From contig OX387193.1 of NCBI GenBank assembly GCA_947561395.2, forward strand, positions 34,608,255-34,672,254: DNA of 64,000 nt. The letters run 5' to 3'. The notes below the pieces were generated by a model. That model did not search any database, was not told where the DNA came from, and saw only the letters and a list, made by a program, of their open reading frames with translations. Made by a program: the position numbers and the translations under genes. Below are positions 1 through 64,000 of the stretch, one piece after another. Each line of letters starts with the position of its first letter. Positions within the stretch are counted from its first letter, which is position 1. The stretch is from Buxus sempervirens. Lineage: Eukaryota; Streptophyta; Magnoliopsida; Buxales; Buxaceae.

Positions 1-470
1 GGTTTGTATATGCATGGCTACGAAAAGAGTGGCAAGGGTTTGGGACGTTGTGAATGCACCCAAATTTTACAATGCACTGTGCACATTTTATTTTTTACAC
101 AGCCTACCCATAACCTATAGGAAGTTGAACCCGAATGTGTGTAGCTTGGCCCAACGAGGTCGATACTTCGGAAAGAGAAAGTGAAAACATTCACCTTAGA
201 ACTTTGGGCTAATGATGTAATGATAACGTGGATCTGTGATTCGATCCTGGTCATCACTAGGCTTGAGTTCTAAGTTGCCATTAAGCCAAAACCCAAAACC
301 CCTACGCTTGAAGGTGGAGATACACGTTTTTGGCTAAAATACACAATTACGTGGGGATATGGGTTTGTAATTGTGGGAAGGCCGTTTGCATGGTTCGCAA
401 GCCAAGGCATAATGCGGATGCCATATTGAAGGTAAACAAGGTAACCCTAACTTTTGCATTATTTTCATGC
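1..470 (+). other. Conserved non-coding leader block (copy A)
   Basis: This stretch aligns by eye, at roughly 80 percent, with 18,215-18,670 of the central element and with the reverse complement of about 7,815-8,275 in element B. Shared landmarks include TGCATGGCTACGAAAA, GAGTGGCAAGGG, CACAGCCTACCCAT and GGAAGGCCGTTTGCATG. No long reading frame is shared by the three copies, so the conservation looks like a functional RNA or cis signal of the retroelement leader rather than protein. The role is unknown; packaging, splicing or translation control are possible. Confidence 0.75.
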
Positions 471-799
471 CATAGGGGTGTCATGGTGTCCATCGGTTTG
501 GGATAAAATTGGTCCCAAATAGGCATGTATCCTAAAATTGGTGTAGCCCATAGGAAGAGTTTTTAACTCTGTTCAGAATCAATCCTACCCAATGTTCATA
601 CAAGAGGCAACCAAAGGGTACCATACCCCTGAATATGGTGTCAATTTGGAGGGAACACATGCCCTCCTAAACATGTATTTTTGCAAATAGGTCAAAGTCC
701 ACTTTGGGACAATTTAGAAGCCTAGCAAGGGTGAACCGTATGTTTGGATGAGCAATCAAAGTGATTAAATCATGTAAAAACTGAAAAAATAGAAAAGAG

Positions 800-920
800 C
801 TCCGTAAACCGCATTTATTATACGGGCTGGGCTCGCCCGTGTTGGCTATATGGTCGCGGCTCGCTCGCAATTTAAATGCAGGCAAGGCCGAACCGTACTG
901 TATATACGGTTTTCGCGGAT
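800..920 (+). repeat. Palindrome cluster in leader of element A
   Basis: Short GC-rich inverted motifs in AT-rich surroundings: ACGGGC with GCCCGT, and ACCGTACTG followed by TATACGGT. The cluster lies between the conserved leader block and the minisatellite, the same position as the TATCCGG cluster in the central element, but with different arm sequences. Confidence 0.6.
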
Positions 921-1089
921 AATTCAATTTTAAACAGTTTTTTCCCACTAAATCTTGTTCCTTTAACCTTTAAGTGATGATAAAGGAAAATGAATTTGAA
1001 TAAAATGTTTCAAAACAAAAAACAAAAAAACAAAAAAACAAAAAAAGGAAAAAAAACAAAATAAAATAAAAATGTGAAATAAAATTTCT

Positions 1090-1852
1090 GGAGAAAAAGT
1101 CCTTGGGCCTCTGAAAGCCTTTGAATTTCAGACCTTTTTCAAAAATCTTTGGGCCTCTGAAAGCCTTTGAATTTCAAACCTTTTTCAAAAATCTTTGGGG
1201 CCTCTAAAAGCCTTTGAATTTCAGATCTTTTGGGCCTCTGAAAGCCTTTGAATTTCAGATTTTACCTTTGGGCCTCTGAAATCCTTTGAATTTCAGATCT
1301 TTGGGTCTCTGAAAGCCTTTGAATTTCAGAAAATCCTTGGGCCTCTGAAAGCCTTTGAATTTTAGACATTTTTCAAAAATATCCCTAGGCCTCTGAAAGC
1401 CTTTGAATTTCAGACTTTTTCTCAAAAATACCCTTGGGCCTCTGAAAGCCTTTGAATTTCAGACTTTATCCTTTGGGCCTCTGAAAGACTTTGAATTTCA
1501 GATCTTTTTCCTCGGGCCTCTGAAAGCCTTTGAATCTCAGATCTTTGGGCCTCTGAAAGCCTTTGAATTCCAAACTTTACCTTTGGGCCTCTGAAAGCCT
1601 TTGAATTTCAGATCTTTTTCCTCGAGCCTCTGAAAGCCTTTGAATTTCAGACCTTTCTCAAAAATCTCTGGGCCTCTAAAAGCCTTTGAATTTCAGACAT
1701 TTTTTAAAAATACCCCTGGGCCTCTGAAAGCCTTTGAATTTTAGACCTTTGCAAAAATATCCCTGGGCCTCTGAAAGCCTTTGAATTTCAGACTTTTTCA
1801 AAAAATATCCCTGGGCCTCTGAAAGCCTTTGAATTTCAGATCTTTTTCTCTT
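1090..1852 (+). repeat. Minisatellite, about 18 copies of a variable 30-50 bp unit
   Basis: The core GGGCCTCTGAAAGCCTTTGA followed by ATTTCAGA recurs about 18 times, with linkers of different length (short T/A/C-rich tails such as CCTTTTTCAAAAATC). The unit length is uneven, so the array is degenerate. It lies in the leader just upstream of gag. Its right flank (about 1,855-1,890) contains one copy of the sequence that makes up the 76-bp repeats of the central element at 19,276-20,250. Confidence 0.9.
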
Positions 1853-2082
1853 TTTGTGGGACCTGCTAGAAGCCCTAGAATATTCCAACAATTCTAATAA
1901 AAAAAAAACAAGGAAGCAAATAAAGAAAAAAATCCAAACTCGTGTTCACCTAGCTTGCACATAGGCATTCATAGGTATGTGAATGAGATTAAATTGGCAC
2001 TGATATTTTTTTCTTTATTTTCAATCCAGATACCATTACACTTGCAACCATAGCTCCTGTAATCAGATCAAGAGCCCGCACC

Positions 2083-4337
2083 ATGAATCCCACTGAGAAT
2101 GAAGCTAATGTTCCTAACCCAGATGTTGCCATGCTCCAGGAGCAAATGGCAGGACTAGCCCGAATGCTAGAGAACATTCTGTCGGTGCAGGCCCAACAAG
2201 TGCAAGCCCAAAACCAAGCATCCACTTCCAACCCAGCACCTCCACCCCAAATCAATATTCCACCTCCGGTTCAACCTATTCCCGAGCTCATTTATGAACC
2301 CACCCCTGAACCTATACTGATCAGGGATGAGACAGTTGAATCGGACAAAGAAAAGGAAAAAAAAAAGGATGAGGGAAGAAATTGAAAAGAAATTCATGCA
2401 CAGACTGGAGATGATTCAAGATGAACTGAGGGAAGTAAAAGGGGTGAACAACTTTGGAGGCACCAACTTTGAAAACTTGTGCTTATACCCTAATGTTAAC
2501 CTGCCGGCCAAGTTCAAGTGCCTAGACCTGGATAAATATGATGGCACTGGCTACCCCATGAGCCATCTGAAGTTGTATTGCAGGGCCCTATGCAAGTTCG
2601 GTCAAGATGAGGGCATACTGATTCAACTCTTTCAAAGGAGCCTAACTGGAACGGCTTTGAGGTGGTTTGCCACCTTGGACCATGGAAAGATCAGAAGATG
2701 GAAGGACCTAGCAGACGCCTTCCTAGCTCAATACAGGTTCAATTCAGAGATCGTGCCAGACAGGTACGATGTAATGAGGATGAGCAAAGGAAGGGATGAA
2801 TCCGTAAGGCAGTATGCCAAGAGATGGAGGGAGACTGCCTCTCAAGTCAGGCCACCTATGCTGGAACAAGAGATGATTTCTACTTTCATCAGTACACTGG
2901 GTCAACCATTCTACAGCACCTGGTGGGTCAGACCACCACTAATTTTGCTACCTTGGTACAAGTGTCTGACCGAATCGAGGACAGGATTCAGTCAGGTAAA
3001 ATAATTGACCACTCTGCTATGGTCAATCAACAGGACCCCAATCTGAAGAAAGGAGGTGGGTTGAAAAAGAATGGGAACAAGAAAGAGGGGGAGGTGAACA
3101 TGGTGCAGCCACCATCAGGCCCTAACAAGCCCATACAAATTAATATACCCGCTCATTTTCCTACTCCCTCTACTCCATCTACCCAGGCCCCCATGAGGGT
3201 TAATGTTCCAGCAGCACCCTCAGACCAAAAGAGGGCTTTTACTAAAGAAGAAAGGGATGCCTATTTCGCAGCAAGGAGAAATAGGGTTTTCACCCCTATT
3301 CCAATGTCTCTGTTTCAGTTGCTACCCACTTTATTGCAAGCAGGGTAGCAGGGTGTATTACCTTAAGAGAACCCAATCCAAATGCATCCAAGGGGAGAAA
3401 TTTTGACCCCTCCACCACTTGTGATTTCCACATAGGTGCACCTGGGCACCTTACTGACAAGTGTTGGCCTTTGAAACATGCCATTCAGGATTTGCTTGAC
3501 CAGAATACCCTGTCTTTCAATACAGGGGCTTACAATCCTCCTAGAACGGATATTAGCCAAAACCCTTTGCCTCAGCATCATGGGGCAGGCCCATCTAATG
3601 TCATAGGGGTCATTTCTTATGATAAAATAACCTTTGACCCATCTCAGTTAATTGCTCCTATAAGGACAACGGTCAAAGTGTATTTTGACAGAGGAAATAA
3701 GGACAAAGAAATAAACGTGATTTCAAAAAGGAATGATCGTGCTGCTGAGGATATTAGCTCCTCTTTGGACCGGGCCTCCTCTTTCATGGCCCAATTGAAT
3801 ATTGCAAAACCACCTCTGGTTATCACTTGCAATCCATCCACCTATTCTTCACCTACTCCATCAAAACCGCCATTGGTCATAAACTATAACAATCTCAATG
3901 CTTCTGTTACTTTTATAACCCCTCAACCAAAACAACTTCCACCATTAGTTGTAGATGTTCCTCCTACTCAGACTTCATCATCCAAGTCCAAGCTTCCTCC
4001 CCTTGTGATAAATATCCCTAAGCCTTCTTACTCTGAATCGGCTGTACCATGGAACTATAGCGAAGCCTTCACGACTACATTTCCTGCAGATGAGGCAGAA
4101 AACAAGAAAGAAGTAAACCTCATGATGAGGACAGGAAAGTGTGTAGGTGAGGGAGAAGAACAAAAGGAGACTGTGAAGGAAAGGGAAGAAGCCGAGAAAG
4201 AGAAAAATAAAGGAAAGGCTAAGGTAGGGGATGATGCCCCCCACATAATTGACAATGAGGTTGCTGACCTCATTAAAATCATAAAAAAGAGTGAGTTCAA
4301 TGTTGTTGAGCAGTTGAACAAAGTCCCTGCCCAGATC
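2083..4337 (+). pseudogene. gag region of element A (fossil)
   Basis: Translated segments match the gag of the central element almost domain for domain. They show a Pro-rich N-terminal part, a Glu/Lys-rich coiled stretch, the retrotransposon gag core with motifs such as LPAKFKCLDLDKYDGTGYP and LFQRSLTGTALRWFAT, and a variant zinc-knuckle stretch of C-x-F-H type. The tail is Pro-rich with PPLVI repeats. Gag would form the capsid of the particle. About three breaks are present and nothing downstream of gag remains. Relationship to the Tat lineage is secure; activity is excluded for this copy. Confidence 0.88.
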
Positions 4338-6035
4338 TCAAATAAGCACAAAAAGGCAAATTTAAGGTAAAAATAACACTATTAAAAAAAACAACCAGAG
4401 ATGGGTAAGGGGATTAGGTTATGAACAAGTGAAGGTGTTAGGCACCCCTATTCATCCACACAAGGTGGTTGCCAGGCATTGTTCATGTTAAAATAAAGGA
4501 AAAAGGGCTTGCTACAAAAATCATGAAAAATCACAAAAAAGACAAAAGTGTATGGTTTTTTCATATGAATATCCTGATTGATTCAAAACTTTCAAATATG
4601 ATCATACCATTCCTAGGGTTTCATGATTAAAATAAAATTGAGATAAAATCAAATAAAACCAAAATAAAGTGAAAACTTTAAAAATCTAGCTTCAAGTTAA
4701 ATTCTAGAAATCTAGAAAAATATGATTTTTATAAAATATTACAGAATTGAACTTGAACAGTCCAGGATACAGGTATAGCCCAAATTTCACAAGAAATCAA
4801 AACCAAAAATACCCACGTTGATGAAGAACATCAAAAGGGAAGAACTTAGACCGTAGGGTCTTCTCTCAAACATGAAAAACGACTCAAAAACCATTTCATG
4901 AAACCCTAGAAGTTACTTTCAGGCTTCTGAATCCAGATCTATCATACAGATCATGATAGATCCAGGATCTTAGCCTAATATCACAAAAATCATGAAAACA
5001 GTGCTATAGGTGCAAAGATGCTGAAAATCTCAATTTTAGGAGAAAAAGAGGATTTCATGCTATAAACATCATGAACTCATAGGATTAATCCAGATTCAAT
5101 CACAAGATCATTAAAACATTAGCAGGATATTCAAAGCAGCCATATCTCACAGATTAGAGCACATGGGGGTTTACCCTACGGATCCACCTATTCTCTTTTC
5201 CCCTAGCTCTCTCTTCACGTTTTACGACTAGAGAGGATTCTTGAGGTACTTGGAGATAGTTTTGGTGATACAAACACAATCAAAGACCTTATTCTATAAA
5301 AAAAAAAGGAGAAAAACATATATGGGGTTCTATTCTAAGGATCCACCTGTTCCCCTTTCCCCTAGCTCTCTCTTAACGTTTTACGGCTAGAGAGGATTCT
5401 TGAGGTACTTGGAGATAGGTTTTGGAATACAAGTAAAAGGAGGCCTTATTTTACAGCAATGGAAAAGATCCTATTACTTCTAGAATTGAAGACAGAAAAT
5501 AAAAGGGAAAAGGAACTTACCTGGATTGAGCAAGCAGAGCAGCAGGGATTCCTCTCTTCTCTTGGAGCTCCTTGGACTTCAAATTTTCGTGGCCCTTTGC
5601 TTAAGGATCTCACCTCTATTTATAAGCAAACCCCCCAGGGGTATGGCTGGTCCAGAGGGATATACCATGATCCACCAGATTGGGTTAAAAATAAGGATAA
5701 TGCCCATCCATGGCCAACAAGGATAATTCGAACGAATAAATAAACAAATTCGCTCACCAAGAGATATATTTGGATATAGATAAGGCTCAGAAATCGAGCA
5801 AAGATCAAATTCGCACAAATCCCCTGTGCCCGTAAATATATTGCAGGCAAGTGGTGTCCGCATTCTTATTACGGGCGCTGCGTGCCCGTATATAAAATTC
5901 GGGGGCGACCAGTCCGCAAGTACAATATGGGCTTTGCTTACATGATTAAATTTTGTGCATTTTTGACCTGTTTCAAATCCCAATTAATATTTTCAATTAT
6001 TTTCTCATTTTGTAGTGCAATTTGGGGTGTCTACA
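4338..6035 (-). mobile_element. Tat-type LTR, minus orientation
   Basis: This is the reverse complement of the LTR subfamily seen intact at 10,937-12,722 and 51,592-53,407. Its outer 5' end is the TGTAGACACCCCAAATTGCA terminus at the right edge. A minus-strand TATA element lies at about 5,612-5,622 (TTATAAATAG on the minus strand). The conserved CCTAGCTCTCTCTTCACG segment is present in two tandem copies (about 5,200-5,260 and 5,355-5,420). A GC-rich palindrome cluster (ACGGGC/GCCCGT) is at 5,828-5,932. The inner 3' end of the LTR directly abuts the gag fragment of element A, and no target duplication can be assigned. Confidence 0.85.
5828..5932 (-). repeat. Palindrome cluster upstream of TATA in inverted LTR
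   Basis: Inverted motifs built on CCCGTA / TACGGGC and GGGCGC / GCGTGCCCGTAT lie about 200 bp upstream of the minus-strand TATA box. This is the same relative place as clusters with other arm sequences in the other Tat-type LTRs of the window. Confidence 0.55.
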
Positions 6036-7297
6036 CTCTCAAAGTTAGGGAAATTTAGTTGAATAAGTCAAGTTTGAAGCCAAAACAAACGAGTAAAGCT
6101 TATCAGCTTTTTACAACATGCCTTTCTTCAACTGCCATTTCTTTTATCATTCACTGAGTTGATAACGGATGTTTGAGACAATTGTTTTTTTGTTGCCAAT
6201 CAACCATTTTGTCCAAATCTAGAATGACTTGTTTGGTAAATTGAAGTGCTCTGGCTTACTTTTGGTTATTATTACTAATTTAGTTAGTGTACCTCTTATT
6301 TGCATAAGGAAGGGACAGCCAAGCTCCTACTAGTAATGATTGTCCCAGGACTGATTGGACTCCTCCTATGGATCCAAATATCCAGTTGGTGAGGTAACTT
6401 GTTTGGATTCTGAGGATCTCCCGCTACTTCATTCATCACTGGCATCCAAGTCTCCTATTTTAGAGGTGAGCTTTTGTTGTTGAAGTGGCTGCTGAAAAAC
6501 CTGCATTGAATGGTTGTACTGTGTTACATTTGAGATTGATCTGTATCTTTTCATCAGTTGGATCAAGTGAACCTTGTCTTCTGATGTTCATTGTTTTTCA
6601 GAACAGAGAAGATGTGCCAGATGTAGAATCTCAGGAAACATCTGTAGTGCCAACCATATCACAGAAGTATGTGGTTTTCCTGTTTCTGTGTAATTATTAC
6701 TATATTTGTTATGTTGAAATGTAAACCACTATTATTATTGATCAAACTACAGATTTATGGAATGAAAGCTACTATTGTCACCAACAATTTGAGTGTTGAA
6801 TCTTTTGGAAGAAAACTTGGATTCAGTGCCTTTCAATTTGATGAGTTGATTAAAAGCAATCAATCCCTCAGTGAGTCCCCACCGGATGGTTTAGTCTCAG
6901 AGTTACTAAAGTGGCTTGGGTTTCAAGAATGGAAGTTGTTAGAGAAAACTAAATTTGATCTTGTGTTTGTTCTCATTTCTCTCTTATTATTGGGGGGTGG
7001 GGTAAATTCAATGTGGGGGGGTGTAAATTAAATTTTTTTTAAATTAATATACTTTTAGCGGCATTTGGTGGTTGCCGTTAAAAGCCTTCAAGTGTTGATA
7101 AACTTTATTACGACATTTTTAAAAGTCACTTTATAGCGGCAAATTCCAAAGTGTTGTTATGAGTTGTCGCTATAACATAATGCAACACCACTTGAAACGG
7201 CACTTTATCAAAATGTCGTTATATGTTATAACGGCATTTTTCTATATTATAAGGGCACTTTTGAAGTGCCATAATAAAAAGACTTTTTTTTGTAGTG
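6036..7297 (+). mobile_element. CACTA-like (EnSpm) transposon end with internal gene fragment
   Basis: The right end finishes in AAAGACTTTTTTTTGTAGTG, which reads CACTACAAAAAAAA on the other strand, the usual terminus of plant CACTA transposons. Just inside (7,040-7,290) are several direct and inverted subterminal motifs of the type AGCGGCA-CTTT and AAGTGCCATAAT, as in CACTA subterminal regions. The left end is not visible because an LTR abuts at 6,035. The interior (about 6,300-6,990) looks like part of an intron-containing plant gene. No transposase is seen, so this is a non-autonomous or decayed copy. The call rests on one terminus. Confidence 0.6.
6602..6990 (+). pseudogene. Captured fragment of an unidentified plant gene
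   Basis: Two exon-like pieces are separated by an intron-like stretch. The first (about 6,602-6,666) follows a T-rich tract ending in CAG and stops before GTATGTGG. The second (from about 6,753) follows ACTACAG and encodes IYGMKATIVTNNLSVESFGR and then KLGFSAFQFDELIKSN and LVSELLKWLGFQEWKLL. The second piece runs out into low-complexity G-rich sequence where the similarity to coding DNA ends. The presumed first exon does not join the second in phase, so it is a relic. I do not recognise the family. Retained introns argue for capture at the DNA level rather than by retroposition. The parent gene should exist elsewhere in the genome. Confidence 0.45.
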
Positions 7298-7487
7298 ATT
7301 GCTCATGTAATTGAAATCCTTGTATATCATAATTGTTGATTAATAAAGAGAATTTGAATTCAAGTTTCCGCATTTATTCTGATTATAAAGTTAGAAAAAG
7401 TTTTAAATTATTCAATATTTTAGTTGATTTTTTTACTTACTATAACACCTCGGGTTTTGGGAATTGGACCAGGAACCGGGGCGTTAC
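7298..7487 (-). mobile_element. Stub of a TGTAACGCCCCGG-type LTR, minus orientation
   Basis: The right boundary ends in GGGGCGTTACA, i.e. TGTAACGCCCCGG on the minus strand, the 5' terminus of the second LTR family in the window. The AT-rich sequence to its left resembles the matching part of the minus-strand solo LTR near 55,850-56,077. It separates the CACTA-like end from the leader of element B. Only one end is visible and no target duplication could be assigned. Confidence 0.45.
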
Positions 7488-8726
7488 ACCCACACTTTTC
7501 CTTGATCAAACCTGCAAGAAACAATGTTAGTACACATTCACAAGAGATGGGCCTAGACTCCCACCAAAGTAAGACACCAAATGCATGGGTTTTGGACTCT
7601 TGGGTTGCCTCCTTTGGAATTTGGGTAGGATGATTTCTAAAAGGAGTCAAAACTCTTCCTATATGCTACACCAACCATAGGGTATGATATCTCCTTGGGA
7701 AAATACAATTCCAAACACATGTACACCAATGGATCTTACTTTATAGAGCATGAAGGCCATTCTAAAAATAATAAAAAACTAAGATTACATTGTTACCTTG
7801 TGTTTACCTTCAATATGGTATACATATCATACCTTGGGCCTCGCGAACCATGCAAAACGGCATTCCCTCAATGACAAACCCAATTCCCATCGTAATTGGT
7901 TTATTTTGGCCAAAAACGTGTTTCTCCACCTTCAAGCATAGGGGTTTTGGGTTTTTGGCTTAATGGCAACTTAGATCTCAAACCTAGTGTATGACCATAA
8001 TCAAAGATCCACAATGTCATCACATCATTATTTCAAAGCTCTAAGGTGAATGTTTTCACTTTCTCTTTCCGAAGTAACGACCTCGGTGCGCCAAGCTACC
8101 CACATTCGTGTTTAACTTCCTATAGGTGATAGGTAGGCTGTGTAAAAAAATGAAAAGTGCATAGGTGCATTTGAAAAGTAAGTCACATTCATCACAACGC
8201 CCCACCCTTGCCACTCTTTTTTTCGTAGCCATGCATATAAACATTCACATCCACCAAGGCAAGATATAGAGATCCCATTTAAAGCAACTAAACACAAGTA
8301 AAACAAGGTAAGAACAAATACCTAAGCATACTCAAGATCATCATATATTCATGGAGAAAATCACATAAGCATGTTATCATGTTGCACAAGAAGCACCCAA
8401 TCAAGGAAACCATGCTTGAAACATTCAAAACATCCATCATACATCCACATCTCATGCTCATCATACTCATGGTATTAAAATCCACATCAAAGCATGTTAA
8501 CATGAAGACAAAGCAATTAAGCATGTTTGAAAAGATAAGCCACCTAAACATGGTTCTAGACACAACCAAGCATATACACACATGTCCTAACCTCATGGAT
8601 CTCTAATCATTTAAAATCAAGTCTAACCACACCACACATGCTTATTATAAAAAAGCAAAACAGCAAAAAATCAATAAAATCAACAAAATCATGAACAAAC
8701 AATCAAATCATGGCCTAAATCCACTT
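7488..8726 (-). other. Leader of element B with conserved block
   Basis: The reverse complement of about 7,815-8,275 matches the conserved leader block of elements A and C. The reverse complement of 7,488-7,700 matches about 540-640 of element A, including GGTGTAGC followed by ATAGGAAGAGTTTT and GAGGCAACC. No gene is seen. Confidence 0.75.
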
Positions 8727-8743
8727 TCCCCAGCGGAGTCGTA
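8727..8743 (-). other. Primer-binding site of element B
   Basis: On the minus strand the sequence TACGACTCCGCTGGGGA follows the LTR end by a few bases. It is a slightly changed form of TGGCGACTCTACTGGGGA, the PBS of the central element, which fits a tRNA-Arg-type primer as used by Ogre/Tat elements. Confidence 0.7.
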
Positions 8744-10602
8744 AGTTGTAAGACATGGAAAATCACCTAAGTGACTTCCTAATCAGTACACAGGGTTCAC
8801 AAAAGGTTGGAGTCGCCACCATTCAATTTAGGTGTGAATGGACACCAAAGTGATAATAAAAGGGCAAAAATAAAGCTAAAGTAGCTCTAATTCATGATTA
8901 AATCCAGAGATCTGGTAAGAGGATTAGGTTATGAGTAGGAGAAGGTGTTAAGCACCCCTATTCATCCACACAAGGTGGCTACTATATGCTGTTCATGCTC
9001 AAACAATTACTTGCTAATGAAGATCACTCAAAAGGGCTTGAAAAGGAACAAATATATGTGTAATTTTTCCATAGGAATAATCCAATAAATCCTGGACTCT
9101 CTCTATGGATATATCACCTCTAAGACTTCATGATCAAATAAAAATCAAGGTAAAACTTGGAGAAAATCAAACTAAAGCAAATCTGAAAAATCAACTCAAG
9201 ATTAAACCATAGGAGCTTGAAAGCTTCAATCAATCATAAATCCTTCAATATAAACTCAAATTGAATGAAACCAAAGCCCTTTGAAAGCTGGTATGAATTA
9301 GAAGACTCAGTAGAAAATTCAACCCAATCCGATTGAAATTAAAGGAGAAATGCTTGTTCAAATCTACTGTTCTAAATATGTAAAAGTGACAAGTAGGTAA
9401 CTTTGAAAACCTATTTGTGGAGATTGGCTCCATATAAATCCTTGAAAATTTGCATAAATGAAGTATGAGGTGCCATATTTCGAATGAAATAGGCCTCACA
9501 CAAAACTTGATCCATTTGTGGCTTGTGTGCTCCCTCAAACATGCCTAGAGGATCACAGATTGACTCTGTCTTCTGCTACTGAGCAGTTCAAAGTCAATCA
9601 AACACAAAGAACTCAAATCAAAGTGAAAACTCTTGAAACTAATTGAATTTGAAAATAGACTCATAAAGGAAAATTCAGAGATTAAAATCACTCAAATAGG
9701 AGTTAAAATGAGCCTTTGGTGCTCAATCAAAGTAATAAGTTCAGCAATCTATCTTGAACTGACCTATCAACTTCAATCAGATGGTATCAATAATCGGCTC
9801 AATACAAATGGCTCAAATTTTACAAGATAATACTAGACATCTTCAACTATCACATGTCTTTGGAATGACTCAAAAATTCATCCGAATGATGAAGTTATGA
9901 ACAATCCAAAATAGGGTAGAGGTTCTGTCCAGATTTGAAAACACAGAGTAAAAGTCAGACAAAACAGTGAGTGTGTGCATTTGATTCAACTAATCCGAAT
10001 TGAAAACACTTGTGAAGAGTTGGAAGACATTCAAAACAACTTTAGGGTAAGGATTTGGCTCAAATCTCTCATTGATTGGAGAGGAAAAGCTAAATCAATC
10101 CACATTGAGGCAAAAGCCCAAAATGAAGAGTTTAGACCATGGGGTCTTCTCTTGAAGATGAAATCGCTTGAAAATAACTCATGAAATCCTAGGAGATCAT
10201 TCTAAGGCCTCTGATCTCAGATCTACCATATTGAGCATGGTGCATCCAAGATCTAAGCCTACTTTGACAAAAATCAAGTGATACATGTGTGGTTGTGTAG
10301 GAAATCTGGTTTTTAGGAGAAGATTGGGATCCAATGCTATAGAGAGCATGGATCCTTGTATCATCTCCATATTTAAAACCAAATCACACCAAAATAACAA
10401 TCACACACAAAATCAACATGCATATGCAAATGTACCATTCAAGAGGGGTTCTAAGCCTAAGGTTCCATTCTAACACTCGTTTCCCCTAGCTCTCTCTTCA
10501 TGTTTTACGGCTAAAGAGGGTGCTTGAGGTACTTTGAATGTGGTTTGGGGTTCCAAACACACACAATGACATTATCCTACAGAAAGGTAGAAGGGGAGAG
10601 TG

Positions 10603-10936
10603 TTTCTAAAGGGTGATGTGTCAACGAATGATAGAATTCAAGGAAGTTGTGTTAGTCTGTGCTTCCAATGCAATTGTTGTTTACATAAAAGAAGGGAGTC
10701 CATTAATCATGTGTTCTCGTTCGGGGATATAGCTAAAATAGTTTGGGATTATTTTTCTGGTTTATTTCAGTGTCATTACCATCCTTTCCATGACTTAACG
10801 ACCAGAATTTCCTTTTGGTTTTCTCATCCAAATGTGAATGATCAGTTGGGGATTCTCTTTAAATTCATTCCTTTATTTATATGTTGGGGAATCTGGATTG
10901 CAAGGTGCACAAGCAGGTTTGAAGGAGTCTCCATGT
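10603..10936 (+). pseudogene. LINE ORF2 C-terminal part, zf-RVT region
   Basis: The translation includes QCNCCLHKRRESINHVFSF and KIVWDYFSGLFQCHYHPFH, then ICWGIWIARCTSRFEG. This matches the plant LINE zinc-binding reverse-transcriptase (zf-RVT) region, with a Cys-x-Cys-Cys and a downstream His, and the W-x-I-W type helix before the RNase H domain. The reading frame is open up to the LTR insertion. The RT and endonuclease domains are absent through 5' truncation. Confidence 0.75.
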
Positions 10937-12722
10937 TGTAGACACCCCAAATTGCACTACAAAATGAGAAGAAAACTGAAAATATGTAATTGGGATGTGA
11001 AACAGGTAAAAAAAAAGTGTAAAATTTGGTCAAACACGAAGTGCTCGTAATTTATCTACAGTCTGGTCTTGCCTATAATTCATATACGGTCATGTCGTGC
11101 CCGTTTTATTAATACGGGCACGGCACGACCGTAATTCATATATGAGCGCGGGCTTTTTTGCGCGAATTTATCCTTTTTCAATTTCTGAGCCTTATCTGCA
11201 CTCAAATCTCTCTCTGTGAGATTCGAATCCTCTTGTTTATCCTCTATGGTTCAATGGATTGGCATTATCTCTGTTTTTAACTCAATCTGGAATCTTCTGG
11301 AACTCTATCTTGGCATATCCTTTGGACCAACCATGCCCCTGGGTTTGCCTATAAATAGAGGGCCTCTCCTCAAACAAAAGGCCAATAATCTGAAGCCTAA
11401 AAAGCTCCAAGTAAAGAAAGGAATCCCTGCTTTTCTGCTTTCTCAATCCAGGTAAGTCCCTTTTCTCTTTTATTTTCTGTTTTTAATTCTAGAAATAGTC
11501 TGATATTCTCCATTTCTGTAGAATAAAGCCTAGTTTATATTTGTATCCCAAAACCTGCCTCCAAGTACCTCAAGACTCCTCTCTAGCCGTAGAATGTGAA
11601 GAGAGAGCTAGGGGAAAAGGGAACATGTGGATTCTTAGAATAGAACCCCATAATCTATCTTTTCTCTTTTGTAGAATAAGGTCATTGATTGTGTTTGTAT
11701 CCCCAAACTTATCTCGAAGTACCTCAAGACTCCTCTCTAACCGTAAAACGTGAAGAGAGAGCTAGGGGAAAAGAGAACAGGTGAATTCGTAGGATAGACC
11801 CCTATGTACTATAATCTGTGATATGTGGTTGTTTTACTATTCTGTTGATGTTTTAATGGTTTTATTCTAAATCTGGAGGAATCTTGTGGATCCATGTTGT
11901 TTATAGCATGAGATCCCCCTGCCTCCTATAATTTGGATTTTTCACACCTACAGCACTGTTTTCTGGGTTTTGGTAATATTTGGCTAGGAATCTGGATCTA
12001 CCATGATCTATATGGTAGATCTGAAACCAAAAGCCGGAAAGTAACCTGTAGGGTTTCATAATGTGATTTTGAAATTTTTTTTAATCTTGGAGAAAGGATC
12101 CTATGATCTAAACTCTCCCTTTTGATGTTTTTTCATCAACATGGGTTGAGTGGGGGTTCTATTTCTCCATTAATGAGAGATCCGGATCAGATCTGTACTC
12201 CAAGTAACTTTATTCTTCAATGTTTTAATCAAGAGATTACAATCTAGTTTTTCAATCTTGTAATGGTTTAACCTAAAACCAGTTTTTCATATTTCTATTT
12301 AGATTGGTTTTCTTTGATTTTTATCTCAATTTTATTTTAATCATGAAACCCTTAGAATGGTATGATCATATTGAAGATTCTGAATTAATCGGGATATTCA
12401 CGTTTAAAACCATACATTTTTTACTTTTATGATTTTTTTCTTATTTAAGCAAGCTTTTTTTTTTAACATGAATAATACCTGGCAACCACCTTGTGTGGAT
12501 GAATAGGGGTGCCTAACACCTTCCCCTATTCATAATCTAATCCCCTTACCCATCTCTGGTTGTTTTTGTTTTAGAGTTATTTTACTCTAATTTCTGTCTT
12601 TTATATTTGATTTGATATTTTTGGTGTCCATTCACACCTAAACAGAATGGTGGCGACTCTTTGTTTTAATGAATCCCGTGTGATGAATAGGAAGTCATTA
12701 AATTGATTTTCCATGTCTCACA
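10937..12722 (+). mobile_element. Tat-type solo LTR inside the LINE
   Basis: The 1.79-kb LTR runs from TGTAGACACCCCAAATTGCA to CATGTCTCACA and is flanked by a perfect 5-bp duplication CATGT (10,932-10,936 and 12,723-12,727), so it is a clean solo LTR. It has a TATA box near 11,351 (CCTATAAATAGAG), a GC-rich palindrome cluster at 11,046-11,155, and two tandem copies of the CTCTAGCCGTAAAACGTGAA type core (11,570-11,625 and 11,725-11,780). Closest relatives in the window are 51,592-53,407 and the inverted LTR at 4,338-6,035. Confidence 0.95.
11046..11155 (+). repeat. Palindrome cluster in solo LTR
   Basis: The motifs TACGGTCATGTCGTGCCCGT and ACGGGCACGGCACGACCGTA form a long imperfect palindrome about 200 bp upstream of the TATA box. 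Confidence 0.65.
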
Positions 12723-12727
12723 CATGT

Positions 12728-13389
12728 CTGGAAGTCAGATTATATCTAAGATTCAGAGATGGGTTCAGGAGGTCTCATATTATACTAAGCCGACAAGAGC
12801 TTGTGGGACTCAAAGAGCTGCAATATTAGAGAAACTAAATGTCTTTTATCCTCTGTTTCATTACTCAATTCCTAAATTCATTCGTTGGAAAAGACAAAGA
12901 GTTTATCCTTATATTTTGAATGTAGATGGAGCTTCAAAAGGCAATCCTGGGATTAGTGGAGGAGGTGGAATTATAAGGAATTCTTCTGGGCAATTTATTG
13001 CTGCTTTCTCGGCATACTATGGGCATAATTCTAACATCTTGGCAGAATTATTGGCTCTCAGAGATGGCCTTCGTCTGGCAGACAGGTACGGAATTCAAGA
13101 TCTTCATATCGAATCAGATTCGAAACTCATAGTGGACACTTTTGCTGGTTTGGTGTCCATCCCTTGGAAGTTCCTGATTTGGTGGAGAGAAATAAAAGAG
13201 AGACTGATAGCTTTCAACCGGGATGTGTATCATGTTTACAGGGAAGCCAACGCAGTTGCTAATGGTCTGGCTAATGAGGGCTGCATTCATTTCACCAACC
13301 GTTTCTATGACTCTTATTCTAGTTTGTCTCATAATGTTAGAACTTGTTTGTTCCATGATAGGACTGGTTTATTTTCCATTAGATATTAG
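12728..13389 (+). pseudogene. LINE ORF2 C-terminal RNase H domain
   Basis: The frame continues after the solo LTR with GSQIISKIQRWVQEVS and then a plant LINE-type RNase H: NVDGASKGNPGISGGGGIIR (first Asp), NILAELLALRDGL (Glu), HIESDSKLIVD (second Asp) and VYREANAVANGLANEG. In the last motif, active relatives have Asp after the Ala (A-D-x-L-A); here it is Asn, so the fourth acidic residue is lost. The open frame ends at a normal stop before the 3' UTR. The domain would cleave the RNA strand during reverse transcription. This copy is an immobile remnant. Confidence 0.85.
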
Positions 13390-13934
13390 TCCTTGTCTTA
13401 TGTTTTCTTTATCAAGGTTAAGGTTTCATGTCCCCCCGCCCCCCCCCCCCCCCCAGAATTTTGTAATTTCATTGGCATTTTTAATATACAGGTCAGGGTC
13501 TGCCTCAACCCTCCTCCCTCCGCTGGAGTGCCACTAAGGTTATTCATGCCTTAGTGGGTTTTTACCAAAAAAAAAAAAAAAGAGAGTGCTTAAATGTAAG
13601 CAAAGTAAAGAGAAAAGGCTTTGGTGCTTACCTTGGTAGCTTGAGAGACTTGAGCCAACAATTGGGCAGAGCTTCCTTTCTTCTTCCAGAGCCTTCAAGC
13701 TTCAAATTATCAACCATTTACAAGAGGTGAGGCCTTCTATTTATAGGCAAGAGCAAGGGTAGGAAAGTCACAAGGGTAGACACAAAAGTGTGTCTAGAAC
13801 CTTCCAACTCTTGTTTAAAGCATGAATTGGGGTAATTTGGCTAATTTCTGAGGTCAAATTGGAGAATTCCCACCTCCCAGATAGAGGTATGGCTGTAAAT
13901 AAGAGAGATCTCGCAGGGTTTTTCAATTTGTGGC

Positions 13935-14285
13935 AAAAACAGTGTAACCGAAAACACAGTTCGGTTATACTCAAAAACACTTATAACTGAAATATGATTT
14001 CGGTTATAACCAAATTATATTTAACCGAAATTATAACCGAAATCATATTTAACCGAAATATAATTTCGGTTCAAATTCTATTACGCCCACGTGCAATCAA
14101 TAATGAAGCCTAACAAATAAATATTCGCCAAATCTTTTCAGAAAAAACCAAAATTAAACTTCGGTTAAACAGATATTACCCATGCCCGAGATATATTTTC
14201 GGTTATTCATAAAAACTTAATGAACAAAATATTATTTCGGTTACTCATATTTAACTTTTCGCCAAAATTTAACTTCGGTCATGAC
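13935..14285 (-). repeat. Palindrome cluster, AACCGAAAT / ATTTCGGTT arms
   Basis: At least five inverted motifs of this type (for example AACCGAAATATAATTTCGGT) lie upstream of the minus-strand TATA box of the element B LTR. The geometry is like the clusters in the other LTRs, but the arms differ. Confidence 0.7.
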
Positions 14286-15101
14286 ATGAAAAAAATCCTT
14301 TACACTTTTAAATTTCATACCTATGTAATTTGAGGTGTCTACAGGGCCCGAATTATCGCTCGAACTCTCACTGACAGATTTTGAGAATTTTGCCTTTTGA
14401 CCTAGTTTTTATTATAATATTGTTTTTATTGAATTCCAACTCATGTACTAACAAGATTAGGGTATTTTGAGAGTGTTTACACTAGCTGATGCTTTATTTG
14501 GATTTTTATAAAGAATTTGGATACGTTCTACTAAAATGACTTTTATTTGAGTTTATTGTTCCAAATCCTTTTCCTTTCAACTTGGTTTGATTTTATTATT
14601 TCCTACACTAGTATTTGACTTATCTAAAGATGTTTCCAGAGTTGTTATAATAGAATTGTTATTATTTTCCTCCGTGTACCTCGGAGTGTTTATTCTCACT
14701 CATGTAGCTTGGCTTTGAGACTTGCATTTCCTCCATGTATCTTGGAGTTGACCTGTGGATTATTGATGATGTTTTTGGTATTAAAATAACATGGTTGAGT
14801 ACTTGTTGGCCTTGTGTCTAGCGGGCATAGCTTATTATGGATCCATAGTTTAGCTAGATAGTGAAGTGGGTCGTTCTTTGTTTAGTTAGCCCCGTGGTCC
14901 ATTTATGCAATTTAGTCGGTGTATCTCGGCAATCCTTTTCCTTTATCCGTGTATCTCGGTGGGAAGTTTGGTTGTACATGCCAACCTTAATCCCTATTTC
15001 TGGGTGGGTACTTGTAGACACCCCAAATTGCACAAATAATCATAAAAAATCATTATCTCCTGGAAAGCCAGCACAGAAACTGAAGAAAATAAACTTTTAC
15101 C

Positions 15102-15245
15102 TGTATCCGGATACTTAGGCCGGATACAAGTACTCCTTCCTGTATCCGGATACTCATACCGAATACATGTGAGCCTTAGTGTATCCGGTACCATGTACCG
15201 GATACCTTAAGGCCCTTTTTTATCCGGTCTGATATACCGGATACT
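15102..15245 (+). promoter_or_regulatory. TATCCGG palindrome cluster, 5' LTR
   Basis: Four units of the form TGTATCCGG, then 8-9 nt, then CCGGATACA (one arm has a base change). They are spaced about 35-40 bp apart and end about 155 bp upstream of the TATA box. The place and array suggest an upstream promoter module; function is inferred. Confidence 0.75.
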
Positions 15246-15400
15246 TTAAGTTTGCTCAAAATTAGGGTTTTCCGAGAGAAATCACTTGTTACCATCATGT
15301 CCCTCATTAAATGAGGGGAAATCTCGGAAATAACCTTAGGGTTAAGGTTGGGGGGGTTCTAGACATTAAGTTGTGTCTACCAATGACCTTAGCCTTTGCC

Positions 15401-15408
15401 TATAAATA
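15401..15408 (+). promoter_or_regulatory. TATA box of 5' LTR
   Basis: TATAAATA in the context TTTGCC-TATAAATA-GGAGCC. It is the only good TATA match between the palindrome cluster and the conserved R/U5 core, and it is found at the same place in all Tat-type LTRs of the window. Confidence 0.8.
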
Positions 15409-17316
15409 GGAGCCTCCTCCTTGAGCAAATGACACTCAACTCTTGTTTTGAATTCTCGCAAAGAAGAACTCCAAGAGAAGAAGAAAACCGCTGCGGAATC
15501 GCCTCCAGAACTCAGGTAAGCCTCAACTTTTCTTTTTATTTTCTGTCTTTACATTCCTAGATCTAGATCTTTTCTTCTACCTTTCTGTAGTGTAAAGCCT
15601 TGTTTGTATGTGTGGAAATCCTTCCCCGGCTCAAAGTATCTCAAGACTCCCCTAGCCGTAAAACGTGAAGGCGGATCTAGGAGAAACAAGACTGGGGATT
15701 GACCCTAGTGCTAGAACCCATGTAGCATAAGGCCTTTTTGATTGATTGTAAACCGTTCCATATTCAAAGTACCCTTGATTATCTTGAAGAACCGTGTTTA
15801 ACGGGAAGAGAGAACAGAGGGAAACGATAATGGAACGGAACCCTAGGCTGTCTTAGAACCCTATTTGGATGAATATGTATGCATGCTATTGATCTTGTTT
15901 GGTTTTTTTACACTTGCACATACATATCACTATTTTAGCGGGATAGGCTCATATTTGGGGTTTATTGCATTTATTGTGATAAATCTCAAATAAATGGCCT
16001 CAATCAATTCTGGAATGCCTTTTGGACTATTTTTAAAGTATTTGTGTTAATCTTACACAAATCACATATTTGTATCAATTTTCGGATTTGGTTTTTTCTT
16101 CAAGAATGGCTTAGCTTGACAGCACCTGTACCCCTACTTCGGACGCCCATAACTTCATCATCCGGATGAATTTTGGGGCGATTCTAGAACCATGGGAAAG
16201 GTGAGGCTGTCTAGTTTATGTCCACCAAATTTTACAAATTTCTATCTAGCGGATTTTTGACACCTCTCTGGCGAAGTTGAGTGGACAGTTCAGGTTCAAA
16301 TACAAAACTTGTCACTTCGATAGAGAGCCATGTATTCGATTTAAGTCCGATTCAAATGATTTTTGTTTCTAAGTACTCCTTTATGAGTCTATTTTCAAAT
16401 CCAGTTGGTTTCATAATTTTTGGATTTCATTTGAATTATTGGTAGCCGATTTACTCAGAACTGTTCATTTGTACTTTTCTGGGTAAATCTGGGATCTTCG
16501 GGGCCTGTTCGGGTGACCACCCAAGGCACATCCGAAGGGATTTTTGTATGAGGCTAGTTTCTATGGAAATATGGCCATACAAACTTAAATCACACCAAAT
16601 TTCGTGGACTTTTATGTAGTGGATTTTTCTAGACAATTTTCCAAAGTTGCCCACTTACCACTTTTAAAAATCCCCAGCAGCAACTTCAAAGGAGCATAAC
16701 TCCTAGGTTTTTTATCAGAATGAAGTGAAATTTTGCATGAGACTCTAATTTACCCTAATCTTTCAAATGGATTTGGTTTGGTTCAATTTAAAATGATATT
16801 TGAATGATTTCAAGGCAAGTGGCATACTTTTTACTGAATTTTCTGGATTTGATTCAACTTTGTTTTTTGAGCAACTTGTGCTTTGATTTCCATTTTTTGA
16901 GATATTCCAGAAGTGATATTGACATAAGAGAAGATCTAAAATCCATTTGGATCTTCATGTGAATATATCATACACTTGTTCCTTTTTTAAGGCTTTTCCA
17001 TGATTTTTAGCAAGCTTCTTATTTTCTTTTTAGCATGAACATACACTTGGCAACCACTTCGTGTGGATGAATGGGGGTGCCTAACACCTTCCCCCGTTCA
17101 TAATCTAATCCCCTTACCCATCTCTGGATTTGATTTTCAGGTAGGATTATTCTTATCCTAGAATTTGTCTTTTGGCTATTTTTGCTTATTTTTGAACTCT
17201 TTGGTGTCCATTCTCACCTCAAAATCATGAATGGTGGCGACTCTCCCGTTTTTGCATTGAGCCCGTGTGTTGACGGAGGGATGATCATTCCGGTGATTTT
17301 TCCCATGTCTCACAAC

Positions 17317-17334
17317 TGGCGACTCTACTGGGGA
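17317..17334 (+). other. Primer-binding site of element C
   Basis: TGGCGACTCTACTGGGGA begins two bases after the LTR end. It is the tRNA-Arg-type PBS known for Ogre/Tat elements. Its first ten bases recur 82 bp upstream inside the LTR (17,235-17,244). Confidence 0.88.
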
Positions 17335-18214
17335 CTTGTAGATTTAAGCCTTTTTGTATATATTCATGCTTTTTACTTATTTTTGAATGCTTGCTACTTT
17401 GTTTAATTCATTTGTATATATTCTTGTATTTCAAATCAGATTGGGATGCTTTTGAATTTTATATGAATCAAGTCATGTATGTTTTGCTTGATGTTGCCTA
17501 AAGGTTGATTTAGGAAAAGCCTATCTTGAAGCATGATTTGGTTGTATTTGGTGATAACATGCTCTAATTTGAATTTTGAATACCATGGTTTGAATATGAG
17601 AATTAGTAGCATGAAATCTAGGAGTTCAGAATTTTTGGGTATTCAAACATGATTCCTATAAAGCATGTTTTTTTTTTTTTTTTTTTTTGTGCTTAAAAAT
17701 TTTTGTTATGCCATGCCTTTGATTTGGGGTATAGGGGAATTCAATTTGAGCATGAAAACCAAGAGCATGAAATCTGAAATTTTAGTGCACATTGTGGTTT
17801 TTTTTTTATGTTCACCAATATACCATGTCAAGTAGTTGCTAAACTTTTAGGCATTAATTTGGGGTATAAAGGATGCACTTTTGGGCATGAGAAATCTGAA
17901 AATTTTAGTGCATATTTCTGGAGATTTTAAAGCATATTTTACCTCATTGAAACACTTTTGAACCATGCCAAGTAAGTGCTAAAATTTTAGGCTTCAATTT
18001 GGGGTAAATGGTACACTTTGAGCATGAAAATCTAGAATTTTAGGAATGCTTTTGGGTTTCAAGCATGCTCACATGATTTAATTGTTGTTTGTACAAATAA
18101 CATGTTTTGTATACTACTTTGTTGGGCATGTAATACTTTTTGTGCATATTTGGTTACTTTGGTTCTAGCTTGCTTGTATTTAGCTTCATTATTTTGTCAT
18201 ATATGCCTTGGCTT

Positions 18215-18670
18215 GAAATTGAATGCATGGCTACGAAAAAGAGTGGCAAGGGGCTGGGACGTTGTGAATGTTACCACAATCTTAAAATTGCACTTGAGCA
18301 CTTGAAACAATTTGCACAGCCTACCCATTACCTATTAGGAAGTTGAACCATGAATGTGTGTAGTTTGGCGCACCGAGGTCGTGACTTCGGAAAGCGAAAG
18401 TGAAAACATTTACCTTAGAATTTGGGTCAATGATGTGATGACAATGGGATCTGTGATTCGATTCCGGGCATCACTAGACTTGAGTTCTAAGTTGCCAATT
18501 AAGCCAAAACCCAAAAACCATACGCTTGAAGGTGGAGAAACACGTTTTCAGCTAAAAACACACAATTGCGTTTGGGGAATTGGGTGTAAATGTGGGAAGG
18601 CCGTTTGCATGTTTTACAGGCCAAGGTATAATGAGAATACCATATTGAATGAAGGTAATACAAGATGGCA
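18215..18670 (+). other. Conserved non-coding leader block (copy C)
   Basis: Counterpart of 1-470 and of the reverse complement of about 7,815-8,275. It contains GCATGGCTACGAAAAAGAGT, GACTTCGGAAAGCGAAAGTG and GGAAGGCCGTTTGCATG. Confidence 0.75.
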
Positions 18671-18871
18671 AGGTAAAGCCATGTTCTTTTCATGAATGTA
18701 TGAATTTTGCAAGTATGATGTCCAAGCCCAATTTGGGGCAAGTTTTGAAGGTCAAATTAAGGTGAACATCAATTGGGAATGAAAAAAAAACTAATCGGGT
18801 GAAAATATGAGTCAAAAAGGGCCATTTCGGCAATAACCGCAACTCAGGCCGGTTAATAACAACTCTATTCA

Positions 18872-18975
18872 TATCCGGTATGTATTTCCGGATACAAAGA
18901 CATATGCGTGTATCCGGTTAGGGTGACCGGATACAATAAGGCATATTCTTATCCGGTATATTATACCGGATACGT
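18872..18975 (+). promoter_or_regulatory. TATCCGG palindrome cluster, leader
   Basis: Three units: TATCCGG-TATGTATTT-CCGGATA, GTATCCGG-TTAGGGTGA-CCGGATAC and TATCCGG-TATATTATA-CCGGATA. They are the same motif as in the LTRs and upstream of both antisense genes. No TATA box follows closely on either strand, so this copy may have another role or be a silenced promoter. Confidence 0.7.
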
Positions 18976-19275
18976 TCAAAAAATGCACAAATTGGCTGTT
19001 TAGCCCGAATTTTCAGAATAAAATGCTTAAAACACTGTGGATCATCCTTAGGCACCCCGAAAAGAACATAAGAAATGTTCCCAAAAATACAAAATCAAAA
19101 AAAATAAAATAAAATATTCTTTCAAGATTTAACCTAAGTTTGAAAATCAAAGAGGAAACCAAGGTGTCATATTTTTTGACACCAACTCAACTCAAACATG
19201 TGTCAGTCAAACTTTGGAACTTGAAAACTGAGAAAATTCAGCAAATTTGAAGAAAAAAAAATAAAAAAGAAACCT

Positions 19276-20250
19276 TTAGTTGGTTATTTTTATCAATCAA
19301 ATCAAAACATTTGTGGGACCCTTGGAAGCCCTAGAATATTCCAAGAAACCTTTGGTTGGTTATTTTTATCAATCAAATCAAAACATTTGTGGGAGACTTG
19401 GAAGCCCTGGAATATTCCAAGAAACCTTTGGTTGGTTATTTTTATCAATCAAAACATTTGTGGGACCCTTGGAAGCCCTAGAATATTCCAAGAAACCTTT
19501 GGTTGGTTATTTTTATCAATCAAATCAAAACATTTGTGGGACACTTGGAAGCCCTAGAATATTCCAAGAAATCTTTGGTTGGTTATTTTTATCAATCAAA
19601 TCAAAACATTTGTGGGACACTTGGAAGCCCTAGAATATTCCAAGAAACCTTTCGTTGGTTATTTTTATCAATCAAATCAAAACATTTGTGGGACACTTGG
19701 AAGCCCTAGAATATTCTAAGAAACCTTTGGTTGGTTATTTTTATCAATCAAATCAAAACATTTGTGGGACACTTGGAAGCCCTAAAATATTCCAAGAAAC
19801 CTTTGGTTGGTTATTTTTATCAATCAAATCAAAACATTTGTAGGATACTTGGAAGCCTTAGAATATTCCAAGAAACCTTTGGTTGGTTATTTTTATCAAT
19901 CAAATCAAAACATTTGTGGGACACTTGGAAGCCCTAGAATATTCCAAGAAACCTTTGGTTGGTTATTTTTATCAATCAAATCAAAACATTTGTGGGACAC
20001 TTGGAAGCCCTAGAATATTCCAAGAAACCTTTGGTTGGTTATTTTTATCTATCAAATCAAAACATTTGTGGGACACTTGGAAGCCCTAGAATATTCCAAG
20101 AAACCTTTGGTTGGTTATTTTTATCAATCAAATCAAAACATATGTGGGATGCTTGGAAGCCCTAGAATATTCCATGAAAACCTTGGTTGGTTATTTTTAT
20201 CAATCAAATCAAAAAAATTTTGGGACCCTTGGAAGCCCTAGAATATTCCA
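19276..20250 (+). repeat. 76-bp minisatellite, 13 copies
   Basis: Thirteen nearly identical head-to-tail copies of a unit starting TTGGTTGGTTATTTTTATCA and containing CATTTGTGGGACACTTGG and AGCCCTAGAATATTCCAAGA. The spacing is 76 bp except for one shorter unit. High identity implies recent expansion. Because 76 is not a multiple of three and the unit lacks stops in some frames, it gives long spurious reading frames. The array occupies the same leader position as the different minisatellite of element A. Confidence 0.97.
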
Positions 20251-20460
20251 ACACAAAATCAAAACAACCAAAAAAAAAAAATAACAAAAAAATCTGGATT
20301 GGTGTTCACCTAACCTACTGGTTTACTTATATAGGTGTGTGACTCAAGTTAAATGGAAGCTAACATGTTCTGTTCATTTTTTCCTCAGGTACATTTACTT
20401 TCAACCCAGGTGCACTTATTTGCAGTCATTGCTCCCGTGACCAGATCCAAAGCAAGAGCA

Positions 20461-22600
20461 ATGAATACTGAAGAGAACCAAGCCCAAGCTACTGTCCCCG
20501 CTCAGGACTTTACTCAGCTGCAGGAGCAAGTGGCCGGTCTGGCCAAAATGCTGGGAGACTTACTGGCGGCTCAGGCCCAAGCCCAAAATCAGGCGTCGAC
20601 TTCTAATCCGGCACCGCCACCTCAGGCCTATATTCCGCCTCCGGCTCAGCCCATGCCTGAGCCCATTTCTGAACCAGTCCCTGAGCCCATTATGATCAGG
20701 GAAAATACAGTAGAGTCTGAGAAAGAGCTGGAAAAAGAAAAGGCGAGGGATGAGATGGAAAAGAAAATGCTGCTGAGGATAGAAAGAATCCAGGCAGAGC
20801 TGAAGGAGGTGAAGGGGGGAAGCAACCATGGATGCACCACCTTCGAAGACCTGTGCATGTACCCGGACGTCTGTCTACCGGCTAAGTTCAGGTGCCCAGA
20901 CTTTGACAAGTTTGATGGCACGGGCTGCCCATTGAGCCATTTGAAATTATACTGCGGGGCCCTATCCCAATTTGGCCGGGATGATGGCATACTGATCCAG
21001 CTCTTCCAGAGGAGTCTGACCGGGTCAGCCCTTCGGTGGTTCGCTACAGTGGACCATGGAAGGATCAGGAGGTGGAAGGACTTGGCTGATGCTTTCTTGG
21101 ACCAGTACAAGTTCAACTCGGAGATTGTGCCAGACCGGTACGACATGATGAGGATGACCAAGGGCAAAGATGAGCCAGTACGGCAATACGCCAAGAGGTG
21201 GAGAGAGGCCGCCTCCCAGGTCAGGCCACCTATGCAAGAGCCGGAGATGATCTCCACATTTATGGGCACACTGGGGCAGCCTTTTTACAACCATCTGGTG
21301 GGCCAGATCACCACCAACTTTGCTGCCTTGGTACAAGTGGCGGACCGGATCGAGGAAGGGGTCAGGTCAGGAAGGCTGATAGACTACTCTACTCTGACTG
21401 GGCAGTCTGATTCCTCTGCCTCCATGGCCCAGAAGAAAGGGGCCGGATTTAAAAAGACGGGGGCCCGAAAAGAAGGGGCGGTGAACCTGGTCCAGGCTCC
21501 TCCAGCCAAGAAGCCACTTCATGTGAACATCTCGGCACCCCAACAGGCCCAGCAGGCCCAACAGTTGTACCAGACCCCACTGAATGTCAACTTCTCTCCG
21601 TCTGTGCCAGCTAACACAAGGAGGACCTTTACTAAGGAGGAGCGGGATGCCTGGTTCGCAGCAAGGAAGAACCGAGTCTTCACTCCTATCCCGATATCTC
21701 TGTCCCAACTACTGCCAACCCTGCTGAAAGGGGAATACTTGACTCTGAAGGAGCCTAACCCAAATGCTCCGAAGGGGAGGAATTATGATCCGGCAGCCAC
21801 CTGTGACTTCCACACGGGTGCACCAGGGCACTCTACAGATAACTGCTGGGTGCTGAAGCATGCGGTCCAGGACCTGTTGGACCAGAAGGCTTTGGTCTTT
21901 AACACTGCTGCACCCGCCCCGTCGGGAAATGATATTGGGCAGAACCCTCTGCCATACCACAATGGGGCAGGCCCATCCAACTCCATCACAGCCATATCCA
22001 CTACGAGAAGGGCCTTTGACCCATCTCAGCTTATAGCACCCGTGGGGACCACAGTCCAGGTCCATTTCTTCCAAGAGGAGGACGAAGAGGAGATCAACAT
22101 GGTCTCCGGAAAAAATAATCTTGCTGCTGAGGACATAAGTTCCTCTTTAAACCGGGTCTCATCTCTTATGACCCAGATGAATACTGCAAGGCCCCCATTG
22201 GTCTTCAATTGCAGTCCACCCACTTATTCCCCATCCAAGCCGTCTAAGGCTCCACTGGTCATCAACCTTGACCCCACCAATGCTTCTATCACTTCTTCTG
22301 TCCCCACAAATTCCAAACTTCAACCCCTGGTTGTAAATGTGCAGCCAGCCCAAACTATCCCTAAACCGGCCCATACATCCCGGTCCAAACTCCAGCCATT
22401 AGTGGTTAACATCCCTAAATTAGCCTATTCTAAGGCCGCTGTACCATGGAATTACAGCGAGGGAATCACGGCTACGGTTCCAATGGTTAGAAACCCGAAC
22501 CAGGAGGAGGTGAACCTCATGACGAGGTCAGGGAGATGTGCAGGGGGTGAAGAGAAAGAGAAAGAGACAGAAGTAGAAAAAGAAAAAAAAAGAAAATGAA
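20461..22600 (+). pseudogene. gag region of element C
   Basis: Gag forms the cytoplasmic virus-like particle. Start chosen at MNTEENQAQ, which aligns with MNPTENEANVP in element A. In order it has a Gln/Ala- and Pro-rich part, a Glu/Lys coiled stretch, the gag core (PAKFRCPDFDKFDGTGCP, LIQLFQRSLTGSALRWFAT, WKDLADAFLDQYKFNSEI), a variant knuckle CDFHTGAPGHSTDNC near 21,800, and a Pro-rich tail with repeated PPLV(V/I)N motifs. The C-terminal end is Glu/Lys-rich. Strong similarity to Tat/Ogre gag. Part of a gag-pol with about three breaks overall. Confidence 0.93.
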
Positions 22601-22919
22601 GAAAAAAGAAAACAAAAAGGAAAAAATAAAGTGGAAGAAGACACCCCCCAGGGTGCAGAAAATGAGGCAGCCGACCTCATAAAAATAATAAAAAAAAGTG
22701 AATTTAATCTTGTGGATCAGCTGAGCAAGGTCCCGGCCCAGATTTCAATACTGGGCCTTTTTCTGAATTCCGAAAAGCATAGGGATGCATTGTTAAGGGT
22801 GCTACAGAGTGCACATGTATCCCAGACCATCGATCTAGACCAGCTTGGTAAAATGGTTGGTCAAATCTTATCACATAATGTGATAAGTTTCTCAGAGGGT
22901 GAGATCAGCCCAGGTGGGT

Positions 22920-23265
22920 GTTATCATGTGGACCCTTTGCACATCACTGTGCTTTGTAAGGGCTGCATGATTGCACGGGCTTTAATTGACAACGGGTCGG
23001 CATTAAACGTTTGCCCGTTAATCACTTTTACCAAGTTGGGTCTGGACCAGTCAAGGATCAAACAAAATGGGCGGATAGTTAGGGCTTTTGATAGCTCCAA
23101 GACCCACTCCTTAGGGGAGATTGAACTGCCGGTCACAATTGGGCCGAATATCTTCAACATCACATTTGAAGTGATGGATATACCCGCAGCTTTCAATCTG
23201 CTCCTAGGAAGGCCGTGGATACACTCGGCTAGGGCAATACCATCCACGCTCCACCAAAGAGTGAA
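22920..23265 (+). pseudogene. Protease domain of element C
   Basis: Retropepsin-type aspartic protease that would mature Gag-Pol. Visible are the active-site motif IDNGSALNVCP at about 22,981 (D-N-G-S in place of D-T/S-G) and the C-terminal flap/ALLGR-like motif NLLLGRPWIH. D-N-G-S forms are common in Tat/Ogre elements. Confidence 0.88.
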
Positions 23266-23459
23266 GTACATAAAAGGGCAAAGGGTGATAAAAGTCCTAG
23301 CCGAAAACTTGGTGCCGCCCATCATGTCACCTGATGTACCCTTGATCAATGTGGACCTAACTGTCGACAAGATTGCATTCCACTCATTTCAATTTGAGGC
23401 GGTAAATTACATACCTGGGGGGTGTGAGAAAAAGAAGGAAAAGGGGACCACTGCGGAAA

Positions 23460-23615
23460 AGATGGTCAAGAAAGTGATGGAGAAATACCACTTTCACCCG
23501 GGGAAAGGCCTGGGGATCAATCTGCAGGGGATGGTGGAGCCAATCACGGCTAAGAAACTGATCCCCAAGGTAGGGTTGGGCTTCAAGCCCAGAGGCTGGA
23601 GAAGAAGGAAACATG
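23460..23615 (+). pseudogene. G-patch-like region between protease and RT
   Basis: The sequence KYHFHPGKGLGINLQGMVEP with PKVGLGFKPRG resembles a G-patch (G-x-G-L-G-x-x-x-x-G), often found in Tat/Ogre polyproteins between protease and RT. G-patches bind RNA or helicases. Its role in the element is not established. Confidence 0.65.
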
Positions 23616-24559
23616 AAGAAGGGGAGAGCAGAAGCAGAGGAAAACTCCCGCATCTGAGGGTGAACTTTCCAAAACCCTCCTATATAATCCAAATTTCTCC
23701 TCCCATGGACCAGTCCAAGCCTCCATACCGAAACATTAACCCATTTCAAAAGCCTTTGGTTTCGGCCCTACAACCCTATAACCCTTCTCCAATATTGGGA
23801 GTAGCAGATGGGCCTGGGCCACAGCCCGAGCAGCAGTTGGACTATGCTGAAGATGTTGGGGCTTTCTTTGCCATGACTGAAGGTGAAAAGACTGATGGTG
23901 ACATGGACCTGCCGTTCATTGACTGGGCCACAGTGAAGATTCCAGAAGAGGTCATTTCTGGATTGGGCCCCGTAGCAGAAAAGGGCAGTACCCACCCGGT
24001 GATGATGGCATCAGATGCTGGGCTTGAGGAGCAGACTTTCCCTATTTCCCCTGCTCCCCAAAATTTTGTAATGAACAATTGGGAAGAAACTCCCCTTACC
24101 TTTGAAGCGGCGTTAGTTCAGCAAACTGACGCGGCTTCCAAAAAAAAAAACTCCAATAGTGGAATGCCATTTCCCTGAAGGTTCTAATGGGCCTTCGTCT
24201 TCAGGGGAATTATGTTTAGAAGGCCCACAAAAAACCCAAAAAGATTTTTCTATTTTTTCTAGAAAATTTAATTTTTTCAAAAAGGTCCAAACCACTTATG
24301 AACCATATAATCAGACCGAATTGGACCAGGTTGAATATGACTTCGACTTCGAGCTCGACTTTGACCTTATGGGGGTCGAAGAAGAGATCGAGGTCGAAGG
24401 AGAAGACGTTCCAAAAGAAATTGAATACCAATTGGAACATCATGAAAAGGGGGTCCAACCTAATATTGAGGAGACCATATCCATAAACCTTGGGACAGAA
24501 GAGGACCAAAAAATTGTGAAAATCGGGTCATGCTTGTCTGATGTGCAGAAAAATGAAAT

Positions 24560-25330
24560 GTCACAGTTCTTGGCAGATTACAAGGATGTGTTCGCTTGGT
24601 CGTATCGGGACATGCCAGGGTTGGACACTGACATGGTGGTGCACAAGTTGCCAATTTTACCAGGGGTTAAGCCGATTAAGCAGAAGCTGAGAAGATTGAA
24701 GCCAGAATGGACCTTGAAGGTCAAGGACGAAGTGGTCAAACAATTTCAAGCCAGATTTTTGGCAGTCTCTACGTACCCTGAGTGGCTCGCAAACATAGTG
24801 CCGGTACCAAAGAAAAACGGGAAAGTCAGAATGTGCGTGGACTATAGAGACTTGAACAGGGCAAGCCCAAAGGACGATTTTCCACTTCCACACATCGACA
24901 TTCTGGTCGATAATACTACGGTACATAGCCTGTTCTCTTTTATGGATGGGTTCTCGGGATATAATCAGATCAAGATGGCTAAGGAGGATCAAGAAAAAAC
25001 GGCATTTATCACACCTTGGGGTACATTCCACTACACAGTCATGCCATTTGGGCTTAAAAACGCTGGGGCAACATACCAGCGGGCCATGACTGCACTATTT
25101 CATGACATGATCCATAAGGAGATGGAGGTCTACGTGGATGATATGATTGCCAAATCATGCAAAGAGGAGGACCACTTGATCAATCTGAAGAAAGTGTTTG
25201 ATCGGCTCAGGAAGTATAGTCTACGGCTTAACCCGGCTAAGTGCGTCTTTGGGGCTACATCAGGGAAGTTACTGGGGTTTATAGTGAGCCGAAGAGGAAT
25301 TGAAATTGACCCGGCTAAAGCCAAGGCCAT
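24560..25330 (+). pseudogene. Reverse transcriptase domain of element C
   Basis: All core RT blocks are recognisable: VPVPKKNGKVRMCVDYRDLN, the FPLPHIDILVDN loop, FSFMDGFSGYNQIKMA, TFHYTVMPFGLKNAGATYQR, and the catalytic YVDDM at about 25,131. The thumb/connection has GKLLGFIVSRRGIEIDP. It would copy element RNA into DNA in the particle. The Tat-lineage match is strong. Confidence 0.93.
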
Positions 25331-25539
25331 AATTGAAATGCCAGCGCCCAGAACCGAGAAGGAGGTTCGTGGTTTTCTCGGGAGGATTCAATACATAAGC
25401 CGGTTCATAGCACAGCTCACTGCTATCTGTGAACCAATTTTCAAACTTTTGAGGAAAGATAACCCGACGGTCTGGAATGAGGACTGCCAGTAGGCATTTG
25501 ACACAATAAAGAGGTATTTGCTGAACCCACCTGTGCTAG

Positions 25540-25940
25540 TGCCACCAACTCCAGGAAGACCACTGATCCTGTACTTGTCAGTGTTGGAAACGTCAATGGG
25601 ATGTGTCTTGGGGCAACATGATGAGACTGGTAGAAAAGAAAGGGCAATTTACTATCTGAGTAAAAAATTCACGGAATATGAAGCCAAATACTCACCATTG
25701 GAAAAGACTTGCTGTGCTCTATTGTGGGCCACTCAGAGGCTAAGGCATTATTTCCTTAGTCACTCCACACTATTGATATCCCGGATGGACCCGCTGAAGT
25801 ATTTATTTGAGAAACCGGCACTGACTGGCAGGACGGCAAAGTGGCAACTGCTACTGTCCGAGTTTGACCTCACATACATCACCCAGAAGGCGATCAAGGG
25901 TCAAACCATAGCTGATCACCTGGCTGCACATCCTCTACCA
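25540..25940 (+). pseudogene. RNase H domain (standard) of element C
   Basis: The domain follows RT, with RPLILYLSVLETSMGCVLGQ, YYLSKKFTEYEAKYSPLEK and the tail KAIKGQTIADHLAAHPL. In Tat elements this first RNase H is thought to act as a connection-like domain, and the catalytic job passes to the second copy. Confidence 0.85.
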
Positions 25941-26004
25941 GAATATCAACCCTTGAAGACCAACTTTCCAGATGAGGCAATTCTGTACACTGAAGAGGAG
26001 GACA

Positions 26005-26400
26005 GTGAGAGTTCTTGGCAGATGTTCTTTGATGGGGCCGCCAATATGAATCGGAACGGAATAGGGGCAGTCTTGGTTAAACCAGATGGTTCACACATCC
26101 CGATTGCAGTAAAGCTGAGATTCCAGTGCACCAATAACATAGCAGAATATGAGGCATGCATAATTGGATTGCAAGCAGCCATGGATCATGGAGTAGAGGA
26201 ACTTGACGTATACGGGGATTCGAGTCTTATCATCTTCCAAACAACTGGGGAGTGGAAAACCAAGGATCACAAATTGATCCCCTATCACCAGTATTTGGAA
26301 GAAATAAGCACAAATTTCACTCGAATTTCCTTCAACTATATGCCAAGGGCCAAGAATCAGTTCGCAGATGCTCTAGCAACCTTGGCTTCAATGGTCAGCA
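26005..26400 (+). pseudogene. Second (archaeal-type) RNase H of element C
   Basis: MFFDGAANMNRNGIGAVLV carries the first Asp, NNIAEYEACIIGLQAA the Glu, VYGDSSLIIFQT the second Asp, and NQFADALATLASM the last Asp, so the catalytic set looks complete. A dual RNase H is the hallmark of the Tat lineage and is the main reason for the classification. Confidence 0.9.
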
Positions 26401-26639
26401 TACCAGAAGGAGTAGACATCAGACCGCTGGAAATTGAGGTTAGAGATGAACTGGCTTACTGTCTCGTTCTAGAGGGAGCACCAGAAGAAGAAGCACCATG
26501 GTTTCAAGATATCAAGAATTTCTTGAATAATCGGAGTCTGCCAGAAAATGCCACTGCTACTGAGAAGAGGACAATACAGAGATTGGCTGGTCAATTTCTA
26601 CTAAGTGGTGGACATGTGTACAAGAGGTCGCATAACGAT

Positions 26640-27746
26640 ATTCTGCTAAGATGTGTCGCCAAGGCTGAATCAGAAAGGCTGATTGAGACCGTACATGGAG
26701 GAGTCTGTGGGCCCCATATGAGTGGGCACATGCTGGCTAAGAAGATCTTGAGGCTGGGATATTACTGGACGACCATGGAACATGATTGCTGTATACATGT
26801 CAGGAGGTGCCACCAATGTCAGATATATGCAGATAACAAGCATGCACCCCCAGGTGAGCTGCACAACATGACATCACCCTGGCCCTTCTCTATGTGGGGC
26901 ATAGATGTCATCGGCATGATCTCCCCTAAGGCATCGAACGGACATAGATTCATCCTGGTGGCGATTGACTATTTCACTAAGTGGGTGGAAGCAGCTTCAT
27001 ATGCGAACATCACAAGCAACCATGTTATTAAATTTTTGAAGCATAATATCATTTGTCGCTATGGACTGCCAAGTGCCATAGTATCAGACAATGCTTCAAA
27101 TATTAAGAACAAGGACATGAAGAAAATGTGTGAGCAGTTTCAGATCACCCACCATAAGTCAGCTCCGTACAGGCCAAAGATGAATGGGGCAGTGGAAGCA
27201 GCAAACAAGAACATAAAGAAAATCATTCAGAAGATGGTAGTGAGCTACAAGGATTGGCATGAAATGCTGCCACTTGCTCTACATGCCTACAGAACCTCGA
27301 TCCGGACCTCAACTGGGGCAACCCTGTACTCCCTAGTCTATGGGATGGAAGCAGTCTTGCCCGTGGAAGTAGAGATCCCCTCACTCCGAGTGCTCATGGA
27401 AGCAGAACTAGAAGAAGCCAAATGGGTCCAGTCGAGACATGATCAACTTAACCTGATAGAAGAAAAGCGGTTGAAAGCGCTTTGCCATGGGCAGTTGTAC
27501 CGGAAGAGAATGGCCCGGGCCTACAATAAGAAAGTGAGGCCCAGAAACTTCCAAGAAGGAAACTTAGTGATAAAGAAAATCTTACCATTTTTGGAAGATC
27601 CTCGTGGTAAGTTCAAGCCCAATTGGGAAGGCCCATATGTCGTCAAGAAAGTCCTATCAGGGGGAGCCCTCATCTTAGCAGAAATGGATGGGTCAGATTT
27701 TCCTGAGCCCATTAACTCTGATGCGGTAAAAAGGTATTTTCCTTGA
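26640..27746 (+). pseudogene. Integrase domain of element C
   Basis: The zinc-binding part has HGGVCGPHMSGHMLAKKI and RRCHQCQIYADNKH (HHCC). The catalytic core has WGIDVIGMI (first D), AIVSDNASNIKN (second D) and GAVEAANKNIKKIIQ (E). A C-terminal stretch follows with DPRGKFKPNWEGPYVVKKVL (GPY/F-like). It would insert the cDNA, giving the observed 5-bp duplication. No chromodomain is seen, as expected for Tat. Confidence 0.92.
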
Positions 27747-28683
27747 GTGAATATTTCTAGGAAATGATCCGAGGCCATTTTTCTTTATTTCCTTCAAAAA
27801 TTTTAATCCCTAGTCTAGCCAAGTTGAGCCGGTTCGTTTCTTTGATAAACCCAAACCGGATTTACAGTCTTAAATTGGGGCAAAACAAATTGGGGCAAAG
27901 TAAGTAAAGAAAAAGAAAAAGAGAGGAAAAGCAATGGAAATGGCAAATGAAAGCCAAGTGTGAAAATGCAAAAAATGCAATTTGGGGGAAAAGGGTTAAA
28001 TTCATCATGACTGTAAGTCCGGTTGACCTATTTCCACCTTTGAAATTTTTGGGCCTTTAATACCCTTTCTTTCATAAACTGAGCCTAGCCTTTATTTCGT
28101 CCTATTTTTAAGCCCTCGGTGATCTTAGCTTGTTCATTCAAATATCAGAGTAAGATGGGTGATGACGGAATTCAGAAGCCGGCCCTAGTGAAAACCGTAA
28201 CTGGCACTAGGGGCAATATTGGCAAAAAGGCAAAAAGAAAAAAAATAAGAAAAATGAAAGAAAATCAGAGGTTGAGTTGATCATGGGGATCTGAGCCTTA
28301 AGCAAAGTTGGCATGAGCAGAATGGGGCAGTTTTGGCAGTTGGGGATGACTCTAAAGGTCCTAAGATGGACGGTTCTGATTCCTCAGTATTTTGTGGACT
28401 ACCCTTTTCATTATTTAACCTGGTTTTAATTCCTTTAATTATAGGTGATTAAGTGCATGGACCAAATTTCAAAAAATACAAAAAAAATATAAAAAGGAAA
28501 AATTATACTTTGGCCAGTGATGAGAAATCAAATACTTTTCATAAAACCTTTGTTTTTACAAGCATCTGAGCATTCTGAGGCCAATAATATAAAAATTTTA
28601 TTTTGAATTGAATACTTTGGCTTTTCACTATTGGAGTTCAATTTCGCACAAAGGTATGAAAGAAAAATGTGCAGGAAATAAAG
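27747..28683 (+). other. Gap between pol and antisense gene 1
   Basis: Non-coding, A-rich, with no conserved frame. It lies between the convergent 3' ends of pol (plus) and the first antisense gene (minus), so it should hold the polyadenylation signals of the antisense transcript. I see no clear structure in it. Confidence 0.6.
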
Positions 28684-30401
28684 CTAATCTCTGTCCCCTA
28701 GCCGCTCCTCAAGCTCCCGAATCCGAGCAGCCTGAGCCGCGATAACCCCAGAAGCCCCCTCTGCAGCGGGATCACTCAGGAAGGAAATGACCTCATCTGA
28801 AAGGGCCTGCCTGATCCGCATACTCCTAAGGCTGGCCAAAGTATCCTGGTACTTCTGCCGGATCATACGGACCTCGAAGCGACGGGCCTGCCTTTGCTCC
28901 TCCAGCTTCTCTTCCACGGCAATACGGCGTGAGATCTGCTCCTCAAGCTGCCTCTCCAGATAAGTGCCCCGTATCCTAAGCTCCTGGGCCTCTCGTACCC
29001 ATATCTGCTGAAGCCGCTTATGAGAAGCCCGCTCGGATTCTAGAATGTCCTCATAGGTGGGAGCCAAGACTACAGGAGGATTTTCGGGTACTGGTGCCTG
29101 ACTCTGTATCTGCTCCTTAATCCAGAAAGGATAATCCTTCACATGGGCTTCTGAGAAGACCGGGCCACGCATAAAGCAAACATAGGACCACTCCCTCATC
29201 AACCAGGTATTCAGCTTCATGGTATCCGGAGAAAGGGGCCCAAGACGATCCTCATACCCACTTGGGATGATAATCCCCTGGGTCGCTCGGAACTGACGAA
29301 GGACCCGCAGAGGAAGATAAAGCACTGCATGTCTCAGGCCAGCCAGAATCAGAAAGTTGCGGTCTCGAAAGCTAATCACCGTCTCCGCATTAGGCTGATA
29401 AGTACCAGGCCATCTCACCTGGTCATCCTGAAGCGAGCCCAAGAAAGTGAACCAGCCCTGTTTGCCCCCTGGAATATCAGGGCACCCCCTGTTGCTCATC
29501 AAGAGGGGAACTTTTAGACTCGGGAAGAAGTGTCGATTGATCTCTTCAATCTGGCTCAAATGATCAAGTAGCCAAAGCTGCAAAGGAAGAGAGATATGTC
29601 AGCACATTGTTAAAAAAAAAAAAAGCAAAAAAAAAAAAGGGCAAAAAGAAAGCCAAAAAGCACAAAAAAAAAAACAAAAAGAAAAAAATTTACCTGCAGG
29701 ATCTGGGCACATGCTAGGAAGCATTTCGACTTCCTATTGTAGCAGTCAGTCAAGGCCTGATACATCCCAGCCAAAATCATAGGGGCCAACCTCTCCCGCT
29801 CCCTAACCTGGCATATCACTGAGATCAAGGCCAAGTCCACCTCGTCATCCTCCCGGGGGAAAAGTAACTGGTTGACCACAATCAAGGTCAAGGCATTGAA
29901 CCGGGCCTCCTTATCTTCCCCCCTCAAAAGCTTCTCAGTCAAAAAGGCCTTAGATAGGGTCAAAAGGGTGTCAGAATCCCCCAGGTCCTTCTTCCCTATG
30001 CCCAAAAATGTAGAAGCTTCCTTTTTGTAACTGGGCCTAAGAGGTGGATTCACCACTTTCTCATCAAACCTCAAGCCCAGGATGGTTTCCACCTCCTCAA
30101 TGGTTGGGGTCATCTCATGGTTCCCGAAACGGAACAAGTTGAGGTCAGGAACCCAATGACCAATCATGGCCTCTATAATCTCCCACCTGAAGGGAACCTT
30201 GGGAATAAGCAGGATGTGGCCTAGATTAGTAGTACCCCATCTCCTCTCCTCATCTAGGGTCATAGAGTTAACCCACCTTGTGTAAAAGGAATCCACAGGG
30301 TTGTACCTAGTGAGATTTGGGGGTTTTGATCTAAAAGGTTGTTTTGCAGGGAAGGCAGTATGGACAGATAGTAATGGGGCAGAAAATGATCCGGATTCCA
30401 T
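28684..30401 (-). CDS. Antisense PMD protein 1 (two apparent exons)
   Basis: Element-borne gene, opposite to gag-pol. Start chosen at MESGSFSAPLLSVHTAFP (30,401); a longer upstream frame has no ATG. Two coding segments are separated by about 116 bp with GT and AG borders in phase (about 29,693-29,578). The N-terminal 250 or so residues match the plant mobile domain (aminotransferase-like, PMD): DSFYTRWVNSM, GHWVPDLNLFRFGNHEMTPT, IEEVETILGLRF, then LQLWLLDHLSQIEEINRHFF. The C-terminal third is a Glu/Arg/Gln-rich coiled coil (ERASHKRLQQIWVREAQEL and ARIRELEERLGDRD). PMD domains occur in the host MAIN/MAIL proteins and in MULE and Ty3/gypsy elements; those host proteins act in silencing. Function in the element is unknown. 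The frame looks open. Confidence 0.8.
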
Positions 30402-30510
30402 TGGATGTGATGGGAGCAAGCTAGAACTCAAGAGGAGGAAGAAAAAGGCGAAAAAGGGGGTTTCTAAACACAAAAACTCGGAAAAAATGCTCAAATCCCG
30501 AGGCTGGTTG

Positions 30511-30520
30511 CATTTATAGC
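30511..30520 (-). promoter_or_regulatory. TATA-like box of antisense gene 1
   Basis: On the minus strand this reads GCTATAAATG, about 110 bp upstream of the chosen ATG and immediately downstream of the TATCCGG palindrome cluster. The arrangement repeats that of the LTR promoter. Confidence 0.6.
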
Positions 30521-30530
30521 ATCTTTTAAC

Positions 30531-30673
30531 GTATTCGGTAACTCAGACCGGATACAAAAGGCTTTATTAATATCAGGATAAGTATACCGGATACAAAAGA
30601 TGCCATGAGTATCCGGTATGACATACCGGATACAAAGACCAATCAATGTATCCGGTATGTCAGACCGGATACC
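30531..30673 (-). promoter_or_regulatory. TATCCGG palindrome cluster upstream of antisense gene 1
   Basis: Four units, among them GTATCCGG-TATGACATA-CCGGATAC and GTATCCGG-TATGTCAGA-CCGGATAC. The same motif is in the LTRs and leader of this element. It ends about 10 bp from the minus-strand TATA-like box. Confidence 0.75.
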
Positions 30674-30871
30674 AAGAAAAAATGCAAAAAAAAAGAACTA
30701 AGGTTGAAAAATCCGAATTTTTTACCTGTTTTACCTGCTTACATGTCATATTTGCAAGAAATTGGAAACAAAAGATGTACAAGACAAGAGAGAATGAATA
30801 AAAATATTCTTTTATATATAAATCTCATTCGTACAAGTGATAATGGAAAAAACAGGAATCCTAATCTACTG

Positions 30872-33800
30872 CTACTGTGCAGGATCATCCCCGCGACCTC
30901 TGCCTCGTCCTCCTCTACGACCTCTCCCCCGAGATGATCGGCGCCTGTAGTAGGACAGTAGACGCTCCGCCATGTAGCGTGGTCTCCGTCCTATGAAGGA
31001 CTGAAGCTGGTACTCGATGCAGTAGTCCGATGTATCAGGGGAAGGGACAGGGACAGAATCAGAGGAAGCCTCTGGCTCCACAGCAACCGGCTCGACCGGG
31101 CCTGCAGCTACAGTAGCCTCCACTCCCGCAGATCCAGATGGCCCAGCAGCATCAGAGGAAGGACCCGGGGCAGAAATATCTGGGCCAATAGAAAAATTAG
31201 AACATTGAAGTACCCGGATAAACCCAAAGAAAAAAAAAACTTACCAAGGACCTCAGGAGCAAGGTCAGGAACCGCCATAGGAGATGAAGTGTAACGCCCC
31301 GGATCCGAGTCACATGAAAAACCCGTAACTCGTCTCCAGAGGTTATTATAAAACACAGGATCGCAATATCAGAGTGAAGGAAAAACATGAATACAACAAA
31401 AACTATATAACAGAGTGCGCTAAAATAATCCCAAACGAAAATAAACTCACATGACCAAGTAACTACCCGCAAGTATCGTCCTCTCCAGGAGCAGCTGAAA
31501 ACAAAACAAAACAATACGGAATGAGATATGAATATCCCAGTGAGCAGCACATGCATGCACAAATACATTTATTTCAGTTCTAAAACATGCCACGATTATA
31601 ACCATGTACAATGACGATAATACGCATATTCCGAATAAGCCGACTAAACTTCAATAATCCAATTCATATCAGTGCGGGAAAACCATCAGGTAAGTCAAAC
31701 AATAACAATCTGTTTCCAATCCCGAAGAATGCGATAAAATAAAGATTAACTGACAACAACATAGCGAATAACCATAATTTCGTATCTCAAGATGTAATTC
31801 CAAATACACCAATGTCATATAGCACAAACTCTTCTCATAACCATGCCCACGCCTCCAAATGTATATCCGGCCTACTCAGGGTTTCGGATATTGAAATGAC
31901 TGCGTCATCCAATGCAGGCCTACTCCCCGGGTTTCTGCATTGACAACCAGACCAACTCAGGGTTCCTGGCTGCTCTACACCGGCGGGAGGTACAATACCC
32001 AATAATCGGTAAACAATATTCCATGAACCATAAATACCAACAAACCAGCGACTAAAACATATCACGTCAAAACAAATCAAGTACCAACATTGGTCAATGT
32101 CATGACTATCGTTTAGTTGATAAATTAAACATGCCAAGTAGACACTCCACACCTCCATGTACACAGTTCCGGCCTACTCAGGGTTTCGGATACTCTGAAA
32201 TGACGGCCTACTCAGGGTTTCGTCATCCAATGCAGGCCTACTCCCCGGGTTTCTGCATTGACAACCAGGCCTACTCAGGGTTTCTGGCTGCTCTACACCG
32301 GTCGTGGCAACACACAAGGCCATGCAATTTCAACAACCAACAATAACATCACATTACTAAGCTTAGACTCTGGATCCAGGACAAGCTAGACCAAAACAGT
32401 AAACATCGTATAATCTCGATTTCAATATCAAAACAAACCATTCATTTCTACATCATGTAATTACTCATCACAATTCATCACCTGTCCCTCTGGACCAAGC
32501 AGTGCCTCAAGTACATTCGGTACTTTCTCATTTCCATAACACAAGTCATATGAAAGTAAAACTCAATCCATTCATACCAAAGAAAACCATTCAATACGTA
32601 TAAAGTTTCCAACAAGTGAAACCAGAAATACAAGAACTTCTCAATCAAAGCAGTGTATAGAATAAGGAAAAGTGACTGGTAACTCTTACTAGTTCGGTGT
32701 CCGGCACAATACTCATAAGTAACCTAAACCCAACTTGAAACTCATAAGATGTTCACAAAATTTTCCTCTATTAATTTCATAGGCAAAATGGTTTCCCAGG
32801 TTCCTAACCAAGTGAATAGTGAAGTGGTTTAACCCCTAAGAAGTGCAAATACTCTTGGTCAAATCAGAAATTCCATTTCGGTAAGCAAAATAGGTCTGCC
32901 GCTCACCTATCGAGGTGGGCGCGAGGTGAGCGCCGGTCGGCGGTGAAGAAAACGGGCAAAATCGACCTGCCGCTCACCCGACACTAGGTGAGCGCGAGAT
33001 GGGCGTGAGATGGGCGTGAGGTGGGCGCGAGATTCGCGCGAGATGGGCGCCTTGTTTTCTACTTCGCGCGAGATGAGCGCGAGGTGGGCGCGAGATCGGC
33101 GGTAGGTCATTTTTAACAGGGCGCCTACCTCCGAGGTGAACGCCGGTGAGCGCGAGGTGAGCGGATACCCCCTGTAGTTTTCATTTCTCTGTTATTTTGA
33201 GATCTACATGACTGGCCGGTTTGTGAAGGTCTGTAACTACTCCAGTACACTCCTAATACTCCCAGAAGACTTCCCAACCATATTTGAAATTAATCTAAAC
33301 ACTTTCATTTTTCAATTAAAACTTCAATCCGGAGACTCTGTTCATGCAACTTTCCGAAAAACCAGAAAAACAGAAAACATCATACTATCACTAAATATTC
33401 AAACCATGCATCAGAATAAGCTCGAGAAAACCCAAAACACAAAACCCAGTTATAAACCAGTGCTACTCACCGTATGCGCTTAATCCCAGAACAACAGCTT
33501 CTTCCCCATTCGGCCGATCGCGATTTCCGGGTGCGCGAGAAGATGAAATGGTAGCCGAACAACTCCTCTGCTCGCGAGAGAGATAACCCGCAGAAATCCG
33601 ACTCCAATAAACTCCTAGCAACTCTTGCGGTTCTCATCTCTTCCCAGCGAAACCCTAATCGCCACAGTAGCCGCCCTAATTTCAGAGCAACAACATTCCC
33701 CCAAAACCCCGAAAATTTATATCAGTTACCTATTTATACACCGCGAGGGTTTAACCTAATTCACCATTTACCTTGGGAATCCCCTTTCTACCCCTCCTTA

Positions 33801-36569
33801 GTGTAGGGTTTTCCCGGATTTTAACCATTGACCCATTTTTTATTTATTTCCGGTCCGAATATGACCTACGTATAAATATTTCCACCTCATTTTCTTTAAC
33901 CCTAATGACCACAAATTTCTAGCAATAATAAAGTTGATTTAACCTGTACATACATCCATATGTGCATATACTTTTATTTTATCTACTGTTATTATTTGTT
34001 TATTTTTATTCTATTATTATTATTTCATTTTATTATTTTATTATTTATTATTTCTTTTCTACTCAAAACTGGGGTCTTACATGAAGAGTCAGCAGGGACA
34101 GTCTCGGCAGGCAGGGGGACTGCCTCAGGTACAGCCGAATCCTCAACCACGACAGCCTCAACTCCTGCAGCCACAGAAGGCTGGACAGCAGTAGCAGGAG
34201 GACTAGGAGCTGTAATATCTGGTCAACAGAAAAATTCAGAAATTGAAATATCAGGATAAACCAAAGAAGTAAAGCTATACTCACCAGGAGTATCCGCCAT
34301 GGGATCCGCAGGAGCAGCTACCACCGGGTCTGCAGATGGGACATCCACAGGATCCGCAACCCGAGCAGGAGACGGGTCAGGAATGGGAAAATCATGCTCG
34401 AAGGCAGTATCCTGATCTGGGACCGAGCCCTGCACAAGGCAAACAAGCACATCAGAATAGCAGAAACAAGAAAATGAAAGAAATGAAAATATGAGAAGGC
34501 GAGATACCTGTCTAGACTGGAGCTCAGCAACTAAGGCCTCCAGCTCCCTGATCCGGGCATCCCGCTGGGCCACGACCGCATCGTGCTCCGCGATCATATC
34601 ATCGATCACAGCCCGCTGGCTCTCGAACCGGTCCCGAATGGTATTCAGCTCGTGTACCTGCCAGCAAGAACAGAAGAAGGGTCAGAAATGCATAAGGGAG
34701 AAAAAGGGAATAAAAATAGGAAGAGTACAAGGTTTACCGTGTCCTCATGAATCCAGATACGGATCCCGCCGATCTCTGTCACACCGGCACGAGTGGGTCG
34801 ATCCATCAAACATCCTATAGATACCCACTGGAACCACTCGTCGTAATCTCTAGCTACTGTGAGCCCCTCTGCATCCAGGAAGTGATCAAACTGATCAACA
34901 TCAAAACCTGGGAGGAGTGTGTCAGGACCCACAGGAGGAGGAGGGACGGGGATGCGAAGTGCGCTGGTGTGCTGGAAGTACAGGCGCTCTCCTAAGTACA
35001 TCACCCTACCAAGCCTCCCGAGGAAGCACTGGTAGGGCTGACGTCGTCGATCTCTATCGAAGGAATCCTGTACCACCATCTCACGAGCCACTCCAACATC
35101 CACGTCATCAAATCGGGACAGGAGGAGCTGCAAAAAAGGAAACAGTCAGGTACAGTCAAGATACAGGAAAGGAAATAAAAGAAAGATAGAGGACTTACAT
35201 CAAATCGGCGGGCACGGTCTAAGTGCACCCGGGCAGTGCGAGGCTGGCTCCTATCAGCATCTCTAACCTGGGCCGACCATCGCAGGGCCACAGGGAAATC
35301 CGCAACCTCAGGAACCGGGGAGGGGCGGAAGAAGGTCATATAGGTGTACATGAACACCTAGCAAAAGAAAAATCAGCCAAGAAAATTTGAAAGCCTAAGG
35401 AATTAAACCAGAAAGATGAATTCAATACCTGCAGAATCTGCCAGAAGAACCGGCTGCTGACTCCATCACCCCTCGGGGATGCCAGGCCTCGAACCGCTCG
35501 GCACAACCCGGCTAGGATTGTCCCATAGATGAGCCGACCCCATGCTAGCTGGCGGGTCTGATGGAAATCTCTCAAGGCGTCCAAAAAGAGCGGACTGACG
35601 CCAGTCGTATCCTCCGGAAAAAAGCAGCTCCCAAGCATCAACAGGAAAACATGTCGGAAGATCGTTGCAAAGGCTGCATCCTCCACAGAGACGGTCGCAT
35701 GTCTCCTCTCAAAATGACGAGCCAGACTCTCTCGTAGCCAACTAATGGAGAGCCGGCCACTCCGCCCATCCCAAGCAGCAGGTGGTAGGGCCTGATATCC
35801 CAGAAGGAGGCTGATGTCCTCCGCAGAAGGTCGCTCCAAGACAAGGGTCCGCCCCGTCAAGGGAATGCCGGTAATCATCACAAAATCCGAGAGGCGGATC
35901 CCCAGCTCCACGTCCGGCAGATGGAACGACTGAGTCTCTGGGAAATATCTCTCCATCATGGCAAAAATGAGTGGACGGTCGGCTCTGAATGATGGAATGC
36001 TGAGGAAGTGATCCAGGTGGCACCTCCCAAACTCCCGCCTGAGTGCCGGGGAAAGCGACTGAGCTAACTCACTAAATCTGCCCCAGCTACCCCGCAAATG
36101 GGAAGAATGATATGGGAGCGGCACATCTGCCCTGATGCACATGGAGGGGTGGCTATCCAAGCCACGGAGGAGCTCTGTATCATGAACAGAAGCCCTCAGC
36201 TCCTCAAAGACCCCTGCCAGAGCTACAGCAGTACCCTCCTGAGCCGTATCTCTGGCTCTGCCTCTGCCTCTGCCACGGCCTCTCTCGCCCTCAAGGGCCT
36301 AATCGTGAGCTCTGCCTCGCCCTCTGCCTCGACCTCGAGCCGGTGCAACCACGGGCTAAATTCCAAGAGCAGTGTGAAGATTTGTGTAGGACGGAAATAG
36401 AAGGAGGGAAGAGAAAATTTTGAAAGCCTACCTCAGCAGAGCTCTCTCGGGAGACATCTAGCGGCTCCGACAGGGTGGCGCTGGAACTCGCCTCTGTCCG
36501 AGCCCGCGAAGTGGAGGGCTGATCAGCTGGGTCAGCCTCCTCTCTAACTCGGGAACGACTCCTAGCCAT
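30872..36569 (-). CDS. Antisense PMD protein 2 (multi-exon, split by a solo LTR)
   Basis: Second antisense gene of element C, upstream of gene 1. It starts with ATG at 36,569 (MARSRSRVREEADPADQP) and ends RGRGRRGGRGRGRGDDPAQ at 30,872. About eight coding segments with GT/AG borders can be followed on the minus strand. The main one (about 36,300-35,430) carries a PMD: FHLPDVELGIRLSDFVMITG, IPLTGRTLVLERPSAED, HFERRHATVSVEDAAFAT. Others give VFMYTYMTFFRPSPVPEV, a coiled coil (RDARIRELEALVAELQSRQ) and Pro/Ala/Val-rich and RG-rich tails suited to nucleic-acid binding. A TGTAACGCC-family solo LTR (31,290-34,081) lies inside one exon. Besides that the gene has about one break. Its relation to gene 1 is distant: shared architecture, diverged sequence. 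Confidence 0.72.
31290..34081 (+). mobile_element. TGTAACGCC-family solo LTR inside antisense gene 2
   Basis: The 2.79-kb LTR runs from TGTAACGCCCCGGATCCGAG to TGGGGTCTTACA, flanked by a perfect 5-bp duplication TGAAG (31,285-31,289 and 34,082-34,086). It contains repeated GGCCTACTCAGGGTTTCGG motifs (31,870-32,290), a partial 300-bp internal duplication, and a GC-rich array (32,895-33,170). No coding region remains. It inserted after element C, so it is younger than about a million years if that dating holds. The same family is present at 49,204-53,520 and 53,844-56,077. Confidence 0.95.
32895..33170 (+). repeat. GC-rich short-unit array in solo LTR
   Basis: Degenerate units such as GAGGTGGGCGCGAGATGGGC and GAGGTGAGCGCC recur on a 10-11 bp theme. 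The matching place in other LTRs of the family holds different motifs (CGCTCGAGCGACT near 50,740; CGCCGAG/CTCGCGCC near 54,530). Confidence 0.75.
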
Positions 36570-37862
36570 CTACACAGGGAAGTGTTTTATGAATTTCAGT
36601 TTAAATTTATAAAATCTGGCTTTGCTTATAATTCGCGTTCAGTTTACATAATTTTTCCAGATTATCGTGAATCATATCTCGAGGGTATTTTATCGGTTTC
36701 AGTGCAAAGTTTTCAAAAAAGGTGTTTGGTATTTCTGACTAATTAATAATCTTGTGCCAAGTTACTTATCAGAAATTTTACCTTACTTCTTGGCTAGGTT
36801 CACAGGATTTCTATTATGTCTCGAAGGAAGATATTCATGGAGACAGGATAAAAGCAGAAGTGAAAATTGACAAACTGGGTCAAAAGGAAGGGGGAAAGTT
36901 TATAGCAGGGTATGGTGATGAACAATTCCAAATCAACAATGGGCAAAATCCGAAAGTCATGCCAACAAGGCATAAAGCAAAGGATGTGATTTTGGTAAAC
37001 CATCCGAAAGTGTCGGATAATGCCAGTCAAGAATTCAGAAGTAAAATTACTGCTAAATGATCAATATTGTGGAATTACTGGTCATGAATAAAGAAAAACA
37101 ACAACAATATGGCATATGAAGATTCCCTTATCATGGAAGATCATGAAGTTGTTAAAAATCAGCAATTCAGCAATCAAGCTATGCAGTGTTATCAGCTACT
37201 ACAAATTGAAGATCCTGGTTGCAAGCAGCAAAGCATCATGCAGTACAGAGCAATATGCCAAGTTAAAGCAAGCTACATGGCATGGCCTTAAGACTAAAAA
37301 TTCGGCATCAACCAGGCCAAAGATAGTTCAGCCAAGGATTCATTCACAAAGAAATATCCTAAAAACTGTAAGGTTATTCGCTAAATCTTGCTTACATGGG
37401 GAATTAAGCAATCAATCACAACCAAGGCAAATCACAGAATTATTAGCAATCGGACAATCAAGATAAACCAGGAAATATTGAAGCTGCCGATTACTGGTTG
37501 GCTAAGCAATGGAAAAAAAACCTGATTGCAGGTAAAAGATCCGGTGCAGAACCGCCGGAAAATGATTGGAGAGTCGCCGGAATTAGGGAGCAATCCCCAA
37601 AGGTTGGAACCTCCAATGCCAAGCTGAGAAATCGCAAGGAGACAGGAGAAATCGAGCTAGGGCTCGACTGTTGCTATAAATGGGAAAATAGTGAATGTTG
37701 CCAGAGCAAGGAGCAACCGCCGGCAGCAATAGGCGTCGCCGGAGTTGCTGGAGATCGCCGGAGAAGGATGGAGAGTCGTCGGGCGACGAAGAGGAGAAGA
37801 AGGTAGCCGGTGTTTACAACCGGAGAAGAAAGAACAGAAGAGGAAAAGTCGCGCTCGCGCGC
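36570..37862 (-). other. Upstream region of antisense gene 2
   Basis: About 1.3 kb between the start codon of antisense gene 2 and its presumed TATA-like box. The part near 37,690-37,830 is GC-richer with CCGGCG repeats, as in plant 5' UTRs. A long untranslated leader or a 5' intron is the simplest reading. The plus-strand open frames here are not conserved. Confidence 0.45.
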
Positions 37863-37865
37863 GAC

Positions 37866-37873
37866 TTATAAAG
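37866..37873 (-). promoter_or_regulatory. TATA-like box of antisense gene 2
   Basis: The minus strand reads GGCTTTATAAGTCGC, directly downstream of a two-unit TATCCGG cluster. It lies 1.3 kb upstream of the ATG, so it is less certain than that of gene 1. Confidence 0.5.
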
Positions 37874-37879
37874 CCGCGT

Positions 37880-37944
37880 GCATCCGGTAACTCAGACCGG
37901 ATGCACACAAACTCATTCTTATCCGGATGTACATACCGGATACC
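37880..37944 (-). promoter_or_regulatory. TATCCGG palindrome cluster upstream of antisense gene 2
   Basis: Two units: GCATCCGG-TAACTCAGA-CCGGATGC and TATCCGG-ATGTACATA-CCGGATA. In the first both arms changed together (GTATCCGG to GCATCCGG and its mate), which keeps the pairing. Confidence 0.7.
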
Positions 37945-38125
37945 AAAGAAAAAAAAAGAAAAAAAAAAGCAGAAAAAACAGAAAAAATAGAGAAAAAACA
38001 GAAAAAATAGAGAAAAAACAGAAAAAAATAGAGAAAAAATAGGGAAAAATAGAAAAAAAGAAGAAAAAAAAAGAAGAAGAAGAAAAGAAAAAAAAGAAAA
38101 AAAAAGGAAAAAAAAAAAAGCAAAC
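37945..38125 (+). repeat. A-rich simple repeat
   Basis: Purine-rich tract with tandem copies of AGAAAAAACAGAAAAAATAG. It produces a spurious Phe/Leu-rich frame on the minus strand. Confidence 0.85.
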
Positions 38126-38156
38126 TTGTGCTATAATTCTTACTATTTTCTCAAAA

Positions 38157-38377
38157 TCCTATTTTTCTCTTGAAATCCACCTCACAGCCACGAGAGCTCT
38201 GTGGAATTTGGGACAACCTTGGGAAATGTGCCTGGTCAAAAGGATGATATCCACTCAATTTTCGACTTGGTTTGATAAAAAAATCAGTTTTTCAAGAAAA
38301 TCCTATTTTTGGGCTTAAAATCCACTTCATAGCCACGAGAGCTCAGTGGAATTTAAGAACTCTTGGAGAGATGCCCC
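38157..38377 (+). repeat. Two-copy direct repeat near the 3' end of element C
   Basis: Two diverged copies (from 38,157 and 38,302, period about 145 bp) share CCTATTTTT, AAATCCAC and AGCCACGAGAGCTC followed by GTGGAATTT. It lies in the 3' untranslated region before the PPT. Confidence 0.7.
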
Positions 38378-38515
38378 CTTAAAGTTAGGGCTTTTTGGCA
38401 AATCTCCACTCAAAAATTGTTTTCTACAAACTTGAATTGAACCGAGCAAATCATGCTCAAGGGAATGCAATTTGGGCTTGTCTACTCTTTGCAGCTCACT
38501 GCTTCGCAGCTCCCA

Positions 38516-38529
38516 CAAAGAGGGGCAGT
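38516..38529 (+). other. Polypurine tract of element C
   Basis: AAAGAGGGGCAG lies immediately before the 3' LTR. It would prime plus-strand synthesis. Confidence 0.75.
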
Positions 38530-40830
38530 TGTAGACATCCCAAATTGCACAAATAATCATCAAAAATCATTATCTCCTGGAAAGCCAGCACAGAAACTGA
38601 AGAAAATAAACTTTTACCTGTATCCGGATACTTAGGCCGGATACAAGTACTCCTTCCTGTATCCGGATACTCATACCGGATACATGTGAGCCTTAGTGTA
38701 TCCGGTACCATGTACCGGATACCTTAAGGCCCTTTTTTATCCGGTCTGATATACCGGATACTTTAAGTTTGCTCAAAATTAGGGTTTTCCGAGAGAAATC
38801 ACTTGTTACCATCATGTCCCTCATTAAATGAGGGGAAATCTCGGAAATAACCTTAGGGTTAAGGTTGGGGGGGTTCTAGACATTAAGTTGTGTCTACCAA
38901 TGACCTTAGCCTTTGCCTATAAATAGGAGCCTCCTCCTTGAGCAAATGACACTCAACTCTTGTTTTGAATTCTCGCAAAGAAGAACTCCAAGAGAAGAAG
39001 AAAACCGCTGCGGAATCGCCTCCAGAACTCAGGTAAGCCTCAACTTTTCTTTTTATTTTCTGTCTTTACATTCCTAGATCTAGATCTCTTCTTCTACCTT
39101 TCTGTAGTGTAAAGCCTTGTTTGTATGTGTGGAAATCCTTCCCCGGCTCAAAGTATCTCAAGACTCCCCTAGCCGTAAAACGTGAAGGCGGATCTAGGAG
39201 AAACAAGACTGGGGATTGACCCTAGTGCTAGAACCCATGTAGCATAAGGCCTTTTTGATTGATTGTAAACCGTTCCATATTCAAAGTACCCTTGATTATC
39301 TTGAAAAACCGTGTTTAACGGGGAGAAAGAACAGAGGGAAACGATAATGGAACGGAACCCTAGGCTGTCTTAGAACCCTATTTGGATGAATATGTATGCA
39401 TGCTATTGATCTTGTTTGGTTTTTTTACACTTGCACATACATATCACTATTTTGGCGGGATAGGCTCGTATTTGGGGTTTATTGCATTTATTGTGATAAA
39501 TCTCAAATAAATGGCCTCAATCAATTCTGGAATGCCTTTTGGACGATTTTTAAAGTATTTGTGTTCATCTTGCACGAATCACATATTTGTATCAATTTTC
39601 GGATTTGGTTTTTTCTTCAAGAATGGCTTAGCTTGACAGCACCTGTACCCCTACTTCGGACGCCCATAACTTCATCATCCGGATGAATTTTGGGGCGATT
39701 CTAGAACCATGGGAAAGGTGAGGCTGTCTAGTTTATGTCTACCAAATTTCACAAATTTCTATCTAGCGGATTTTTGACACCTCTCTGTCGAAGTTGAGTG
39801 GACAGTTCAGGTTCAAATACAGAACTTGCACTTCGACGGAGCGCCATGTGTTCGATTTACGTCCGATTCGAATGATTTTTGTTTCTAAGTACTCCTTTAT
39901 AAGTCTATTTTCAAATCCAGTTGGTTTCATAATTTTTGGATTCCATTTGAATTATTGGTAGCCGATTTACTCAGAACTGTTCATTTGTACTTTTCTGGGT
40001 AAATCTGGGATCTTCGGGGCCTGTTCGGGTGACCACCCAAGGCACATCCGAAGGGATTTTTGCATGAGGCTAGTTTCTATGGAAAGATGGCCATACAAAC
40101 TTCAATCACACCAAATTTCGTGGACTTTTATGTAGTGAAGTTTTCTAGACAATTTTCCAAAGTTGCCCACTTACCACTTTTAAAAATCCCCAACAGCAAC
40201 TTCAAAGGAGCATAACTCCTAGGTTTTTTATCAGAATGAAGTGAAATTTTGCATGAGACTCTCATTTACCCTAATCTTTCAAATGGATTTGGTTTGGTTC
40301 AATTTAAAATGATATTTGAATGATTTCAAAGCAAGTGGCATACTTTTTACTGAATTTTCCGGATTTGATTCAACTTTGTTTTTTGAGCAACTTGTGCTTT
40401 GATTTCCATTTTTTGAGATATTCCAGAAGTGATATTGACATAAGAGAAGATCTAAAATCCATTTGGATCTTCATGTGAATATATCATACACTTGTTCCTT
40501 TTTTAAGGCTTTTCCATGATTTTTAGCAAGCTTCTTATTTTCTTTTTAGCATGAACATACACTTGGCAACCACTTCGTGTGGATGAATGGGGGTGCCTAA
40601 CACCTTCCCCCGTTCATAATCTAATCCCCTTACCCATCTCTGGATTTGATTTTCAGGTAGGATTATTCTTATCCTAGAATTTGTCTTTTGGCTATTTTTG
40701 CTTATTTTTGAACTCTTTGGTGTCCATTCTCACCTCAAAATCATGAATGGTGGCGACTCTCCCGTTTTTGCGTTGAGCCCGTGTGTTGACGGAGGGATGA
40801 TCATTCCGGTGATTTTTCCCATGTCTCACA
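38530..40830 (+). repeat. 3' LTR of element C
   Basis: It is 2,301 bp and nearly identical to the 5' LTR, with the TATCCGG cluster at 38,619-38,763, a TATA box at 38,918 and the same termini. GTACT follows at 40,831. The 3' copy has intact CCGGATAC arms where the 5' copy has one changed base. Confidence 0.97.
38619..38763 (+). promoter_or_regulatory. TATCCGG palindrome cluster, 3' LTR
   Basis: Four units, as in the 5' LTR, all with matching arms. Confidence 0.75.
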
Positions 40831-41130
40831 GTACTCCCCTATGTTGTAGTTCGTGTATCTCGACCAACATAGATCGGGAGGTGACATTTGGAATTGGGAT
40901 TTTAATTTCTCAAAGATGTCTTATTTCACGAGTCCTGTAATGTCCCAAATTGTGTGGTGTGCTGATTGTATTACGTAAATACTGATTATTGGTTTTACTT
41001 TGGGATATGTGGTTTTGGATTCATGACATAATATTCTTGGATATTTGGTATTTGTATTTATCGTTGTACCTCATGAAAATGTTTTATAAAATTATATGGA
41101 TTATTTTCTTTCATGCATGTTGCTACTTGC

Positions 41131-43999
41131 TGTAAGACATGGAAATGTCATCTAGGATGACTTCCGATATCGTCACGCGGGGATCAATAAAAATTAAGAG
41201 TCGCCACCATTCAAGTTAAGGTGTGAATGGACACCAAAGGGATCATAAATGCCAAATAGAGCCAAAGTAGCTCTAATACAAGGAAAAATCCAGAGATCAG
41301 GTAAGGGGAATTATTTATAAGTGGGGGAAGGTGTTAGGCACCCCCACTCATCCGTCTACGACGGTTGCCACATGCTTGCTTATGCTAAAGATTGTTTGCT
41401 AATCAAAAATGACAAGGGTTGCTTAAAAGTAAGCAAAATGTGAGTGATTATTCCACATGAGCAATCCAATAACATGGAACTCTCTTCGTGGATACATCAC
41501 TTCTTAAACTTCATGAGTGAAGGAAAATTCAAGTAGAATTTGAAGAAAATCAAGCCAAGGCAAATCTAGAAATTTCAGACTAAAAGAGCTTGAAAGCTTC
41601 GATTAACCATAACTTCTTCAATTTAAATCCAAATCCCTTGAAACCAAAGCCATCTGAAAACTGATATATAATAGAGTATACAGTGAAAAATTCAGCTCAA
41701 TCCGATTTAAAACGAGAGAGAAATCCACATCTAAAATCTGATGTTATAACTTGAAAGAAGTGGTGAGTAGGCATTTTCAAAATCCTATTCGTGGAGTTTG
41801 GCTCAATAAAAATCCATGAAAATTGGTATGGAAGAAGTATGTTGTGCCTTCTTTCCAAAGAGATAAGCCTCACCCCAAACTCTATCCGGATGTGGCTTGT
41901 GTGCTCTCTTGAACAGGCCTAGAAGACCACAGATTAGCTCTAAACTATGCCAGCAAACAGCTCTGAGTCAATCGAGCACACAAGGCACAAAACAGATCAA
42001 ACTCTGCTAAAACCAGTTGGAAATGAAAATAAACTTCTTAAGGAACACTCAGAAACTGGAATCACTCAAAACGGATTAAAATTGAGCAAATAGTGCACCA
42101 TCAAAGCGGCAAGTTCAGCAATCTAGGCTAAACTAACTTACAGACTTTGAACAGATGGTGTCAAAAATTGGCTACATAAAAATGGACGAAAATTTCCAGA
42201 TATAAGCTAGACATACTCATCTATTACATGTCTTTGGAATCACTCAAAAATTCATCCGGAGGATGAAGTTATGAGCATTCCAAAACATGGTACAGATGCT
42301 GCCCTGTTTTGAAAAACCTTGAGTAAAAGTGTGAAACCAGTGCATGTGTGCAAGTGAATTCGACCAAAATAACTTGAAATCATGAAAAACAACTCATGAA
42401 GTCCTAGAAATTCATTCTAAGGCCAGAGATCTCAGATTTTCCATATTGAGCATGGAGAATCCAAGATCTAGCCTATTTGATGTAAAACAGTGAAAAAGTG
42501 TGTGATATTGGTAAAAACACATATCTAGGAGAAAATTAAAATCCATTGCTATTGAGAGCATGGATCATGTTGATTTCTCCAGATTCAAATAGCACAAATA
42601 ATCAGCATATAAAAATAACATGCAAATCATTCAAGGTAGGTTCTAGCTTAAAGGATCAATTCCATCTTCCTTTTCCCAAGGCTCTCTCTTCACGTTTTAC
42701 GGCTAGAGAGGATTCCCAGGTACTTTGGAAGAGGTTTGGGGCTTGCAAACAATCACCAAATGGCCTTACACTACAGAAAGGTAGAAGTTTGGAGTTGAAA
42801 TGTAAAGGAGAAGCAAGAAATGAAATTGAGCTTTACCTTTGGTAGCTTGAATACTTGAGGCAGCAATCCAGCAGAGTTTTCCTTCTTCTTGCAGAGCTTC
42901 CAAGCTTCAAATTATCAGCCATTTGCAAGAGAAGGCCCTTCTATTTATAGGCCAAGCCAAGGGTAGAAAGGTCCCAAGGGTAGGCCTAAAAGCTCTTCTA
43001 GATTATTCCAATTCTCCTCAAAGGCTTGAATTGGAGTAATTTAGCAAGTTTCGGAGGGTGAAATAGGGATTTCAAATCCCTGAGAGAGAGGTAATATACG
43101 TAAATAAGGCTCAGAGATCAAGCTATTTCGTAAATCCCCGAAACAGCCAAAACCGCATACTCAATGCGGTTTTTACAGAACCGTCACTTATGTGCGGTTT
43201 CTATGCAAATTTACTTCAACCGCACATACAGGGCGGTTCCAATTCAGTTACGCTCGTCATGATTGCTGTCGACGTAGCTCAACGGCCAAAGCCTCCGGAA
43301 GCCACGTGGCAGCTCACGCAAGAAGCATGAACATCAACCGTGCTGTGTATGCGGTTGCAACCGTACATACAGGACGGTTGAGACTAAATTCTCAAAAACC
43401 GCGCATATACTACGGTCAGCACATTTTTGGTTGGTTTTGAGCCTTAACTGCACAGGCCAGGCTTATTTACATATAATATCGTTTAAGTAAATGTCCTCGT
43501 ATTTTTTAATCTCCATTTACTTAAGATATTACATGTAAATAAGCAAACACCCCCCCCCCCCCCCATTTGAATCCATTAAAAATATTTCTAGACCCAAATT
43601 CCAAGTGAATAAAAAGTCAACTTTTCAGTTCCAGGCTAAATTCCTGTTTTTCAGGTCTGGTAAAAAGATTCAACATGTTGATACAAGGGTATTTATCAAG
43701 ATTAAAAATCTCAAAAAATTCATTTATGCAATAACATTGCTAAAAACCTAATTACCGGGAAAAATTATCTTCAAATCTTGCTTTAAAAAATATTTCATTT
43801 TTTGGGGTCAAAAGTCAACAAAATTCAACCCGAAAAAGTTTGACTTTACATAAAAGATTGAATTCAGGCCTTTTCCTTTGCAGCTTTGGATTCAAATGGG
43901 TTAAGGATCTCAAACCCAATGCTAAGAATTGGAATTCCTAATAAAATATTTCTCTCCTTCAAGACTTATCAAAAATCGTGCAATTTTGGGGTGTCTACA
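41131..43999 (-). mobile_element. Tat-type solo LTR, minus
   Basis: The 2.87-kb LTR on the minus strand has its 5' terminus TGTAGACACCCCAAAATTGC at the right edge and CATGTCTTACA at the left. It is flanked by a perfect duplication CTTGC (41,126-41,130 and 44,000-44,004). It is the closest relative in the window of the element B LTR. It has a minus-strand TATA near 42,937, an AACCGCACATAC-type palindrome cluster at 43,142-43,425, one CTCTCTTCACGTTTTACGGC core near 42,685 and a poly(C) run at 43,548-43,564. It is inserted in LTR D. Confidence 0.95.
43142..43425 (-). repeat. Palindrome cluster, AACCGCACATA / TATGCGGTT arms
   Basis: At least five units such as AACCGCATAC-TCAA-TGCGGTT and AACCGTACATACAGGACGGT, about 200 bp upstream of the minus-strand TATA box. 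Confidence 0.65.
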
Positions 44000-45671
44000 C
44001 TTGCTGAGATTTTATATCTCATCCTTGCTTTTAATATTTGTTTTCAGATACTCTTGGAGAGGACGTGCAAATTGGGGTAGAAATACAAAGGGTACAGCAA
44101 AGGACCTTGATGAGCATCTTATGGATTATTAGTTTTCTTTTTTATTCTATTAGGAGATTTGTTTAGGAGTTTTTTTTTTTTTATGATAAGTTTGAGAAAT
44201 ATCTAGAATAGGCAGTCGCCTTTTAAAAATTTCAGATTTGATGTATTGAGTTAAGAAGTTTATTTTGAGGATCATTAGCACTTTTATTTTGAATTAATGA
44301 AGGAGTTGTTTGAATTTGGCGTACTCTAATTTGTCTTTATCCATTTATGCATTTGCATTCAAGTAATGCCTTGATCCATTTAAAAAAAAAAATCCGAGGC
44401 GTTACAGTTGAAGTAGTTGAGCTACTTGTGCGTCAAGCTCAGCTTCAAGTGACATATCAGTTGAGGTTGTTGATGATCTACTCGCTAGGAGTTGTGACGT
44501 CCACATCCACACGTGTGAAGTCTATTCTGTTGTCTTCACTCACGTGAGTGATTACATGTCCTTACTTGTAAATTTGGCCTTCATGTTTGCCACGTGGTCT
44601 TCATTCATTAGTCAGATTACGGCTGTGTAAACAAAAACACACACAGATTTTTACGTGGTTCACCCCATAATAGGGCTATGCCCACTGCCGCTGTTTTCCG
44701 CGAAGGGTGTGGCTGAGTATCCAATATTATCAGGCTCTCAACAAACCTCAACACATTGAGTACCCGAAAAGTTTAAGTGGCATGGGCCCATGCATTGTCA
44801 ATATGTGCGATTCACCGTCGAAATTTTAGAGCTATATGTACGTAAACGAAGTTGTTTTGATTTTCCTGTCGAGGATGCCAAATCGTATTGTATCCTTCTA
44901 TGCTATATACTGTCACTTGGACAATGACGGGAAAACTCCCTCCTTCCCGTCGTGACCTTGTCTTTCTCAGTTCTTCTCTCATTCGCATGCGCACACAATA
45001 TATTTTGTTGTCCCTCCAAGTGCGAGTCCATCAAAAATAAATGATGGAAGCATATCATAATTCACACTCACAGGCGTGAAGCCGCGGGGCCTTTGTGTCT
45101 AAGAATCCTTCCTATGTGCATCTAGAAAAACCTTCTCCGAACGTGGCTCAAAGCTACCCCACTAGGACAATCTCACGTGGGTCTGCTGGTGAAGGTGTAA
45201 ATCACTATAAGAAGAATCATAGGCTATGACTGCTAGCTAGCACTGTAACTAATTTCTTTGTGGTTTTTTGCCTGCCCTTTTTTCCTTTCCCAAAATAGAG
45301 ATGTTAAGATATCATCATGATCGAGATGGTGATTTCTTTAATTTGGATGATTCTGTCAATCTCTTTCACTGTTTCATCCCCATCACTTGGTCCCTCAAGT
45401 GTCTTTATTGTCCTCGTGTGATCATTTAGGATATAAAGTTGTAGGCCTGCGATTAGAATCTATCCCCACTAGAGATAGATTTTTCTACTCATGGGTTAAA
45501 CAATTGCTAGCTTCTGTTTATGAGATGATTTAAAAGCTGTGATCGATGGATCAGTTTGAAATTGTAAGTGCTTATTGGGAAGGCAGTTGAGTCGTGTCGC
45601 ATCCAAATTTCCAAGGGAAAGAGATTGGAACATTTCATTTGCATTCTAAAAGCTAGCATAAGAACCAAATT

Positions 45672-46094
45672 ATGTCTTTCTTGTTAATATTAGTTTTCTG
45701 TTTGATTCCTTTGTTCCTTCTTTTGAGGAGATCAAAAGCAAGCACCTTGTATATTCAAAACGTTGTACTAAGCGTTAGTTGTCCATCATTATCATTATCA
45801 TCATCATCATCATCATCATCAATTGTGGGTGATCATGATTCCATTAGCTTTCTTTTCCAAGATAATTTAATTTATCAAGCTACAATGGCACAGGGTGCGC
45901 TACTCGTCTCCATCAAAGAAAGTGGCGCTCCAATGACACACCCACCCACTACACAGATTCACTTCTCCACGCGTGTAATCGATGCATGCAATGGTGGGTG
46001 GCAACTTGACGACGAGCCACAAGTGACGAATAGATCCATACTTTGTACGTTTGGTGCTATGAGAGAAGGCCAACCCTTACGAGCACCAAATTAA
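45672..46094 (+). CDS. Uncharacterised 140-residue open frame, doubtful
   Basis: ATG-initiated frame with a hydrophobic N-terminus (MSFLLILVFCLIPLFLLL) that could be a signal peptide or anchor, then a Ser run encoded by a TCA microsatellite, and a C-terminal part with no motif I recognise. A TATA-like TATAAAG lies about 240 bp upstream. It may be chance in an intergenic region. I list it because it is the longest frame in the least repetitive interval. Confidence 0.15.
   Translation: MSFLLILVFCLIPLFLLLRRSKASTLYIQNVVLSVSCPSLSLSSSSSSSSIVGDHDSISFLFQDNLIYQATMAQGALLVSIKESGAPMTHPPTTQIHFSTRVIDACNGGWQLDDEPQVTNRSILCTFGAMREGQPLRAPN
45789..45823 (+). repeat. TCA microsatellite
   Basis: TCATTATCATTATCATCATC and further CATs: about ten trinucleotide units with two interruptions near the start. 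Confidence 0.9.
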
Positions 46095-46479
46095 ATAACA
46101 ATGGAGATATTTCGCCTCCTATTGCATGGTTACACCTTCACTTATCCTCTTAAGCTTCTAGGTGAAACTGCTGTTTTTTTTTTTTTTTTTCTTTTAAAAA
46201 AAACAAATGTATACATATTTATTGTTTATGAAGAAAATATTGATGCTTAAATGTATAGCACTAAACAAAGTATCTTTTCAAAAATTTGATACATATTCTT
46301 TGAGAACTGAATTATATATAATTGTGCATGCATGATGAGTTTATGAATTTTATAGATATATTGTTTTCATACAAGAGGGTTATTTGGACTCACCTTGACA
46401 AAGTTTGAACAAGTGTAACGAAGAAAAAGTTTCCTCTCCTTACTTGGCTGTGAGGGAGACCCCCTTATACCAATTGAGA

Positions 46480-46624
46480 TTCTGTGGGACCTTTATCTAC
46501 AACCTTAATTATGTGAAGCCTGCATTGGGATCATGCCATGTGTATTATGAATGGCATATCTGTAAATTTTTAAGTAATCCTGTGAAAAGCTACATATAAG
46601 ATTGTAGATAAAGGTCCTACAGGA
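46480..46624. mobile_element. Small foldback element or MITE-like inverted repeat
   Basis: Arms TTCTGTGGGACCTTTATCTA (from 46,480) and TAGATAAAGGTCCTACAGGA (from 46,605) are inverted with about two mismatches over 22-23 nt, around a 100-nt interior. The total is about 145 bp. No target duplication is clear. It could be a tiny MITE or a hairpin RNA locus. Confidence 0.5.
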
Positions 46625-46848
46625 TGTGATTACATAAAAGCTTCCAATTTTTAAGTATTACCAAAAATGTTGCAAGTTGCCAATAACATCAAAGCAAGTT
46701 GCATAAAAAACTAAGAAATTATTTATTATACAAGGAATCTTGTGATTACAAACGATCTTATGATTGTGTAGTCAATCACGTAATAGCACGTCTAGCCATA
46801 TATTATCCTTAATTACCCCAGTGAGCAAAACATGGATATATGAGATGC

Positions 46849-47354
46849 ACTTGACATGGTGAGCTTGGCACTATAGTGAGAGAGAACTGCAGCCAAGATA
46901 AGCTCGGGTTGAACACGTCAGCAACTTGAAGTGTAGTAGGAATAAACCGGACACTAGTTTACCAGCAGCAACCAATTCACGAACAAAATGATAACCAAGG
47001 GCAATATGTTTGATGCGGGAACTGTCACCAGGTTGGAAGTCAATAAAATTGCACTCTTAATTGTCACAGAAAATAACATCTAGAGTAGACAAAGGACAGT
47101 GAAGTTCCTGAAACAAATTAGTTAAATAAAAGACTTCAGCAACAGTGGATAACATGAAACGATAGTCAGCTGATTCGAAACTCGAATGGGAAACAATGGC
47201 TTCTTACTTGACACTCCCAAGAAATCAAATTGCTGCCTAAGAATAGACAGCCAAAAAAAAACAAAAAAAGCAACGTAGATCAATGGTTGTCAAGCCAGCC
47301 AGGCAAGTCAACATAAAATAAACCACAAGTGAATGAGGGTAGCCAACGCAATCA
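46849..47354 (-). pseudogene. Ty1/copia RNase H relic
   Basis: Fossil of the C-terminal end of a copia-type pol on the minus strand. The motifs ELHCPLSTLDVIFCDN and KHIALGYHFVRELVAAGK match the copia RNase H signature around the second catalytic Asp and the H-I-x-x-x-Y-H-F-V-R-E block. To its right is the upstream part typical of copia (YPHSLVVYFMLTCLAGLTTI). Several breaks are present and it is old. It is cut at 47,354 by an LTR, and its remainder is outside the visible stack. Confidence 0.88.
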
Positions 47355-50300
47355 TGTAGACACTCCAGAATCGCACAATTTTATATAAATCATTAGGGAG
47401 AGAGATATTTTATAATTTTTCAGCTCTTAGCATTGGGCTTAAAATCCATCACCCATTTGAATCCAAAATGGCAAAAGAAATAAACCCAAAATCAACCTTC
47501 TGCACAAATTAAGTCAAATTCTTCCTATTGAAATTTTTCACTTTTGACCACAAAATAAAATTTTACTAAGACAAAATTTCAAGATAATTTTTTGGCAAAA
47601 ATTAGGGTTTTAGCAATGTTTTGGTGTAATTGAATTTTTAAGCTTTCAAATTTTGATAAATACCTTAGCATTAGAATAGTGAAATTTTCTTCCGAACGCC
47701 AAAAACTGGATTTTGTTCTTAAATTGGAAGTTGATTTTTTATTCCTTTGGAATTTCGATCTGAAACTATTTTTAATAAATTCAAATTGAGTGTATTTGCT
47801 TAAAAACATGAAATATAATAAGTAATGGAGAATACAAAATACGAGGATATTTACTTCAATGATATTCGTGTAAATAAGTATTGCAGATGGAAATAAGTGT
47901 TAATCTGTGCAAAACTGTGCCAATCTATCAATTCTTTTGTAGTACTGCACCATTTTTGTAAAATGGTACAACATAAATTAGCATTACACTATGATTAAAA
48001 CACAGTGCAACAAATTTTGTGTTGCACCGTAGATTTTTAACGGTGCAACCAATTTTACTGTTTCACCTTCTAAGTTAACCGTGCAATGTAAAATTCACCA
48101 TTTGGAAATTTGGCTGAACTCTGCTTCTTTATTACTTGATGACCTCTCTCTACCAAGTATGATCTGTCTAATTTATCCCAAGATCTTAATCAATTGACCC
48201 TTAAACCATGCTTTGAAGTTGTTAGAAATGATATAGACCAATAGTTTGGCCTGCCCTTGGTCAATTTTGCCCCCAATTCTCTCTGCAATTGGAGGCTTAG
48301 ACCTTAATTGCTAGGGACTACAAATTTTGGAGAACATCTAGAATTAAAGAGGGAAACTCTGCCAAATTGCCTACTAACCTCCAATTGCTTGCTTGGATCA
48401 AAGAAGGACTTTATTACAGGTATATCTCTCTTTGATTTTTTGCAATTCTCTTTTAAATTCAGCAATATTTTCTTCTTCTACCCTTTATCTATGACAGATC
48501 TTGATTGTGTTTGAAGCCCCTATCTAGATCTAAATACCTCAAGCTTCTCTCTAGCCATAAAACATAAAGAAGTGAGCTAGGGGAAAGGATTTAGAGATGG
48601 AACTTAAATCTAGAACCTATGTTTTCAAAATTTAATTATATCTGAAATGATTTGTGCCTTGATTGTTGTTTTTGTTTCATCTCTCTTTAATTTGGAAGTT
48701 TCCTAGAGGTCTAGATTAGGGCTAGCAATTGGTCGAATACGATATGGATCTACTAAGATCCGAATTCAAACTGAAAAAGAAAAACCGATATTCGAATTCG
48801 ATCCAAAATTTGAATATCTTTTATACCTGAAACCGAATTCGAAACCGAATACATATACAATATTCGAATTTGATATTTGACCGAACAGAATAACCAAAAT
48901 CCGAATTAGATCTGAATTCGATTTCTCACAAACACAAAACCCTTCGATTTTTTGTTTTAATGAGGTTGATTCAACCGTGGTATATAAAAAGTTTACAAAT
49001 GGTCTAACCTATCTTTGGTCTAGGTTTATGTATAGTATATTGATTTAGGTTCAGATCCTATTCGGATCAAAATGGGAAAATTCAAATTCGAATCCAAATT
49101 TTGTCGGATCCGATATCCGTATTCGAACCATGGATCTATATCTCATATGACTTCGACATTTTCAGATCAAATTCGGATAAATATCCGACCCATTGCCAGC
49201 CCTTGTAACGCCCCGGATCCAGGTTTATTTAAACACATAAACCCAAATCTAGTTCGTTAGGGAAAATGGCCCAAAACACTATTCCAGACTTAAACAATTT
49301 CATTTATTATATTAGAGTACGGAAATAAAAACATCTTTCAGAAAGCGCGGAATTAAACTACCAAAATAATCCTTTTACATTTCATCTAAAAAGTCTAGAA
49401 AGGGTTCAACTAAATAACATAAATATCAGCCACCAAGGGTGTGGAATAAAGATACCAATCATCCTTCAAATAACATCAAACTCCTCAATCAAAATACTAA
49501 AAATAATCCCTAAGAAAATAAATCTAATTGTCTTTCCATGTCCCTCTGGACCTACACAGGAATGAAATAGTCTTCTTCCTGGTAATCACAGTAATCCCCC
49601 AGAGTCTCTACCCCAGCAACATCCTCTCCAGGAATATCTGAAAACAAAACTGATAAAACAATAATGTGAGAAACAACATCTCAGTAAACAATCATGCAAA
49701 TAGTTAACCACAATAAAATATGCAACGCTTAATCCGAATAATCTTAATAAGATACAAGACAACAATGAAATACAATTTGTCCACCTTATGGGACTCATGA
49801 AATAGTATACCAGAAAAAGAGAGTAGACATGTGCCAGTATTCTACCTAACCGAATTACGATGGACCAACCGCCCTGCAGTCTGGCTCTTCAACACCAACG
49901 GAAGAACCCAACCATGAGTTAGCATGTACGGCCCAACCAATCCAGGAGTGGGTAACGTAGCGACCGACCAATCCAGGAGCGGTACCATCCTCGAGATGAT
50001 GGAATGCCTCAGATACAGAATTCAAACCCCTCTAATAAACATTTCACTTACTAGCTATTCTATGGATCCATATAACTGTTAAACCCACTCAACAGTGAGA
50101 AAGCCAACCAGGGTAATGGACATACTTCTCAATAACACCCACAAAATACAGAACCATATCTGTATCACCAAATCCGCCCATGCAGGAAACAATAAATCAA
50201 GCACCAACCTTGTCACACCAGTGACCCAAAACCAAAACAGAATGCACCAAGTCATATGTCCAAAACTCCAGGTTTCAACGGGCCAATATGTCCCAAATGT

Positions 50301-50587
50301 GTATGGACTCCATCGATGCAAAAAATACCTTAATATCACCCAAATACAAGTGTATGAACTCACAAAACCAACCTTGGTTAAAAGTAAAATCTTTTGGAAC
50401 AATAGAATCAAGTAAAAGTGCCTCTTTAGAAACATCTACCCAAAATCTTTATAAAATTTAATTTTAAACATCCGCCTGTGCAAACACTTCCCAAATACCC
50501 CAATCTTGATGGTACATAGGTTAAAACTGGATATAAACACTTCCGTAGTGAAAACTGGGTTGAAAAGATAAGTTTTCCAAAATCTGA

Positions 50588-50750
50588 CAGATTGGTCGCT
50601 CGAGCAGCCAAGGGTGCTCGATCGGCCTTACAGAATAAGTTAATTCAGGGTAGGTCACTCGAGTGACTGTTTTAGTGGAAGTTAAATCTCGGTAAAATTG
50701 CTCTCGGGTTTTGGAATAATTACATAGGGCGCTCGAGCGACTGCTCAGGT
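50588..50750 (+). repeat. CGCTCGAGC-type palindromes in LTR
   Basis: GGTCGCTCGAGCAGCC, GGTGCTCGATCGGCC, GGTCACTCGAGTGACTG and GGGCGCTCGAGCGACTG, spaced 30-70 bp apart. This is at the position of the GC-rich array in the related LTR at 31,290-34,081. Confidence 0.7.
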
Positions 50751-51591
50751 GGCCCGATACGTGAAAAATCCGTAACTTTGCGAAATTCCATAAAAATTCC
50801 ACAACTCAATATTCAATGCATCAAAACCATTCTAAATCATTCTAAAATACTTTATAAACATACTAAAACAATTCCCAACAATTAAAACATCATAAATAAC
50901 AAAAACAACGAATCAAAATACCAAATAACCACGTATATCGTCTAAACACGAATTTAGATTTTATGCAAGCGTCAAGGGATTACTTACCTGTTTCTAGGAA
51001 CTTAAACCTTCTCTAAGAGCAACGAAATATCACTCCTAAGTTTGCCAAACGATCCCAACAAACCTCGATCACATCTGGATTCAAAAATCACACTTTTAAG
51101 ACTCTTAAACATACTCAAATCTCCAGAACAGAAACTTATATCTATTTGGCTCTTACCTGAGTTTTTTATGCACGAATATACTCCTCCTTCTTCTCTAAGA
51201 CGGCTCCAACAGGTGGTTTTAGGGTTAGGTTTGATCACAAGAAGCTAGGAGAAGAATAGAGAAAGAATACAAGGACGTGCGGCTGTTTCTTTCTTTTGTT
51301 TAGCTCTCAACGTGGACTACTCCATGCATAACTAGGTCTTTTTATTATTTTAAATACTTTTACCATAATGCCCTCTCTTCATTAAACAATTTTACAACTA
51401 AGCCTTTAACCTTAAACCAACTAAACCCTTGGGTCAACCCACTCTCATTGGGTTCGACCAACTCTTTTTATTCTCCTTGTTTATAATTTAATTAATTTTT
51501 GCTAATACAAACCATAGCACAACTATTTAGTATATTAATATTATACTTAGCCAATAATCATGAACTCGCCTTATATAGGCTCTCCTGTCAT

Positions 51592-53407
51592 TGTAGACAC
51601 CCCAAATTGCACTAAAATGAGAAAATAATGAAAACATTAATTGGGATTTGAAACAGGCCAAAAATGCATGAAAATCAATAATTCAAGCCTGGACCGTATT
51701 GTATCTACGGGCTAAGCGCACCCGAAATTTGAATACGGGCACGCAGCGCCCGTAATACATATACGGACATCATGGGACCGTAAATCATTTACGGGCATTC
51801 TAGACTCGTGCGAGTTCTGTTATTCTCTCGATTTCTGAGCCTTATCTTTAGTCCAATATCCCTTTAAATGAGCAAATTATATCTTTTATTCGTTCGAAAT
51901 ATCTTTGTGGATAAAGGATTGGCATGATCTTGTGTTTAACTCAAACTGAAACTCTATCTTGCCAAACCTTGGACCAACCATACCCCTGTGTTTGCCTATA
52001 AATAGAGGGCCTTTCCTCAAGCAAAAGACCACGAAAATTTGAAGTCCAAGGAATTCCTAGAAGCTCCAAGAGAAGAAAAGGAACCCCTGCTGCCTTGCCT
52101 GCTCAATCCAGGTAAGTCCCTTTTCCCTTTTATTTTCTGTCTTCAATTCTAGAAGTAATAGGATCATCTCTATTGCTGTAGAATAAGGCCATCTTTTGTA
52201 CTAGTATTCCTAAACTTGTCTCTAAGTACCTCGAGAGTCTCTCTAGCCGTAAAACATGAAGAGAGAGCTATGGGAAAAGAGAACAGGTGGATCCCTAGAA
52301 TAGAACCCCATATCTGTTTTTCCTTTTTTCTAGAATAAGGCCTTTGATTGTGTTTGTGTAACCAAACCTATCTCCAAGTACCTCAAGAGTCTCTCTAGCC
52401 GTAAAACGTGAAGAGAGAGCTAGGGGAAAAGAGAACAGGTGGATCCGTAGGGTAGACCCCCATGTGCTCTAATCTGTGAGATGTGGCTGCTTTGGATATC
52501 CTAATCGTGTTTTAATGCTTTTTATGATGAATCTGAATGAATAACATGAATCCATGATGTTTATAGTATGAGATCCCCACTTTTTTATAAAATTAGGATT
52601 TTACACATATTTGCACCTACAGCACTGTTTTCGTGATTTTTGTGGTTTTAGGCTAGGATCTTGGATTTATCATGATCAATATGGTAGATCTGGATCCACA
52701 AGCCTGAAAGTAACTTCTAGGGTTTCATGATGTGGTTTTTGAATCGTTTTTCATTATTGAGAGAAGACCCTACGGTCTAAGTTCTCCCCTTTTGGTGTTT
52801 TTCATCAACATGGGTATTTTTGGTTTTTATTTCTGGATTTAATGTGAAATTTGGGCTATACCTATGCCCTGGACTATTCAAGTTCAATTTTGAAATATTT
52901 TATAAAAATCATATTTTTCTAGATTTCTAGAATTTTGACTTGAAGCCAGATTTTTGGATTTTTCACTTTAAATTGATTTTATTTGATTTTATCTCAAATT
53001 TATTTTGATCATGAAACCCTAGGAATGGTATGATCATATTTGAAAGTTCTGGATCAATCAGACTATTCATATGAAAAAACCATACATTTTTTGTCTTTTT
53101 GTGATTTTTCCTGATTTTTATAGCAAACCTTTTATCTTTGAAAAACATGAACAATACCTGGCAACCACCTTGTGTGGATGAATAGGGGTGCCTAACACCT
53201 TCCCCTGTTCATAACCTAATCCCCTTACCCATCTCTGGTTGTTTTTTTAGGAGGGTTATTTTTACCCCAAAATTTGCCTTTTGTGCTTATTTAATATTTT
53301 GGTGTCCATTCACACCTAAATTGAATGGTGGCGACTCTTTGTTTATTTAATCCCGTGTGATGATTGAGGAAGTCAATTGGAAATCTGATTTTTTCCCATG
53401 TCTCACA
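51592..53407 (+). mobile_element. Tat-type solo LTR (deepest layer of the right stack)
   Basis: The 1.82-kb LTR runs from TGTAGACACCCCAAATTGCA to CCCATGTCTCACA with a perfect duplication GTCAT (51,587-51,591 and 53,408-53,412). TATA box near 51,999 (CCTATAAATAGAGG). GC-rich palindromes ACGGGC/GCCCGT at 51,688-51,815. Two CTCTAGCCGTAAAACGTGAA-type cores near 52,240 and 52,395. Same subfamily as 10,937-12,722. Confidence 0.96.
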
Positions 53408-53843
53408 GTCATCTCCGGTTCATCTTGAACTTCTCCGGGTTGAACCAAAATCTCATATCTTGCATATTATTAACTAATTAGTTTATTGATTTATTTATTA
53501 CTAAAATCTGGGATTTTACAGCCCTAGTCTAGATGAATCAATGATATATCTTAAATCCAAAAGCCTTCCCATATTGATTTATATTTTATAGAGTTTGCAT
53601 GTATTTTACTTGTACATATATGCACACAAGCACACTTGCATGATTTTCTTTTAATTTTAGAAAAAAATCTCTCAAATCTACCATGTTCAATATGGATAGA
53701 TTAGAGATTAAAGCCTCAAATCAATACCTCAGGCCTTCTGATCACATTTAGACATGCATTGATTCAAAGGAGAGGATCTCATGCTTTGATCTCTTCAAAT
53801 CTATAATCCTATAGTGATTTTTGGGATTTAATTTGGCCCATAC

Positions 53844-56077
53844 TGTAAAACCCTGATATTTTCTAAGAATTATTTTTATTTATTATTTATGTGGACGAAT
53901 AAATTTAAGGAGCTGTGTGTATATGTAGGAGTTTCGGTGGGCGAGCACACACCAAATCAAGGGTTTTCAAAAGTTCGTCGAGCGGCAAGGTAATTATGGA
54001 AGGTATAAAAACTTAAGGAAAATTAGATTTGTAGTTTCGGAATACTCGCGTACATTTGCTGAAGGCGATTGCGGCGATTGTTTTAGGTTTTGGGAGAGAA
54101 GAAGAACGGGTAGTTCCTCCTGCCGATCTGTGTGTTCGAATCAAGCTTTTCAGAAGAGTTTTACTCTTGCGATTAGAGGATCAACCGGGTGTCGATAGCT
54201 ATCAGGCGAGCGACTGTTGGTGATCAGCCGAGGTTTGAGTAGTTGCTGTTGCTGGTATATAAGCGTGCAAGAGGTGAGTAGCATCGTTTTAAAACTGGGT
54301 TTTGGATTTGATTCGTGAGTTTGATCTTGATGCATATGTTTTCTAGAAAAAGATAGTCCGAGCGTGAGTTTTTCTAGGATTGTAGAGACAAATATAAAAG
54401 TGTTTAGATTAATTCCAAAACTGGTTTAAATGTCTTCTAGGGATAGTAGGAGACTAAGAAAATTGTTACAGAGAGAAAATTTCAATCAGTCGTAGAGATC
54501 TAGGTTGAGTCGACGCAAGGCCGAAGTTTCTTACCGCCGAGCTCGGGCTCATCGCGTGCCTATCTCACGCCGAGTGTATTTTTCTTAACGCCTAGTTCGC
54601 GCCGAGCAGATTACCTTAGCGCTTATCGTGCTCCTAGCTCGTGCCTAGTCTATTTTAAGTAAGCGCGACTTGTATTTTAACCATTGACTTATCGCCGACC
54701 TCGCGCCAAGCGCCAGAGGTCAGCGCAAGCCCCAAATCTTTGCCGAAATGTGAGATTTGACCAATCAAGCTAAATTTTAATACTTTGAGGGTTCATACAC
54801 TTAACTATTGACTTGTTTAGAATTTTAGAAATATTGTTACCTATTCAATTACTCTGAGAATATTAAGTGGAAATTCTAGAAATTCTTAGGAGCATCCAAG
54901 GTTAATTTTAAGGGCTACCGGTAGGTGATCTTATTGTACCTAACACTAGGAGTTCCTGATTTAGTTTCCTTTTGTTTATACACTGTACTTGAATGAGAAT
55001 TTATTTAATCTAGTTTTACTTGATTGCAAGTTCTAAAATGTATTGTAAAGATTTCTCTTGGTGTGAGTAAATGGGTTTTATTACCAATGGTCATGTGTTG
55101 TGAATTTTGAGTAAATACTGAAGGTACATGAGGTACTTTTCTGGTCCAAAAGGACATGTGGTGAACTGGTTGAGTTATACATGATGTTGAACGTATTGTT
55201 TTATTGTGATGTCAAGATTGTGATTTTACGATGGGTTGCTGTTTTGGTTTAGCTTATCTTGGATCCATGCTTAAGCTTAGTAATGTAATGTTATTGTTGG
55301 TTGTTGAAATTGCATGGCCTTGTGTGTTGCCACGACCAGTGTAGAGCAGCCAAAAAGCCTGAGTAGACCTGATTGTCAATGCCGAAACTCGGGGAGTAGG
55401 CTGGCATTGGATGACGAAACCCTGAGTAGGCCATCATTTTAGAGTTTCCGAAACCCTGAGTAAGCCGGAACTGTGTACATGGAGGTGTGGAGTGTCTACT
55501 TGGCATGTTTAATTTATCAACTTAACAATAGTCATGACATTGACCAATCGATGTGTTGTCAGTATTGAATTGAAATGTGCTTGGAAACAATTATTGGTTT
55601 TGGTTTTAAACTTGGAGATTGTATTGGTTGCTTAATCGTACTGGTTATTATTGATGCATAAATTTGAACTGTGTTAACTATTTCCTGCATGCATATGCTA
55701 CTCACTAAGATATTCGTATCTCACTCTTTTGTTTTGTTTTGTTTTTCAGATACTCGAGGTGAGGCGACAACTGGGGTAGATCTGACTAAGACATATAGGG
55801 AGGAAGACTACTATTACATTCCTTAGACCTATAGGTTATTTTTGAATTAGACTTTGAATTAATTGAATTTTTGAGGTGTAATAAAGTAGATTGACGTTGA
55901 ACCAATTGAATCTTAGTTAAGTTTGAATATTGAATTCTTAGATAAAGTATGATTGTGCACTCTGATATGTTTTAGTTTAGGTGATTATCCAGCGATCACA
56001 AATGATTAAAATCCTTACCTAACACTCCGTGAGACGTGTTATATCTTTATTGAACAACACGGATCCGGGGCATTACA
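53844..56077 (-). mobile_element. TGTAACGCC-family solo LTR, minus
   Basis: The 2.23-kb LTR reads on the minus strand from TGTAATGCCCCGGATCCGTG (right edge) to the TTTTACA end (left edge). It is flanked by the perfect duplication CATAC (53,839-53,843 and 56,078-56,082). It carries the reverse complement of the GGCCTACTCAGGGTTTCGG motif (55,355-55,470) shared with 31,290-34,081, and a GC-rich motif region at 54,510-54,740. Confidence 0.95.
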
Positions 56078-57414
56078 CATACTCCCTTCTTCATCAGAGA
56101 TCTGAGCCAACCATGATCCTATATGTTTATGAGGTTTCTCAACATCATTTTCATGATTTTGACTTTGATATGAAAGGATCCATGTTCAAATCCAAGACGT
56201 TTTTGGTTTACTTTTATAACTTCATAGTTAATAAGGACTGTGTGTGAATATGGACTTATGGAACTCATAAGGTCATCTTCCGAATGAACTTTTAGTGATT
56301 CCAGTTTGGTATGAAAGATATATATCTTTACTTCATTCTGACCAATTTTTATGAATTTACATTAGGCCAATTTTGTTTTGTATTTAATTGAAATTTGTAT
56401 GTTTTGCAAATCAATTCAAATGGAAAAATGGAAAATTGGAAAATTGGAGTCGCCACCGCCTGATGGGGTGCAAGCGGACACTGGGGTGCCTAAATTTTCT
56501 ATTAAGGCTTGGTCTGCGGCTTGAGATTCTAAGCAAGTTCTCGGTTACGGTCCGAGGAAGTCAGTAGACATGCCAGTCCGCCCGTCAAAAGACGGGTCCC
56601 ATAGGTTTCCCTGATTTGAGTCAACTTTGGTCTCTCACTCACCCTATTCCTATTCCAGCATTCAATTTGGTTAAGTCTTGCGGGACCACCGAAGTGGTGT
56701 GGGTCCCTTTACTTGATTTTATCTTCTTAGCTTAAATTTGAAGTGAGTCTGATTGGTTGGGCCCAGTTGGAGGGCCCACGGATCCCTTTGTGGGCCAAGT
56801 GTGGCCCACATGTTCCTTAGTGGGCCTCAGTCTAATCCTGAGAGGCCTTTTGGACTTTGGTTTGATTTGACTTGATTTTATTTTGAAGTTCAAGTTGGGT
56901 TATTAAGTGATTTTCATGCCAAAGTGGGCCGGGATTGCTTTGTGGGCCTCTGAGTGGGCCCCACAGTTGTTTGCCAAATGATTTGAGATTATCTTGCTTA
57001 AGTTTCCAAAATGGGCCAGGCCTTGGGCTTGAAAGTCCAAGACTTCCTGAGTTAGGGTTTAGAAACCCTAAGTTAGCTTGGTTCAATGGGCTTTAGCGGG
57101 CCTGAGAGGCCCTACCCGTGGTCTCGGCCAAACCATGCCTAAATCCAAGCATGCTTCCAAAATTGGGCATTGGCGGGCCTCAAAGGGTCTGGCCCGCTCA
57201 ATTCTTTGGATTATCTTATTTAAGCGCAATTGAATGGTTCGAGCTGGGTGGGCCCCGTTGGAAGGCCCACTGGAAATAAAACTGGACCGGGTCGGTCCAC
57301 GGCCCATCTTGGGTTTCCGAATCACCTAGAAACCCTACTGGTTCGTCTAGTTTGGCTATAAGATCACAAAGAATAACATGGCAGTAGGAAAAAGCAAAAA
57401 ATGGAATTTCAATG

Positions 57415-57525
57415 GTGTAGCTGACCTGAGATGTCGGCTACACACAAAAGCACTTGTAGCCGACCTAAGTTGTCAGCTACATACAACAACATGCTGATCC
57501 GACCTGAGTTGTCGGATCAATTAGA
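57415..57525 (-). repeat. Palindrome cluster, GTAGCYGAC / GTCGGCTAC arms
   Basis: Three units: GTAGCTGAC-CTGAGAT-GTCGGCTAC, GTAGCCGAC-CTAAGTT-GTCAGCTAC and GATCCGAC-CTGAGTT-GTCGGATC. The third has changed arms that still pair. Spacing is about 40 bp. Confidence 0.75.
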
Positions 57526-58911
57526 AAATGCCATTTTTTGGGTTTCGGCAATGGGCTTGGGTTTTTGGACTTCTTGAGATGTTCTAGGGGTTGTGTGGGC
57601 CCACAGTGGTGCAAATGGAATCAACTTGGCTACTCTCGAAGGGGTTTCAAGACCAAGCTATGGGAGATGAATGGGGGCTTCATCTTTCTTTATTTTGGGT
57701 AAATCCAACACATGAACAGCAGTCATGTACCTCTGTTCTGGTTGCTTATGGCCAAGGTGAACAGCAACCGAAACAAACAACCAAAGAAAGCAACAAAAAA
57801 AAAAAGTCACATAAAGCATGCTTCACATGGGCATATTCCACGTCATGATGTGCATTGTGTGTGCTTATTGCGTCTAAGGACTAAAACTGATCTGTAGACA
57901 TGCAAAATCCATGTAAATAATAGGACACTTGGAACACCTAAAGGCATTCCTAATAATCAAATGTGCAAACATACACCTATAGCCCATGTATAAACCAAAG
58001 TGGGGTGATCTTGTATGGTAAAAAATAGTAGCAAGGGTGGGGCGAAAATCATGATATGTCACCCGAAAATAATAACAGAAGTGGCATGCACATAGTTCCA
58101 AAGAACCCTAACAAGTTCACCAAGCAATGAGATAGCACGCGTGCATGCATGGAGGTGACCTAGCATGCATAATCATACAAAATACAGCTAAAGGAAACTA
58201 GCATGTATCATCCAAAAAATCCTCCACATAGCAGCACCCACGCGACCTATTCCCGTAGCCTTAGAAATACCTAAAGAAGGGAAGAGAAAGGGGATTACAT
58301 GGGGGGTACATAAGAGCAAACAAAGGGGAAACAAGCCTCCCCCATTTAAATGAGTCAAAGGGTGTACAATAACACCCTAAGAATCCTTAGAGCCATGCGT
58401 GAATGGGACTTCCCCCTCCCTTGAAGGCATACACCTACTCCCCTTACCATGGGAGTTTCCACATTCAACATGGAGAGGGAAATGGTGGGAAAAGAACACT
58501 ACTCATGCTAGAAATAGAAGGAAACAACATGCTAAGAAAAAAGAACAGTCAACATGCTTGAAACATGCCCATTTTGATTTATGTTGAACAAAATGTTATA
58601 GGAAATATTACCTTAGGGTTCACAAGCCTAGAAGAGGTGTATTTGAGCCTCCTTGAGGCAAATGAGGTGGCTGGAGCTCTTCCTTTGGCCACCAACAGCA
58701 GCAAACCTCCTCCTTGCTTGGGGAAAGTGGAGAAGAAGAAGAGAGGAAAGTGGGGATAAAATAGGCAAAAGATAAGTATTTAGGGTTTGGGGAGCAAGGT
58801 GGGGGAAAAGGAAGGCTTTCGTGCCTGGAACAATGGGGGGAAAGAGGTGGAAGCAAGCCAAGAAGAGCCAACCCCCGAAATAGGGCTGCTGTTGCCTTTT
58901 TATAGAAACAT

Positions 58912-59165
58912 TTTTGTATCTGGCATTTAATGTCGGATACACTACACTTCCTTTGTATCCGGCATATTATGTCGGATACACTGCACTTCCTTTGTATCCA
59001 GCATATTATGTTGGATACAAACACAATTATTTCCAAAATTTAATTTTCTGCGCGTATCTGTCAGCGAATCCGCGCAAATCTCACTGGCAAATCTCTTTTA
59101 TCCGGCAATATATGTCAGATATGAATAAAAGCATGTGTATCCAATATATTTGATAGGATACAAAT
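58912..59165 (-). repeat. TATCCGG-type palindrome cluster in LTR G
   Basis: About five units such as GTATCCGG-CATATTAT-GTCGGATAC and GTATCCAG-CATATTAT-GTTGGATAC, some with compensating arm changes. It ends about 10 bp from a minus-strand TATA-like box. Confidence 0.75.
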
Positions 59166-60587
59166 CAAAAAATTACAGATTTGCCCCTCGACTTGACCGA
59201 TTTGACTGATACGACCGATTTGGCACTTTTGGATATCTACAGATTGTCCCCTACGAATTTTGGTTTAGTCCCTGAGATATTTAGCAAGTTTTTGATTTTT
59301 AAAGATTGCCCCCCGAGATATTTTGCTGCCACGTGTGCAGTTCTTTTGCCACATGTGCAGTTTCTGGCTTTGCTGCTCGGGAACTTCAACTGCTCATATC
59401 TTCTTCATCCGGACTCCGATTTGAGCAAACTCAGTTGTGTTAGAACCGTATCGGAGTCCTATATCCCTTGGCATAGGGTTAAGCACCTAGATTGGGGTTT
59501 AGTAGAAAGTCAACTTTCGGCTCCCCTTCAAGTTTGACCGGCCTGCAGAATCTTTATCCGGGCTCCGATTCAAGCAAACTCAGTTGCGTTGGAATCGTGT
59601 CGGGATTCTCTATCCATTGAGATAAATCAAGGTAACCAATTATCACTTGATCAAAAAGTCAATTCTCGTCCCCTCAGGGTTTGACTTTTCCGCCAGGGTT
59701 TTCATTTTCAGCACTTCCAAGGGTGCAAAAATAAGGTGCTTACAGTGCACTTCTGACTTTTTCTTCTCTATTTAATTGAATAAGGATTGTGTGTGAATAG
59801 GAACTTATAGAGCTCATAAGCTCATCTCTGATGCTTTTCAAATGATATTTATTTCTAAGTCTTCCTTGATGAATCTGTTTTCAAACGAATTTGGTTTGAT
59901 GACTTTTGGATTTGTTTTGAAGTCTATGTGTTTAATTGTCTTGTGTTGCTCTATAGTAGAACATACGATCAATCTATGATCATTTCAATAGTTTAAGGAT
60001 GCACATAGGTTTTAAATGGATAAATCTCTTAACTAGATTTACGCCATTTGAAAGCTGAGCAATCATACTTTAATCGAGCCAATTTTCAAGGAATTATATG
60101 GAGACAATCTTTACAAATAGATGTTTGAATACTATCTAGTCTACATGTCCATAATTGCAAAACTAGAAACTTTAATCTAGCCTGTCTCTCTCATTTTAAA
60201 TCCCTTTCAAATTTATTTTATACTGTATTTTCCTTATTAAATAATCTTTCAAGTGTTACTTGTTTCGTTGGACTTGGATTTATTTTAATGAAGTTATGTT
60301 TGATTGAACTTATGCTGCTAAGTAGTTGTTTTCAAGTTCAAATTTTCTTAATTCTTTGATTTGGGATTTCTTAGCCTTTTTATGGTGTTTCTTCATTGAT
60401 AATCACATAAGAGGGTTTATAATGTGACCTTTCAACAAGGATCATCCTAATTCATAGGATGATCCTCATTGAGAGTTATACATGTTTATTTAGTTGCTTT
60501 TGCCTACTTTATTTCACAATTCATATGTGCAAGCAATGTTAAAATGATGAAAAATTGATAGATAAGCGAGGGTGCCTAACATCTTCC

Positions 60588-62042
60588 TGTAAACACCCAA
60601 TTTTTACAATCCTCAAAAATGCTAAAATAAAGTTCTCTCCAATTGATAGAAAATTCTAACACGATCCCAACACAACTGAGTTTGCGCAAAATCGGAGTAC
60701 AAACGAGAAAGATGTGGTCAAAAACGTTCAAAGGGCAAAATGGTATTAAAACCAGTAATTTGGCCAAGTGGCAAGTGTGCACATTCCACATTTGCCAAAT
60801 GGCAAAATAAAGTGCAAAAGATGAAAAGACAAAAGAAGTGAACAATTGAAATAAAATATTTTAGTAGTGTTACTGGTTCGGCCGGCTCTGACAGCTCTAG
60901 CTGAGCAACTAGCACTGTAGACTATTTTGCCTGCTACCCCTGAGCAGCTAAATCACTGGCAAGAAGTGGTTGAACCACTCTTGCAAATGACCTGAGATAA
61001 CCCAAACCGTACTGCATTTAATGCAAAGGTATGGTCAACTAGGCCACTCAAACTGAGTGACTTGACCCAATGAACTACATAGCTGTTATGCTTGAGCAAC
61101 CCGGAAGAAAACCAAGTAATGCCACTACCCCTGAGCGGCCAAATCGCTGATAGGGAGTGGTTGAACAACTCCCGCTAATGACCTGAGGTGACCCAGACCG
61201 TACTACATTTATTGCAAAGGTATGATCGATTGGGTCGCCTGAACCGAGTGACTTGACTCAAGGAACCACTTGGCAGCTGTGTTTGAGCGGCCAGGAAGAA
61301 AATCAGAGCTAACTACTCTCCCGGCGTGACCAATAGAAGCCGCCTATAAAACCAACTTTCTCCACATTGGCTAGATCGCTTCTCTTCTCCTCCAATCTCA
61401 AACCTCCGAAATCAAGTGCATCTAAAGCCTCTTGAACCACCTCCAAACCACCCAAAAGTCCTTAAAAGTAAGTTTATTAACTTACCTCATATGTCTTAAA
61501 TATGAATATTGATGGATATGATGACATATTTTGACCTAAAATGGATATGGTTTCCCTTCTTCTTCGAGTTGTCTTAATCTCCTTTCTTAATATGGGTGGT
61601 TTAAGTGGAAGTACTCATGCTTTTTTGATAAATGGGGGACGAAATTAATAAGTAAAAAGGTAGAATGAGATTTTAGTCTTCCTTTTATGAGTTTAGTGTC
61701 ACTTTTGCCTTTAAGTTTTGATGAGATGTTTAAGTGCAGATGGAAATGATGAGCATATGAGTCATGTGTAAGATGGAGATCCCCAAAGCAACGAGACATG
61801 AAGGTGTAAGAAGACCACTTGAAGGGCTTTAGAAGCCTTTGAACATGAAGATTAATTGCTCTCCCCTTCTTTAAATTATGGACTAATGTATCCCTTGAAC
61901 ACCACCCCCCCCCCCCCCCCCAATCATCATCCGTTCACTTCATTGAGTGATCTTTGCACACTAGGCACACATCCACCATTTTTTCTTTGTACATTGATTA
62001 CTCCATTGAAATGCATGCATACTATGTCTTTTATGCATATTT
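60588..62042 (+). mobile_element. Tat/Ogre-type LTR H, plus, partial
   Basis: It starts TGTAAACACCCAATTTTTAC inside LTR F, after CTTCC. It is similar to the 5' end of LTR G, sharing ACACGAT(C/T)CCAACACAACT and TGAGTTTGC. A TATA-like CCTATAAAACC is at about 61,344. A 191-bp tandem duplication lies upstream (about 60,931-61,311). A poly(C) run is near 61,904-61,921. It is interrupted at 62,043 and does not resume in the window. Confidence 0.75.
60931..61311 (+). repeat. 191-bp tandem duplication in LTR H
   Basis: Two copies share ACCCCTGAGC, GTGGTTGAAC, ATGACCTGAG, CCGTACT and GGAAGAAAA landmarks at a period of about 191 bp, roughly 85 percent alike by eye. It lies just upstream of the TATA-like box. 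Confidence 0.8.
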
Positions 62043-64000
62043 TGTAAAACCCCGAATTTTTGAATATAGTAATATAATAAATAAATCTAATTATTAGATA
62101 ATAAGTTAGATAAACATGAAAAATATTAAGAAATAAATAATTAACCCAAGTATTGGTGGATTAGCAAGATGTTCCAAGTATGTATATATTATTAATTAAA
62201 TACATGATATTAATTATGAATTATTGCAAATTGGAATAGAATAGTAATTAAATTAATTGGAAGATAAATTATAGATTTGACTTTATTTAATAGTAATAGG
62301 AAAAGTGAAGAGTTAATTTAGAATAATTGGGAAAGCAAGTTAAATATGAGTTTCGGGAAAGGTAGGTATTAATCCAAGTGTGTATTATAGCCAAGAATAC
62401 TATAGATAATAAATTTGAAAATTTTAGAAGAAATCCAACGAGTAGATATGAAATTATCAAGAGAATGGTATTTTGGTCAATTCCTACTCATTATTGGTAA
62501 ATAATTAAATAAATTAATTAAATTATTATTAGACTTGAGAAATTAAGTTGGGTTGATTTAAGTATAAATAGTGAAATTTATAGCTTAATAAGTGAGGAAA
62601 GGGCATATTGGTGATTATAGTTAATTAGGAGCCTTAAATTGAGGGAAAAGACGAGTTTTGGGGAGTTTTTGTAATATTTAAAAATAAGGGAAATAATTAG
62701 CACGAAAATTAGGAAAAAACGAAGTTTCTCTTATTTAGTATTAAGAAGGAAAAAATTAGAAGGAGGAGTTGTGAAAGAATAGAAAAGCTTCTAAGGGCCC
62801 GATTGGTTTGCGGAATTAGGGGTTGGAATTGGGGTAAGAATTGGAATTGGGTTCCCAATTCCAATTCTTTTGATTGGTTAAATATTTGGAATTTGGAATT
62901 GGAATTAAGGCCCAATTCCATAGAATTAGCTTATAGGCTATTTTTGAAGTTACCTAATTCCCTACTAAATCGAGAAGAATTGGGGATACGAGGTAGAGAA
63001 TTAGAAGCACGATATATGCCCGACAAATAGAGCTAGCAAAATGCGACCCACCCGACCCAACACGAGTTACACGGGTTTGGGTTGACCTGTTTATTAATTG
63101 GGTTGGGGTTTCCTCAACCCGACAGTAATCAGGTCAACCCGATTATGACCCGGCAACTCGACGAGTAACCCAATTTAAAAAAAAAATCGACAAAAGTGTC
63201 ATGTCCCGAACCGATTAACCCCCAACTCGACCCAAACACGGTACAACCCAATCCAATTAACCCCCAACCCTATTTTAATCATATTTTTTGAAAAATAAAA
63301 ATAAAAAATAATAATAAACGGGTTGGCGGGTTGAAGCCGTTTATTGGCGGATTGGGTTTGGGTTAGGGGCTTTTCCAACCCGCCTTAATTTAGTTTAACC
63401 CGAACCTGGCCCAATTAACCCCTAACCCGATTATGACCCAACCCTAGTGGGATTAGTTAGAAAGTTCCCTAAATCTATTAAGACTTCTAGTTTGAGTGAG
63501 CCTATAAAAGGGAAGCTTTAGGGAGGAGTTAGGGTTTCTTTGAATCAAATCATGTAGAGGGAAAGGAGGAGAAAGGAGGGCTCTCAAGTTTAGGGAATTT
63601 AGAGAAAAGAGGAGTTGCAGAGAAGTCCGATCAGCAAACTTCGAATGACGATCTACAGAGATCCAGCCATTGGATCGGCCTCAAATTTGGAGGTTTATTC
63701 ACGATTGGTGGAACTTCAATCTGAACGGTGGAGATGATGTTCTGAAGTCTCTAGAGGGGTGCGATTAGTAGCAGAATTTCGGCTATACCTTAAGGAGAAG
63801 GGTTTTGCGTTTTGAGGCAAGTAGTAACACCCCGTTTTGTTTAATCATTGCATGACTTTAGGTTTAAACGTTTGGGTTTGATCTGGCATTAATATATGAT
63901 GATTTGGATACTAAACCATATATTTTATAAATTATATTTCGTGGGTATGAATGATCTTAGATTGGGTTTATGAAATCTATTAAGTATGCTTTCTAGTATT
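62043..64000 (-). mobile_element. TGTAAC-type LTR, minus orientation, partial
   Basis: The left edge TGTAAAACCCCGAATTTTTG resembles TGTAAAACCCTGATATTTTC, the left edge of the minus-strand solo LTR at 53,844. The sequence is AT-rich at first and then gene-leader-like near 63,540-63,800, as in that LTR. The right end is outside the window. An insertion-like region of repeated motifs interrupts it at about 62,797-63,450. Confidence 0.5.
62797..63450. other. Two repeat-rich DNA-transposon-like segments
   Basis: The first segment (62,797 to about 63,028) starts GGGCCCGATTGGTTTGCGG and is full of GGAATTGG/CCAATTCC inverted motifs, as in plant hAT-type MITEs. The second (about 63,029-63,445) starts TAGAGCTAGCAAAATGCGAC and ends GACCCAACCCTAG, with internal GGGTT/AACCC inverted motifs, resembling the TAGGGCTGGCAA hAT type at 48,717. 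Target duplications could not be confirmed for either. Confidence 0.4.

Follow-up and report, generated by a model that had tools for sequence, protein, structure and literature searches.

Regularly spaced palindrome arrays at the LTRs, leader and antisense PMD genes of an Ogre-like retrotransposon from Buxus sempervirens: candidate operator arrays

A retrotransposon in the analysed stretch of Buxus sempervirens DNA (64,000 nucleotides, here called the window) carries one palindromic module in both LTRs, in its leader and at two genes of opposite orientation, which raises the questions (i) whether this module is real and regular; (ii) whether it is peculiar to this element; and (iii) what might read it. 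The earlier note on this DNA had proposed that it is a control module shared by the sense and antisense transcription units.

The element, designated C, occupies positions 15,013-40,830, is Ogre-like and is flanked by a 5-bp target duplication. Its features are as follows:

15013..17314, + strand: 5' LTR; TATAAA at 15401-15406; target duplication GTACT at 15008-15012
20353..22599, + strand: gag ORF (Retrotrans_gag)
22631..24178, + strand: ORF with a G-patch domain
24159..27746, + strand: pol ORFs (RT 24159-25493; RNase H, a second RNase H-like domain, RVT_3, and integrase 25518-27746)
28684..30494, - strand: antisense gene 1; ORF 29610-30494 (DUF7745/PMD) and ORF 28684-29583 (helical tail)
30513..30518, - strand: TATA box of antisense gene 1, 11 bp from the array
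34028..36569, - strand: antisense gene 2; PMD ORF 35336-36160 and open stretches 36294-36569, 34648-35145, 34226-34681 and 34028-34222
37865..37870, - strand: TATA-like box TATAAG, assigned to antisense gene 2, 8 bp from the array
38530..40830, + strand: 3' LTR; TATAAA at 38918-38923; target duplication GTACT at 40831-40835

Pfam finds in element C the domains that define the Ogre lineage (Ty3/gypsy, Tat clade), namely Retrotrans_gag, RVT_1, RT_RNaseH, RVT_3 and rve, and also the extra ORF with a plant mobile domain (PMD), here present as two antisense ORFs (E 1.5e-12 and 8.2e-16). Located 2 bp behind the 5' LTR is TGGCGACTCTACTGGGGA, a putative PBS that probably matches tRNA-Arg, as the PBS of Ogre elements does. 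In excerpts of PMC6317226, PMD is given as present in 57% of Ogre elements. No relatives of the pol ORF that encodes RNase H and integrase were found in the viral contigs searched, and the LTR-start pattern gave 0 matches in viral sequences; its two matches in bacterial genomes were taken as chance.

The two ORFs of antisense gene 1 are perhaps two exons, the second of which extends the DUF7745 profile at E 0.095 only, and the open stretches neighbouring the PMD ORF at 35336-36160 may belong to antisense gene 2. Neither PMD ORF has a solved structure related to it by sequence at E up to 1, and the AlphaFold model of PMD, built from a two-row alignment, is unusable (mean pLDDT 41.1), so that DNA binding by PMD is unsupported in this analysis.

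Element C contains 17 palindromes of 27 bp, of the TGTATCCGG-N9-CCGGATACA type, spread over five arrays:

15102..15245, + strand: 5' LTR array; four palindromes at 15102/15141/15180/15219, 39-bp step; 155 bp before the sense TATA
18870..18974, + strand: leader array; three palindromes at 18870/18909/18948, 39-bp step
30530..30673, - strand: array at antisense gene 1; four palindromes at 30530/30569/30608/30647, 39-bp step
37879..37944, - strand: array at antisense gene 2; two palindromes at 37879/37918, 39-bp step
38619..38762, + strand: 3' LTR array; four palindromes at 38619/38658/38697/38736, 39-bp step

The step within arrays is exactly 39 bp in 12/12 intervals (9/9 if the 3' LTR copy is left out), and the same letters, forming one consensus, recur at all five places, while the 12-bp linkers differ between units. 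In the first palindrome at antisense gene 2, both arms carry a paired change (TGCATCCGG / CCGGATGCA). To locate further copies, both 9-mer arms were scanned across the window with a gap of 5-12 nt allowed and scored out of 18 letters. Scores of 15-18 were obtained only at the five places named and at 58915/58954/58993 in another LTR-like sequence, in which a further site, 59136, scores 14/18; the maximum in Markov-shuffled windows (n=5) was 14. The exact pattern with a gap of 6-11 nt has four matches versus none in 100 shuffles. The module described in the earlier note is thus real and more regular than it was said to be: its five places were right, with ends off by 0-2 bp, and the gap, given as 8-9 nt, is always 9 nt in element C. 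Its reported absence from the coding regions also holds, the best arm matches there (14/18, at 20858 and 29738) being at a level that shuffles attain too. Isolated cores with an 11-bp gap do occur in these regions (CCG..CGG at 21020, 21465 and 26038; CGG..CCG at 20864, 23130, 27501 and 35215), with no more than 3/5 outer flank positions matching.

Element C is, however, not the only carrier of such a module. Arrays that have the core CCG-N11-CGG but other flanking letters are present in seven further LTR-like sequences and in the leader of another element, designated A:

809..909, + strand: leader array of element A; half-sites CCG CGG CCG TGG TCG CAG CCG CGG in exact 14-bp register, TACGG type
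5830..5930, - strand: array of the LTR-like sequence starting at 6035; 14-bp register, TACGG type
11045..11131, + strand: array of the LTR-like sequence starting at 10937; 14-bp register, TACGG type, partly decayed
13943..14075, - strand: array in the LTR of element B starting at 14343; AACCG..CGGTT type
43153..43415, - strand: array of the LTR-like sequence starting at 43999; AACCG..CGGTT type, six CCG-N11-CGG, irregular spacing between units
47945..48048, + strand: array of the LTR-like sequence starting at 47355; GCACCG/CCA type, steps of 39 and 38 bp
51694..51794, + strand: array of the LTR-like sequence starting at 51592; eight half-sites, CCG and CGG alternating, every spacer 11 bp
57416..57520, - strand: a second array of the putative LTR that starts at about 59745, located toward its far end; 39-bp step, AGCCGAC/ATCCGAC type
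58915..59162, - strand: array of the putative LTR starting at about 59745; ATCCGGCATA type, 39-bp steps and one 104-bp gap

The module in element C is one sequence version of this wider CCG-N11-CGG array. At the leader position that corresponds to that of element C, element A has an array with other letters, which was placed in the TACGG family by motif alone, as A's own LTR lies outside the window. Neighbouring units are often separated by 11 or 21-22 bp, which is close to one and two turns of the helix; in the LTR starting at 43999 the spacers include 6, 39 and 46 bp. Between this LTR and the one starting at 47355, identity is 71% before the array versus 31% inside it; other LTR pairs do not show the array as clearly the most divergent stretch.

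In the eight regions formed by the seven LTR-like sequences and the A leader, CCG-N11-CGG occurs 20 times (shuffle mean 0.28, maximum 3) and CGG-N11-CCG nine times (shuffle mean 0.29, maximum 3). These counts were not obtained blind, the spacing having been spotted by eye beforehand; the highest count over all spacers and all 500 shuffles (4) partly compensates for this. The LTRs starting at 47355 and 59745 contribute one strict core each within the stretch counted. Enrichment at this spacing singles out CCG and CGG among the 64 trinucleotides (ratios 18 and 8.6; next 3.2).

The earlier note had a TATA-like box following the arrays in the LTRs and at both antisense genes. Such a box is indeed close at the antisense genes (11 and 8 bp), a minus-strand box so placed being present at 1.1% of window positions, but in the LTRs it lies 155 bp off. 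No TATA box is found near the leader array of element C on either side, and thus the array sites need not all act alike. In the putative LTR starting at about 59745, TATAAA at 58899-58904 lies 10 bp from the array. At antisense gene 2, 1.3 kb separate the assigned box from the first listed open stretch, so that an intron or a long leader must be assumed. Of the proposed sense/antisense module, then, the recurrence of the same palindrome and step at the LTR, the leader and both antisense genes stands, as do the antisense TATA-like boxes at 8-11 bp; its restriction to element C does not, and the leader site is unfit for a promoter reading. We infer that the arrays may control transcription of the units of element C.

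We consider it quite probable, on the sequence features described, that the arrays are DNA operator arrays. They would be bound by a dimeric, sequence-specific factor that reads two facing CCG half-sites across 11 bp; one such factor would act at the LTR, the leader and both antisense promoters of element C, and its binding would tie the expression of the antisense PMD genes to full-length transcription. Since the spacing is fixed, the letters around CCG differ by family and one consensus is kept across the five sites of element C, the factor probably co-evolves with the element. That it is element-encoded we rate a little below an even chance. The antisense PMD/DUF7745 protein of element C itself is the best, though tentative, candidate for the binder, and would then have an autoregulatory or anti-silencing action on its own family, like that of VANC on VANDAL transposons. 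The explanation as a whole, operator arrays with an element-linked factor and PMD as the leading candidate, seems to us an even call. A broader version, in which Ogre-type elements have a self-specific code, each family possessing its own array version at LTR, leader and antisense promoters and its own PMD dimer that activates or un-silences this family only, is rather unlikely.

Alternatively, the sites might be read by host transcription factors of a family that recognises a CCG half-site (a plant LOB/AS2-type protein is presumably an example), LTRs and antisense promoters having merely collected host enhancer sites. The core CCG-N11-CGG is common to the families examined, as one host protein class predicts, and excerpts of the literature state that plant LTRs use host factors, e.g., heat factors at ONSEN (PMC12859917), and that U3 regions, including their regulatory motifs, generally vary between families (PMC10794571), a variability that also counts against the operator explanation. 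However, a single host factor fails to explain flanks that are family-specific yet symmetric, and identical at all five sites of element C, or the switch of letters at corresponding positions, and we regard this explanation as somewhat unlikely; on a LOB-type spaced site the literature is uninformative, 'LOB domain' appearing in none among the matches listed. The sites could also be host-side handles: not places where an activator binds, but CG/CCG-rich targets for silencing proteins or DNA methylation. Within CCG, methylation can occur in CG as well as in CHG context, and half-site decay is mostly C-to-T or G-to-A: of the 62 half-sites in the 31 units selected, 46 read CCG, and 13 of the remaining 16 differ from it by a single change of this kind, the pattern that methylated cytosines would give. 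This decay agrees with the operator explanation as well. As the preservation of the 11-bp spacing, the symmetry and the letters shared at five sites of element C are hard to explain in this way, we consider such handles highly improbable.

Two further explanations dispense with DNA recognition. The palindromes could be hairpins in the genomic RNA, serving packaging, dimerisation, processing or small-RNA production; packaging signals usually lie in the leader, which suits the leader array, and 11 of 14 folded arrays beat dinucleotide shuffles at z < -3 (ten at z < -4), including the four folded from element C (z -5.0 to -8.9, 3' LTR copy left out). However, any palindromic array folds, and three arrays fold weakly despite CCG-N11-CGG (6035, 43999 b and the A leader; z -1.5, -1.8 and -2.1). 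In most families, though not in the 58.9-kb array, the half-sites pair more than the centre does, a bias partly built in because some folded units were picked by core. The inter-unit spacers of 11 and 21-22 bp have no evident RNA reason, the window has no Rfam match at gathering scores, and this reading, down-weighted after the 14 arrays were folded, is in our view very unlikely. Neutral tandem duplication, in which a short unit, palindromic by chance, was copied a few times, agrees with the 39-bp arrays reported by Tandem Repeats Finder at the LTRs and leader of element C and at 58913-59019, and with the frequency of tandem repeats in such elements (PMC11963269, in excerpt). Half-sites and step are kept while linkers and centres differ, and arrays made of other letters repeat this geometry, which makes mere duplication scarcely credible.

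Many Ogre elements carry antisense PMD genes, and the PMD proteins of the host take part in silencing; the arrays have the look of docking sites for a DNA-binding protein that varies from one element family to the next. If the operator explanation is true, a family-specific operator at LTR and PMD promoters would tie the PMD genes to the control of their own element, and element-encoded, co-evolving recognition of the VANDAL type would extend to LTR retrotransposons. Sequence-specific anti-silencing in an LTR retrotransposon would also hint at a role for Gypsy PMD proteins, the PMD-A1/A2 clades being described in excerpts of PMC5418596 as encoded exclusively by Gypsy elements.

Among the matches listed, our literature search found no report of spaced-palindrome arrays in plant LTRs in the portions of papers covered. 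Palindromes have two mentions in those of PMC11963269, both one reference title; the match in PMC12477314 concerns insertion preference, and those in PMC10794571 concern satellite formation, a PCR method and one reference. The portions of PMC8656106 hold nothing relevant to such arrays, and those of PMC9289625 only passages on other terms.

Among known systems, the yeast GAL4 upstream activating sequence, CGG-N11-CCG (PMC6790369, in part), likewise has two CGG-type triplets across an 11-bp gap. Unlike that site, the arrays here are of mixed orientation, with CCG-N11-CGG predominating over CGG-N11-CCG, and belong to a plant element; no zinc-cluster protein was found among the 14 ORFs and open stretches scanned with Pfam (12 from element C). 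The Arabidopsis PMD proteins MAIN and MAIL1 are, in passages of PMC7156037 and PMC9899485, tied to the DOWN promoter motif, and so also link PMD to a promoter motif. The DOWN example, CATGCAGTTT, is unlike these palindromes, and a link to that motif was rejected. According to passages of PMC9899485, which leave chromatin contact open, MAIN and MAIL1 repress transposons, that is, they act in silencing, the opposite direction to the anti-silencing proposed here for PMD.

Another known system is that of the Ogre/Retand Ty3/gypsy elements, which element C resembles in having antisense genes and PMD. A study of gene23 of Grande reportedly names the gene's own promoter in its title. In Retand, antisense ORFs lie between pol and the 3' LTR and a regulatory, DNA-binding role has been proposed for the TRP28 protein; the accounts in PMC6317226 and PMC11963269, as far as their excerpts extend, describe no cis-module shared by LTR and antisense promoters.

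A further parallel is offered by the VANC anti-silencing proteins, which have tandem-repeat target motifs in the VANDAL (Mu-like) transposons of Arabidopsis (PMC5735166, in excerpt). Pfam gives PMD/DUF7745 or nothing clear for the antisense ORFs of element C, with no match pointing to VANC. Unlike VANDAL, element C is an LTR retrotransposon rather than a DNA transposon, and in place of the 9-base VANDAL motif it has a spaced palindrome with a fixed 11-bp gap. As in the VANC/VANDAL system, within this window a family-specific motif is repeated in non-coding parts, its letters differ between related families and change together, and the element encodes a candidate trans-factor.

Element C, the Ogre-like retroelement at 15013-40830, is a clean insertion, with LTRs (15013-17314 and 38530-40830) of 98.4% identity, GTACT flanking both ends, a PBS-like stretch behind the 5' LTR and a purine-rich tract ahead of the 3' LTR. 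Its sense ORFs match Pfam gag, reverse transcriptase, RNase H, a second RNase H-like domain, integrase and a G-patch domain. The last, which is reported to be one of the commonest atypical domains in plant Gypsy elements (PMC9289625), sits in ORF 22631-24178, between gag and reverse transcriptase.

The opposite strand carries two antisense genes, represented by ORF 29610-30494 (gene 1; DUF7745, E 2.5e-19; plant mobile domain, PMD, E 1.5e-12) and ORF 35336-36160 (gene 2; PMD, E 8.2e-16). ORF 28684-29583, behind the first, matches DUF7745 profile positions 217-277 (first ORF: 18-203); as this possible continuation reaches only E 0.095, it is speculative that the two ORFs are exons of a single gene. 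By eye, heptad-like helical stretches follow the PMD part in both genes (minus strand, 28687-29598 and 34226-34681); they could permit dimers, the second matches a coiled-coil profile weakly (E 0.0029, short of the cut-off). Between the genes, 32089-32670 is an inverted copy of 54965-55548 (identity 82-94%), probably another mobile element.

It had been noted earlier that one imperfect palindrome recurs at five places in element C, and a both-arm window scan bore this out, identifying 17 palindromes in five arrays (5' LTR, 4; leader, 3; antisense gene 1, 4; antisense gene 2, 2; 3' LTR, 4). Every palindrome is 27 bp long with a 9-nt centre, and the step from one to the next is 39 bp in 12 of 12 cases; since the linkers differ, it is the step and not the linker that has been kept. 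Scores of 14 of 18 letters occur at two places in the coding regions (20858 and 29738), none of five shuffled windows exceeded that score, and outside element C values of 15-17 are reached in one further LTR-like sequence (58915-59019).

When 27-bp palindromes repeated at a constant step were sought without regard to their letters, 39 bp was the top step, with 15 pairs, six of them outside element C (20 shuffles: mean 0.35 pairs, at most 4 at any period). The arrays added by this search carry other letters than those of element C:

13.9 kb, in the minus-strand LTR of element B (14343): AACCG..CGGTT array
48.0 kb, in plus-strand LTR-like sequence 47355: GCACCG/CCA array
57.4 kb, in putative minus-strand LTR 59745: AGCCGAC array

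The last (57416-57520; AGCCGAC/ATCCGAC) is a second array, lying toward the distal end of the putative LTR that has its main array at 58.9 kb, so that two motif versions may stand inside one LTR.

Comparison of the LTR starts revealed a shared core of CCG, 11 bases and CGG, a spacing first spotted by eye and counted afterwards in one kilobase of each of seven LTR-like sequences and in the leader of element A (655-1083). These seven are putative LTRs, each known as a single copy rather than as one of a pair: 6035, 10937 and 51592 were recognised by similarity to the element C LTR, 43999 and 14343 likewise in parts, 47355 by similarity to 43999, and 59745 by its start and TATA box alone. The eight regions contain 20 CCG-N11-CGG (shuffle mean 0.28) and 9 CGG-N11-CCG (0.29), compared with at most 4 at every spacer in 500 shuffles; among the 64 triplets tested at this spacing, CCG and CGG alone stand out.

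CCG-N11-CGG / CGG-N11-CCG counts by region (LTR-like sequences named by start)
6035: 2/2
10937: 1/2
14343: 3/0
43999: 6/1
47355: 1/0
51592: 4/3
59745: 1/0
Element A leader: 2/1

Thus, 47355 and 59745 add just one site each. LTR 51592 has eight half-sites, each 11 bp from the next; in the remaining LTR-like sequences, spacers of 11 alternate with 21-22 bp, apart from further spacers in 43999 (6, 39, 46) and 14343 (9, 13, 36, 92). The element B LTR (within 8747-14343) appears to be split into 14343-13628 and 10593-8747; between the two parts lie a nested LTR-like sequence (from 10937 to about 12722) and, at 12703-13389, an RNase H-type ORF.

Element A, whose own LTR lies outside the window and whose family was matched by motif alone, has a leader that is 84.7% identical to the element C leader over 10-430. 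Near the site of the ATCCGG array of element C, it has TACGG-type half-sites in an exact 14-bp register (CCG CGG CCG TGG TCG CAG CCG CGG), the three misfits each being one C-to-T or G-to-A change off. A tally of 62 half-sites from 31 selected 39-bp-type units, both element C LTR copies included, found CCG in 46; of the remaining 16, 13 differ from it by a single such change, as methylated cytosines would give. Element A is a second Tat-type element (1-4341, gag at 2327), seemingly cut at 4340 by the minus-strand LTR-like sequence 4340-6035; a different tandem repeat (about 1095-1850) stands where element C has 13 copies of a 76-bp repeat (19267-20251, lying between the leader array and gag). 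For LTRs 43999 and 47355, identity is 71% ahead of the array, 31% within it and 50% beyond it, counting gap columns and with arrays of different length; the pattern is less clear in the other five pairs.

Identity (%) before/within/after the array
51592 with 6035: 86/74/71
51592 with 10937: 70/62/65
C with 51592: 60/40/47
B with 43999: 6/42/67 (LTR start hardly aligns)
C with B: 16/41/48 (LTR start hardly aligns)

At antisense gene 1, the array stands 11 bp from the closest correctly oriented TATA-like box; the distance is 8 bp at gene 2 and 10 bp for the LTR-like sequence at 58.9 kb. Boxes of this kind on the minus strand lie no more than 12 bp from 1.1% of window positions. At gene 2, 1.3 kb separate the box from the first open stretch assigned to the gene. 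In the element C LTRs, the TATA is reached 155 bp past the array, and no such box was found near the leader array or within 400 bp of the 57.4-kb array. By these distances, a promoter reading of the control module for sense and antisense transcription proposed in the earlier note fits best at gene 1 and reasonably at gene 2 and the LTRs, and poorly at the leader.

The arrays might act as RNA hairpins, and for 10 of 14 the fold is indeed better than in shuffles, with z below -4 (47355, -3.3; three others, -1.5 to -2.1). However, any palindrome folds, and the weakly folding arrays still have the core and spacing. Moreover, pairing in most families peaks at the half-sites and drops in the centre, a pattern partly built in for units selected by the core and from which the 58.9-kb array departs. 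The spacers, of about one and two helical turns, point instead to a protein on DNA.

We therefore suggest that the arrays would be dimeric binding sites for a putative factor whose preference for the letters beside CCG would vary by family. A single host factor binding the arrays of all families is less favoured than one travelling with the element, because one consensus occupies five sites in element C, relatives carry other sequences, and the symmetry extends beyond the core. Because its own promoters carry the sites and these genes have no other explanation, the antisense PMD protein would be the natural candidate. Against this, MAIN and MAIL1, host-encoded PMD proteins, function in silencing, their chromatin contact being described as unknown (PMC9899485); the PMD structure model was unusable.

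Such elements are already known to have antisense PMD genes, tandem repeats and U3 motifs that vary (PMC10794571): 57% of Ogre elements are reported to contain PMD (PMC6317226), and only Gypsy elements are said to encode the PMD-A1 and A2 clades (PMC5418596). The literature consulted, largely titles and abstracts, mentions no spaced-palindrome code that LTR, leader and antisense promoters have in common and in which the geometry is fixed while the letters are specific to the family. The yeast GAL4 site, CGG-N11-CCG (PMC6790369), has the same spacing, but the orientation here is mostly opposite. In Retand elements, a regulatory role has been proposed for the antisense TRP28 protein from predicted DNA binding (PMC11963269). 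A possible parallel for an element-encoded factor with a family-specific repeated motif is VANC, an element-encoded protein reported to bind a short motif that recurs in the non-coding regions of its own family, related families having motifs of their own (PMC5735166).
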